The notes under the pieces are model-generated. The model worked only from the letters and a program-made list of their open reading frames with translations. It did not search any database and was not told the origin of the DNA. From Cephalotus follicularis (taxonomy: Eukaryota > Streptophyta > Magnoliopsida > Oxalidales > Cephalotaceae), in assembly GCA_001972305.1 (NCBI GenBank), contig BDDD01000308.1:248001-312000 (forward strand): DNA of 64,000 nt, given 5' to 3'. The stretch's first letter is position 1. Each line of letters begins with the position of its first letter. Below, piece by piece: positions 1 through 64,000 of this stretch. The position numbers and the translations under genes are program-made.

Positions 1-5
1 CTATT

Positions 6-199
6 AAGGGGGAGATGTTTTAAAATTTTCTATGCATTGTTTATCAAGAACCGATGTCAAGAACTGATTTGATGGATTGTTTGTTGAGATGTTTATTGTG
101 TATGTCAAGTATGAATGTTTATTGTTTGATAGTTATGTTTGAAAGGTTATGTTTGAAAGTGACAAACAGAAAAAATTGTAAGTGAAAACAAGCAATATG
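6..199 (+). repeat. possible polypurine tract and LTR start
   Basis: Bases 6-15 form a short purine tract (AAGGGGGAGA) followed at 16 by TGTTTTAAAA, as at the junction of a Copia polypurine tract and its 3' LTR. No partner LTR or right-hand end could be found in the window, so this may be the tail of an element lying to the left. The remaining bases to 199 show no coding signal. Confidence 0.3.
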
Positions 200-572
200 T
201 GCATTATGTCATATTGGCGTCAACGACTATATCTTAGGCGTCAACGTGGTGGGCTTGAGTATGAGTTGTGGGCTTTGGAAGATGATCTTCGTCAATGCCT
301 TGAATGATTCTCGTCGACGTGCTGGAAATTGCATTTTTCGCGTCAACTTCATAAGGAAGACGTCAACGCCAAAAGGTGCAATTTCGGACAGTAACTTTGG
401 ACGTTAACGTTAAGCATTTTTAGCGTCAACACCTATGAGGAAAACGTCAACGCAGAAGAAAGCATAATTCATATAGTGACTTGAATGTTAACGCGGAAAG
501 TAAAAGGAGTCAACACAAATGACATCCGCGTCCGCGTCAACGCCATACTTACGCGTCAACGTGAATAAAGCA
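200..572 (+). repeat. left array of CGTCAACG-type motifs
   Basis: About twelve degenerate copies of GCGTCAACGC (variants CGTCGACG, CGTTAACG) occur at irregular spacing. From 358 to about 410 the sequence is nearly the inverse of 3555-3606, and GGAGTCAACACAAATGACAT near 510 recurs inverted near 3460-3545. The array therefore looks like one end of the element whose hAT transposase lies between the arrays. It could alternatively be the U3 of an LTR that starts at 16. Confidence 0.55.
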
Positions 573-1344
573 AGAATAGGACATTAGATCTACATCTAAA
601 ATCCAATAACCGAAAATATACAAAAAAAACATCCAAGAACTTAAAATTTGAACATCAATAGTTTAAACATACAAAACATCAAAAGTTTTAAGAACATATG
701 CAACAAAAAGCTAAAAATCATGGTTTTTCTCCTCCTCCTTCTTCCGATTCTTCTTCTTCAGATGAGGAGATGTCAGCAGCTTCAATAACTCCTTTGTCTT
801 CTGTGCTGATCGTCAAAAAGGTCAAGCAACTCTCCTCGCATATTGTCCATCTTTATGGTCATCTTCATCGTATTCTTGACGATCTAGTTTTGTTCGTCAC
901 TACTACCGCTATCTTCGTCTATAATTTTTTGAATCCTCCGATCTTGAACTATCCGATCTTTCAAGCAAATACAAATCTCTACTGATTCTGCTTTCATCGA
1001 CCTCTTCTCTCGTCTAATACCCTACCACCTGCAGAAAAAGTAGATTTGGATGCTACTGTGGATACAGGAGCTGTTAGTAGATCACGTGCCATTATAGAAA
1101 GAATTGGATAAGAAGTTTATTATTTATGCCACTATTGTAAAAGATCTAAGGATACTCTATCTTTTTAATTAATGAACTGAATATTTGTATTAAGGTAATA
1201 TTGTAGTTCAGTATTTGTATTAACCATACTACTACTACTACTACTACCAACTCCATAAGCAATTTTATCAAAAAAATCTATGGGATCATTAGTATTACTA
1301 CTAACATTTTCTTAATATTCATTTTCAACACTATATTTTTTAAC

Positions 1345-3019
1345 CTATGTATCAAAGGCATCATGTAACAATTGAGTAATGTTATTACTATCTAATTGTA
1401 TTGGATTGCCTTTGCTCGTGCATATTTGACATTTATTTGCAATGAATAACATACCTTGTAATTTTATTCTTGGATCCATTATAACAGCCAAACAAAATAA
1501 ATGTAGAATTGTTTCCCAATATTTTAGGAATTTTTCTTCCATCACATCACAAATATCTATAAAATTATTTTACACTTTATTCTTATCAAAAACTTCACAA
1601 ATTTCTCACAATTTACCTACAACTAAATTTGTAGTAATATAATAAGAACCAGAAAATAGATCAGTCAATTCTTTAAATTTTTCAAAAAAATGGGTCATAA
1701 CATAACAAGTTGTCCAATCTCTATCAGATATTTCAGAAAAAGAAGAATATGCAGTCATCTGCATACCTATGAATGCATTTATTGGTAATCTAAATTCATA
1801 AGCACTCAACAACATTTCATAAGTAGAATTTCACCTATGTATCACAGCATGTACCAATTTTTTATATTTCAAACTACATTCATTACAAAGACGTTTAAAT
1901 GATTATTTTCTTACACCCGATTGTCATATAAAGGTAATAATATTTGTAATTTTATGTACTTGTTCTGCAACAAAAAGTAAACCATCTTGAACAATCAAAT
2001 TAATAATATGACATACACATCTAATATGAAATAATTTACCACTTAATATGGGATAAAAAAAGTCTTAATTGTCTAACAGCAGAATCATTATTAGTAGCAT
2101 TATCTAAACTAATAGAAAAAGTTTTTTTTTTCAATTCCAAACTTACGAGTAGTTTCTATTATAGAGGTGCTATAATATGACCGGTGTGAGAATAATCCAA
2201 ATTTTTAAATGTGATAATTCTTTTTTGTAATAACCAATTTTCGTCAATATAATGTGCAGTTATACAAATAAAACTTTTTCTTGTGCTTGTGCTCCAAACA
2301 TCAGACGTGAGAGAAAAAGTAGAAATATTTGTAAAAGAAAAAATTAATTTAGCCTTGTGTTCTTCATAAATAATAAGACAATTACTTTTAAAGGTAGTTC
2401 TTGAATATACTTTAGCCTGAGGATTAAGTGCTTCATGTACTAGATCACGGAAAAAAACTAAGTCAACATAAGAAAATGGTACTTCATTACCTATAATATA
2501 ATAAACTAATTTTCTTCTATAATTTTCATCGGTAAATCTAAAATTAAGTAATTTATTATCACCACTAACCCGGCTAAAATGGAGTTGGGTTTGGCCCGAA
2601 CCTTTAACACCATGTTGTTCCAAGCATTTTACTAAATGCCTCTTGTAAGTTCTCGTGCCACCACCACTTGTATAAGCATAATCGTTAGTGTTACATAGCT
2701 TGCAAAATACTCGTTTCTTTCCATTCCTGACATCTCTAATCTCCATGTGCTTCCATATAACGGATTTATGTTTCCCCCCTTTGTTAGGATTGTTCTTTTC
2801 GGATTGTAGGCCTGTTCCACCGATCGCAGCATCCGATGACGTATCTTCGTCCAAGTCAAAAAATTTATCACCAGGTGGAGGAGGTTGTTGCATCATGTGG
2901 GCCATTTAGTTGTCGTCAGAAGGAAGTTCCACATCCACCAAGTCGAATGCGGTGGTGGATGTAGAACCCAACTTCTCGGTCCTCCTTGCTTGTTTCCTTG
3001 TTCTTGATGTTGAATCCAT
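1345..3019 (-). pseudogene. hAT (RICESLEEPER-like) transposase, broken
   Basis: On the minus strand an ATG at 3019 opens a short leader frame that stops after 37 codons. The next frame starts at 2905 and encodes 248 residues with a BED zinc finger (C-x2-C near residues 68-71, closing H-x3-C near 105-109), followed by the start of the hAT RNase H-like domain. Further pieces in other frames keep hAT signatures: a DNA segment near 2120, an FF-x-FK-x-LT-x-LFSGS segment at 1606-1815, and a KFLKYW..MDPRIKL segment at 1345-1545. The frame is broken by many stops and shifts, and the C-terminal dimerisation domain was not recognised. The element is dead for transposition unless driven in trans. The family is clear from the BED finger plus the conserved segment order; the exact subfamily is an inference. 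Confidence 0.75.
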
Positions 3020-3189
3020 TGTAATTAAAATATGTAATTCACTAATAATTAAATAATAAGTATGATAATAAATTATAAAAGTAAATACACTATAAGCCCA
3101 TCTAGTACGATAAAACTCTATAATTTTGATAAAAAATGATTTTAATGTTGGTTGCTGTTGATTGTTGTTGTTCTTCAGTGATTCAACCT

Positions 3190-3224
3190 TTATTTATAGC
3201 CTTTCATGTTGAATATAGCCGTTT
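3190..3224 (-). promoter_or_regulatory. candidate promoter of the hAT transposase
   Basis: Reading the minus strand, ACGGCTATATT (about 3223-3211) is followed by GGCTATAAATA (about 3201-3191), a good plant TATA box about 175 bp before the first ATG at 3019. Upstream of it lies the CGTTGACG array. The same order and almost the same bases occur in the SIRE-like LTRs at 22981 and 32418. Confidence 0.45.
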
Positions 3225-3329
3225 GAATCATCTTCTAGCCATTGGAATCATTTTACAAAAGTTTTGGATTTTCCAAGAATGAAATCTGCACTAAAAACTA
3301 GTCGTTATTTTTTACTGTTTGATTTGACG

Positions 3330-3606
3330 TCGACGCTTACGTATAGTGTTGACGTCTATGACTTTGTGCGTTAACTCCAATGGTTCTTCACGTTGACTCC
3401 ATTAGCTGCTTTCTGATTTTTGATTCATTCCCGTTACGCCTATGAATAGCGTTGACGTGAATGTCATTTGTGTTGACTCCATTAGCTGCTTTATGATTTT
3501 TAATTCATTCTCGTTGACACGAATGTCATTTGTGTTGACTCCATTTGCCTTATGCGTTAACGTCCAAAGCTACTGTCAGATTTTTGCACCTTTGGCGTTG
3601 ACGTCT
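3330..3606 (-). repeat. right array of CGTTGACG motifs, inverted to the left array
   Basis: At least ten copies of CGTTGACG/CGTCGACG/GTTGACTCC lie here, including two repeats of about 75 bp (3444-3520 and 3515-3550 share GAATGTCATTTGTGTTGACT). Positions 3555-3606 mirror 358-410. The array ends against the first recognisable Copia gag sequence at about 3613, so the transposon end and the Copia truncation point coincide. Confidence 0.55.
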
Positions 3607-3616
3607 TAATATTGGT

Positions 3617-6600
3617 GTGGATGTCTTCATAATCTTGGATCACCTAAAAAGTGGCCTACCAACTGATTACATTGCTAAGGAATTGATTACTGCAATCAGT
3701 GAGAGGTATCGTGTTTCATCGAATACTGATATAGGGTCTCTGTTGCAAGTACTCTTCAACATGAAGTATGATGGTAATGGAGGGGTAAGGGACTATATTA
3801 TTCGTATGGTGGACTATCAGACCAAGCTGAAGGCACTTAAAGTTGATCTTCCGGATACTTGCATTATGCACCATGCCTTGAACACTCTTCCTCCTGAATT
3901 TAGTATCATCAAGACCAATTACAACTCTCAAGATGAATCATGGTCTATCAATGATTTGATTTCTAGGGTCGTTGCTGAGGAGGAAAAGCTAAAGAAGGAG
4001 AAAGGTCAAGCTGCTTTATACGTTGCTGGTTCTAATTCTCATAAAGGTAAGAAGTCCAAAACTTATACTAATAAAGTTGCTCGTGGAACCATTAAGGAAC
4101 CTGGTCAGTCTAGTAATTGGGTCCAAATAAAGTTTCTTTTAAGAAAAATGGTGACCACTGCTTCTTTTGTAAGAAGAAAGGTCACATGAAGAAGGATTGT
4201 CTAAAGTACAAAGCTTGGTTGGCCAAACGTGAGAATACATGTAACGATTCTTTGGCTCTAGTTTGTGAATCCAATCTATCTGAAGCCCCATCTAGTTCAT
4301 GGTGGCTGGATAGCGGTGTAATTAACCATGTTGCTTTTACCATACAGGGGTTCATAAATCGGAGGAAGCCAAATAAGGATGAGTCGAAGCTCACAGTTAG
4401 AAACAATAAAGATGTAGACGTAGAGTTCGTGGGAGATGTCAATTTAGTTTTAGATTCTGGTTTTAAATTGATGTTAAGAAATACTCTTTATGTACCGTCC
4501 TTTAGACGGAATTTATTTTTTGTTTCATTGTTAGACAATCTTGGCTTTGAATTTGAAATAAAGAACTCTACGGTTAATCTCTTTTTCAATTCAAATATGG
4601 TTGGCCATTGCACATTGTCTCATGGACTATATAGAGTGTGTTTGACTCCCAATGATATCTATGTCTGCTATAATGTTAATAACATTGCATCTAAAAGACC
4701 CTTATCTAAGGAACAATATTTCATGTTATGGCATAAAAGGCTCGGCCATATCTCTAGGGAAAGAGTGGAGAGGCCGATAAAGTCTGACATCTTGCCTACT
4801 CTTAATTTCGGTGACCTAGAGACATGTATAGATTGCTGTAGGGGCAAAATGACCAAGATAATGAAAAAAATGGTAATCCATAGTACTGATGTATTAGAAG
4901 TGATTCATACGGACATCAGTGGACCATATTCAGCCACATTATGTAGAAATTTTTATTTCATTACGTTCATTGATGACTATTCCCGATATGGTTATTTGTT
5001 CTTGATTAAGGAAATGTCTCAAACTCTTGAGAAATTCAAGATCTTTCAGACTGAAATTGAGAAACAGTTGGGAAAAGTCATAAAGGTGGTTAGATCTGAC
5101 AGGGGTGGTGAGTATTATAGCAGAGATGGGGATGCTGGACAGCTTAAAGGCCCATTTTCCAAATACTTGGAGGATTATGGGATAGTTGCTCAATTTACTA
5201 TGCCTGGAAGTCCTGAGCAAAATGGAGTCGCTGAAAGGCGTAACCGCACTCTTATGGACATGATGAGAAGTATGATTAGTAGGACGAACTTACCTGAGTT
5301 TCTTTGGGGTGAAGCATTGAAAACAGACCTTTATATTCTAAACATAGTTCCAAGTAAAGCCGTTGCACTTACTCCTTTCGAGTTATGGACTGGACGTAAA
5401 CCTAGTCTTAATCATCTTAGAGTTTGGGGTTGTCCTGCAAAGGTGAAATTGTATACTCCAAACTTGAATAAGCTGGATTCGAGGTCTGTTCATTGTTTCT
5501 TTGTTGGTTATCCAGATCATTCGAAGGGATACCGTTTCTATAACCCATACGGAGGCACTAGAATTGTGGAGTCACAGACAGCGAAATTTTTAGAGTTCAA
5601 TGTAGCCGAACTGGGTGATTGTTCTAAAATGATTGAAGATAGTAGAGATCAAATGGCGACTGTATCTTTTTCTTTACCTACCAAGATGAATGTTGAATCT
5701 ATTACACATTCAGTTGCACCTGTTGAGGTTGAGGCACCTGTTGTTGATACCGTACCTACAGATGTTATTCAGACACAAGATGTAGTAGCAGAGGTTCCAG
5801 TCAGGAGATCGACTTGTGAGAGAAGATCGGTGATACCTCATTGCTATGAGATCTACTTGGGAGAAAGTGATTATGATATCGGTTGTGTAATCGACCCATT
5901 GACTTATTTGAATGCTGTTGCTAGTACTCAATCATATTCGTGGACAGATACAATAAAAGATGAGATGCAGTCAATGTGACATAATGGCGTTCGGGAACTT
6001 GTTGAATTGTCCGAAGGCTGCAAACCTATTGGTTGTAAATGAGTTTATAAGACTAAAAGGGATTCCGAAGGGAAGGTTTAAAGCCAAACTGGTAGCCAAG
6101 GGATTTACACAGAGAGAGGGAATAGACTATAATGAAACTTTCTCTCCCGTCTCTTCGAAGGACTCTCTCAGGGCAATTATGGCATTAGTAGCTCATTTTG
6201 ATTTGGAGTTACACCAGATGGATGTAAAGACTGCATTCCTAAACGGTAATCTTGATGAGGAGATCTATATGGTGCAGCCTAAAGGTTTTGCAGTTGAAGG
6301 TGGTAGTCATCTTGTTTGTAGACTCAAGAAGTCTATGTATAGTCTCAAACAAGCTTCGAGACAGTGGTATTTTAGATTTAATGCTGTTGTGACTTCTTTT
6401 GGTTTTAAATAAAATCTGATGGATCAGTGTATATATCACAAGGTCAGTGGGAGTAAATTCTTTATTCTTGTGCTCTATGTGGATGATATCTTGTTAGCAA
6501 GAAATGATCTAGGCATGCTACATACCACCAAACAGACGTTGTCTAGTGAGTTTGACATGAAGGACCTTGGCGATGCTTCTTTTGTTCTTGGGATTCAGAT

Positions 6601-7468
6601 TCATAGAGATCGTTCTCGCTATCTATTGAGTTTATCTCAAAGGGCTTATATTGATAGGGTTTTGGAGAGATTCAGTATGCTGGATTGCAAACCAGGGAAT
6701 GTTCATGTTCTCAAAGGTGATAAGTTGAATTTGTTACAGTGTCCTAATAATGAAGTTGAAAGGGAAGCTATGAAGAAAGTGCCTTATGCTAGTACAATTG
6801 GGATCATTATGTATGCTCAAGTATGTACTAGGCCGGATATTGCTTTTACAGTAGGACTTCTTGGCAGATATCAATCTAATCCTGGTCATGATCATTGGGT
6901 GGCTGCTAAGAAGCTTTTACGGTACTTGAAAGGAACAAGAGATTTTATGCTTACTTATAGATGGGTTGATGATCTATAATTAGTGGGTTTTACAGATTCT
7001 AACTTTGCTGGCTGTCAGGATGACAAAAATTCCACATCAGGTTATGTTTTTATGATGGCAGGTGGGGCAGTGTCTTGTAAAAGTGCAAAGCAAACGTTGA
7101 TTACTTCTTTGACCATGCAAGTAGAGTTTGTAGCGTGCTATGGAGCAGCTACGCAGGCAGTTTGGTTCAGGAATTTTATGAGGACATTCACTGTTGTTGA
7201 TTTTGTGTCTAGACCTATCCGATTGTACTGTGATAACAGCTCTGCTGTACTATTTATTAATAATAATAAAAGTATCACAGGGTCTAAACACATAGAGATA
7301 AAGTACTTGACCATCAAGGAAAAGGTTAAGAATGGTGAAGTTACAGTAGAGCATATTAGTACAGATGATATGGTTCCTGATCCTTTGACTAAAAGCCTTC
7401 GTCTTTGTGTTTTTGAGAGACATGTACCTAGCATGGGCTTGGTTGCATCATGGGATGCGCTTGTTTAG
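3617..7468 (+). pseudogene. Copia gag-pol polyprotein remnant
   Basis: The gag part (3617-4189) carries the Copia UBN2-type capsid region. A frameshift near 4120-4150 leads to a CCHC zinc knuckle ([14 protein letters not shown]), a protease D-S-G (WWLDSG), the pre-integrase segment (LWHKRLGH), an integrase core with the D-D-E pattern ([23 protein letters not shown]), then reverse transcriptase (QMDVKTAFLNG and YVDDILL) and RNase H (TDSNFAGC, LYCDNSSAV). Stops or shifts at about 5979, 6410 and 6979 break the reading frame into four long pieces. The long open stretches mean it decayed relatively recently compared with the second Copia element. It is placed in Copia by domain order; lineage is probably Tork-like, as an inference. 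Confidence 0.88.
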
Positions 7469-8165
7469 TGGGAGTCAGTTATTTATTTTGCTCTATTTTT
7501 TGTTTTCATATGTACTGTTTTATCTTTTGATACTATATCGGATTATATTGACTATGTCTTTTGCAATCAATTGAGTTGAATAAATTCAGTTTTTATTTCG
7601 AGTACTTTGTTTAAACACATTGGTGTTTTACATGTTGGCATGTCATATATATATATATATAATTGTTTAAAGTCTTGAGATATGTGTCAATCTTGAGCAA
7701 AGGCCGGGGCATTCAGTTGTTGGCCTTAAAGGTATGTCTTATGACACATAAATATTTTCACGTGAAATAAAGTTAAAAACATACAGGTTCATTGGAACCA
7801 TATAGATTTTCTCTAGTGTGCCTGTGCCACTTAAGGAGAGAAAATTGGTGACCGACGATGAATAACACATAAAGAACTATTGGTGCTATCAAATCGTCAC
7901 ACTACCATATTAAATCCATGGTAGTAGTGCTAAAGACTTTTGTAACCATTGAAGGTCCTGTATCACTTAAAAGATGCAGTTATCGCCATGATTCGGAATT
8001 GAGGTTCTATGGGACGGGATTGACTATTGGAACAGTCTCTAGACCGATAATTTTTTTATGCGCGCAAAACTTTGAAACTTAGTTGGCCTGTGTAATTGTT
8101 TTTATAAAATAAATATATCTATTTATTATTATTATTTAACAATTAATATAGCCCAAGTGGGAGAA

Positions 8166-8655
8166 TGTAAGAATATTTTCTTATGTGGGCTTATATTAAT
8201 TGGGTATTTATTATTAAATAAAACCAGGCTGACTATTGGTCTAATAAAGTGGGACATACATATTCTAAATAGTCGTATATAGACTGGCTAGTGTGGGGTG
8301 TAGTAAACTAATTGGACTTTTGATGAGATGGCCCATTAGGTTACTAATAAGGATTATATAAATAGCTAGGTCTCCTCTCTTAACCCTAATAATCTTGACA
8401 TAAGAGAAAAATACACATACAGCAGAAAAAGAGATAGGCGGCTATCTTCTTGTGTATTACGGTGCCTCATCGAGCCAGTGTTCTAGGGAATTAAGAGAGT
8501 TGTACCTTGCTACTAAGGATCACTATAGATTTCTGCTGCTTATCATGGATCTTAAACAATGTACGATTTCTATCATTATTATTTAGGTGTTTCTCTTCTA
8601 TCTAAGACGATCCTAGGGATTAAGAAATTGATCAGGTATACAATTTTATCTTACA
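8166..8655 (+). repeat. 3' LTR of the truncated Copia
   Basis: The LTR starts TGTAAG and ends CTTACA, a perfect 6-bp terminal inverted repeat, and is 490 bp long. A purine-rich stretch (AAGTGGGAGAA) directly precedes it, as expected of the polypurine tract. A TATA-like ATTATATAAATAG occurs near 8352. The partner LTR is absent from the window. Confidence 0.8.
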
Positions 8656-9417
8656 ATTAATTCATAAGTTAATTTATAATTTCAACTTAAGATTATAACC
8701 AAATGGCTTGGGTGACTATAATTGTGCTAACAGCTGCAATTTCAAATCTGCACCCACCGTAATGTGCTTCAGAGGATACTAGCAGCACATGTGTTGGACC
8801 GACAAGTTGGCAATTAGCCTTCTTCCTAAGCGGACTGGGGTTCATAATTATTGGAGCTGGTGGCATCCGGCCATGTAACCTAGCCTGTGGGGCTGACCAA
8901 TTCAATCCAGCAACCGAATCCGGCCAGCTGGGTATCAATAGCTTCTTCAATTGGTACTATTTCACCTTGGCAGTTACTGTGTTGATATCTGGAACCTTCA
9001 TTGTCTACGTGCAATCGAACGTGAACTGGGCTATTGGGTTTGCAATTACTACATGTCTGATGTTCCTATCATGTATATTTTTCTTATCGGGTACAAGAAT
9101 TTATGTCAAAGTGAAACCTGAGGGGAGCCCCTTATCCAGTGTGGCACAAGCATTGGTAGCTGCCACAAGGAAAAGGCAACTAAAGCTACCTGACAGCCCA
9201 GAACTTTGCCTCTTCAAGTATGTGGCATCCAAGTCCACCAACTCCAAGCTTCCTTACACATATCAATTTAGGTGAGAGGCATGTACTTAGTTCACTTAAA
9301 AACTATGGTTTCTAATTCCAAAAAGTGAATTATTTGTGCACACATAAACATATAGTAACATATTGGAGTAGCTGTATGCAACATCAAGATGACCTAATTA
9401 ATTATATTTATACCATG

Positions 9418-9548
9418 AGTTATCGTTAGTATTTAATTACAAATTAAGCTTAGATAAGAGGCTCGCATCCATGTAATAAACCTATATATATGTCTTTCCT
9501 ATTTAGCATAATACAATCAATTTTTGAGTTTCACTAATCTATTCAACA
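9418..9548 (+). repeat. 5' LTR of the intronic Copia
   Basis: This is the 131-bp partner of the LTR at 15514. It ends ATTCAACA just before the PBS. The terminal T of TG is mutated to A, but the TSD CCATG at 9413-9417 fixes the boundary. Confidence 0.9.
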
Positions 9549-10265
9549 TGGTATCAGAGCGAATGATTACTATTAGGGTTTTCTATATATAAAAAAAACC
9601 TAACCTTAGCGCCGCACTACCGCGTAGCCCTAGCGCCGCACTGTCGCATCGTCCTCTTCTCTAAAACGGAAACAGTAAACACAGAAGACTTAACCCTAGC
9701 GACGCACTGCCGCGTAACCCTAGAGCCGCACTGCCGCGTCGTCCTCTTCTCTGGCGCGATCGTCTTCTCAGCGCCGTATTCTCAGCGCCGATCATCTTCT
9801 CTGGCGCAATCGTCTTCTCTGCTACGATCATCTTCTCAGTGCTGATCGTCTTCTCTGGCACGAACGTCTTCTCAGTGCCGATCTCAACCTCCGATTGCTT
9901 CTGTTTGGCGCCGATATCTGCTTCGGTAATGTCCTCTTTGTTTTGTCTCTGTTTGGGGCAAATATCTTCTGTTCAGTGTTGATGTATTATGCCGTGAACC
10001 TTTTCGGCACGGCTGTGCTTTGTGGGTGGTGTTCTTGAATGTTGGTATACCGGTGGTAGTTTGGCTACGATTGTGACAGTATTGTACTTCTAATTAGTAT
10101 GGTTAATATGGCTGATGGGATATGTGCATGTTGTATTGTGACTGTATGGTATGAAGTTGTATGTTGGTGTGGCCTGATCTACCGTGTGTGTTGTGTCTTG
10201 ATTGTGTGGTGTGGTAGTTCCCTGGTTTATGTACTTTGTCAAGTGATTTGTCACTGTGAGCGAAT

Positions 10266-13200
10266 ATGATGCCTTCTACATCTGAGAATGTTTTAGTGAT
10301 CTCCAACTTTGTTAATACCTCACAGAGCGTACTTCATGGCCTAACTGGATTACATACAATATTACCAAAACTCTATGGTACGAATTATTCAACATGGTCC
10401 ATGGCAGTCTATATCTACATCGAGGCTAGTAATCACTCTCAGTGACTTGATTCTACTCCTCCGACTAATACTACTGCATTACAGGCTTGGAAGGTCACAT
10501 ATGCTGGATTGAGAACTTTGTAGTGGGGTTGTATGATAGATTCTATAAAACATCTATTTGTGTCTTGTCCTACGGCTCGTGCTATTTGGGAAAAATGTAC
10601 TCTTTTGTATTCAAGCCAGAACAATATGAGTAGGGTGTGTGACGCTTGGCTTTCTCTCTTTGGCACAAGCCAAAATGGTGCCTAGGATCTCCTACTTGAT
10701 CGTCTGAACATGTGGCACACATATCCTTTCCCCAAACATCAGAGCACCGTCACTCCTCATGTGGAAGTCAGTCCGAGAACCCTCTCTGACTTGCTTCAAC
10801 AACTTGGCCAACTGCCAATCTTTCTCTTGCAATCCCCGGATCTGCTCTTCCCAAACAGGCCTCACATACAGAGAAGCTAACACTGCTCCACTGTCTCTGG
10901 TAGATAGCTCTGCCCTCAAGGACCTCAACTTTTCCAACATTGACAAGTAAACCAACCGTACGTGAGCCAAGGAAGCGGAGGACTTCCTGCTCAACGCATC
11001 AGCAACCACGTTTGCCTTACCAGGATGATACTCGATGGTACAGTCATAATCCTTGATGAGCTCGATCCATCTCCTCTACCTCATGTTCAAATGTGGTTGA
11101 GAAGACAAATACTTCAAACTCTGGTGGTCGGTAAAGATCTGGAAGACCTCACCATACATATCGTGTCGCCATATCTTCAAAGCAAACTCCACCGCAGCCA
11201 ACTCCAAGTCATGTGTAGGGTAACTGAGCTCATGAACCTTCAACTGCGGAGAAGCGTAAGCAATGACCTTTCCTTCTTGCATCAACACACAAACAAGACC
11301 ATGCAAAGAAGCATCACTGTACACCACAAAACCAACCCCTGGAGAAGGAAGGGTCAACACTGATGCTGATGTTAACTTATCCTTCAGCGTCTGAAATCTC
11401 TTCTCACAGTCCTCTAACAAAACGAACTTCACATCCTTCCTTGTCAACTTTGACAGAGGAGCTGCTATAGCCGAGAATCCTTCTACGAACCTTCGGTAAT
11501 AGCCAGCAAGTCCAAGGAAACTGCATACTTCATGTATGCTATTTGGTCTTTCCCAGGCCAACACAGCTTCAACCTTCCTCGGGTCTACTTCAACACTCTG
11601 GCCCGAGATCGGATGGCCCAAAAACACAACACTGTCCAGCCAAAACTCACACTTACTGAGCTTGGCATACAACTCATGGTTTTTTAAGGTCTGTAAAACA
11701 ATCCTCAGGTGGTCCTTGGGCTCAGCCATACTCCACGAGTATACCATCACGTCGTCTATGAACACCACCACAAAGGTGTCCAAGAAGGGTTGGAACACAC
11801 GATTCATCAAATCCATGAAAATTGCCGGTGCATTGGTTAAACCAAACGGCATAACGGAGAACTCATAGAGACCATAACGAAATCTGAAGGCTGTCTTTGG
11901 AACATCCACTTCCTTTACCTTCAACTGGGGATATCCAGACCAAAGAGGTGTATTCTCGGTTTAGTCTATATGCTCCGCAAAGTTCATCGTCTCTGGTTTC
12001 TGACAGTAGTGCTATGGTTGCTCGTGGAGGTCGGAGTAGTCGTGGTCGTGGTAATACTCGTGGTCGTTGGGGATTTGATAGTAGAGGCCGAAGCAGTGGT
12101 GTCCATCGAGGAGGTAGTATTGGTAGTTCTCGCGCAACCAAATCTGGTCTTTTTTGTAGCCATTGTCAGTGTGATGATCATATGGTGGACTATTGCTATG
12201 ACCTTCACCCTGAGTTGCGAGGTTTGCAGGCATCTCTTGGAGCCTCTAGTGAGTCCCCTACTACTTCAGATCCTTGTTCTGGGATGATGACCTTACAGTT
12301 GACTCGTGCTGAGTATGATGCGATGATTCGGTCTCAACCTCCTAGTGATTATACTCCTGCTGCTACTTTTGCACAACACAGTAAGCCTAATCCTGCTTGT
12401 CTCTTATCTAGTTCTTTTCGCCCTTGGATCATTGATTCCGGAGCTACCCATCATATGACTGGTGATCAAAACCTCATTTCCACCATCTCTTCAGGTTCTT
12501 CTACCTCTGTTACCTTGACAGATGGTTCTAAGTCCAAGGTTACCGGTACAGGTTTTGTACCTTGAGTTCATCTTTGTCCTTACCGTCTGTTTATCATGTT
12601 TCAAAATTTTCTTGTAGTTTGTTATCTGTTAGCCACCTCACCCGTGATCTTGATTGTACTATCTTATTTTCTTCCACTTCATGTGTTTTTCAGGATCGGA
12701 GGACTAGACGTCAGATCGGTGGTGGGCGTGGGTTTGGGGGTCTCTACTTACTGGATCCAGATATTATTTCTGCTGTTACCGCTGTTTCAAATAATGTCCT
12801 GTACAATCTTCACTGTTGTCTTGGTCATCCATCAGCAGATGTTCTCTATCACTTTCCATTTGTGTCTAAGTCGAGTCTTCAATTTCATTGTGAAACCTGT
12901 CAATTAGGTAAACACCATCGGATGTCCTTCAGCTCCCGAGGTGTGAGTCGTTGGTCTCAATCGTTTGAGTTAGTTCACTCGGACGTCTGGGGTCCTAGTC
13001 GTGAGTCTTCATTTGGTTTTAAATATTTTGTAACATTTATTGATGACTATAGTCGTACAACGTGGTTATATTTAATAAAAGATCGTACTGAGGTTTTTCA
13101 TTGTTTTCGCAATTTTTATCATGAAGTTCTTACTCAATATGGTGTATCTGTAAAATGTTTACGCACTGATAATGCTCATGAATACTTTTTCGCTACTCAA

Positions 13201-15479
13201 TTTATCCCTTTTCTTGAGACCCATGGCATTCTACACCAGAGTTGATGCGCTCACGCTCCCTAACAAACTGGGGTGGCTGAACGAAAAAATCCTCACTTAT
13301 TAGATGTTGCTTGGTGTATACTTCTCCACACAAATATGCCTAAAACCTTCTAGTGCTATGCCCTTCTCACTTCTTGTCATCTCATTAATCGTCTTCCATC
13401 TTCTGTGTTGCAGGGGGGTATTCCTTATGCTCTTCTTCATCCTGATCGTCCTCTGTGGACTGTTCGTCCTCGCATCTTTGGTTGTGTTTGCTTTGTACAT
13501 TCATTTGATTTCGGGTTGGACAAATTGTCTTCTCGAGCTGAAAAATGTGTGTTTGTTGGCTACTCCCGCACTCAAAAGGGATATGTTTGTTATAATCCAT
13601 GTTGACGTGGAGTATATGTTTCTGCTGATGTGACATTGTTTGAGAATCAGACTTATTACAATAATGCTTCTCGGCCAAAACCTTCAACAAATGATTCTTT
13701 ACTAGTACCGATTCCTCAGCCCGAACCGTTACCCTTGCAGGTATGCTCTCGACGCCCACGATCTGTCCCACCACCACTGGTGGTCATCCCTGATCCACCT
13801 GCTCCTATGTCTACTGAGTCACCCATTGCACATCGTACTCGTTCCTATACAGGTTCCCAGTATCCTCTTTCTCACTTTGTCTCTTATACAAATCTCTCTC
13901 CTGATATGACTACCTTTGTCTCTTCTCTGGCTTATGTGTTTGTGCCTCGTAGTGTGCAGGAAGCACTCACTCATTCTGGGTGGACCCGAGCTATGGAGGA
14001 AGAGATGAATGCTTTGCATGATAATCAGACTTGGGATCTTGTTACTTTACCCCCCGGTAAACAATTGGTCGGGTGTCATTGGGTGTTTACTATCAAGCAT
14101 CACCCATATGGTACAATAGCACGTTTAAAGGCTCATCTTGTTGCAAAGGGTCATACCCAGACTTATAGCATCAATTATGATGAGACCTTTTCTCCAGTGG
14201 CTAAGATTCCATCCGTTTGTATTATGATCTCTTTGGCTGCTCGTTTTCGCTGGATATTGCATCAGTTGGATGTCAAGAATGCCTTCCTTCATGGCTATCC
14301 TAAAGAAAAGGTTTATATGGAGTAACCTCCCAGGTTTGTTTCTCAGGGGGAGAAGGTTTTTCGACTTTGGAAGGCTCTCTATGATTTGAAACAATCTCCC
14401 CGTGCTTGATTTGGAAAATTTAGTGATACTGTGATTGGTTTTGGTATGTGACGCTTCAATGTTGATCACTCTGTGTTTAGTATGACCTCTTCAGTGGGTG
14501 TGTGATTCTTCTTGTTTATGTTGATGATATTATTATTACTGGAAGTGATGATAGAGGTATACAATGACTCAAGCAGTTTTTACAACAAAAATTTTATACT
14601 AAAGACTTGGGTCGTCTCCGTTACTTTCTAAGTATTAAAGTTTCATATTCGGAGGTTGGTATTACTCTGTGTCAAAGAAAATACACTCTTGATATCTTGA
14701 GTGATGCAAGTCTGAGTGATTGTAAGCCTAGTGACAGTCCGATGGATCCTCTTGTAAAGCTGGATAATGAGAAAGGTGAGCTTCTTCATGATCTTGAGAA
14801 ATATCGACTCTTAGTGGGCAAATTGAACTACCTCACTATTACTCGACTAGATATTTCATTTGTTGTGAGTGCAGTAAGTCAATTTATGAGTGCTCCTCGT
14901 ACTATTCATTTGCAGGTAGTCCTTCATATTGTTCGATATTTGAAAGGTGCTCCTGGTTGATGACTAATATTTCGTGATAGATGACACATTCATATTGCTG
15001 GTTATTCTGACTCTGATTGTATGGAGGTGACAGGTTATTCAGATGCAGATTGGGCTGAATGTCCGGTTGATCATCGGTCTACTTCAGGGTATTGTGTTTT
15101 TCTTGGTGGAAACCTTGTGTCTTGAAAAAGCAAGAAACAATCTATTGTTTCTCGCTCTAGTGCAAAGGCTGAGTATTGCGCCATGACTAATGTGACTGGG
15201 GAATTACAATGGATTCATATGTTGTTGACTGAGATTGGATTTTATGTGACCATGCCATCTACGCTTCACTGTGATAACAAATCTGCGATGCATATTGCTA
15301 GTAATTCAGTATTTCATAAACGGACAAAACACATTGAAGTGGATTGTCATTTTGTTCGTGAAAAAGTTAACTGCGGGGAACTTAAATTAGTCCATACCCG
15401 TTCAGAAGAACAACTAGCAAACATATTCACCAAGCCTCTTCGTAGTGGTCGAGTGTCTTATATTTGTCATAAGTTATGA
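10266..15479 (+). pseudogene. Copia gag-pol remnant, interrupted
   Basis: Gag begins at ATG 10266 and reaches the YGTNYSTWSMAV capsid motif before a stop near 10443. The frame is then lost to an antisense Gypsy segment (10690-11945). Downstream are an RGG-rich stretch, a CCHC knuckle (CSHCQCDDHMVDYC, about 12155), protease IIDSGATHHM, pre-integrase LHCCLGHPSA..CETCQLGK, integrase (SDVWGP, IDDYSR, RTDNAHEY), reverse transcriptase (QLDVKNAFLHG and YVDDIIITGSD) and RNase H (SADAEY-like SSAKAEYCA, LHCDNKSAM). At least eight stops or shifts interrupt it. The short LTRs and motif style suggest an Ale/Retrofit-like Copia, which I infer rather than show. Confidence 0.88.
10690..11945 (-). pseudogene. 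Ty3/Gypsy RT-RNase H fragment inside Copia
   Basis: On the minus strand, bases 11945 down to about 10690 encode the Gypsy reverse transcriptase core ([21 protein letters not shown], then FIDDVMVYS), the [15 protein letters not shown] segment, RNase H ([21 protein letters not shown]), [10 protein letters not shown] and the beginning of the integrase zinc region. One in-frame TAG near 11073 fits a C-to-T change of a Gln codon. There are no LTRs, PBS or polypurine tract with it. It lies wholly within the Copia gag region and within the Copia TSD, in opposite orientation. About 100 residues of expected gag are missing at the site, so it looks like a replacement rather than a simple insertion. Confidence 0.88.
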
Positions 15480-15513
15480 CTATATGATATGTATGTCCCA
15501 ACTTAAGGGGGAG

Positions 15514-15644
15514 TGTTATCATTAGTATTTACTTATAAGTTGGGCTTAGCTAAGAGGCCCACATCCATTTAATAAGCCTATATATATGGCTTTCCTGTTT
15601 AGCATAATACAATCAATTTTTGAGTTTCACTAATCTATTCAACA
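15514..15644 (+). repeat. 3' LTR of the intronic Copia
   Basis: This LTR starts TGTTATCATTAG after the tract AAGGGGGAG and ends TTCAACA, followed by the TSD CCATG at 15645-15649. It is 131 bp, equal to the left LTR. Confidence 0.92.
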
Positions 15645-17369
15645 CCATGATCACGACATCAGGTTCCTCGACAAGGCTGCAATTATATCAATTAAAGACC
15701 AAATCAATGCCAATGGATCAGTAGCCTAGCCATGGAGACTTTGCAGCATGTAGCAAGTAGAAGAAGTAAAATGCATAGTGAGAGTGCTTCCTATATGGGC
15801 ATCAGCCATAATCTACTATATCGCGATTGTCCAACAACAGACCTATCATGTTTTCCAAGCTCTTCAGTAGGATAGGCACCTTGGAAAGGGCAATTTTATG
15901 ATCTCTGCAGCATCCTACACAATCTTTGTCATGCTAAGCCTTATCATTTGGATACCAATATATGACCACATTTTAGTTCCATGTCTTCAAAGGCTCACTG
16001 GCAAGGAAGGTGGAATCACAATGCTTCAAAGAATGAGTGTTGGCATCCCTCTTTCAGTTCTCACTATGCTTGTTTTAGGTTTTGTCAAAAAGCAGCAAAG
16101 GAGAATAGCTCTTACAAGGCCAACACTACGAATTGCAGAAAGAGGGGTCACTATATCATCTATGTCTACAATGTGGCTAATTCCTCAGCTCATTCTTGCT
16201 GGATTGTCCGAGGCTTTCCATTCTATCGCGCAAGTCGAATTTTACTATAAGCATTTCCCGAAGAGTATGAGAAGTGTTGCTGGAACTTTTGGTAACTGTG
16301 GCATGACAGGATCAAGCTATCTAAGTGATTTTCTTGTTACCGTAGTGCATCACATTACTAAAGGATCTAAAAATGGGGATTGGTTGACAGAGGATCTTAG
16401 CAAAGGGAAGTTGGATTACTTTTATTACATGATTGCAGCTCTATGGATGCTTAACTTTGGTTACTTTCTATTGTGTGCTAAGTGGTACTGATATAAAGGA
16501 TCTTGCAATCTCGAGCTGACCATGCATGGCCACAAAGGAGTCTCAAAATTACATTGTATGAATATGGAAGTAAATAAGACATGTACAAATATGAGCTATA
16601 TAGTATACCAAATATGTCTGCCCCATTAGGCCTGATGTGCCTTGTAACACCCCCAAACGGTGGGAGCCCTTACAGGTCATAATACATAACACATCTAAAC
16701 ATGAACTCAAGCATAAACTTATTTTTATTCAAAATACGTTGTGGTCTAAGCATAACATTTCATAGTCTGAAAACATAGTCTAAAACTTTTAACATAAACC
16801 AAAATAATAATCCAAATTCATAATTTGAAAAACATAACATTATTCAAAAGATAGGCCCTAACATGACATAAGGACAGCAAAAATATAAACGGACCAATCT
16901 CCTAGATGATCCCCAGACATAGGTGGACATCACTCATCACACATTTCCCCGATGCTCCTGATAACCTTTCGCATGCGACTGAGCAAACCTCAGTATGGAT
17001 AAGGAAAATAAAATAGTAAATGGTAAACAATTATCTGAACTTTAAAATCAGAAAATAACTTAGTTAAATATTCTTTCATAATGTAAAACAGAATATTTAA
17101 GTAAAACAGTTATAAAATCTTCATAACTTTCTGAATAGCATAGTATCAAATTTTCTGAATAACATAAATTCATAAATCATAACTATATCCAATTTTCATA
17201 ATTCTATACAAAGATCCAATGTACTTATATATAAGTGCAAGCGCGAGGCCCACATGCCAAACGGAAGGACGTGTATGGCACTACACCATCAATCCCAAAA
17301 TCCAAATCCAATAATAACTAGAGTGGACTCATACGCCTCAAAATGATCCCTACCCTACCCTCATGATAT

Positions 17370-18096
17370 TGTAACACCCCGCGCCCGCAGGGCGGACACG
17401 TGGCATTACTCTCAATCCAATACACAATACAATGGTCAGGACTAGCAATATAAAAATACGAAAAACTTTAAAACTTTACAATACGTATCAGTTGCGGAAG
17501 ATACAAAACATTACAAGCCTTTTCAATACATAACAATCCTTTAAACAGCATTACAATACAGTACATATCCATCTTTCATTACAAAGCAATACATTCCAAA
17601 ATCTACTACAATGTCTCACAACCAGCTCCGCAAATCAATCAATCAATAAAACAGTAGGCAATTCAGTAAAGAAGTCCTACCTTTCACTGAAGCTTCAAAA
17701 GTTGAGCTAACGATCCATCAATCGGCTGAAAACGCCCAATAATCTGCTACTTTCTTGTTCAATCGGTAAGCCACCACTTGTAATCACTGTCCTTGTCGAT
17801 GGAGATGCAATTCCGGCTGCAAGGGAGGAAGATGGAGGCTCCAGCTAGAGAGAGAGAGGGAGAAGGATAGAGAGAGAAGAGGAAATGAGAATAATGAGAG
17901 AAAAGAGAGAAACAATTGACTTAAATAGTCGATTCGATCAACTCTCCGAAACTCGGCCCAAAATCCTGACTATACATGCATATAACCAATACAATATCAA
18001 TAGGTATAAGAATACCTCAATTCAATACAGTTCAGTACGGTCCAATACAGTACGATGTATGCATGAACAGTACAAAAGGGAATTCGGGTCCTCACA
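17370..18096 (-). mobile_element. solo LTR nested in copy a
   Basis: This 727-bp segment starts TGTAACACCCCGCGCC and ends GGGTCCTCACA and is flanked by GATAT on both sides (17365-17369 and 18097-18101). The flanks join into a sequence that continues uninterrupted in the related LTR at 57211. On the minus strand it starts TGTGAGGACCC, typical of plant Gypsy LTRs. No internal region or second LTR is present. Confidence 0.85.
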
Positions 18097-18779
18097 GATA
18101 TATATAAAGAGAGACGTCGTAGACCGATCACACCGCCATGGTATGTGTCATATCCTTCGTGCCAAAGAACATGCCTATCAAACCTCATAGGTAAGTTTTT
18201 CTCTGTGTGTGATTATGCCAAAATATTGTTTTATTCTAAAACAATTCAAAACATAAGCAGATTTTCCAAACAATTTATGAACACATCTGAAATCATAATC
18301 ATATCCAAGTTCAAAAATTTACATACTTCCAAAGGTGAAAGTCATGTTCATTTAATCAAAATCAGCATACTTTCAATGGTGAAAGTCATACCCGTTTAAC
18401 ATACTTTCAATAGTAAAAGTCATGCTCAAATTATAAAATCAGTAATATTTAACTTATTAATAAAACAAATTTTATTCAAATAAAACCAAATATCCGAAAA
18501 CGAAAAATTCCATTTCAACACCATTAGAAGATAACAAGGAATATTCATACATTTATCATAAAAGTGAAACTAAATTGTTTCAATAAAATCAGATTAAGAT
18601 AGTCAAAGAACAATAGTATCCGTACCTTATGCGATTACAAAAATAACTTTAAGAATAAATCGGTAGACCTTTAGACCGCACCCCGATTGTTACGATTATC
18701 TAAAAGAAATAATATAATACTTATGAGGGCTTGGACTATATGTGGCAATAAATCAGAAGATGCAAAAAAGAATTTTCAA

Positions 18780-18985
18780 TGGGTAAGTGTCAACGCATGG
18801 CATGACACTAAACACAGTAACTCTATCATGTAAGATTTTAAATAAAACGTTTTGTCTGGTTGGCATTGACGCCTTCATACATTTCAGCGCCACAGGACCA
18901 CGCGTTTTAAAACCAAACATTTCATTGGAAGGACGTCGATGCTTTGCAGTATCAAAAGAGATAGCGTCGACGCCTTCGGGCAACG
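18780..18985. repeat. scattered CGTCGACGC motifs within copy a
   Basis: GTGTCAACGC, ATTGACGCC, GACGTCGATGC and GCGTCGACGCC occur within about 200 bp. The corresponding part of copy b (20700-21100) is GC-rich but lacks the same motif spacing, so this stretch may be a later addition. Confidence 0.45.
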
Positions 18986-19294
18986 TACATAACACTGTGG
19001 TTCAGTGATACTGCACATACTAACACTGCACACATGGCCCAACACCTGCGTGTAACCCAAAGACAAAGAACCAGAGGAGTGTGCAAACCAGAAGAAGCTA
19101 ACTTGAGGTTAACCATATGTCTCACAAACCCACTAAATTTTTGTTTGACATACAAAGATGTCACTGCCCAGAGAGCTACAATGGCACCTAACAACTAGAA
19201 AGTCCAACCAGAAAACACAACCTATTACTATTAAACCTGGAGTTGCTTAAAAGATGCAGAGACACAAAACAGTGTGTTAATGGGCGATCATGCT

Positions 19295-19298
<4 letters not shown>

Positions 19299-19325
<27 letters not shown>

Positions 19326-19772
19326 GGATTCTGACTTATAATATGATGGACATGAAAACTTCATGCATCAATCTATCAAAGCAAGAATAACAACCTAATC
19401 AGACATGGAAGGCTACTAGAAGGAATTAAGGGACAGAGGAACAGTGTCAATGGTGGCTGGCGTTAAAGACAAAATAGAGCAAAGGAAAAAAAAAAAGAAA
19501 TCTAATAACCTGCTTATATATATCAACCCACAATAAATACTTAAACCAAGGCACCATAGACAAACCTGATTATGATGCAAAACAGTGGGAGGAACGTAAG
19601 AAAACGAGGCACTGTGGTTCCAGGCGAGAGAGAAGAAGAAAGAGAGATGAACGAGTTTAATAGCCTGCCTAAAATGGTTTAAATCAAAGCAAACCAGTTC
19701 ATCAAACCAAAATACCATGAACAAACCTGAAATGGTGTAAAACTGTGGGCAACAATGGCGTCGGGAGTGAGT

Positions 19773-19817
<45 letters not shown>

Positions 19818-19870
19818 GAAGAAGATAAAGAAATATGTGAAGGTGGCCACTATTTTAAACTGAATAATGG

Positions 19871-19909
<39 letters not shown>
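19299..19909 (+). repeat. three GA microsatellite tracts
   Basis: GA dinucleotide runs occur at about 19299-19323, 19777-19816 and 19873-19909 in copy a. They correspond to the CT-rich leader just inside the start of the other LTR copies (near 20640, 36980 and 61630). ORFs reading through them are low-complexity artefacts. Confidence 0.85.
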
Positions 19910-19926
19910 CTAGGTATTACATGCCT

Positions 19927-20353
19927 CCACCTCTAAACGAAATATATAAAGCACGAAATTCAAGTCCAGCGTGAAGAAAAAAAAATCAAGAGCGACCTAC
20001 AATTGAGTTAACTTAGTGGTTTTTTTTTAACACTATAATTTGGGTTTTTGCTTTTTTATGAATCAATCGGCATAACATTCAAGATAATTTAGCTCTTAAC
20101 ATGCTTTATAATATTTGATGGAAGAATATGTTATACGTAATTATTGTAAAATAGAACATTATGGTAGTCTATTTTTTGTTTTTTCATATATTTAATCATT
20201 TTATCCGTTCAAAATGTGAGAGTTTAAATCCTCACCTAAAAATTTTTCCTATCATTTTACTCGTATATCAAAAACTCACATTTTTATTTTATTTTATTTC
20301 ACCAATCAAGCTGTTAACTCCATTGATTCTTATGTGTTTAGTGGCCTCCAACT
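19927..20353. other. AT-rich spacer between two solo LTRs
   Basis: These 427 bp separate the TSDs of two solo LTRs of the same family in opposite orientation. No gene, RNA or element end was recognised. Confidence 0.6.
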
Positions 20354-23094
20354 CCAAGTGTAATACCTCGTTTTCCCTTACGAAATTTTTGGACCTTTTT
20401 GATCTGTTTTGTGTGGGCTGTCGATTTATTTTGGTATGTGGCTGTCCATTTTTGGTTTGTTTTGCTCTTGGCTGGGTTAAGTGAGCTTTAGCTTTAGCCT
20501 AGTGGGTTTTGATAGCAAGAGTATGTATAAATAAACCTATTATGGCTTTTATTTAAGTGTTAAAAACCCAATTTCAACCTTAAAAAAAACCCCTATTTTT
20601 ATATTCTTTTCTATCTCTCTCTCATCTCTCCCATTTTCTCTCTTTCCCCGGTATTCTCTTTCTCTCCCTGTCTCTGCCGCCAGCGTCACTACCGATATGA
20701 CGACGGCGAAGGTATCGGCGTGACCGCCACGACCTCATGAGCACACTGGACCCTACCCTATCTCCGACAAACGGCCCCCCATGGGTGCGCGGCGTCTTCT
20801 CTCTCCCCGCCTCTCTTTTGCGTCGAACCTCTGTCTCCGGTGATAGTCATGACAAGGCAAGCTCAGATTCGGCATCCTAGGGTCAAGGCTATTCAAACGC
20901 GATCAGCCCCGACCCATGACGACGTCAGCAACGCGAGATCAACGGAGATGACAGTCTAGTCAAATGCATTTGTTCCTGCCAAATGCAGTGGCGCCGTGGT
21001 AAACGGGCCCCGGAAATGTGACCCTTGACCTTTGGCGCTCCAGATCCGACCTCCCTTGAGGATGAAGGGCCACCGCCCGTGGCCGCCATGCGCCAACCAG
21101 CGGCGACGCGTGAGCCCACGCGCCGGCAGCCTCCGATAAAGTGTTTTAGACACGTCTAGCATTCTGACTTCGTTTTCTGCGTAGGCATGATCCGTTCCAA
21201 TTCCGCTGCGTGATTCTGGTTATGTACTCCGTTCTGTCTGCTTTCGGTAAACCCTGAACTCTGTTCCATTAAATTATGTTTTCTGTTGAATTCTGTATTT
21301 CTATATATGTTTATGTGATATAATAAGCTGAACTTGTTTTATGATTCGAAATTTAATAACCTGGACGACCACTTGAACTTACTTTAATAAATTCAAAATT
21401 ATGTTTAAATGAGGCTTCTGCAACTTGGAATTTTGTCAAGAATGTCTCTATGGGTATATTACGTTGACTTAAGAATGTGTATCTCTAACCTAATACATGT
21501 TTGCATAATTCGGTGTCCGACTCCCTGTGGCCCTAATCATAAATCCCCAGTCATCAATCAGGTGATCTTGCATTCTAGGGAAGATCAAGAAATAGTGTAC
21601 CAGGATTATATCATTAAGGAATCATCAGACTGCAAATTGGACTTATCAAACATGTCATTATCTTATATGGTCATGATCAGTGTACAGTGACCCATGAGTC
21701 GAGGTCTGATTTTATTTCAAGTCCTTATAAGAACGATTTTATTTCTTTTAGATAATTTGAACAACCGAGATACGGTCTAAGGATTTATCGATCTACTCTC
21801 GAGGTTATTTTGGTGATTGCATAAGGTACGGATTTTTCGTTCTTGGATATCTCCTTTGATTTTATTTGAATAAATTCAGTCTTATTTTTATATGTAAAAT
21901 ACAGATTCTTCATCTTTGATTACCTCCCTTTGATTTTATTGGAACAAATTCAGTTTTATCCGTAGAAATAAAGTACGGATTTTTCGTTCTTGGATATCCC
22001 CTATTGATTTTATTAGAGTAAAAATCAAATTTTACGTTTATGAACAAAATATGAATTTGATTTACTGTCATCTCTTTTCGAACTTCTTTGCACGATTAAG
22101 TGAGCATGATTTTGAATATATATGTATGTTTGACTAAGCAAGTATGTAATTGTTATTTGGTAAGCTATTATCGTTTGATATACGATTTTTAAGAAACTTT
22201 TGTTCATATGTGGAAACCCTATATGTTTGAACTGATTTTTGAGAAAATCATTATTTTGAAATCGTTGAATACTGAGAATATAACCACCTATTGGGGTACT
22301 ATAGGCATGTTTTCTGGCACAGAGACATGACACCATCCATAACGGTGTTATCAATCTACGACGTCTCTATTTGATATCCTGTGGAGGATTTGGATCCGAT
22401 TATGATTGTCACCTGAGTGTGATATATTTATGATAAAGGCGTATGGGTCGATCCTAAGATATATGTTATGTATGTTAAGGAATTGATTGTGTAGTGTCGT
22501 ATACGTCATTCCATTAGGCATGTGGATTCTGCAGGATCCCTTGCATATGTATGTACCGGTACGTTATCACCTAATGGTTTGGCACGTATGCGGGATTAGT
22601 TATATGCATCTCTCAATATGAAACACTGGCTAGGAAAAAGTTTAGAATTTGATATGAACAAAAACGTATATCTACTTTATGAAAGTTTGTGAATTTATAT
22701 GTATATGTTTGACATTGAAAGCCTTTTTTTTACTGCCGTTTTTCAGTTTTATAAATTGTGTTGCTTTCATAATTTGTTCGTAAAATATTTTTCTATTCTA
22801 TATCTGTACTGAGGTTTGCTCAGTCGCGTTTTTTCTTTTCCATGCGGCAGGTTATCAGGGGCATCAAGGGTAAGTGTGATGAGTGATCTACCGAATGTCA
22901 GAGGATTAGTTAGCAATTTAAACATTATTATTTCAGTTGATTTTAATCATATGGAGACCTCGAGTTTTAGTTTTGATATGTGTTGGGTTTTGTCTAACAA
23001 TCCTAGTTTTGATGATAACAAAGCACCTAACTTGTTTGTTGATGTAAAGAAATGATTAAATGAAACAAAACAAGAAAGTGAAGAAACAGAACAA

Positions 23095-23430
23095 AGCACC
23101 GACGGTTTGAAAAGAAGCGTCCGCGCTTAACACCAAAGGGTCAATAGTTGAAGACTTTCAAAGCAAGAACAAAACTTCTTAAAGCGCCGACAGTCTCATG
23201 GAAAGCGTCAGCGGTTTGGACCAAGGCGTCAACGCTTAGAGATCACATATCAGAGCTTTATTCCAGAGACTTGTAGAACCAATTAAGGAACTCAAAGCAG
23301 CGACGGCCATAAAGAAAGTGTCAGCGGTTTCTCCAAGGCATCAACGCTTAGAATAAAGCGTCGGCATATTAAGCGAGAAATTAAAATTCATACACATAAC
23401 GGTAACATAAGCGTCGACGCTTTGCGCGTT
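23095..23430 (+). repeat. CGTCAACG/CGTCGACG array in LTR U3
   Basis: About ten degenerate motifs of the GCGTCAACGC/AGCGTCGACGCT kind are spread through the U3 and include the full palindrome AAGCGTCGACGCTT near 23408-23421. The right LTR has the same array at about 32510-32835. Confidence 0.7.
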
Positions 23431-23991
23431 GGAAACTTTCATTAAAGCCGTTTTACAAAGTCGTCTTTACAACAACAACTTCCAAGACAACACCAACGAC
23501 TATATTACTTCCACAACAGCCATAAACTGAAGAGAGCTATAAAAATAGGCCAAGAATCAAGATCAAGAAGTTCTTCAACAACTTAATAAGAGACCTTTAT
23601 CATCTTAGAAGAGAAGAACATCAAGAGAGCAAAGCTTCCACTTACAAATATTTCAAAGCTTGTGTCAAGAACTTTATCACTTTCATATCCAACCTTTGAG
23701 AGGTTATTTTTAAACACAAAACCATCCTTATAATCTTTCATTGTAAAAAGGGGTGTGAACCCTTAGTGAGATCATCAAGGGGAGTGAACCCTTAGTAGGA
23801 TTATCGCGGGGAGTGAACCCGGTGGGGATTGAACCCAAAACTTGTAAGGTGTTTCTTTGATTTGCACCCGTAACCCAAAATCAAAGTGTACTAGAAGGTA
23901 TCTAGTAGAATCTCAAGGAGGTTCTTGGGAAAAGTGGACATAGGCAAGAGTTAGCCGAATCACTATAAACCGTGTTTGCAATCTCTCTAAC

Positions 23992-25533
23992 TGATGCATT
24001 TGCAAGTCCAAGCCTTAGTCCAACATGCTAAAGAATCTCAATTTGCCTCCAAAGTACTTAATGGGCCAATCCAGCATTTTTTGGGCCTAAGGGAAGTTTA
24101 TTCTTTGTTTTATTATTGTATATTTCTTACTTGGGTCAATCCCAATTGTGATCCACCACTCTAAATTCGGCCAAAACCCAAAACCCATTATATTATGCTT
24201 GTTTTAATGCTATTTTGACTAAATTAAAGGGGAAGGAAAGGCCCATACACACCCGCATCAATTGGTATCAGAGAAAGGAAGCTCTTTGTTCTATCAAGAG
24301 CTTGGAGATAAGCTATCATTGCTTAGATTTGGAAGTGAGCTCATTGTTCAACCCGAAATAATCACAACATTCAATTCAAAAAAACAGAACCATGTCGTAT
24401 CGTTCAGGTTCATCTTATCCATCATCCTACCGTTCAAGCTCTTCTTGGGAAGATACCGCTACAATGATAAAAGGAGAGTGGAAAGCACTAAGAAATCAAT
24501 TGGATGAAGGTTTTCTATTTATTTCACAACAAATCCAAAACTTGACGGAGAACCAAAGAAGAGGATCTAGAAATTTTATGGAGAAATGTTTCAAGTGTCA
24601 AGGTTATAGACACTCACTATATGAATGTCCTGATGAAAAGTTAATTACTTGTGAAGACATTGAAGAGATAAAGGCTGCCTCTATAGAAGACTCTCTTGAA
24701 GCCCCTCTAGTTGAAGTTCTTGCAGAAGATAGTTCTCGTGATGAAGATATCCTTATTGCTGATCCTATAGAAGGAGAGCTCTTAGAGTTGCCTCCAATTT
24801 TGGCTATTGATGATAAAGATCTTGATGATCAAGATGAAAGTATTGATGATCAAAAAGAAGAGACTTGTGAGAAATTTAATGAACCTAATAAAAGGACTGA
24901 TGAAAGCATGATTGAAATTTCATCAAACTCGATGAATTTCTTATCAAAACAACCACAACTTATTGAGTTTGTTATACCAGAAAAGTTAAATCAATCACAT
25001 GGAGATGACTTTTTGTTAAAGGTGTTGCTGATTCAATTCAAAACTTCAAAGTTGTCTTTCATGATAAGCACAAAGTTGGTGTTCCCAAACAATGCAAGTT
25101 TACTACTTCAAATTTACAAAACTCGAGGTCGAGTTTTCTCTAACAAAGGGAGTTTGATGCATTTGCAAGTCCAAGCCTTAGTCCAACATGCTAAAGAATC
25201 TCAATTTGCCTCTAAAGTACTTAATGGGCCAATTCAGCATTTTTTGGGCGTAAGGGAAGTTTATTCTTTGTTTTATTATTGTATATTACTTACTTGGGTC
25301 AAGCCCAATTGTGATCCACCACTCTAAATTCGGCCAAAACCCAAAACCCATTATATTATGCTTGTTTTAATGCTATTTTGACTAAATTAAAGGGGAAGGA
25401 GACCCTTTTAAAACCCAAATCAGTCCTAAACACCTTCCAAATCAAACCCACACTATCCCTGAACTTGAACCAACCTTAAAAACTATCCCTAAAGCCAATA
25501 GCTCACTTAAAAGGCTCATACACACCCGCATCA
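23992..25533 (+). mobile_element. small gag-only LTR element (TR-GAG type)
   Basis: LTRs lie at 23992-24260 (269 bp) and 25155-25533 (379 bp). Both start TGATGC and end GCATCA, and CTAAC flanks the element on each side (23987-23991 and 25534-25538). TGGTATCAGAG follows the left LTR (24263) and a purine tract (ACAAAGGGAGTT) precedes the right one. The length difference is one indel of about 110 bp near the LTR ends; otherwise the LTRs differ at only a handful of bases. The internal region is about 0.9 kb with a single gag-like ORF. This structure matches the described terminal-repeat-with-GAG non-autonomous class. Confidence 0.9.
24392..25327 (+). CDS. gag-like protein with one zinc knuckle
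   Basis: The 311-residue frame opens with a Ser-rich segment, then a basic helix-forming stretch (about residues 24-60), then a CCHC knuckle CFKCQGYRHSLYEC (about 69-82), then a long acidic tail rich in Asp and Glu (about 90-185). The last 60 residues are read from the right LTR, so the natural protein probably ends near the LTR or uses LTR sequence as its C-terminus. There is no capsid motif I can name and no protease or polymerase. It would be expected to bind RNA and help packaging of its own element if translated. The ATG choice is uncertain because an overlapping frame starts at 24262. The open frame over the whole internal region suggests either recent insertion or constraint. Confidence 0.6.
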   Translation: MSYRSGSSYPSSYRSSSSWEDTATMIKGEWKALRNQLDEGFLFISQQIQNLTENQRRGSRNFMEKCFKCQGYRHSLYECPDEKLITCEDIEEIKAASIEDSLEAPLVEVLAEDSSRDEDILIADPIEGELLELPPILAIDDKDLDDQDESIDDQKEETCEKFNEPNKRTDESMIEISSNSMNFLSKQPQLIEFVIPEKLNQSHGDDFLLKVLLIQFKTSKLSFMISTKLVFPNNASLLLQIYKTRGRVFSNKGSLMHLQVQALVQHAKESQFASKVLNGPIQHFLGVREVYSLFYYCILLTWVKPNCDPPL

Positions 25534-25853
25534 CTAACTCTATCTCTCTTTATTTACATTGTTTTATTATTCTTGTGTACATGTTTATATTCATAATTTA
25601 ATTCGTCTTTTTCGCAAACCATTTATAATATAAAGGTTTCTATATAGGACTTTCAGTTGGTATCAGAGCGATAGATTCATTATTCTTAATTGTTAGAATC
25701 TTAAAGATCCATGGAAACTTCTATGAATCTAAACGTAGGATTGGAAGGTTCTTCCGTATCTAGACTGCCACGCCCCAAACCGCGAGGGTAAACCCCCATG
25801 ACTCGACGTGTGAGATACCATCTATTCCATCAAACCATATCATATATCATATA

Positions 25854-26880
25854 TCTACCAAGAACGTCGACGTCTATAGCCCCCTGGGCATTTTCTGCAT
25901 TTCTATAAATGCTGAAAACAATGGTTTAGAGTATGGTATATCATTCTGGCATTCCAAAATGCACTATGCATGTTCCAAACATAATTCTAAACACATTAAA
26001 ACAACATTCCCAGCACAAAAACACAATGAAATCCAATTTCATGCAATTTTTCATTAAGGCACTTTGAAATTTTAGTTTGATCACAAAACACATCCATTAA
26101 TTAAACCATTAATCAGTACATCATCTAAGGCATACATATTCAATTAAGGATGATGTGGGACGCTCTGATACCACTGATGGAAACGGACAAAACCGAATCC
26201 AATGCCATAAATGGACAATGGTGCAAAGGGTGTAAAACAAAACAAAACATACAATCATGGCAGCGGAATAACACCCTATTAAAACAAAACAAGTCCATTA
26301 TGACACGTCCACAGATCACATGGATCACCACAACATCTACTGAATTGAATTGGTGTCACCATTACAAACAATGGTGACACACAAGCATGGCAAAAGGAAG
26401 AAGGACCAAGAATTATACCAACGGGTGAAGGATCCTTCTTTGTTTGCCGCTACAAGCTTGAGTAGATTCCCTTTGATGTTCTCCAAGTCTCAGGAACAAC
26501 AAGCAATCCAACCAGAAAAGATAAAGTGTGTGAACTCTCTCTCTCTCACTTAGCTTAGAAAAGGTATATTGATATTGACCAATGAAGTCAATGATCAATC
26601 CACCCTAGATAAGCTCATGCTTGGTGTATCACAGATGAAGAGAACACACTGCAGAGAAAAATTTGAGCTCTCTTGCCCAGCAAAACTCAAACTTTTTCCC
26701 TTTTTCACTTAGTTCATTTTCTGCAGAAAATGCCTATTACTAGCCTCCTTTTCTCTCTCCCAATCTCCCATTCAATTAGGATCATGGCCTTCACTCCCTG
26801 GGAGTCCGAAGCCATGATTCCCACGTTTCTCAAACGTGCAAGAACAGGAGGTGGAAGCTGGATATGAGAGAAAAATCGTG
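25854..26880 (-). repeat. 1.03-kb direct repeat, copy 1
   Basis: This unit recurs at 28004-29030 with a constant offset of 2150 bp and only scattered differences. On the minus strand it reads as R-U5 of an LTR ending TTTCCATCA, one base, then the PBS TGGTATCAGAGC (26173-26162), then about 300 bp of leader. The flank at 26881 and beyond does not match that of copy 2. Confidence 0.8.
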
Positions 26881-27783
26881 CCACGTAGGCGTGTCCAAGT
26901 GCTAAAACATAGCCACCCTTTGCGGTGCCCAACACCGACGTTGACATAATATCCCCAAGTCATCAGCCTCAGTTAGGGCATGACAAACCAACAACCCAGG
27001 AACACTACTCAACGAAAATTGTGGAAGGCCACGGGGAACCACTCCATGGGTTCCTACGTTGAGACTTATTATTGCAGTGAGGGAATTTGCGGTCTCATGT
27101 GTTAATTACCGAGCCATTAATTAATTCATTGGTTTTATTAGCCAATTCCAATTAATTACGGCTTAGCATGCAAGACGAGTATCTTATGCACCTTGGACAT
27201 ATTTCTAAAATATGTCAATGGATTTGGAAAGGACAATATTAGTAATGACTTGAGTCCAAAGTCACTACTAGGTCTTCCTAGGTGTAAAGATTTAAATCTA
27301 TTTATTACATCAATAACCATGCATCTATGGCCTTCAAAAGTCTTGTACTCCATTTCTCCTTTCCTCCATCTCTCCTTGCAAGGTCTTCTTTTACAAAAAG
27401 AACATTACATTTTCGAAAAGAAAAAATTACATTTTAAAAATTACAAGGAGAAATTACAAAAAGAAAGGAAAAATAAATGGTGCACGCAGGCACCTTATTA
27501 CAGACCTTTAAAGATAATAAATAAATAAAATCTATCCACACATAGAAAACAATAAACTAGGTCTATGTCCTTTTTCGGGACATCCATTGTGCATAAGATC
27601 TATATTATATCCAATATAATAATACCACATATAAACAAATGCCATAAATAATAACCAATAACTCAATTTAATTCAAAGATTGTTAATTGATCAAACTCCC
27701 ACTAAATCAAGCAATTATTTTTAATTTTCCAAGTACCAAAATGTATAAAATCCAATTTTATTAAAAACAGTTTTTTTTTTTAG

Positions 27784-28043
27784 AAGACGTCGACGCTTAT
27801 CAAAAGCATCGACGTGTTTTCTGGAAATACTTGAACAAGACGTCGATGCATAACAGGAGCATCAATGCCTTTCTCAAGAACAGTTGAAAAAGGCGTCGAC
27901 GTTCAACAAGAACATCGACGCGTTTCACAAAAAGATGAATAAGACATCGACGTCTATCAAGAACGTCGATGTCTTTACTGGGAATATGAATAAGACATTG
28001 ACGTCTACCAAGAACGTCGACGTCTATAGCCCTCTGGGCATTT
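27784..28043 (+). repeat. five-unit minisatellite with paired CGTCGACG motifs
   Basis: Units start at about 27784, 27837, 27890, 27941 and 27992, a period of 51-53 bp. Each begins AAGACGTCGACG (or a one-base variant) and holds a second motif GCATCGACG about 20 bp later. The last half-unit is also present next to copy 1 of the 1.03-kb repeat, so the minisatellite adjoins the Copia leader. Confidence 0.85.
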
Positions 28044-29030
28044 TCTGCATTTCTAAAAATGCTGAAAATAATAGTTTAGAGTATGGTATACCATTCTGGC
28101 ATTCCAAAATGCACTATGCATGTTCCAAACATAATTCTAAACACATTAAAACAACATTCCCAGCACAAAAACACAATGAAATCCAATTTCATGCAATTTT
28201 TCATTAAGGCACTTTGAAAATTTAGTTTGATCACAAAACACATCCATTAATTAAACCATTAATCAGTACATCATCTAAGGCATACATATTCAATTAAGGA
28301 TGATGTGGGACGCTCTGATACCACTGATGGAAACGGACAAAACCGAATCCAATGCCATAAATGGACAAAGGTGCAAAGGGTGTAAAACAAAACAAAACAT
28401 ACAATCATGGCAGCGGAATAACACCCTATTAAAACAAAACAAGTCCATTATGACACGTCCACAGATCACATGGATCACCACAACATCTACTGAATTGAAT
28501 TGGTGTCACCATTACAAACAATGGTGACACACAAGCATGGCAAAAGGAAGAAGGACCAAGAATTATACCAGCGGGTGAAGGCTCCTTCTTTGTTTGCCGC
28601 TACAAGCTTGAGTAGATTCCCTTTGATGTTCTCCAAGTCTCAGGAACAACAAGCAATCCAACCAGCAAAGATAAAGTGTATGAACTCTCTCTCTCTCACT
28701 TAGCTTAGAAAAGGTATATTGATATTGACCAATGAAGTCAATGATCAATCCACCCTAGATAAGCTCTTGCTTGGTGTATCACAGATGAAGAGAACACACT
28801 GCAGAGAAGAATTCGAGCTCTCTTGCCTAGCAAAACTCAAACCTTTTCCCTTTTTCACTTAGTTCATTTTCTGCAGAAAATGCCTATTACTAGCCTCCTT
28901 TTCACTCTCCCAATCTCCCATTCAATTAGGATCATGGCCTTCACTCCCTGGGAGTCCGAAGCCATGATTCCCACGTTTCTCAAACGTGCAAGAACAGGAG
29001 GTGGAAGCTGGATATGAGAGAAAAATCGTG
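28004..29030 (-). repeat. 1.03-kb direct repeat, copy 2
   Basis: This is the partner of 25854-26880. It carries the same PBS complement at 28312-28323. Beyond 29030 the sequence turns into a CGTCGACG-rich stretch rather than the sequence seen after copy 1. Confidence 0.8.
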
Positions 29031-29069
29031 TCCACGAAGTGAGCTCGTGCACAGGTTACACGTGTTCTG

Positions 29070-29215
29070 CTCAAAGTCGTCGACGCCTTTTCAAAAGACA
29101 TCGACGTCCATGTAATGTGGCACTAAAAACATCGATGCTTTCTAAAAGACATCGACGCCTTTCAAAATGTTCAGCATCGACGTCTTTCTAAAAGACATCG
29201 ACGCTTTGTCTGGCC
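29070..29215 (+). repeat. CGTCGACG-type motif array
   Basis: Seven motifs of the forms CGTCGACGCC, CATCGACGTC and CATCGATGC lie in about 145 bp, separated by CTTT/AAAAG. They sit where the U3 of copy 2 would be on the minus strand. Confidence 0.7.
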
Positions 29216-32200
29216 AGTAAAGCATTAAGAGTCTAACTCTTATAGTAATCTCATGTACCCTTCGAATATTGGTTAAGTAAGATCAGACATATGTGTTTCC
29301 ACAAAATGCAAAATCCACATAACCGATATTTGACACAAAAACTTAATATGTTCAACATATTAAAGATCTAATCATTATAAGGCAGGGACCCTTTAAAATC
29401 TTGGTTAAAACGAGAGGTGTTCAAAAATTACCGAAATACCCCCTGGGTCCGGTTTAGCCATTCTAAATTATCCCAGACCATTTAAATGCTCTCGGAATAA
29501 TATCTAATATTATCCAGATGAAAAAATTAATCTAATTAATTTTTCTATAATTTATTACTCACCTCATTAACCCTAGATTTTCTAAGTCGTCGGTTCAGTA
29601 AGGAGTAAGGTAACCAGTCTCACAGCCTCCATGCCAGGTATCCAACCTTATGTCAGGGCATCACTAGTATAAGTAGGTAATAAATAAACTACTTCAATTA
29701 TGTGATAAAATACAAGTGATATAGCCATCACAAATTTTTAGCACGTATCATACATAAGGAATAAGATTGTTTCATACATGGTAAGATATAATATGACAAC
29801 CCATCTAATGGCTTGTCGGGTCACTATATCTAACAGGAGGTCCTGGGCTGCTCGCCATTCTCTCCCGGTCTGGTGGCTGGCTCCGGCGTCGTCTCCGGTG
29901 CTCTCTCTCCCTCTGCCATGTAATCTCTCCCGCACTCTCTCTCCCTCGCGTATATTTCTTTCTTTTTTGGCACGGGCGCATTATGCACTCATGTCTCTTT
30001 CTTTCTCTTTTATTGATTGCTCCCCTTCTTGTCTTTAACAGCAAAATGTTAATGCTTGGATCTCGTTTATTCCGCGCATTGCAATATTAATTAATCCAAC
30101 CACCACTAAAATAATCGCAATAATATTGCGAACATAGGGTCTTACGGTCGCGCATTAAAAATGTGCTTTATTGGTCATTTTGAGCCTTATAATTGCGGGC
30201 TTCAGTACGCAATATCTGTTATTGCCTCGGGCTTCCATTGGGCTTCATTATAGCTATACGATGTGCCAAATATTACCACAATTATTTATACAATTATTGT
30301 TATAAAATTTGGGGCATTACATAGACCCCCATTCTTTGACGGAAATAACTATAGTTTTGGAAAAACTAGAATGGCCATATTTTTACAATCCTTAGACTAT
30401 CAATTGTGGCATATTATTGTTAATGGTCCTAGGATTTCCACGAGAACGGTAGAGAGAGTAGTTTCTTTAAAACCCGAAAATGAATTTAACGATAATGATT
30501 TTAGAATGCTTCAATTAAATTCAAAGTCTAAACATGTTTTATTTTATGTCGTAGGTCCAAATAAATTTAATTGCATTACTTCATGTAATTCGGCTAAAGA
30601 AATGTGAGACTTATTAGAAGTTTCATATGAAGGCACTAACCAAGTAAAGAAATAAAAAATAAGCATGCTTGTACACGAATATGAATTGTTTATGATGCAT
30701 GACAATGAAAATATTAGTGATATGTTTTCTCGCTTTACTACGATTATTAATTCTCTTAAAAATCTTGGCATTTCTTATCCTAACCAAGAACTTGTAAGAA
30801 AAATCTTAAGGTGTTTACCAAAAAGCTGGACTTCAAAGGTAACGGCGATTGAGGAAGCAAAGGACCTCACGACTCTTCCACTCGAGCAGCTCCTTGGTTC
30901 CTTGATGACACATGAGACGACAATGAAAAATCATGAGAGTGTGGAAACCAAAAAGAAGAAGACTATTGCTTTAAGAGCCTCGAAGGAAGAAAGTGAAAGT
31001 GATGAAGATGAAGATTTGGCCCTTATCACATCTCAATTTAAAAAGTTCCTCACAAGTCAAAAAGGTAAAAAGGCTTTCAAGAAGTACCCGTAAAAAGAAG
31101 AATAATCAAATAAAGAGGAACTAACATGCTTCAAATGCAAAAAGACTGGTCACTTTAAAAGTGATTGCCCGAGTCTTAAAAAGAAAGAGCAATTCAAGAA
31201 AAGTAATGAGCATTCCAAGAAGAAGAAAGCTATGGTTGCTACATAGAGTGATAGTGACTGCTCGAGCTTCGAAGAAGAAAGTGATAAAGAGGTAGCCGAC
31301 ATTGCTTTCATGGCAATTGAGGAGGAGGAAGAAGAAGAGGTAAATTTTTCTTTTGATGAATTGCAAGATGCTTATGATAATTTATTTCATGAATATAAAA
31401 ATGTTTGTTTGAAGAATAAATTTCTCAAGAAAAATGCTATTTCAATGTCAAAAGAAATTGAAAATCTAAAGAATGTGAATAGCAACTATATATATGAGAT
31501 TGAAATTTTAAATGTTTCTTTGAAATTGACAAATGATTTTAAGGATGAAAATGAAAATTTGAAACTAGAAATTGATGCTTTGAAGACAACTTTTTCTAAG
31601 TTTTCAAATAGTAGTGATAAATTGGATAATCTTTTAGGATTACAAAGATGTGTGTTTGACAAAGCCGGTCTAGGCTATGAAGAAATGAATAATGTCAAAC
31701 ACTTTAATAACTTCTTTGTTAAGAAAAATGAGCTCAAAATTATTTGTAACTATTGTCGTAGACTAGGACATATTTCTACCTCGTGCTTTCTTAAAAAGAA
31801 ATTAGGCCTTGTTAAATTTAGAAGAATTTGAGTTCCCAAAGGAACCTTTGTAACTAACTTGTAAGGACCCAAGTTCACCTAAATACCAAAAGCTTAAACT
31901 TTGTTTTTGTAGGTGTACTTGAAGTTAAAATCAAATTCAAGTACATTTGTTGGGGAGAAAGCATTTTGTTGAGGGGGAGGTAATGATATGAAGAAATACT
32001 CTCATTGAATTAATTTTTAACTTTCAATTGGAATACTTACAATTAGTATCTTTTAAATTGTCAATTCGGTATCAATATTGTTTAACATATTCTTTTTTAT
32101 GCTCACAAAAAGAGGGAGAAAGTTTATGAGAAATTGATAGCTTATGTTAAGGGGGAGCTATAAAAAGGATAACTTGAAATCATGTTTTTATGGACTTTTC

Positions 32201-32417
32201 AAAAAGGGGAAGATATTTATGTTTGGAGATATTTTATGAATTTGAAATTAATCTTATGGGGAGAATTAGACGTTAAGTTAAGAGGGAGCTTAACTAAGGG
32301 GGAGTTTGTCATTTTTTTTAAGTTGTTTTGAATTGTGTTAAATTTCTTCAATTAATATTATCTTTATTTTATATGATCTTATTGTAAATGTTTTGTAATC
32401 ATCAAAAAGAGGGTGAT

Positions 32418-33502
32418 TGTTGGGTTTTGTCTAACAATCTTAGTTTTGATGATAACAAAGCACCTAACTTGTTTGTTGATGTAAAGAAATGATTAAACGA
32501 AACAAAACAAGGACGGTTTGAACAGAAGTGTTTGCGCTTAACACCAAAGCGTCAACAGTTGAAGACTTTCAAAGCTAGAACAAAACTATTTAAAGCGCCG
32601 ACGGTCTCATGGAAAACGTCAGTGGTTTGGACCAAGGTGTCAATGCTTAAAGAGCACATATCAGAGCTTCATTCTAGAGACTTGTAGAACCAATTGAGGA
32701 ACTCAAAGCGGCGACGGTCATAAAGAAAGCGTCAACGGTTTCTCCAAGGCGTCAACACTTAGAACAAAGCGTCGGCGGATTAAGCGAGAAATTCAAATTC
32801 ATACACATAACGGTAACATAAGCGTCGACGCTTTGTGCGCTGGAAACTTTCATTAAAGCCGTCTTTACAACAACAACTTCTAAGACAACACCAACGGCTA
32901 TATTACTTCTACAATGGCCATAAACTGAAGAGAGCTATAAAAAGAGGCCAAGAATCAGGATCAAGAAGTTCTTCAACAACTTAAAAAGAGACCTTCATCA
33001 TCTTAGAAGAGAAGAACATCAAGAGAGCAAAGCTTCCACTTTCAAATATTTCAAAGCTTGTGTCAAATACTTTATCACTTTCATATCCAACCTTTGAGAG
33101 GTTATTTGTAAACACAAAACCATCCTTATAATATTTCATTGTAAAAAAAGGGTGTGAACCCTTAGTGAGATAATCAAGGGGAGTGAACCCTTAGTAGGAT
33201 TATCGCGGGGAGTGAACCCAGTGGGGAGGGAACCCAAAACTTGTAAGGTGTTTCTTTGATTTACATCCGTAATCCAAAATCAAAGTGTACTAGAAGGTAT
33301 GGAATCTCAAGGAGGTCCTTGGGAAACGTGGACGTAGGTAAGAGTTAGTCAAACCACTATAAACTGTGTTTGCAATCTCTCTAACTCTATCTCTCTTTAT
33401 TTACATTGTTTTATTATTCTTGTGTGCTTGTTTATATTCATAGTTTAATTTGTCTTTTCCGTAAACCATTTATTATATAAAGGTAGCCATATAGGACTTT
33501 CA
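32418..33502 (+). repeat. 3' LTR of the SIRE-like element
   Basis: This 1085-bp LTR starts TGTTGGG and ends GGACTTTCA. It includes the CGTCAACG array (about 32510-32835), ACGGCTATATT (32894) and a TATA box in GAGCTATAAAAAGAGG (about 32931). It is the uninterrupted reference for locating the insertion in the left LTR. Confidence 0.88.
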
Positions 33503-33656
33503 ATCTGAATATTAACTATGGATTTGAGTTTATAGTAATGTTTCGGATTTATGGTTTTGATGATTCGAATAAAGGATTATTTATCTTATTTTGATATGAT
33601 TTTGTAAGTTAGTTTTGTGTGACATCCCGGCCTCAGAGCGGGGGTGTTACACCAAG

Positions 33657-34304
33657 TCTATTATATCAAAAAAAAATTGACATAACATATAATTAAGAGC
33701 TCTTATATCATTTATAAATCCATTGTTGTTCATTAAAAAAAAATCCATTGTGTTTGTATATCCATAATCTATATTTTGTAAATCTAACTTTTTGATTTGA
33801 AAATCTATATATAGAGATCATTTTCTAAGTGAATTAAATGTTATTAACTATTCATCTAGAATAACAATTTATACCATTATATAATTATCTTTTAAAAATA
33901 TATAAAGATTAAATTTGTTATGTCTAGATGAAAGATATTGACTTAAAAATTGATATATACCATATATATTTATAAATTATCAAATTATATCACTAAAATT
34001 AAGGTATATAAACCATAAATCTAATTAAAATGATATAGCGCACTCATGTGTCACATTATATTTACTGTGTTTGCGGGGTTTTTTTTCTTTTAGAAAAAAT
34101 TTGCATAAATCTTACTCTTGACATACTGTGATTTAAATCCCTTTCATTGACTTCCCTAAAACGGCAAAATGGTCATAATAAAACGAGTAATCATATTAAT
34201 AATAAGAATTTTCTGTAGTCAGTAATAATAGATGACGTATCAAAATATCATTGGTTATTTTAATATTAAAAAAATATTATTAATAATTTTTTAACTCACC
34301 AAAC
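33657..34304. other. AT-rich intergenic stretch
   Basis: About 650 bp of AT-rich DNA follow the TSD of solo LTR copy b. No gene, RNA gene or element boundary was recognised. Confidence 0.6.
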
Positions 34305-34590
34305 ATCTCAACTTAGTGATAAGAGAGTTCATACAGCCTAAAAGACCAAAGTTCGAATCTTCATTGGGAAATTTATTGGGGTAACAAGTAGGTATCCCTT
34401 TCATGGTTACAAGAGAGACTGTTACTTTATTGGGTCCATGAAATTTGCTCTTTTAGTGGGATCAACATAAGAAGGCTAGTCCAATGAGCTCAATCCTCTA
34501 TGGCGGGTTTGTGACTAGCCTACTGTGTAGTGCATAAGTTCAATCTTCCTTGACGAATATGTAAGTATTGGTTTTGACTTTCTCAATTTT
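34305..34590 (+). mobile_element. candidate tRNA-derived SINE
   Basis: ACTTAGTGATAAGAG (34310) resembles the pol III A box of tRNA-derived SINEs, and GTTCGAATCTT (34351) the B box, at normal spacing. About 200 bp of unrelated body follow. I could not see a clear TSD or poly-A tail, so the call is tentative. Confidence 0.4.
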
Positions 34591-34796
34591 TCTTTTTTGA
34601 TCAATACTTTCCTAAATTTTTTAATATGAAAAAAAAAGTGATATAATGTTATTTTTAGGTAGACACGACCCACAACGTGACGTATGGATGCAACTAATTA
34701 TAAAATAACATATCTCAATTTAGTTGATTTTTACGTTAAAAGCTTTCAAAAGTGATAATATATATTTATATTATTGGGTGTGTCTATATACCACAT

Positions 34797-35565
34797 TGTT
34801 GATGCAAAAATCCTTCTTCAACAGTACCCCACGTGTAAGGGCTTGACTTGTTGAAAGAAACGCTGAGATATGCCCGAGAAGAGAGTTTGATTGTGACTAT
34901 ATTCCCTGCACAATGTAGCAAACAGCTTGTAGGTCCAGGAGGTTAAACTCCCGGGAACACTCCGATGCTCAAGTTAGACAATGCACAGAGAATTTTAAGT
35001 TCTTTAGTATGCAAAAAATGGTTGACCTGAGATATATATTTGATTCTGCTATTTATAGTGTTGAATAGTAACCGTTTGAGCATGAATCTCAGAGGTAATT
35101 GCTGTTCCCTAAGGAAATGCCGAGGATCTCGGGATTTCCGTTATCTCCACCTAATTTTACGTAACTGCTTGCTAATTTTGAGGAGGTAACTCCTTGAAAT
35201 GTTGGTCATCTTTATGACCTTACTCTGTGAAGGAGGGGGAGATCCTCTGAAAAACTGCCGAGGATCTCGGCTGGGGTCCTCTGGAGAACGGCCGAGGATC
35301 CTGACTTTACTCTGTTTGACCTTGGAATGTTGGCTGATCTTTGCACCATACTTTGTGTTGGATAAGGGGGATTCTCCGACGAAAATCCGAGGATCTACTC
35401 TGAGGTCCTTGGGAAAACTGCCGAGGATCTCACTTGTTTCCTTAACTAGAATGAACGAGTTCCCTCTGCCTTGTATCCATACTGGTTTTTATGCATTCGT
35501 ACACTTGGCAATGTCCGTGTAGGCCACGTGTTGCTCTAGGTATAGATAGATTTTTTAGCGTATCA
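34797..35565 (-). repeat. 3' LTR of the Tat-type element
   Basis: This copy lies at the low-coordinate end and is therefore the 3' LTR on the minus strand. Relative to the right copy it has an extra segment of about 25-30 bp near 35360. Short repeats of CCGAGGATCTCGG-like sequence occur through it. Confidence 0.88.
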
Positions 35566-36186
35566 TATGCTCCTCTGGTCCTTCTTCTCTGCCCTTAGCA
35601 GAGGAGGAGGAACAAAGCTGAGAGTTGTTGCTCGGGCATAACTTCGTTGTAGAGTTGGACTCAAACTGGCAGAGGAAAAAGATCTTCGTGGGATCCTTTG
35701 ACAACACTGGGCTGGCCTTATGAAGGATAAGAAGCAGAGGTGGATGACTCTTCCTCGGTTCGTCACCTTGGGATGTAGTTGGGCTTGCCTTAGCATCTTT
35801 GGGACCAAACCTAGCATCCTTAGTAGGCGTCTTGAACACAATTTACACGTGGCAAGTCCTGCATAACTGCCGCTTTAGTCTCTTCATTTCCCACACTCGA
35901 TCCAATGGTCCATTTGATTTCTAGAGATCATATGGCTTGGATCTTTTCTTGAGTCTTTAAAAAGGTGCTTTCTTCTTCAATATGCTTCTTTTTACCCTCT
36001 TCGTCTTCTGAAGGTCATCTTGTTGCGCCAAGTTTCTCTGGTTTCTTGGGCTGTCAAATCAATCTAGCTTCATACATCCATCTTCAAAACTCTAGGTGAG
36101 TACTTATCGGCTTCCTGTTATTACTGTCTGACCTAGATCTTCCCCCTTAGGTTTTCTTAGCTTTTCATCATCGTTCTCTAGTATAG
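35566..36186. other. leader region of the antisense gene
   Basis: This 620-bp stretch lies between the 3' LTR and the antisense gene. On the minus strand it holds the purine tract expected next to the LTR. On the plus strand, CTCTAG|GTGAGTAC near 36095 and a pyrimidine-rich tract ending TTCTCTAG before ATG 36187 resemble an intron in the 5' leader, implying the plus-strand gene has its own promoter here. Confidence 0.4.
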
Positions 36187-39100
36187 ATGGTTAGAAGTGA
36201 AATAACTCGTAGATCCCCTACCCCTGAGGATGTCACTCCCTTGGCGATGGTGGTACCTGTTGCCAAGGGCTCCCACAGCTCTGAGGGAAGTGTGGGTTCT
36301 GCCGTGGGAGCCCATGATGCTCCCGCCGCTAAAGTCAGGCCTTATAACTCTAATGACTATCTTGAAATGAGTATGCTTTCCCGTGGGAAAGTATTAGAGC
36401 TCGCCAAAAAATACCGTTTCCCTGGGGGCATAAAATTCAACCTCCCCCCAGAACCCCCATATGGCTATAGAGAGCAGGTCTGGCCTCTTCATGGTTTTTG
36501 AGGACACCCTCTCACATGGTTTGAGGATACCACTGCCCTCCTTTGCCACTTTGATTCTGAGGAGTTTTGGGTTGCACCCCACGCTCCTCGAACCACAGTC
36601 CTGGAGCTTTGTAATGGGTCTGTGTCCCAGTAGTCTGTGTCTGTGAGCCTACGTGGCATTTTGTCTGTCTGTATAGCTGTTAGTCTGTTTTTCTGACCTT
36701 CATGACACATGCATCACGACATTAATAAATTTTTGTGATTTTATTCTGATGGTTTCCGCATAACAAATAAATTTTCCTTACTGTAAATTAAATTATGGTT
36801 TTTCTGAAAAAACTGCTGAATTCGGAAAATAGGCAAAGTGGTATGTCCTAAACATCCAATTTTTGTCTGTATTGGTTAAATTTCTGGGCAAAAACCCAGT
36901 CTGTTATGGTTAAATATATATATATATATAATGGAAAAAATATATGGCCATTTTTGGCTTTTCTCTCTCCTCTCCCGCTTTCTCTCTCTTCTCTCCCATC
37001 CTCTCTCTCTCTCTCTGCCTCTGCAGCCGGCGTCACTGCCGATCTGACGCCGGCGAAGGTACCAGCGTGACCGCCGTCACCTCCCAAGCACACTGGGCAC
37101 AGCCTCGACGCCGGCAACCGTGCCGTTTTCGAGCGTGAAGCTCTTCTCTCTCCGCCTCTTTTTTGCGTCGATCCGCCGTCTCCGGTGACCGTCACGGCAA
37201 GGCAAGCCCAGATTTGGACTCCTTGTGTCATGGCAGTTCTAACGCGACCAGCCTCGACCTGTGACGACGCCGGCAATGCAGATCGATGATGAAGTCAACC
37301 GCGGTCAAATGTGTTCGCTCCGGCTAGATGCGGCGGTGCCATGACAAAGGCACCTCAGATCCGTCCTCCCCGGCCTCTGGCGCACCGATGCGACCTCTGT
37401 GGTTGTTCGACTGCCGCGCATGGATGACAAGTGCGGGCCAGTGGCGGCCCATGGGCCCACACGCCAGCAGCCTCCGGCGGCCAGTTTCTGACAGCTTTCC
37501 GACTTTGTTTTCCTTGTTTGCGTGATCCGTCCGCGATTCTGGCTCTGTACTCCGTTCCGTCTGCTTTCAGTAAACTCTAAACTCTGCTCTGTTAATTTTG
37601 CTTTCTGCTGAATTTTTGTATTTATGTATATGCTTCTATGATATAATGAACTTAAATTGTTATTAATTTTCAAAATTTGATAACCTGGACAACCACTTGG
37701 ACTGTCTTAGTGTTTTTGTGAAATTATGTTTAAATGAGGTTTAAACGAAAAGTTATTAGTTTTTATCATACTCATTTATGATAGCGAGTACACATTGGGG
37801 GTCATATTTGTCTCTCTGTTTTCAAAGTCTCTGTTGTCGGGGTTGGCCTTGTAGGCGACCAGCCTTATGGGTTGTTGATATGTTCTGTGAATGGAACGTT
37901 TTTCTTTAAATGTTTTATTCTGAAATATGTTAACGTTTTATTCTGAAATATGTTTAAGTTTTAATGTTTTAATACATTATGCTAATGTTTTTCAAAAGCT
38001 TGCAAGATGAGAGTCATAATATGACATTATTTTCAATAACATCTGTATCTGAAAAGAAAAGGATTTCTGCATCGATTGAATCTGTTTTTAAGTCTATTTG
38101 AAAGAAATTCTGATTTCGGTATCTGTTAAATCTGCTTAAATATATCTTGATGCTCTAGGATATCGGTATTATATTATATTATATATATATTTGCCCATGA
38201 GAGGCACTGTCTACACGGTAGATTTTCTGTTCTGATGGTTTGATACGACGGTATCATTGCATTTTTATTTTGCTGGACGTTCAGCTCGACGGGGCCCAGA
38301 CGTCAACCTTACCTAGTAGACCCATTGCATCGTTATATATTTATTCTGTTTTAAACTCTGTTACCTACTACATATATCTGAGTTTTTCTGATGATAAATC
38401 TTTTTCTGATAAAAATCTGAACTTCTTCTGATTCTGTTAATTCTGTTTTGAAAATCAGATTTTCGATTTTATTCCTGTTTCTGACATTCTGTTAAAGCTG
38501 TTTAACATGTTTTATAAATCAGATTTTTGATTTCCATTCTGTTTCTAAAATTCTGTTAAGTTTGTTTTATTTCTTCTAGTTATAACTATTCTGCACATTT
38601 TTATGCGAGCAAAATTCTATCTGAGTTTGTTGTTTCATCTCACTAATCCTGTGAATTGAACCCTTCTGTTTTCAGTTCGGATGTGTTATTCTGTTGAGTT
38701 CTATCTGTCCAAGTCAATTAGTCTGTTGAGGTAAGACTACAAGGGTATGTTTATCAAGTTTTAATACTTAAATTTCTGCATTCACGTTTTCTTTACATAA
38801 ATTGTTTTCTACCTTGATGAAATGGGTGGAGCCCTATGATTTGTTTTATTTGTGGTTTTCCTCCTTCATGAGTGTGGTTGCTGAGGGCTGAGCCCATTTC
38901 ATAAACTGTGTTTTTCTTTTCATGCGGTATAGTCCAATAAACGGATACTACATGCCAAATTTTCGTAAAAATTTAAGAGTTAGAATTATTTTTAAGAAAC
39001 TTTTATGTTTACTTTTCTGTTTTGAAGAATTTCTCTGCTTTAAAAATGTATTTTCTGAAGTTCTATTCTGCTGAACCAATGAGGTGAGTCTCTGATAGGG

Positions 39101-41089
39101 GGCTTGGTCTCTTAGTGGGCGCGACGGATCCTAGCGAACTGGGTCCGGACGTGTTATTCTTGGTCAAGTGCCTCGAATCAGGGGTTACTGTGTCTGTGGG
39201 ATTATTCAAAAAGTTCCACGTTCTTTCGGCCTCCCCAGCCAAGAGTGGATACTTCTTCAAATCCCGCCATAGCGCCAAGAAATTGCTGATAAAGCCTACC
39301 AAATCCATCAAGAACTGGAGGATGAGGTATTTATTAATGAAGAATCATCCTGAGTTCATTGCCCCCCGCTGGTGTGACACATTAGATACACCGCTCTTGA
39401 ATAAGAGGTCTCGCTTGTCCTAAAGAGAGAAAGTGGACCTCGGCAAGCTTTCGGCCTTGTAAGCCGAGGAGGCGAACTCCGCGGTGCTTGAGGATCATGT
39501 TCTTCGAGTTGGGTTGAGCATGATTCCTGGCCAAATTCCTCACTGGGACGATTCCGAGGACACCTTAGAGGGGGCGGACACCCAAGTAGAGAGAATGCAG
39601 GATAGATCCTCATCTGATAAGCCGGGGGAAAGCTGTATTAAGCCTTCATCTCCTCCTTTAACTTTACTTCTTCCAGTTCTTGTTTCATCTCTGACTGTTT
39701 TATTTTCTTGTGACTTCATTCAGAATGGCTCCTCGGTGCGACTTTTTTGACATCCTGAAGGCCACTGACAAAAAAAAGCCTGCTGCAGAAGGCTCAAAAC
39801 ATAAAGGAAAGCCTGTCGAAGTCGAAGGGTCAAAGCAGAGAGCACAAGCTCTTGAAACTGCTAGGGGTGCTGCTGAGAAAAGGAACAATGGGGGCAAGAG
39901 GCCCATCAAGGAAAGTTCCCCCAGTGAGGTCCATGTGCCCCTGAAGAAGAAAAGCAGAAAAAGGGAAGGGCGCCGAGAAGGTCGCTGCTCTTGGTGTCCT
40001 CAGGACCCAATCTTGCTACCCCCCATACGAGATGTTGAGAGCATACTCCGTGAGCTGGACTCCTTTGACAGCTCTAGGATACATCCGAATGCTCACAGGG
40101 TTCCTAAAGCAGTGAGCCAACTGGTCTTCTTTCCCAAGGAAATGCTGGCGAGGAAAGACTGGACCAATGGGGAGCTGGTGACCCGGTGTCTTCGGAGCAA
40201 CCTTATGGTAAGAGATTTCTTCCATTTCATTTCCAAAACGCCTATATACATTCCTCTGACATGTATGTCCCTCTGACAGGCTCTGAACAATAGTCAACTG
40301 CTGGTGGAGAACTTCTCTGCCATTCTTACCAGGGATGCGAAGTCGAGGGCAGACATGGCAGTGCTGGAGGAGACTTCCCGCTCTGCAAAGGCTCAATTGG
40401 ATGAAGTCCTCAAGGCTCAGAAGTCTCTTATCGAGGAGAAGAAGTAGGTTGTCGAAGACTTGGAGGAGGAGAGAACAGAGAGGAAGGCTCTGAACGAGGA
40501 GCTTGCTAGCACCAGGGAGAGGTGCCATGAGTTGGAGGCAAAGCTCAACCAACAAAGGCAGAAGGACGAAACTATGTTGAGTAAGACAGCGTACAAGGTC
40601 ATAACGGAGTTCAAGTCCTCGGACGAGTTCCAAACACTGATGAAATCCTCCGTGGAGGAGTTCAAGGCTTCACCAGATTTTGAGGAGGCTGTGTTTGAGG
40701 AAGTCGCGGAATACTTTCGTCGGGGCTTCTACTCTTGCAGGAACTGGGTTTCCTCTCTCCATCCTGAGGTTCCTCTTGACGGTGTGGTGTATGGTTCAGT
40801 TGTCGACGCCTTTGACTTATATCCTAAAGGGGTCGACGAGGAGGAGAAGAAGTTTAGGCTTGCTCTGGAGAAGGGAGCTTCGTCTGCTCAGGAGGACGAG
40901 GAAAGAAGAACTGGGACGCCAGACTTGGTAATCCTACGCTCGAATCTTGCCTTGGACTCCTCTTTGGAACTTGCGACTCCTCAACCTCCAACCATCGATC
41001 CCTTCAACTCTCCCCTGCTCGTGGACGATCCGAGCTCCTCCTCTGCTGCTTTGCCCGAGGATGAACATGAAGATCCTTCCCAGCCTTAG
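36187..41089 (+). pseudogene. antisense gene of Tat element (PF04195-like)
   Basis: The first exon opens at 36187 with a low-complexity N-terminus, then YLEMSMLSRGKVLELAKKY. After a frame change near 36480-36500 it gives EDTLSHGLRIPLPSF and LHPTLLEPQSW, the start of the putative gypsy-type transposon domain (PF04195). A solo LTR (36610-39156) splits the domain; it resumes at about 39162 with LVKCLESGVTVSVGLFKKF and ..WRMRYLL. A later part (about 39725-41089) has a Lys-rich linker, an apparent intron at 40208-40280 (GTAAGA...CTGACAG, frame kept), a coiled coil (about 40450-40600) and an acidic C-terminus. A TAG at 40446 fits a C-to-T change of a Gln codon. Function is unknown; similar antisense genes are known from Tat-lineage elements. 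Confidence 0.7.
36610..39156 (+). mobile_element. solo LTR copy c
   Basis: The LTR starts TGTAATGGGTC and ends GGGTCCGGACGTGTTA, aligned with the ends of copy e (CA changed to TA). Flanks AGCTT (36605-36609) and TTCTT (39157-39161) match at three of five bases. Removing the LTR and one flank brings the PF04195 frame back together, which confirms the boundaries. Length is 2547 bp. It contains the CT-rich tract and GC-rich leader (about 36960-37500) of the family. Confidence 0.83.
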
Positions 41090-42244
41090 CTTTTTTGGCT
41101 TTTGTCTTGTAATTTTCTACTGTTTCTTTCTTGTAATCTGCTCTCTTGTAATCTGTAACTTTATTTACTTATGAATGAAGCATTTTGATACCTTGGATCT
41201 TCTTTAATTTTCTTGCATCGTGTGCTTTGATTACATTTTGACACCTCCAACTCCCTTGGGATAATTGAGTGTGAGCGACAAAACTCGTGTTTCCTCTGCA
41301 CACTTCGTAGCTTCATTGGAGCTCTGGTATTTCCCTTAGGAAATTTCACTTAGTCTATTTCGTAGACTTCTCATATGATGGTCCTACAATTTTCAGACCT
41401 GGTTACCTAAGCTTTTGTAACCCCCGTAGGACACTTTGTATAAAAAGCGCTTAGGAAATGAGACTTGATCTTTATTAGTTCAGATGTGTTCGTAGGTCAA
41501 GCTTTAAGTCTGCTCTGACAAGTTCCTATGGGTTCGCTGAGCAGGATCTCGTCTGGTTCATTATATTCTAGACCAGGTCGTCTGAGCTTGCAGTCCACGT
41601 AGGGACACTTATTTAAAAGTGCTCAGTCCAACGAACTTGATCGTTACGAGTTCTTATGGATTTGCCTCTCAAGACACGATATTTGTTTGGTCTGACACCT
41701 AGATGTCGACCAGTGTTGCTCCCTTGGGAGTCTTTTGGTGCTCGTCGGAATGAGTCTTTGTTGATAAATGTAGAGGTGCTCCTCGGAAGGAGTCTTGTGG
41801 TGCTCCTCGGAAGGAGTGTTCGAGATGCTCCTCGGAATGAGTCTTTTTTTATTGAGGAAGTTGATCGGCGGCTGTTCAGAGGTTTGAGGACATGAACATT
41901 GGGCCTCCGGTCCCTTGCAAACTCATAACTATAATCTTGGACAAGCACTTTTTTGAGAAAAAATTCATTCTTATTCACATCTTTGAATTTTTACAACTTT
42001 ACAAACAGCGGTTGATAGCATACGTGTCCTCGGCTTTTAGTCAGAGGATGCATCCTCAGAGGAGGCTTTTAGTCAAAGGATCTCCCTGCCCCCCTAGAGT
42101 TTCAAGTTTGAAAGTTCCCTAACAGGAGATAGTTTTCCTCTGCTCTGTAGTCTGGTCATGGCATCATGGTATCAGGTTTTCAAGACTTTCTCCTTCTGCC
42201 TCTGGCCGTGTGCCACTTTGGAGGACCTTCTTGGGAGCTCGGCA
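41090..42244. other. non-coding middle of the Tat-type element
   Basis: The stretch between the convergent ends of the antisense gene and gag holds no domain I recognise. At 41729-41850 GTGCTCCTCGGAAGGAGTCTT-type units occur four times as an imperfect tandem repeat. The pol genes of a full-length Tat element would be expected in this interval and are absent. Confidence 0.6.
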
Positions 42245-43986
42245 TCACCTTCCTCTGGATATGGTATGTATTACTCCTCTCGGCTGCTGATCCTTGGCCT
42301 GTTGTGAAGCTTCTTCCTTGCGCTCCCCCTTCTCTTGAGGAGCATTTCTATCCACATACTTCCTGAGGCGGCCTTTGCGAATCAGGTCTTCAATTTGATT
42401 CTTCAACTGCCTGCACTCCTCTGTATCGTGTCCGTGGTCACAATGATATTGGCAAAACTTGTCTAAGTCCCTCTTTTCTACCGGGGATCTCATGGGTGCG
42501 GGTCATTGCATTGGGAGCTTATCTTTCTCCACTGCCAGAATTCTGGTGCGTGAGTCTAGGAGGGGGGCAAAATTATTGTAAGTAGGAACTGGTGCCCCCT
42601 TTTTTCTAGGATTCCTCATTTTTGGAGAGCTTGTGTTCAGGTCATTCTTTGCCAGCTCTGACCTATGCTTTCTCTTCTCCCCTGACTCTTGAGCACCTCG
42701 TCAGTGCTCCTGTTTCTCCGCCTGATGGCTTGACCAGGAAGTCTTTTGCCTTCTAGCGGCCATCTCCTCCTCGGCATTCACATACTTCTCTGCCCTCCTC
42801 AGTAAGTCTGCCATGTCTTGAGCGGGCTTCTTCATAAGGGAGAAAGTGAATGGTGAGTTATCCTTTAATCCACTGGTTAGGGATGCCAGAGCAAATGATG
42901 GGTCTAATTCTTTCACCGTCAGAGACTCCTTGTTAAATCTTGTGAGGTAATATCTAAGGGATTCATCCTTCCTCTGCACCACGTTGATCATGTGAGTCGA
43001 GTTTCTCCTCTGTGTGGTGCTGTTGAGGAACTTAATCACGAACAGTTCCGTAAACTGTTTGAAATTCTCCACCGAGCTCTCTGCCAAGGTGGAATACCAC
43101 GACTGCGCTGCACTAGTCAGTGTTGCCGAGAATCCTCAGCAAAGTGTGGTGTCCGAGGCTTGGTGCACTAACATGGTTTGGATGTATGTGCGGACGTACT
43201 GGACGGGATCCGTGGATCCATCATACCTGTTGAAACTCGGGAACCGGAATCCACTGGGGATACGTTCCTCCATGATCTCGGTAGTGAAGGGATGGGCATT
43301 GATGTTGCGGACCTCGGACAGGTACCCCTTTTTCTGCTCAGTTCCTTGGAACTTTCTCTCCATTTCCGCGAGCCTTTTATTCATTGCTCGCTCAACATCT
43401 TCTATGTTCCTAGTCCTGCTAGAAACACGTGAATGCCCAGCCAAGGTGGCTGGACGCGCTGACCTACTCCCACGCACCGTCTCAGTCCTGCGTGATGCCT
43501 GGGAATGCGCTCGTGCCTCCTCGGCGCCCGCTGGTGGATCCATTTCCATGGGGTCCTGCTCCGGGTGCTGGGATCGTTGTTGTGATCCCGGGCAGTTAAG
43601 GATTCTGCCCTCTGAGATGTATTAATCTTAGCTCTCCTCCTCAGGAGTGTGTCAACCCCTGACCGCCTTGGGGGGAGGGCTACCCTCCTCGGCGGGTTTC
43701 ACCTTAGCCCTTGGGGGCGTTGATTCTCAGGGGCCAGCCTGTGCGGACCGAATTGTCCTCGGCTGACTACTTGTTCAGGTCCGGCCTAGCCCTGGTTGGC
43801 TATGTTGGTTGCCAACAAATTGGTAAGGATCTTCATTCCCTGGAGCAGTTGGTTAAATTGCTCCTCTGTAGCAGGAGCTTGCTCCGCAGGGGCAATAACC
43901 TGGCCAGCGGCAGGAGGTTGATCTCCAGCGGCGGCCCGGCTGCCTTTTGTCGTGGGGAGGTTGTTGATGATCTTTCTCGGAGGCAT
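42245..43986 (-). pseudogene. Tat-type Gypsy gag, fragmented
   Basis: On the minus strand ATG 43986 starts an Ala/Pro-rich N-terminus. The capsid region follows in pieces: 43549-43136 (GFRFPSFNRYDGSTDPVQYVR) and 43087-42701 (FTELFVIKFLNSTTQRR, DESLRYYLTRFNKE, AEKYVNAEE). The zinc knuckle region at about 42475-42410 has CQYHCDHGHDTEEC, the C-x2-H-x4-H-x4-C spacing seen in Tat-type gag. At least three stops or frameshifts separate the pieces. The protein would form the virus-like particle of the element; in this copy it cannot be made as one chain. Confidence 0.85.
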
Positions 43987-44031
43987 GTTTCTTAATGGCT
44001 TCTTGCTACGTTTCCCACAGACGGCAGCAAC

Positions 44032-44769
44032 TGTTGATGCAAAAATCCTTCCTCAACAGCACCCCACGTGTAAGGGCTTGATTTGTTGAAGGAAACGCTG
44101 AGATATGCCCGAGAAGGGAGTTTGATTGTGACTATATTCCCTGCACAAGGTAGCAAACAACTCATAGGTCCAGGAGGTTGAACTCCCGGGGACACTCCGA
44201 TGCTCAAGTTAAACAATGCACAGAGAATTTTAGGTTCTTTAGTATGCAAAATATGGCTGACCTGAAATATGTGTTTGATTCTGGTATTTATAGTGTTGAA
44301 TAGTAACTATTTGAGCATGAATCTCGGACGTGATTGCTGTCCCCTAAGGAAATGCCGAGGATCTCGGGATTTCCCTTATCTCCACCTGATTTTACGTAAC
44401 TACTTGCTGATTTTGAGGATGTAACTCCTTAAAATGTTGGTCGTCTTTATGACCTTACTCTGTGAAGGAGGAGGAGATCCTCTGAAAAACTGCCGAGGAT
44501 CTCGGCTGGGGTCCTCTGGAGAACAGCCGAGGATCCTGACTTTACTCTGCTTGGCCTTGGAATGTTGGCTGATCTTTGCGCCATATTTTGTGTTGGATCT
44601 ACTCTGAGGTCCTCGGGAAAACTGCCGAAGATCTCACTTATTTCCTTAACTTGAATGAACGAGTTCCCTCTACCTTGTATCCATACTGATTTTTATGCAT
44701 TCGTACACTTGGCAATGTCTGCGTAGAACACGTGTTGCTCTAGGTATAGATAGATTTTTTGCCGTATCA
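44032..44769 (-). repeat. 5' LTR of the Tat-type element
   Basis: This 738-bp copy starts TGTTGATGC next to the PBS region and ends CGTATCA before the TSD CACAT (44770-44774). It differs from the other LTR by scattered substitutions and one deletion. Confidence 0.88.
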
Positions 44770-44935
44770 CACATGATGGATTTACCCAACAATTTTTCCA
44801 TAATGTGATATAACATGCAAAATCGTTTATATACATGATAAATACATATATTATTAAATAAAATGACTAGATTAAAAGAATATAAATTATAGGTCTAAAA
44901 AACAATTATGTTTAAAAATAAGGAGAACTTGCAAA

Positions 44936-45479
44936 TAAGGGTGTGCAAAATTATCCGAAATCCGAAAAACTGAACCAAATCGCACCGTTTTTTTTTCGGG
45001 TGCTGGTATTTCGGGTATTCGGGTATTTGGGGTGGGTAGTGCGGTTAAATCTATAAATACAGTTCGGGTGCGGTTTATAAAATCTTGAATTTTCGGGTAT
45101 GTGGGTATCCGAATACCATCAGTTTTTTTATGGTTTTGGCCATGAATAAGTGTAATACTAATGTGTTTGTAATCTTTGTTAATTTAATTGGTGTAATTAG
45201 TGATCATTTATTGAATAATTGGATTATTTGAGTAGTATTTGATGTAATTAGATAAAGTATTAAGTATTAGATTTTTAGTTTTAAATTTTTGTATTAATTT
45301 TAATTAAAAGTGTAAAATTACGGGTTTTACCCGCAATACCCGAAAACCACATTGAGTTTGGAGCGGGTAACCGCAACCCGAAATCCAAGTGCGGTTCGGG
45401 TGCGGGTTGAGATTTTTGTATCCGCAAAACCGAACCGCAAAAAATTACGATTCGATTTTTACCCGCATAAACACCCCTA
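44936..45479. mobile_element. non-autonomous hAT MITE
   Basis: The element starts TAAGGGTGTGCAAA and ends AACACCCCTA, inverted ends of the common hAT form. CTTGCAAA flanks it on both sides (44928-44935 and 45480-45487), the 8-bp TSD diagnostic of hAT. The interior is made of CGGGTATTCGGGTA-type repeats facing their complement, so it can fold. It has no ORF. Confidence 0.88.
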
Positions 45480-45487
45480 CTTGCAAA

Positions 45488-46030
45488 TGTGGCCCGTTTA
45501 GTTTTTTAAAATAATTTTTTTAGAATTTAATTTACATATTTAAAATAATTAAAGATGTCTAATAAATTTAAAATATATTGAGATGCGATATCCATTGATC
45601 GAGCAAAGAAACTTTAGTTTTGGAACGAGTTACATCGATCATGATTAGATATGTAGTCATATATTTTATAATAACGTGAATTCAAATAATCTCTCTAATA
45701 AGACATACAGTAATAAGTAAAAGTATATCACTACCTTAAAAATCAAAAATTGTTAAATCTGTATATTTGTGATACCCCTAACTTCTTTAAATATACAAAT
45801 TAAATTTCAACTATTAATTAAAAAAAAAAAAGCAAGTTACGCAACACTGCATCCGATTACCTCTATATCCACCCGAACACCACTATATCTAGTGAACCCT
45901 AAAAATAATAAAGTAATCTCTTTCATGATATATTACACAATATTTACTTCCTCTGATATAGCTGAGAGCGTCTTTGTTGCAACTTGGAAGTGTGTATACA
46001 TAGTTATTGAGAGACAGAGTTGAAAAAAGA
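45488..46030. other. upstream region of the thioredoxin gene
   Basis: This AT-rich stretch of about 540 bp should hold the thioredoxin promoter. I see no convincing TATA box at a defined spacing; short CT-rich stretches occur near 45850-45950. The start of transcription cannot be placed. Confidence 0.5.
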
Positions 46031-46862
46031 ATGGGGTCATTTTGGTCAAGTTTGTCAAGTATGTTAGGAGGATCAGGCAGCGAGACAAACCCAGAGTCAT
46101 CATCGGAGCCTTCTCGTACCATGTCCTTCCACTCATCCGCTCGATGGCAATCCCACTTCAACGACGCCAAACAAACCTCTCAACTGGTATTTTATTTTAT
46201 TTTATTTTTGTAGAGATCTGAAAATAATACTCCTACAAATCCAGTAATAATTATTTTCTTCTTTTATTGGGTTTTGTTTCGATTGAAACTTGAGGAAAGA
46301 TGGTGATTGATTTTGCGGCGTCCTGGTGTGGGCCCTGCAAGATGATGGAGCCTGCTTTTCGTGCCATGTCTCATAAGTTCTCCGATGTTCAGTTCGTTAG
46401 GATCGATGTCGATGAATTATCTGTATGTTTTTTTTTGTTTTTTATTTTATTTTCTGCTTTATATTTAACTACTTGTTAACCCTTTAAGATACACACAGAA
46501 TTTCCAAAATTATAATTAATTGAAACATGGTTTAATTAATATAATTTTATTTCAAATCGAAGTGAAAATAAATCACAAATTCTATTGCTTTTCTCTTTTC
46601 TTCTAATAAATTAAATCTGTAAAAAATCGCATAGTAACATTAACAAAATGAGGTCTTAGATGTTTTATAATATTTGGGTTTAATATATATTTTTGGAATA
46701 CTTTGGGGTCAAATACATACATGGTAGGATGTGGCACAAGAGTTTGGAGTGCAGGCAATGCCAACATTTGTGTTGGTGAAGAATGGGAAGGAAGTGGACA
46801 GGGTTGTCGGGGCCAAGAAGGATGAGCTTGAGAAGAAGATTGACAAGCTAAGGGTTTCTTAG
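46031..46862 (+). CDS. thioredoxin h (subgroup 2-like), 3 exons
   Basis: Exons are 46031-46186, 46300-46422 and 46728-46862, all with GT-AG borders in phase 0, encoding 137 residues. The redox centre WCGPC lies at about residues 61-65, and MPT supplies the cis-proline at about 104. [10 protein letters not shown] and [17 protein letters not shown] match the thioredoxin fold. The N-terminal extension of about 40 residues begins MGSFWSS; Gly2 with Ser near position 6 fits N-myristoylation, typical of h2-type proteins that reach membranes or mitochondria as well as the cytosol. The enzyme reduces target disulphides using electrons from a thioredoxin reductase. No stops or frame breaks are seen, so it is probably functional. 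It faces the H+-ATPase gene tail to tail. Confidence 0.93.
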
Positions 46863-47411
46863 TCTGCTGCTTCAAATCAAAATCAAAACTCATATTTATT
46901 TCTAAATTTTAACTATGATGTTGTTGATGATTATAAATCGTTGCTTATGATGTTGATGATGGTAAACGATACACGGTTTAGTTTAAATCAAATTCCAAAA
47001 ATTGACATGATTGCCTACACCCACTCATATTTCTTTGCATCTACCCTTTTGATATTGGGATCCAACTCCTCTTCGTTTGACAAGAGCCCATTGCATTGAC
47101 TTTTGAGATCAACTTTAATTTTTTGATGGCATGAATTTGATTTTTTTTGTTCTATCGAAAATTTGTTTTTCTCTGGTACCAGAGAGGATTTTAATTCCTT
47201 ATCCTGATATGGAAAAAATTTTTAAATGTTGCAACCCAAACCCCAATTGCAATTTAGACATAGAACTAAAACAGACAACTTAAAAAAGTCTTTGAAAATT
47301 ATGATGTATGCAGGTGTTCTATGATTTATACATCAGTACTATCACTGACTGGTGTTTATTCTCGGGACTTGCTAGTGTATACATACCCCAGGAGCTAGTT
47401 GTATAACCTCT
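46863..47411. other. spacer between two convergent genes
   Basis: About 550 bp separate the stop codons of the thioredoxin and H+-ATPase genes and must hold both 3' untranslated regions and polyadenylation sites. No other feature was recognised. Confidence 0.6.
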
Positions 47412-50400
47412 TCAGACAGTGTATGATTGCTGAATTGTCTCTATGTCAAGACCCTTAAGCCTCACCACTGATTCTACATGCCCCTTCAGTGTAGTCAGTT
47501 CTCTCAGTCTGCAAAGCAATGTTAAGGAAGCATATTAGACAGTGAACTTGCATCCTCGTGTTATTGATTTGAAGCATAACATCAGAAGCAGACACGGAAT
47601 TTGTAATTACAACTAAAATAGTTCATTGTCGAAGTTCAGCAAATATACTCAACAAAATTCAATAATCACAAGCTATCTGTACCTTGCAATCTCAGCTCGT
47701 CTTTTTGCCTCTTCAGCCATCTGATTAAGTTCAGTGAAACTGCTGCGGTCACCGAACATCTTGGTTTCGGGTGGTTGCAGCCCATGAAGGGTCCTTTGTG
47801 CATGTGCCCATTTAAGCTCGCGCTCTTCCTTCCCGAAATCTTTTTTCCTTGTGAAGGCAATCTGTAAAACAAAATGACAAAATCCATTATGACCAATCAG
47901 AAACAAACTACATCCTGAAGAAAAAAATAAAAACCATAAAACCAGTGGCATTTATACCCTTTGCTCAATGACAAGATCCCAAGCCCTCCCGCTTATGGCA
48001 TATCGGATGATGAACTTTATAACATCGAGGGGAAAATAGAAGATGAGGTTATAAAGCCAAATGACACCAGCCCAACCCCAACCAATCCCTTCAATTGCAG
48101 CAAAGCCCCAGTTTGCATAGACAGCAATTAGAGTAGCAATCTGTCAATAAATCAAGATAAAAGAAACCCCCACAATTAAGAACAACATGCTGAAGAATTC
48201 AACCAAAAATAGCTTTTCACTAACCAGCTGAGCAATAATGAAGGCCACCACAAGCAACATGCCAGGACGCTCAACAAAAGACCAACTCCTAGATCGTGTC
48301 ACGAATATTAGGGCTTGACTAATGGTGCTCACTTGCAGGTATACAGCTGAGGCAAGCTTTCTATAGTCATCCTCATCCTTGTGTTGAAGGCTTGAAACCC
48401 CAAATGTATGCTGAAAATTATATGGGAAGTGTCAGTCCAAGCAAACTTGGTACAAGCGCAGTAAATTATGACATCATATCCATAAATATGGTAAGAAGCA
48501 GATATGATGTTGATAATATAAAACCAGACCTTACAAATGTCGGACTTTCCAAATACAATAGATCCAAATTACTAAAAAAGAAGATCATTTTATACCACGA
48601 TGAGAATATGTTTGACATCAAGTTTAAGAAGATCTCCTTATTACAACGCATAACCAAATTTCGCAAGATCGAGACGAGGAATGATGTAGCTGTTCCCGAT
48701 CAGATTAGCAAAAGGTATTAAACCCAGAGCATGAACTGCAGAACAGTGCTTTAAGTCCAAAAAATTCAAGATGAAGCACAATTTCTAGAGTACATAGAAT
48801 TCCGGGGGAAGACTATACACGTGCACGCACACACATACACACACACAAGCCATTTAATTAAAATATGAAGGGGAAACAACATCTCAGAGACTGTAACAAG
48901 ATTGAAGGTAATAATGCTTAGGGAAATTTAAACAACGTGATCAAATCGCAACAAATAAACGATGATAATGACCTGCCATTAGCAAATATGAAGACTGTAA
49001 GATAACTTTGTGTTCAAACTACAATCAGAAAACCTTTAAGTTAGCTTATGGAAGAACCATAAAGGAGCCATAAGAATGTGTTTATGTAGCCAATATGACA
49101 AGAAACTGAAATTGCATTAAGACTATAAAACAGGGAAACCTTAAGGACTGCGCACTGCACTGTATTAATTAGCTAACTATAATGATCTAATAATATGCAG
49201 TGCAACTACGTAACTGTTTCTCCTTCCCCGATAATTATTGGGAGTTACAGAAATTCATGGAGACAGTAAACAAGGACAAATAATAAATAAGAAAATTTGT
49301 GTACTTCTGCAATCTGATAGATGATAGAGCCATGTAGAGTGGAAGCAATACTTACGGGGAGAGCCCCTTACCAGTGGATGGCCCATAAATAATGATAGTG
49401 ACTAAAACTCTAGATTGGCATTTCATTATAACCAATCAGACAGCTTTTGAGACGATAAAAGTGAAATGTCAATTTCATGCCTAAACATCAAATGTAACAA
49501 TAGGTTGCCTTACTGGAAAAAAATTGGTTTTGTATGCTGCCCAAAAGAAAATGACTGTCATCATTGCCAAGTAACTACCGAGAATGATGCCAGTGGCGAA
49601 GATCTCAGACAGCTTCCAGCTGTCTGGCAGAGGAGATGGTTTTACTCTGTCCTTTGAAATTGTCATAATGGTACCTAGCACACGTTACACCTTATAAGAA
49701 GTAAAAAAGCAAAGCTATCGAAACCACACTGTTGCCTTCCTACCCCAATATTAAAAGTTCAAGGTAAACATACAAGAAAACAAATAAGGATTTAGCATGC
49801 TGTTAAAGTTTTTAAATTACAACTCGTGCGAAAAAGGCAAAAATGTTCTTGTTTCATAAATTGACTTGATTAAATTTCAAAAAATTGATACATGTTCACG
49901 AGATAAACTAAAGGAGTGTCCTTTTAAGTGTGTCAACAGAAAATATGACCATCAGATAAATTAAGGAAATGCACTTTGAGTGTGTCGAGAAAAATACTAA
50001 CCGTCATTAAGAATTGCAATTATCAGCACCATGAAGGGTGGGAAGTCAAATTTCCATATGAGGGCCAGTAACATGAAACCAAGCTGTGAGAAAAGGACAA
50101 AATTGAAGTATAACAAAGTGAGATAAAAAGCTATATTGACAGGAAACCAATCATTTTCAAGCAGGTTAAAGTTTAACACAGGAAGATAGCCAAAGTAACG
50201 TCCATAAACCAGCACCTAATAACTTACCACAATACGGATTGTGATGGAGACTGCATATATCTGCAAAAAAAAAAAAAAAAGAACTACTAAGTAAAGACCT
50301 ACACACACACACACCTATGAAACATACACAAGCTCCCAAACAGGCATTAAATTTAACTTGGCTGCAAGAAGCTACACAACTATGTAGACTCAATAAGATT

Positions 50401-53400
50401 GACGATTAATTTAATCTGTGTTGAAGTGGACTGAGAAATGTGTTGGTGTGTTAGTGTCTTGAACTAGTCTTGTCAGAAACCTAGGCTCACCGTGTAATTT
50501 TTCATCCTCTGGAATATAGCTCTACTTGTTAGAACAGCACTAATGATAACACTAAGGCCAGGTTCTGTCAGGACAATGTCAGAAGCACTACGAGCTGCAT
50601 CAGTTGCACCAGCAACAGCAATGCCAATGTCAGCCTTCTTAAGAGCAGGAGCATCATTGACGCCATCACCAGTCATTCCACAAATATGTTTCCTAGCTTG
50701 CAAACGTTTCACAATCTCATATTTGTGCTCTGCACCAACAAATGAATGAGGCAAATTAAATAAGCCAGGACAATGGAAAACTATACTCTGGTTGAAATCA
50801 AGGCACACATAGTATCATGTTATGCATGCATAAATCAAACATAATCAGCGGCATTGTGACCCAGTGGTAAGTCCAATAGGACTCTGGCCAGGCATAGGCA
50901 TAGATAATATAATAAATTTATTTTTCAAAAAGAAAGTAAAAACTGAAAACATACCTGGGAAAACACCAGCAAAACCATCCGCCTTCTCAATCAGTTCATC
51001 AACTGGCAAAGTGGCAATCGATTCATCCTTGTTCTGTCCTAACAAGGCAGATGAAGGATACATGTTGGTTCCCATCCCCAGCCGACGCCCTGTTTCCTTT
51101 GCAATTGCTAGTTGATCACCTAGTGGAAATTTTAAAGGTTCAAGCAAAAGGATTGTTAATCTAAATAATCAAGAATAAATCCAAAAACATTTATGAGAGT
51201 GTGAGGATAATAGAATTGAAGAAACAAAAGCTTAGATTAGGCAGATGGTTTTTTTTTTTTTTTTTGGAACAGAAGATTAGGCAGATAATAAATACCATAA
51301 GATAGTCCAATTATTGACACAAGATTCTCATTCAAAACTTTACGAAGATACATTGACCAAGTAAAGCTAGGAAAACATAAATAAAAATTAGACACAAGGT
51401 TTCCAAAGCATTGTCCATGTATCCAACAACATAAAAAGTGATAAGCACCTGTGATCATCTTCACGTTCACCCCAAGATTCAATGCCCTTCGTATGGTCTC
51501 AGCACTATCATGTCTAGGTGGGTCAAACAGAGGCATGAGACCAATAAATTGCCATGGACTCCCTGGACTATCCTTCCTTCCCTCAGGAACTTCCTGTGCA
51601 CAGTTTTGATAAATGTGGCCAACAATAAGATTAACTACATATAAGCAACTTATTTTCGAAATATGTTGAAAACAAATCAATAAATAGGTGGTAAGAGCTG
51701 TATTCCTGTATACAAATTTTACCTGGTATGCTATTGCAAGAGATCGTAAACCTCGCTCGGCGAACTTATCAATGACAGCATGAACTCTACGCTCTATGTC
51801 TGACTTATTGTGTACAAGATTCAAAATCTAAAAAACAAATCACACAGGCTTAGATTTCTTTGAATGACATTTCAAAACATTCAAGACACATAACTACATG
51901 CTTTATGACCCTACCTGCTCAGGTGCACCTTTGCTGACCCGATGCATTTTACCTTCGCCATCAATATATGTCAGAGCTGTTCGCTTATCAGTAGGGTTGA
52001 AGGGAAGAAAGTGAATTTCTTGAATACCAGCTCGCGCCTTAAATACCAAGAAATAAATTAATCAAAGCAGCGGATACCAGAAAGTAACATTGAAGAGAAT
52101 CACTTGATGTCGTTGCAGGCTTATTGAAAGTTTAAGAGACCGCAAAATCAATCAAGCTTCACAACTTTATACTACGAGGAAGGAAATCCCAGAATAAATC
52201 AGTATACCTCCTTTGGATCAGCCAACATTCCCACAATAGCTGCATCTATTGCATCCTGGTTTTCCACTCTAGATGCTCGAGCCGCCATCAGAACGACAGT
52301 GTCTGCTATGACTCCCTTGGCAAAGATCTATGCAGATAAACAGAGGCAAAGAGTTGGAACAGACATCAAAATATATAAAGCAGAAATGGAACCGCAAATT
52401 GCAGCAATTCGTAACAAACCTCAATAAGATTCTTGTCAACTGTAAGCTTGTTCAAAGTCAGAGTTCCAGTTTTGTCGCTGCAAAGTACATCCATGCCTGC
52501 CATTTCTTCAATTGCTGTCATTCTTTTTGTGATAGCTCCCTGCAATAATTAATTAAGAACGATGAGATCATGAGCATTCAAAGTCATCACACTTCCGCAT
52601 CCGTTATAATTTACCTGCTGAGATAACCGATGGGATCCAATTGCCATTGTCACAGATAAAACTGTGGGCATAGCAATAGGAATTCCTCCAATAAGAAGTA
52701 CCAGTAAATTGTCAATTCCAGGACGGTATTCTCTGTGTTGAATTGGAAACATGACTATTATCTCTATAAGCATCCCCACGGCAATGGAACATATACAGAA
52801 ATTACCAATGGCCGTCAAGACCTGTTAGCAAATGCAAAGAGGGAAACATGAATAAATATTGAAATGGAAACAAAATTACAGTGGGTGGGGAATGCTAGAT
52901 ATTAAAAAGCACTCTGATTACCAAAAAATTATTTCTCACAATGCAACAAGTAATTCAACTCATATACATCCCCTTATCTTTACAATTCATATGGTTTGAG
53001 ATCGAGAAACATGCATTTGCATCTCCTTACCTTTTGAAAGTGCCCTTGTTGATTTGTGCTATCCACAAGGTGGGCAGCCTTGCCAAAGAAGGTATGCACA
53101 CCTGTGGCAATGACCACTGCTTCAATCTCTCCTTGTTTGCATGTAGAACCCGAATAAACACCATCACCAGGGCCTTTCGTCACAGGTAGAGACTCGCCCG
53201 TCAGTGCAGACTGCAACACCCAAATACAAAAACTTTAGTCAAACAGCCCAACTTAACCAAATTGCTTAATACTTATTGAACACAACAACAAAAATTAAAA
53301 AGTTACCTGGTCAATTTTCAGTGGATCACCCTCAAGGAGGCGAGCATCTGCAGGAATAATGTCGCCAAGCTTAATACTGATAATATCACCAGGAACAAGA

Positions 53401-54655
53401 ATTGATGCATCCTCCTCAACCCACTTCCCGTCTCTAAGGACCTGAATTAATTGCAGCAAATGCAACCATAACACAAACTAATCGCTCAAATTTACGTTCA
53501 GAAACAAGAAGAATAATTGTATAAAAGAGAAAAATAAAATACCTTAGCTTTGGGAGCGAGATGAGCCATGAGAGCTGCAGCAGCATTACCAGCGTTGTTC
53601 TCCTCTATAAAACTTATGGTAGAATTGATAAGAAGCAAGGTAATAATGCCAACAAAATCTTGCCAATCTGGGGGTTTACCCTGTAAAATTTGAGAGCAAT
53701 ATGGTTTCCAAACATCACAATTCGATTCTACAAGAAGAAGAATAATTTCAAAAATAACTATAAGAAGATATAGCAAATATTTGGTATAAGTCACAGTAAT
53801 CTATTATCTGAGACCTGTACAGAAAATCTCCAAACAAATGAACCTTTAGCAAGTATAACACTCTTATGTCTTCAAAATTTCTAGCACTAAACCAACTTGA
53901 ACATACAGTTCAAAATTTCATTTTCTTCGTACTCCCTTTCAATTTTCTCATAAACCAAATATAGGAATCAGCCAAACAAAAACACTCACTCCTCCATTGG
54001 CAAGTGCAATGGCCATGATAGCAGCAGCTTCCATAACCCATGACAGAGGGTTCCACATAAACCCCAAGAACTTTAAAAACTTGCTCTCCTGCAATATCCA
54101 AAAGAAAAAACAACCAAATACAAATTCATTTTACAGTCAATTACAAACAAACAAACAAACAAAAAACAAAAGGAAGAATAATTATCCAAAACAGTAAAAA
54201 TTAGCTCTGTTACCCAAACTTGTAAAAGAGAAAAAGGAATCTCTTTAGCCTCCACTTATTTTTATCACATCACCAGTATAACACAAAGCATGGAAAGAGT
54301 TGCCCAAGCTATGGAAAAATCTTTATTTCATTAAAAATAAAAAATCGGATAAAGTACCTTTTTTTCCTCAAGCTTGTTGTATCCAAAAATGATAAGCCTC
54401 TGTTCTGCAGCCTCTGTTGTGAGCCCATTAGTACTACACCTCAAAGTCTCAAGCACCTCCTCAAGTGGAACACTTTCCTGCACTCAAAAAAACCCAAACT
54501 TTAACACCCGAAACCAAAATCACCCCACCAAACATCAAACATAAATAATAATCATCACTAATAAGAAAAGAGGGAAAAAATGCTCTGTTTCTCAAAATTA
54601 CTAAATCGACAGCCTCCTTCAACACAGCATCTAAAGCTTCAGCCTTGTTATCCAT
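47412..54655 (-). CDS. PMA: plasma-membrane H+-ATPase (P3A), 21 exons
   Basis: I could join 21 exons with GT-AG borders and consistent phase: 54655-54602, 54477-54358, 54088-53990, 53680-53543, 53441-53307, 53210-53031, 52821-52615, 52539-52420, 52327-52208, 52037-51915, 51827-51723, 51593-51449, 51119-50955, 50729-50491, 50260-50228, 50083-50002, 49674-49514, 48410-48225, 48140-47958, 47861-47683, 47508-47412. They total 956 codons plus stop, the usual length. Motifs: TGES of the actuator domain, [12 protein letters not shown] in M4, CSDKTGT with the phosphorylated Asp, [15 protein letters not shown], and AILNDGTIMTIS, which holds the M6 proton-site Asp. The C-terminal regulatory domain ends QQSYTV, whose Thr is the phosphorylation and 14-3-3 site. 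The protein pumps protons outward using ATP. The N-terminus resembles AHA4/AHA11-type (subfamily I) pumps. No break is seen. Confidence 0.96.
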
Positions 54656-55507
54656 TTTTTACCAGCTTCAAAAAACCAAGACTGGTGGGATTTTAAAAGA
54701 AGAGGAAAGCAAAAGATAAAAAAACAGAGGACTCTGTTTTTCCTCTCTTATTATATTTTAATTTATTATCTCTGTAGTATCTAGTAACTAGTAGCTTCTC
54801 TCTTTGTGGGGGTTTTAGCTGTCTTTTTTTTCCCTCTCTCTAGAATCTTAAAGTGGCAGTTTTGGAAGGGCACAATAGCCACCAACGTAGATTATGTACT
54901 TGGCAAGTACAGTTTTTGCTTCTATTAAATTCCCTCTCTCCTAAATTTCTTCATTTTTAAGAGTTTTAAAGACACATTAGGTGTAGCTTTTCTTTTTTTT
55001 TTTCATTTTGGAAGAGTAGTCTATGTTTTTCACCATTTTTTTTGGCTTTGTTTGTAGTGAGTTGGAGTAACTTGTTAAACACAATACAAACTTAACTTAA
55101 ATTCGATTCAAACACAATAAAAATACGACTTATTAATGCGAATTATCACCTCACGTGGACATGAATTTTTTTTTTCCTTATTCAAAACTTAATAAGTGTT
55201 GATAATATCACAAATGGTTTTACTCTTACATAGAATTTAAATCTATTTATCTATAAAAAAACGCCTAAGATCAATTTGATACTTATTTAAATAAAAAATG
55301 AATGCATGTTTGACTAACATAAGTCTAAGAGTGTTTTGAGCAAATATTAATGGATTAAAAAGTGTTTTCCGGACCAACTCTTGGGCCTCAAAAAGTCCAA
55401 GGAATTTTACTATTTGAATTTAAAATTTTTTTATCAAATAAGTGTTGGTGGTGTTTTTAGGTCCCAAAATGGTTTTGGATTGTCCAAAAATATTATAAAA
55501 CACACTT
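54656..55507 (-). promoter_or_regulatory. upstream region of the H+-ATPase gene
   Basis: On the minus strand the 5' leader is rich in AGAGA and A tracts (54660-54850), typical of a plant 5' untranslated region. TTATATTTTAATTTATTA-like sequence near 54750-54770 could hold the TATA element, but I cannot fix a start site. No ORF belongs here. Confidence 0.4.
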
Positions 55508-56620
55508 AGGACCCGTTTGGTATTGCGGCACCTAAACCAAACACGCTTTTTCCTAACTGTGTAACATTTGGTAATAAACGTCAAAATCACTTCTGTTAAA
55601 ATCACTTTTTTTTAAGTATTTGATACGTTATTTTGTCAACACAGCATAAAAGGCAGCTGCCCAACGCGATTCTCTCCAACCCCTGCACTCATTTCTCTCT
55701 TTCACCATATCTACCCTCTCCTTCTAATTCTTTTCTTCTTTACCAAAACCCACAAAATGAAAACACATCAAAAAGAAAAAAAATTAGAAACCAAATTAGT
55801 TACTGAAATTAACGAATTTTGGCGAGAGATGATGGATTCAAGGGTATTTTCATGTGGAGGTATGGTCGTGGGTTGTATTTGGCAATGGGTTTGGGTGTTG
55901 GAGGGGCTATGGCAACGGTTTTACAGGCTGGTTTGGTGCGGTGACTTCAGTTTCCATCAAGGTGAGTACGCAGCTCTTTGGTTTAATTTTTTTTCTTGTG
56001 TGCCGTCTCATCCTCCCTCTTTCCAGTTTGTGTTTTGATAGTGAGAGTGTGTGCACCTTGTTTCAGAGTATGTTTGTGGGTGTTGGGAGCGGTGGCTCGT
56101 GTGAGGTTGCTTTGTTTCGGTTGATTTGGTTATTATGTTTAAGGGTTGAACAATTTTGGGTATTGAATTTTGCAGGCATATGTATGTTTGATTTTAGTAC
56201 ATGCACTCTTGGTTGTTTGAGATTATGAGTTTGATTGCTTGGGGTTGATATGGTGGCTATGGCACTTGGTTTTTGGTTTTGGGTTTTGCTCTGTTTTGAA
56301 CAATTTAAATGGGAAGGCAGCGGCTGCTTGAGGTTTGGCTTGGTGAGTTAATTTGATGTGTAGTGTCGGTTTGTGGTTGGTGAAGGTTGTCGTGATGTGA
56401 GGCTTGGGTAGGGATGCTGTTGAATAATTTGTGGTGGAATTTTGATGTTTTTGCTTGGTTTTGCTTTTGATAACATAATTTTTTCTCCTAAAAAGTGATT
56501 TTAATCATTTTGTTTACCAAATGCTTTTATAATACCCACAGCACTTTTACCTACAGCACTTTTAGCCACAGAGTTTTTAAAAATGATTTTACACAACACA
56601 CACCAATACCAAACGGACCT
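55508..56620. mobile_element. terminal-inverted-repeat element with possible captured exon
   Basis: The left end AGGACCCGTTTGGTATTG and right end CAATACCAAACGGACCT are inverted repeats differing by an indel and one base. Subterminal stretches repeat AAAATCACTT in inverse orientation. The 1.1-kb interior is GT-rich and contains an open stretch ending in CAAG|GTGAGTACGC (about 55960), like a plant exon-intron border. No transposase or known domain was recognised, and no clear TSD was seen. Confidence 0.5.
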
Positions 56621-56624
56621 TGTA

Positions 56625-57000
56625 TCTGTTTGGTAATGCTTTTGCATTAGCAAAAATACCTTTCAAACTCAATTTTTCTTAAATTAGTGTTTGGTAAAAT
56701 TTTAGCAAAAGTACTTTTAGCAAAAATGCTTTTAGCAAAAATACTTTTGTTTTTAAAATGGGCAAAAGCACTTTTCAAACTGGTCTGGTGAGTTCAGTTT
56801 GAAAAGTACTTTTACCAACAACATATTTATATAACATTTATAATTTCATGTCTATTTCATTTATTTAAAATGTCTACAGCAATTTCAAAAATATATTTAT
56901 CAAACACATATTTACTCCAGAATCACTTTTCAACTTCCTCATAGCACTTTTGACAACAGCATTTTTACTAAAAGTACTTTTACGAAACACACAGTATTAT
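56625..57000. mobile_element. MITE-like AT-rich element
   Basis: This stretch begins TGTTTGGTAATGC and ends with TACGAAACACA. It has many copies of AGCAAAAATACTTTT and its complement facing each other, so it can fold on itself. The boundaries and superfamily are uncertain. Confidence 0.4.
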
Positions 57001-57210
57001 CAAATATAACACTACATTTTTTTCTTGTTTTTTAAAAAAAAATTATGTTTTTGGTTGTTATTGTGACAGGTTGAGTAAGTAATTGAATAAGAATCCACTC
57101 GGTCGATTTTTTGTGTTTTGCAGTTAAGTTTCATGTAATATTGTAATGAAATTTACATCACAGAATAATTCTAATAACTTAATCTTAAAAGATTTTTATG
57201 AAAATGATAT

Positions 57211-58224
57211 TGTAACATCCCTACTGGACCAGGATGTCACCAAACAAATTTACGAACTCACAACAAAGAAAAATACCGACATTTATTTAAGAAAAATATT
57301 TAATAATCCAATGACAATACCATATGCTCAAATTCAAAGTAATAATCAAAATTAAATCTAGAAACTAAAGTCTTAACATGACCACTAATAACTGAAATAA
57401 ATAAACTATGACTGCTAACTAATCATCTAACACATTGGTGATCCTTTTCATCACACTTGCCCCTGATACCCCTGAAAACCTAACGTAAAGAAAAACACAC
57501 GGCTGAGCAAACCTCAGTACGGATATAGAACAGCAAAACAAGTAAATGAACGGTTTAAAGATGAACAATTTTGCAAAAAATCTCAAATAAACATATGTAT
57601 ACATATAACTTTAAAATTTTCACAAAGCAAATAAGAGTTTCCAAACATTTTAATTTCATACTGAGTTCTGAACAAACAGACAAATCCCGTGTACGTACAA
57701 AGCCACACAGGCAATAACATACCAATATGCAATATATATGCAAGGGACTTCCAAGGATCCACATGCATAGCGGAATGACGTGTACGGCACAACACAACCA
57801 ATTCCTAAACAGACGGACAAACAAATATCCTAAGGGCCTATCCATACGTCTCCAAATAAACGTCACACCCACGTGATAATCAAATTATGGATCCAAATTC
57901 CTCTACAAAGGATATAAAGAGAGACGTCGTGGACTGATCATATCACCACAGATGGTGTCATGTCTCCGTGCTAAATAACATGTCTATGGTACCCCTATAG
58001 GTAGTTATCTCAATATGTCAAAAACATTCAAAACATTGATTTTTTCAAAAATCAATTCAAACAAAAAAGAGATTCCAACTAAATTCAATATTTATCAATT
58101 TTGAAATCATTTGTCAAAACGATAATGATTTATCAAATCAAACAAATCTATGTTATCAGACACATGGTTATTCAAAAATCAACTAACTGAATATACAATA
58201 TATATTCACACACACGCGCGCGCG

Positions 58225-58284
<60 letters not shown>

Positions 58285-58420
58285 AAATTGAACAAAACTC
58301 AATATTTAAGTAATCCAAACTCAACTAATTTATTATTACGAAATAATAAAAAAGACGTGATAAGAAACGAAATTCATATATTAATCGATCGAGATTAATA
58401 TACTTAAATAAAAGATCAAT
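57211..58420 (-). mobile_element. LTR fragment of the long-LTR family, copy d
   Basis: It starts TGTAACATCCC after GATAT. CTGAGCAAACCTCAGTACGG (57503) and GAGAGACGTCGT (57919) are shared with copies a and b in the same order as copy a. Beyond about 58420 the similarity is lost and no matching right end or TSD could be found, so the copy is probably truncated. Confidence 0.65.
58207..58284 (+). repeat. compound CA/CG/CA/TA microsatellite
   Basis: Alternating purine-pyrimidine sequence runs for 78 bp: (CA)n, an uninterrupted CG run of about 19 bp (58214-58232), (CA)n, then (TA)n. Confidence 0.95.
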
Positions 58421-59168
58421 TAATATATTGGATATTCTTAAATTTTACTATTATGATTCAATAACACGTGCATTACGAATATCAAATAAATAATAAATGA
58501 ATAAACAGATAAGCAGATCAAACGAAAAAATAAAAACAACAAAGGGCAAGGATGAAACCAATTACTGGACCATGGTTTAGACTTGAATAACATACTATAT
58601 TGAATATTCATGGTACCAAAAGGATTCCTATATGATTTATTGGCTTTGGGCACGTGGATACCAAGAAGGAATTGGGCAATATTTGAAACAGACAATGATA
58701 ACGATTTATCACACCTATACCAATTATGCTCAAAACCAGTATAAGAATTAGACAATGTTGAGACATATCATGGAATATATATAGGCACGGCAACTAAAAG
58801 ATTATTTATATAGGATTAAAATATTGAGATGGTGATGATACTAAAATACACAATGAAGCCTTTGTTGTGCACATAGACCGAGGCGTAAAAGAAAGAGAAA
58901 ATACTAAAATAAAACCATTTGAAAGTGAAGATACGGAGGAAGTGGCCTTGTAAATAAAGATGGTACATTAATGACACCAAGAAGGGTTAGACATGATTGC
59001 ACATTAATGACACCAAAACCAAGTAAAAGGAAAAAAAAAAAAAAGGCAATTAGAGATGGTACTAATGCGAACAAACCAAGAAGTAAGCCTTGTAAATAAA
59101 GAGATTGCGGCATCACCAACTGAGCAATGAATGAATCAAACCAAATTTCGGCAATATAAATCCACTGC
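58421..59168. other. AT-rich stretch without recognised features
   Basis: About 750 bp with no convincing ORF, RNA gene or element end. A short repeat, ACATTAATGACACCAA, occurs twice near 58965 and 59002. Confidence 0.5.
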
Positions 59169-59309
59169 AATAATTGTACCAGTCATTAGATTAAAATCCA
59201 ATGGCTATAAGTGTATCACATTATTGATGATTTTTTGTATTATCCTGCATTTGTAGCCATTGGATTTTAATTCAATGACTGCTCTGCAATAATTGTAGGT
59301 ACAATTATT
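59169..59309. mobile_element. foldback MITE
   Basis: The ends AATAATTGTACC and GGTACAATTATT are perfect inverted repeats, and inner arms TTAAAATCCAATGGCTA / TAGCCATTGGATTTTAA continue the hairpin. The element is 141 bp with no ORF. A duplicated TA could be the target site but this is ambiguous. Confidence 0.65.
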
Positions 59310-59838
59310 ACAGATGATTTGGATTGAAATTTGAGTGTTATTTGTTGCACTGATATCGAGTGGAGAAACAACAAAAAGAAGAGAACAAACCTCCGGAGAC
59401 TACACCGGCTAAGTGTAAAATTGGGAACATGGAGGGTAGTTTAAAAGTGCATGAGTTTTCACCATATTCACAAATTATTATATACTTACTAATAAAATTT
59501 ATAAGGTCAAAACTAATATTATATTAGTTCAACAGATTCAAACTAACAGATCCATATCAAAACTGTTGATACAGAAATTAGTTTCACAATAGTCTTCCAC
59601 ATGTGAAAATTTGATTTGTTGGGAAAAGCGTAGGATGGTCCGAAGAATGTGCTTGACTTTATGTTCTCTTGTCACGCCCCGAACCATGAGGAGGACTCCC
59701 ACGGTCCGACACATGACAAGCCATCCATACAATCCATTTCCATCAACCCAAAATATGCGATAATTTAAAACTTTGAATCAAGCCAGAACAATGCAAGCGG
59801 AATAATCAATCAATCAATATATATATATATACACACTC

Positions 59839-60362
59839 TGTAACGACCCGACCCAATCTTGTGAGGTATTGTCCGCTTTGGGTTCAAGAGATGGCCCCCG
59901 TGTCCCACACGTGGCACTTTGCCCCGCACAGTTTTGTCCTCAAAAGACGCCTCACAAGTTTGAGAAGGGTTTTCACATATATACCAAGGATCTCCCCAGT
60001 ACACTTCCGATGTGGGATGCGGGTCATGACAAACTCCCCCCGTTTAATCTCTGGCGCCCTTTCCAGGGGAGAGGCCAAACAGATCCAAATACCACGACAT
60101 GCTCGTGGTCAGCCCAGAATGACCGCGTATCCGATATAGATGTTGTATTGGGTCAGCTCTGATACCACCTGTAACGACCCGGCCCAATCTTGTGAGGTAT
60201 TGTCTGCTTTGGGTTCAAGAGGTGGCCCCCGTGTCCCACACGTGGCACTTTGCCCCGCACGGTTTTGTCCTCAAAAGGCGCCTCACAAGTTTGAGAAGGG
60301 TTTTCACATATATACCAAGGATCTCCCCAGTACACTTCCAATGTGGGATGCGGGTCATGACA
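59839..60362 (-). mobile_element. TRIM (miniature LTR retrotransposon)
   Basis: Two 193-bp LTRs (59839-60031 and 60170-60362) start TGTAACGACCC and end GGGTCATGACA; by eye they differ at six positions. The 138-bp interior has, on the minus strand, TGGTATCAGAGC (60167-60156) two bases inside the right LTR and the purine tract AAACGGGGGGAGTT next to the left LTR. There is no coding capacity. No clear TSD is visible; a TA/CA microsatellite at the left edge may have changed it. Confidence 0.92.
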
Positions 60363-61081
60363 TACCCATTCATATACAACAATGTTTCATCATACAACTC
60401 TGCCATAATTCGGCAGGTCAAATGTAATTGCTTTACATCATCATTTTCTTTATACAAGGTAGGCCGTACGAAACTGTTTGCTGAAGAAGCTCTGCTCTGC
60501 GATCCAGCCGTCTATTCACTGCGCTGTATCTCCTAAACCTGGGTCAGCAACCCATGGTTGTGTAGGTACTACTATATGCAGAGCATGAGGATGCATGACA
60601 TGCGAGATGCATAATGCAACAATACATATAACCAATACAATTCCATACATAACCATACGATTCCATAACCATAACAATACAATTCCATACCCCTTTCAGT
60701 GTCCATATCGTTCCAAAATCATTTCGAGGCATATATGAGCTCTTCTCGGCCTCCTTTGCCGAGGTAGCAGACCACCGAACATTCCATAACCATCAATATC
60801 ATTCTATGATACATATAAACTCTCCCCGACCTCCTCTGTCAAGGTAGCGTAGACTAGGCACTCATGGTGCCCTAGGCATAGCACAATACCCTACTGGCAG
60901 ACTATGATGACATTTATAAGTAGAGCAGAGAAGGTGAATATTCACTTGGTCAGACCTCCCTTAACACTAGTCTCTATAGGATAGCGATCACAACACAATC
61001 ACAATAGATAAACATATATATGTACACATAGAATACACACACATATATTCACAATCAATAGCCATACATAATTAATAGCCC

Positions 61082-61270
61082 TCACGGTCATCTCGGTTAG
61101 TGACCTTTGCAGTCATCTCATTTGGTGACTTTACAGTCATCTCAATCAGTGGTGACCTCTACGGTCATCTCCTTTGGTGGTGACCTCTTTGGTCATCTCC
61201 TTTGGTGGTGACCTCTTCGGTCATCTCCATCGGTGGTGACCTACACGGTCATCTCAGATGTGGTGACCTA
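61082..61270 (+). repeat. GGTCATCTCC...GGTGGTGACC minisatellite
   Basis: Seven to eight imperfect units of about 28-30 bp occur, each with GGTCAT and GGTGACC facing each other as a short inverted repeat. One further unit lies at 63715-63753 on the other side of a solo LTR, showing that the array was split by the insertion. Confidence 0.88.
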
Positions 61271-63714
61271 TGTGACATCCGTGTTCTAGTACGGTCTGTG
61301 TCTGTGAAGCCTACATAGCTTATGTCGTCTGTCTGTTAATCTGTTTTTCTGACATACATGACATATGCATCACGACATTAATAAATTTTTGCTAGTGCGA
61401 TTTCTTTCTGATGATTTTTTTCTGCATAACAAATTATTTTTCTTTACTATAAATTAAATGATATTTTTACTGAAATGACTGCTAATTTCTGAAAATAAGC
61501 CAAGTGGTATGCCTAAACATCAAATTTCTGTTCGTATCGGTTAATTTCTGGGCAAAAACCCAGTACGTTTTGATTATATTTATATGCAAAATGCCAATTT
61601 TTTTCTCCCATTTTTTATATTTCTCTCTCTCTCCCCGACTTTCTTTCTCCTCTCTCCCGTCTCTCTCTGCCTTCTACCGCCGGCGTCAGTGCCGATCTGA
61701 CGCCGACAAAGGTACCGGTAGAACCGCCTTGGTCTCCCGAACACACCGGGCCCAGCCTCGACGCCGACAACCTCCCCGTTTACGCCCGGCGAGCTCTTAT
61801 CTCTCCACCTCTATTTTGAGCCATATCTCCGTCTTCGGTGATCATCACGGCAAGGCAAGACCAGATCCGATATCCTGGCGTCGCGGGGAGTCGAACTGTA
61901 CAAGCCCCGACACGTGACGACGCCAGCAACGCAGATTAGCGGCGAACGCAGTCGCGGTCAACCCGGCAGTTCCGGCAAGATGCGACGGCGCCGTGACCAA
62001 CGCGCCTCAGATTTGTGCTCCTCGGCCTCCAGTGCACCAGATGCGACCTCTGCGGCTGACCGGCGACGCGCGTGGCTGACATGTGCCGGCAGCCTCCGGC
62101 GACCTATTTCTGACAGCTTTCCAACTCCGTTCTCCGCATTGATGTGATCCGTTCCAGTTTCGCTGCGGGATTCTGACTCCGTGCTTCGTTCCGTCCGATT
62201 TTGAGGATCCTGCCTTTGAGGTCGACCATGGAGGTGACCAGTCGAGGGACTCGCTCGTCTGTTCTGTGAGTGGAACGCCTTTCTTAACCCTTTTTTATTC
62301 TAAGATGCTTTTAAATGTTTTAAATGTTTAAGCGTGTTCGCTTATTTATTTTCTGTATCTGAATGAACTTGGTTTTAGTTCATTTCTGAAATTTGTTTAA
62401 GTTTTAATGTCTGTACTTTCTTTTAATGTTTTCAAATGCTCGCACGGTTATAGTCATACTATGACGCTATTTTCAGCTATATCTGTACATGATAAGGAAA
62501 ATGATTTTCTCTATCTGTTTAAATCTATTTTGATGACATTGATGATTTTCATATGTCTGAAATATGTTTTAAAGTCTGTTTTGAGAATTCTGTGTTCTGA
62601 AATATGAGATTCTGTATTCTGTATTCTGAAATCTGTTAAATATGTTTAGATGCATGTTGATCTTGGTATTGTATTATATATATTTATATATATATGATGC
62701 CCATGAGAGGCGTTGTCTACACGTGTATGACCTTTTGTTTTGATGCTTTGACACGACGGTGTTATTGCCACGATTTTCTGCTGGACGTTCGGCCCGACGG
62801 GGTCCAGACGTCAACCTTACCTAGTAGACCCATGACGCCTCTATATATTTATTTCTGTTTAAACTCTGTTAATATTATAGGTATGAAAAATCTGAGGATT
62901 TGAACCTGTTTGAAAGAAATGATCTGGTTTTCTGAAATTGTGAGGATTTGAATCTGGTTTTCTGCTAATTTCTGGAAACTTTGGATTTTATAAATCGATT
63001 TTAGATTTATATTCCGTTTAAGTTGTTTTTGATATGTTTTATAAATCAGAGTTTGGACTTTATTTTGTTTCTGAACTTCTGTTTAAGTTTGTTTTATACT
63101 TTTGTTATATCTTTTCTACAAAGATATTTATATGCGAGCAAAACTCTGCGGGGTCTTTTTGTTCCATCTCACTAGTCCTGTGGACTAACCCCTCATCTGT
63201 TTTCTGTTTTTAGTTCTGACAGGTTAGTCTGCTGAGCTTTGTCAGCTGGAGTCAGTCCGTCTGCTGAGGTAAGACCATAAGGGCATGCCTACCAGAGTCA
63301 ATACATGCATATCATTCACGTTTTGAGCATTTGAATTTTCTGCATTACTTATGTTTTTGGATAAATGTTTATATGTGTTGGTTGGTTTAAAAAGGGCTGA
63401 GCCCATTTCTTAAACTGTTTCCTCATGCGGGAGTGTGGTTGTTGAGGGCTGAGCCCATTTTATAAACTGTGTTTTTCTTTACAGGGGGCATAGTCCGATA
63501 AACGAATACTACATGCCCGATTTTCGTAAAATTTTGAGAGTTAGAACTATTTTCAAGTTTTTCAAGAAACTTTTCTGTTTTGAAGAATTTCTCTGCTTTA
63601 AAAATGTATTTTCTGAATCTCTGTTCTGCTGAACCTACGAGGTGAGTCTCTGATGGGAGGCTTGGCCTCGTAGTGGGGGCAACGGATCCCAGCGAGCTGG
63701 GTCCGGGCATGTCA
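61271..63714 (+). mobile_element. solo LTR copy e
   Basis: It starts TGTGACATCCG and ends CCGGGCATGTCA, 2444 bp, flanked by ACCTA on both sides (61266-61270 and 63715-63719). It shares with copies b and c the CT-rich tract and GC-rich leader (about 61620-62130), the GACGTCAACCTTACCTAGTA segment (62808) and the GGGCTGAGCCCATTT segment (63393 and 63446). There are no internal genes. This is the cleanest copy and the best reference for the family. Confidence 0.9.
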
Positions 63715-64000
63715 ACCTATATGGTCATCCCCATTGGTGGTGACCCATAGGGTTCCTAACTATGCAATTCAATACAATTCCTCAGAAGATGGGTATTGAA
63801 TCCCCTTGTAGGTATCAAGGAATGCAGGGTTATAAGGAGCACGTTTGGCAGAGAATAGTACTAAACTCCTACTCTGCCGTTTAGCGCTATTAGCGCAAGT
63901 CTGCACTACAATCCTTGGGACAGGTCTGCTCTACTCTACTATTCAATGCTATTAGCATGGGTTCGCTCTTCTCTGCGACCTAGGCACAGGTTTGCTATGT

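Follow-up and report, generated by a model that had tools for sequence, protein, structure and literature searches.

Pairs of a phased 16-bp near-palindrome, WWRRCGTCRACGYYWW, number in the tens of thousands in the genome of Cephalotus follicularis and lie in repeats ranging from a hAT DNA transposon to Copia-type LTRs. Judged from sequence, the arrays of this site are probably (roughly 0.6) places where one dimeric, sequence-specific nuclear factor, common to many transposon families, binds cooperatively. We favor this reading because of the 16-bp palindrome itself, its phasing, the promoter-like places in which arrays lie, the repeats that carry them without being alignable, and the conservation of sites in promoters of PF20167 genes.

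The window, by which we mean the whole analyzed stretch of 64,000 nucleotides, held 67 near-matches to CGTYRACG (at most one mismatch), compared with a mean of 20.7 and a maximum of 26 in 40 local Markov simulations, and 47 of these sat within clusters. Clusters of at least three matches numbered seven, against a mean of 0.125 in the 40 simulations, and were found at the seven places where the original prediction had put motif arrays. CGTCGACG was the most over-represented 8-mer in the window outside dinucleotide repeats, among 8-mers seen at least five times. The observation of arrays holds and extends well past the window; an Rfam search returned zero families at the gathering threshold. The clusters are as follows.

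218..561, plus strand: array B, 11 matches, between two convergent hAT genes, an inverted copy of array C
3328..3603, minus strand: array C, 7 matches, upstream of the hAT transposase
18788..18972, no strand given: array of 4 matches in a solo-LTR-like repeat
23206..23419, plus strand: U3 array of the left SIRE-like LTR, 4 matches
27788..28022, no strand given: array of 9 matches in the leader-like part of a second LTR element
29078..29203, no strand given: array of 5 matches on the U3 side of the second LTR element
32550..32830, plus strand: U3 array of the right SIRE-like LTR, 7 matches

Across 71 distinct genome pairs the unit was sharp-edged, with columns at −4 (W, 96%), −1 (R, 93%), +8 (Y, 92%) and +11 (W, 93%) and a flat profile outside. 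The W-box core recognized by WRKY factors is TTGACY, while as-1 geometry consists of two TGACG cores 12 bp apart. The arrays had originally been read as a stress-responsive enhancer addressed by WRKY (W-box) or TGA (as-1) factors, in line with which CGTCAACG holds TGACG on the opposite strand and a TGACG/CGTCA core occurred in 48 of the 71 pairs; that core appears where the site center is CA instead of CG. TTGACY, however, occurred in 0/71 pairs, and 23/71 had CGTCGACG on both sides, with neither W-box nor TGACG core. As-1 geometry was also rejected as a candidate in its own right, given sites mostly 19–21 bp apart and the pairs that lack TGACG, and a 16-bp palindrome with this spacing is unlike either site, so we regard the stress-enhancer reading as highly improbable. 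Orientation was consistent within some arrays (L072, L080), whereas others were mixed, and a strict promoter grammar is not supported because of these mixed loci. A TATAWAW box lay within 260 bp of 16 of 34 sampled arrays, a figure that stands without a background estimate and comes from loci picked for matching the pattern.

Distances between sites are integral helical turns, with 2, 3, 4 and 5 turns frequent and 2.5 and 3.5 turns nearly empty. Counting CGTCRACG pairs on the forward strand of the whole genome, with the reversed pattern as control, we obtained 25,896 pairs at 19–21 bp (control 40), 3,286 at 30–32 bp (7) and 8,559 at 51–53 bp (16), and only 536 at 24–26 bp (17) and 214 at 35–37 bp (1), many pairs being non-independent owing to tandem duplication. 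A CpG-matched scrambled form of the palindrome gave 2 pairs at 19–21 bp genome-wide. The genome count of WWRRCGTCRACGYYWW itself was 104,653 (control 215/226), which is to be taken as an order of magnitude only, forward and reverse counts being equal. The original prediction would have been refuted by a motif just as frequent in random DNA of the species; this was not the case, the scrambled and reversed controls being far rarer than CGTCRACG pairs. Spacings in the window were phased too (19–22, 28–32, 41–42 and 51–53 bp), a feature absent from the original prediction. Among the matches listed (100 rows), 74 unique places included 54 at 19–22 bp, 11 at 28–32 bp and 7 at 38–43 bp, with 1 at 23–27 bp, 0 at 33–37 bp and 1 at 13 bp. 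Phasing persisted when distances of 24–130 bp alone were considered (resultant 0.266 vs. a null maximum of 0.195 of 1000; 15 sequence sets). With sites integral helical turns apart, proteins bound to them would all lie on one face of the double helix.

The spacings also bear on the view that a functionless minisatellite of ~20–21 bp was captured by, or copied between, elements through template switching, gene conversion or nested insertion. Short tandem units of 20–21 bp are visible in some arrays, and arrays enlarge via local duplication, as this view would have it. Such a unit, however, predicts distances of 20, 40 and 60 bp, and capture of one common minisatellite, as originally suggested, fails to account for peaks at 30–32 and 51–53 bp beside nearly empty bins at 24–26 and 35–37 bp.

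The hAT element that carries arrays B and C is represented in the window by its right-hand part.

1..3631, minus strand: right-hand part of the hAT element, which starts at window position −1925 with TIR TAGGGTTGCAAG (C308)
997..3024, minus strand: degenerate hAT transposase gene, with Dimer_Tnp_hAT (E 1.5e-13, 997–1116) and hAT-like_RNase-H (E 1.8e-9, 1348–1569)

The full element is 5.8 kb long (5,827 bp in the C308:184981 copy). It is bounded by TIRs and an 8-bp TSD and holds two convergent genes, one for the hAT transposase and one for a PF20167 protein. In the C308:184981 copy the TIRs are TAGGGTTGCAAG.. and ..CCACTTGCAACCCTA, with the TSD AGTTGAAC on both sides. RNase-H and C-terminal dimerization domains, together with short TIRs and the 8-bp TSD (the latter in the C308:184981 copy), place it in the hAT superfamily; a zf-BED match was weak (E 0.15, below the curated cut-off). 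Positions −1905..3631 aligned at 93% to a second copy that has TIRs and the 8-bp TSD AGTTGAAC. In the window copy, hAT sequence breaks off at ~3631 and gives way to a Copia gag; another hAT copy runs on past this point through more array to a TIR. The array originally placed at 200–572 on the left side of the hAT does exist within the element, but is not at its left end; the element starts ~1.9 kb left of the window, so that this array falls between the two convergent genes. The possibility that the hAT arrays are remnants of SIRE LTRs struck by a hAT insertion was ruled out by the alignments to the second hAT copy and by the lack of any array alignment to SIRE at E < 0.01; the arrays belong to the hAT itself.

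Arrays A and C sit inside both hAT ends, and in copy L040 array C extends to ~130 bp from the right TIR. Such positions would suit subterminal binding sites of the hAT transposase, which LTR elements would then carry by accident or via ancestral hAT insertions, and the accessible portion of PMC8097297 describes four hAT-encoded proteins whose binding motifs match their own subterminal regions. We nevertheless consider this account quite unlikely, since array B is internal, arrays precede both genes, and sites in LTR promoters are not required for transposition. Moreover, U3 sites were present in 30/30 SIRE LTR copies, and no SIRE locus had hAT ends, which scanning the examined loci for the TIR pattern revealed only at L039, L040, L095 and L085. 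No relatives of the hAT protein were found in viral contigs.

The best-represented LTR carrier in the window is a SIRE-like Copia element.

22981..23992, plus strand: left LTR of the SIRE-like Copia element
32418..33386, plus strand: right LTR of the SIRE-like Copia element

A Copia gag (PF14223, E 1.1e-18) and a zinc knuckle lie between these ~1-kb LTRs and identify the element as Copia, the name SIRE being taken from the original prediction. Each of the 30 genome copies of the LTR retrieved (of 40 matched) had 4 to 11 matches in or around the U3 array stretch. In the second LTR element, some pairs in 27788..28022 are inverted repeats 19 bp apart, and L075 and L076 are 85–89% copies of the U3-side region at 29078..29203, with arrays. 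L073 matched the solo-LTR-like repeat (94% over 474 bp) and carries an array, and one further array-bearing repeat adjoins the end of a gypsy polyprotein. We arrived at ~11 repeat groups among 42 arrays by hand merging, with a class assigned for a minority of groups. Links of at least 100 bp gave 16 groups and links of 150 bp gave 19, both counting single-source arrays apart, while a threshold of E 1e-6 lumped most arrays through short links; in hand merging, the three hAT arrays became one group, as did the two from the second LTR element, while L073 was put with the solo LTR and L005_1379 with SIRE.

The hAT, SIRE and second-LTR-element arrays had no mutual alignment at E < 0.01, which supports in kind the proposal that a DNA transposon and LTR elements carry the array without shared ancestry. 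A few motif-driven local scores exceeded shuffles (hAT array C vs. SIRE, z 6.0; second element vs. solo LTR, z 6.0), and spacers between motifs differ from family to family. Both the lack of alignment and the varied spacers speak against a copied minisatellite. Conservation within these families points the other way: with copies turned to one strand (19/30 SIRE and 10/23 hAT loci were minus), motif columns scored 0.868 vs. 0.884 elsewhere in SIRE U3 (higher in 7/30 references) and 0.895 vs. 0.927 in hAT array B (higher in 0/23), which counts against the single-factor reading and in favor of a minisatellite. Only CpGs stood out, those inside motifs being more conserved than those outside in 22/30 SIRE and 21/23 hAT array B references.

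The PF20167 gene, the second gene of these hAT elements, is hugely multiplied in the genome. Of ten PF20167 genes picked by domain, 10/10 carried 5–15 matches within 1 kb upstream, six of the ten promoters being close relatives (84–95%), and the arrays surround the TATA box. Array positions are thus promoter-like in LTR U3 regions, upstream of both hAT genes and around this TATA box. Conservation was tested by defining sites on one reference sequence and scoring them in the others; across five divergent PF20167 promoters, sites were 76–92% identical vs. 61–70% elsewhere and CpGs 80–88% vs. 50–68%, a level reached by at most 0.7% of mask shifts for 5/5 references. This conservation also weighs against a functionless minisatellite, which we judge unlikely overall. 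It is also awkward for the idea that CpG-rich arrays are a target of host silencing, through small RNAs or methylation nucleation, and not an activator site. The arrays are CpG-dense repeats, some of them inverted, and tandem repeats can be sources of small RNAs and targets of RdDM, according to the available part of PMC10398659. Elements would nonetheless be expected to lose such sites, whereas PF20167 promoters keep them, CpGs included, and helical phasing is unexpected for a small-RNA target; we therefore hold silencing to be very unlikely.

The original prediction had also proposed a box module shared by hAT and SIRE promoters next to the arrays.

3193..3223, minus strand: GGCTATAAA and AACGGCTATATT boxes in the hAT transposase promoter
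32893..32941, plus strand: AACGGCTATATT and GAGCTATAAA boxes in the right SIRE LTR

AACGGCTATATT is identical over 12 bp between the hAT (3212–3223, minus) and the right SIRE LTR (32893–32904), and to this extent the proposal stands, but the left SIRE LTR has AACGACTATATT, hAT copy L040 has AACAACTATATT at the box position and AACGGCTA at two other places, and the promoter of the other hAT gene has neither box. The exact box ACGGCTATATT occurred in 5/30 oriented SIRE copies and looser forms in more (AAYGRCTATATT in 11/30, AAYGRCYATA in 19/30, GCTATAAA in 10/30), so the box is a common feature of the SIRE family in decayed forms. At L072, a locus with a hAT-like array, AACGGCTATATCC occurs and GCTATAAA comes 21 bp after it. 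Outside the arrays, alignment of the hAT and SIRE promoters did not surpass that of shuffled sequence (p = 0.08 and 0.215). A module common to some hAT and SIRE promoters is possible from these sequences, though weak and not general. As a separate observation, AACGGCTATATT resembles a MYB3R/MSA site. The part of PMC10905365 available gives this site an AACGG core.

Returning to the single dimeric factor, such a protein would bind phased sites cooperatively and, once bound, would raise transcription of the element or prevent its silencing. Lineages gaining or keeping phased sites would be favored, and DNA and LTR transposons may in this way have come to use the same trans-acting factor. Candidates are a host transcription factor, the hAT transposase or a domesticated relative, and the PF20167 protein. 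Tentatively, the last of these might bind the 16-bp palindrome and activate, or protect from silencing, its own promoter, with LTR elements having independently evolved its phased arrays to exploit it; we consider this specific version possible but doubtful. The PF20167 structure model was too poor to use (pLDDT 34), PDB sequence searches gave no credible match (best E 0.7 and 0.17), and in open-licence PMC literature, searched for the motif string, convergent sites in unrelated families and PF20167, a description of the motif was not found among the matches listed.

The closest parallel is VANDAL/VANC in Arabidopsis, where the portions available of PMC5735166 and PMC10398659 describe motif arrays in non-coding parts of a DNA transposon with an accessory protein besides the transposase, arrays that evolve by tandem repeats, and a VANC6 motif that also occurs in AT9TSD1, unrelated to VANDAL and hypomethylated in VANC6 plants. 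This hAT likewise has dense one-motif arrays in non-coding parts and a second gene, but its transposase is a hAT and not a MULE of the VANA kind, and its motif, unlike that of VANDAL, is a helically phased 16-bp palindrome spread over LTR families, with site pairs counted in the tens of thousands. The VANC anti-silencing function may have a counterpart here in the PF20167 protein. Ac carries subterminal transposase-binding repeats. As in Ac and, in the part of PMC8097297 available, hAT-encoded CGGBPs, short GC-containing motifs are repeated inside both hAT ends, whereas our motif also occurs in LTR retrotransposons and before both hAT genes, and is a long, phased palindrome.

Repeated U3 cis-elements drive the LTR retrotransposons ONSEN, Tnt1 and Tto1. 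Those cases concern one family each and known factors, whereas the present motif spans classes and matches no nameable factor. Transcription-factor sites spread by MITEs in plants are similar in that one motif is multiplied genome-wide by transposons, but in the partial accounts available the site is carried by one family, and here arrays occur in several unalignable repeat groups. PF20167 (Transposase_32) appears in the text examined of PMC11728184 as an accessory 3′ ORF of the sunflower Athila gypsy LTR retrotransposon, with predicted nuclear localization. In both cases a transposable element carries it as an additional ORF, in ours as the second gene of a hAT; unlike in that text, which makes no DNA-motif link in the part examined, its promoter here holds motif arrays.

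The common view is that each transposon family relies on a promoter and anti-silencing tricks of its own. Our results suggest one DNA-binding protein common to unrelated transposons, possibly transposon-made. If the PF20167 reading were true, this would be a trans-acting commodity common to DNA and RNA transposons, VANC-like across classes. Helical phasing offers a purely computational handle for finding such shared systems in other genomes. If one factor serves all, mobile-element activity could be switched jointly, and the exploitation of a DNA transposon protein by LTR elements, as parasites of parasites, becomes testable.

Nested transposable elements fill this stretch of plant DNA, and 67 sites in the window match CGTCAACG, CGTTGACG or CGTCGACG with at most one mismatch, compared to a mean of 20.7 and a maximum of 26 in 40 simulations that kept local dinucleotide content. 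Seven clusters of at least three sites were found (0.125 in simulations), at the array coordinates of the original prediction, and CGTCGACG was the top over-represented 8-mer, simple dinucleotide repeats aside. The window also holds part of a gene, apparently broken up by transposable elements:

8700-16491: POT/NRT1-type transporter gene piece (PF00854 at 15898-16491)

Neighbouring gaps of 19-22 bp made up 17 of 40 in the window, vs. 4.0 expected under random placement (0/3000). Genome-wide, we counted pairs of exact CGTCRACG on the forward strand of the 1.577-Gb assembly (9,746 contigs), in which the window is C308:248001-312000, using fixed-pattern matches only.

Genome-wide pairs of CGTCRACG by spacing, with the reversed-pattern control
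19-21 bp: 25,896; control 40
24-26 bp: 536; control 17
30-32 bp: 3,286; control 7
35-37 bp: 214; control 1
51-53 bp: 8,559; control 16
13-43 bp: 40,697; control 113

The reversed pattern has no CpG inside its 8-mers and would thus, if anything, be expected to be commoner in a CpG-poor genome, and the palindrome CGACRTCG, with the same letters and number of CpGs, gave 2 pairs at 19-21 bp. Four-turn spacing occurred at 7 of 74 places among the matches listed. The spacing is thus helically phased, peaking at every whole number of turns from two to five and nearly empty at 2.5 and 3.5 turns, and the phasing holds across 15 sequence sets when distances of 24-130 bp alone are used. A 21-bp tandem repeat does not produce spacings of 31 or 52 bp. 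Among genome-wide pairs, CGTCGACG-CGTCGACG favoured 21 bp (14/23) and CGTCAACG-CGTCAACG favoured 19 bp (12/19).

The site extends beyond the searched 8-mer. In 71 distinct genome pairs from the listed 19-21 bp matches, letters were fixed on the left (A or T at −4, a purine at −1 and usually also at −2) and on the right (pyrimidine at +8 and +9, A/T at +10 and +11), while positions further out showed no clear letter preference. The unit is WWRRCGTCRACGYYWW, 16 bp long, near-palindromic and sharp-edged, as would be expected of a protein footprint. Overlapping W-box and as-1 cores had been proposed for the motif; canonical TTGACY was found in 0 of the 71 pairs, and the TGACG core of as-1, which needs a CA centre, was present in 48 and absent otherwise.

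Pfam confirmed the hAT transposase on the minus strand, with only a weak match for its BED finger. The element begins outside the window, at −1925 (negative coordinates lie left of the window start), and arrays B (200-572) and C (3330-3606) are inverted copies, with a best stretch of 89% over 54 bp. Searching the genome with 150-720 gave at least 43 matches, and 30 loci were fetched, one being the window itself. Nine aligned in a single piece from about −1350 to past 2100, five in a shorter single piece that covers at least −751 to 910, and the remaining 16 in several pieces or over a shorter extent; single-piece alignments across both flanks indicate that array B moves together with the sequence on either side. 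A second copy (C308:184981; 5,827 bp) is bounded by TIRs TAGGGTTGCAAG../..CCACTTGCAACCCTA and flanked on each side by the 8-bp duplication AGTTGAAC, and its right array comes within ~130 bp of the TIR. The window copy diverges from it at ~3631, where a Copia gag starts and the right end of the hAT is missing. The two copies (C308:184981-190807 and −1925 to 3631) lie 61 kb apart, and their left flanks match across the 120 bp compared, which suggests that a single insertion was duplicated along with its surroundings. The hAT carries a second gene, preceded by its own array:

−1713 to −1448: array A, upstream of the second gene
−1477: TATATAA box, upstream of the second gene
−1334 to about −160, plus strand: second hAT gene, Pfam PF20167 (positions 6667-7838 of fetched locus L039, equal to −1334 to −162)

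Its protein matches Transposase_32 (PF20167) in two pieces in the broken window copy (E = 1.3e-11 and 1.1e-5) and at E = 9.2e-28 in an open copy elsewhere in the genome; open copies of ~400 aa are present at loci L018 and L094. The family is very large (the best 150 of 13,073 first-look candidates were scored). Ten genes drawn from the 150 listed, disregarding the motif, all had 5 to 15 sites within 1 kb before the domain, surrounding a TATA box at about −300. Six are close relatives, and the other four are 65-75% alike where aligned.

Arrays also occur in retrotransposons. The SIRE-like element (LTRs at 22981 and 32418) encloses a Copia gag and zinc knuckle; its U3 query gave 40 genome matches, and all 30 fetched copies had 4 to 11 sites, often spaced 20, 21, 41, 53, 71-74 or 92 bp apart. 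At L001, a locus found by motif pattern, a gypsy polyprotein with SH3_Tf2-1 (E = 1.3e-9) and a weakly matched chromo domain (E = 0.0056) ends ~200 bp before the arrays. Thirteen further stretches, chosen from listed pattern matches on contigs C1 and C2, cover, among others, the solo-LTR repeat, the window's second LTR element and distant hAT-like arrays. Arrays are in many cases copies of one another. With motifs masked, the flanks of 42 arrays from 26 sources form 16 groups (links of at least 100 bp), of which 11 remain after hand-merging arrays of one element, the class being known for a minority.

Within the SIRE-like gag, 25761-30324 is an insertion with TAGAC at both flanks (by eye) and ends TGCCACGCCCC and GGGGCATTACA, a solo-LTR-like unit enclosing a second LTR element with two 1-kb direct repeats; of its two LTR copies, just one has the array. 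Some hAT-like and SIRE promoters have AACGGCTATATT or a close form before a TATA-like box; this box resembles the MYB3R MSA site, and AAYGRCYATA occurs in 19 of 30 SIRE copies:

3212-3223, minus strand: AACGGCTATATT-type box
32893-32904, plus strand: AACGGCTATATT-type box
L072:1226 (hAT-like array locus): AACGGCTATATT-type box

Sites are conserved in PF20167 promoters. When five divergent promoters were aligned, with sites defined on one reference and scored in the others, sites were 76-92% identical vs. 61-70% elsewhere, and CpGs 80-88% inside sites vs. 50-68% outside; mask shifts did as well in at most 0.7% of cases for all five references. Motif columns were no better conserved than the rest in SIRE-like U3 (30 oriented rows; 0.868 vs. 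0.884) or hAT array B (23 oriented rows; 0.895 vs. 0.927), so these alignments do not support selection on LTR sites; constraint may be invisible in dead copies of one family. CpGs alone were kept better inside motifs than outside in both SIRE-like U3 (0.880 vs. 0.846) and array B (0.902 vs. 0.861).

Two transposon-derived proteins can be considered as factors. The PF20167 protein is a tentative and rather unlikely candidate, put forward because the same hAT encodes it, its own arrays precede the gene, and PMC11728184 describes a PF20167-like ORF with predicted nuclear localisation in a sunflower Athila element. The domain thus occurs in a hAT here and in that retrotransposon, making it an accessory gene found in both transposon classes. 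The other candidate is a BED-finger protein of hAT origin; according to PMC8097297, BED-finger proteins derived from hATs mostly favour CGG or CGC trinucleotides. VANC offers the closest known parallel: PMC5735166 reports that the VANC6 motif is also present in AT9TSD1, an unrelated element that is hypomethylated in VANC6 plants. The arrays are probably cooperative sites for one dimeric nuclear factor, which would bind them, cooperate between neighbouring sites, activate the elements or counter their silencing, and so serve many transposon families.
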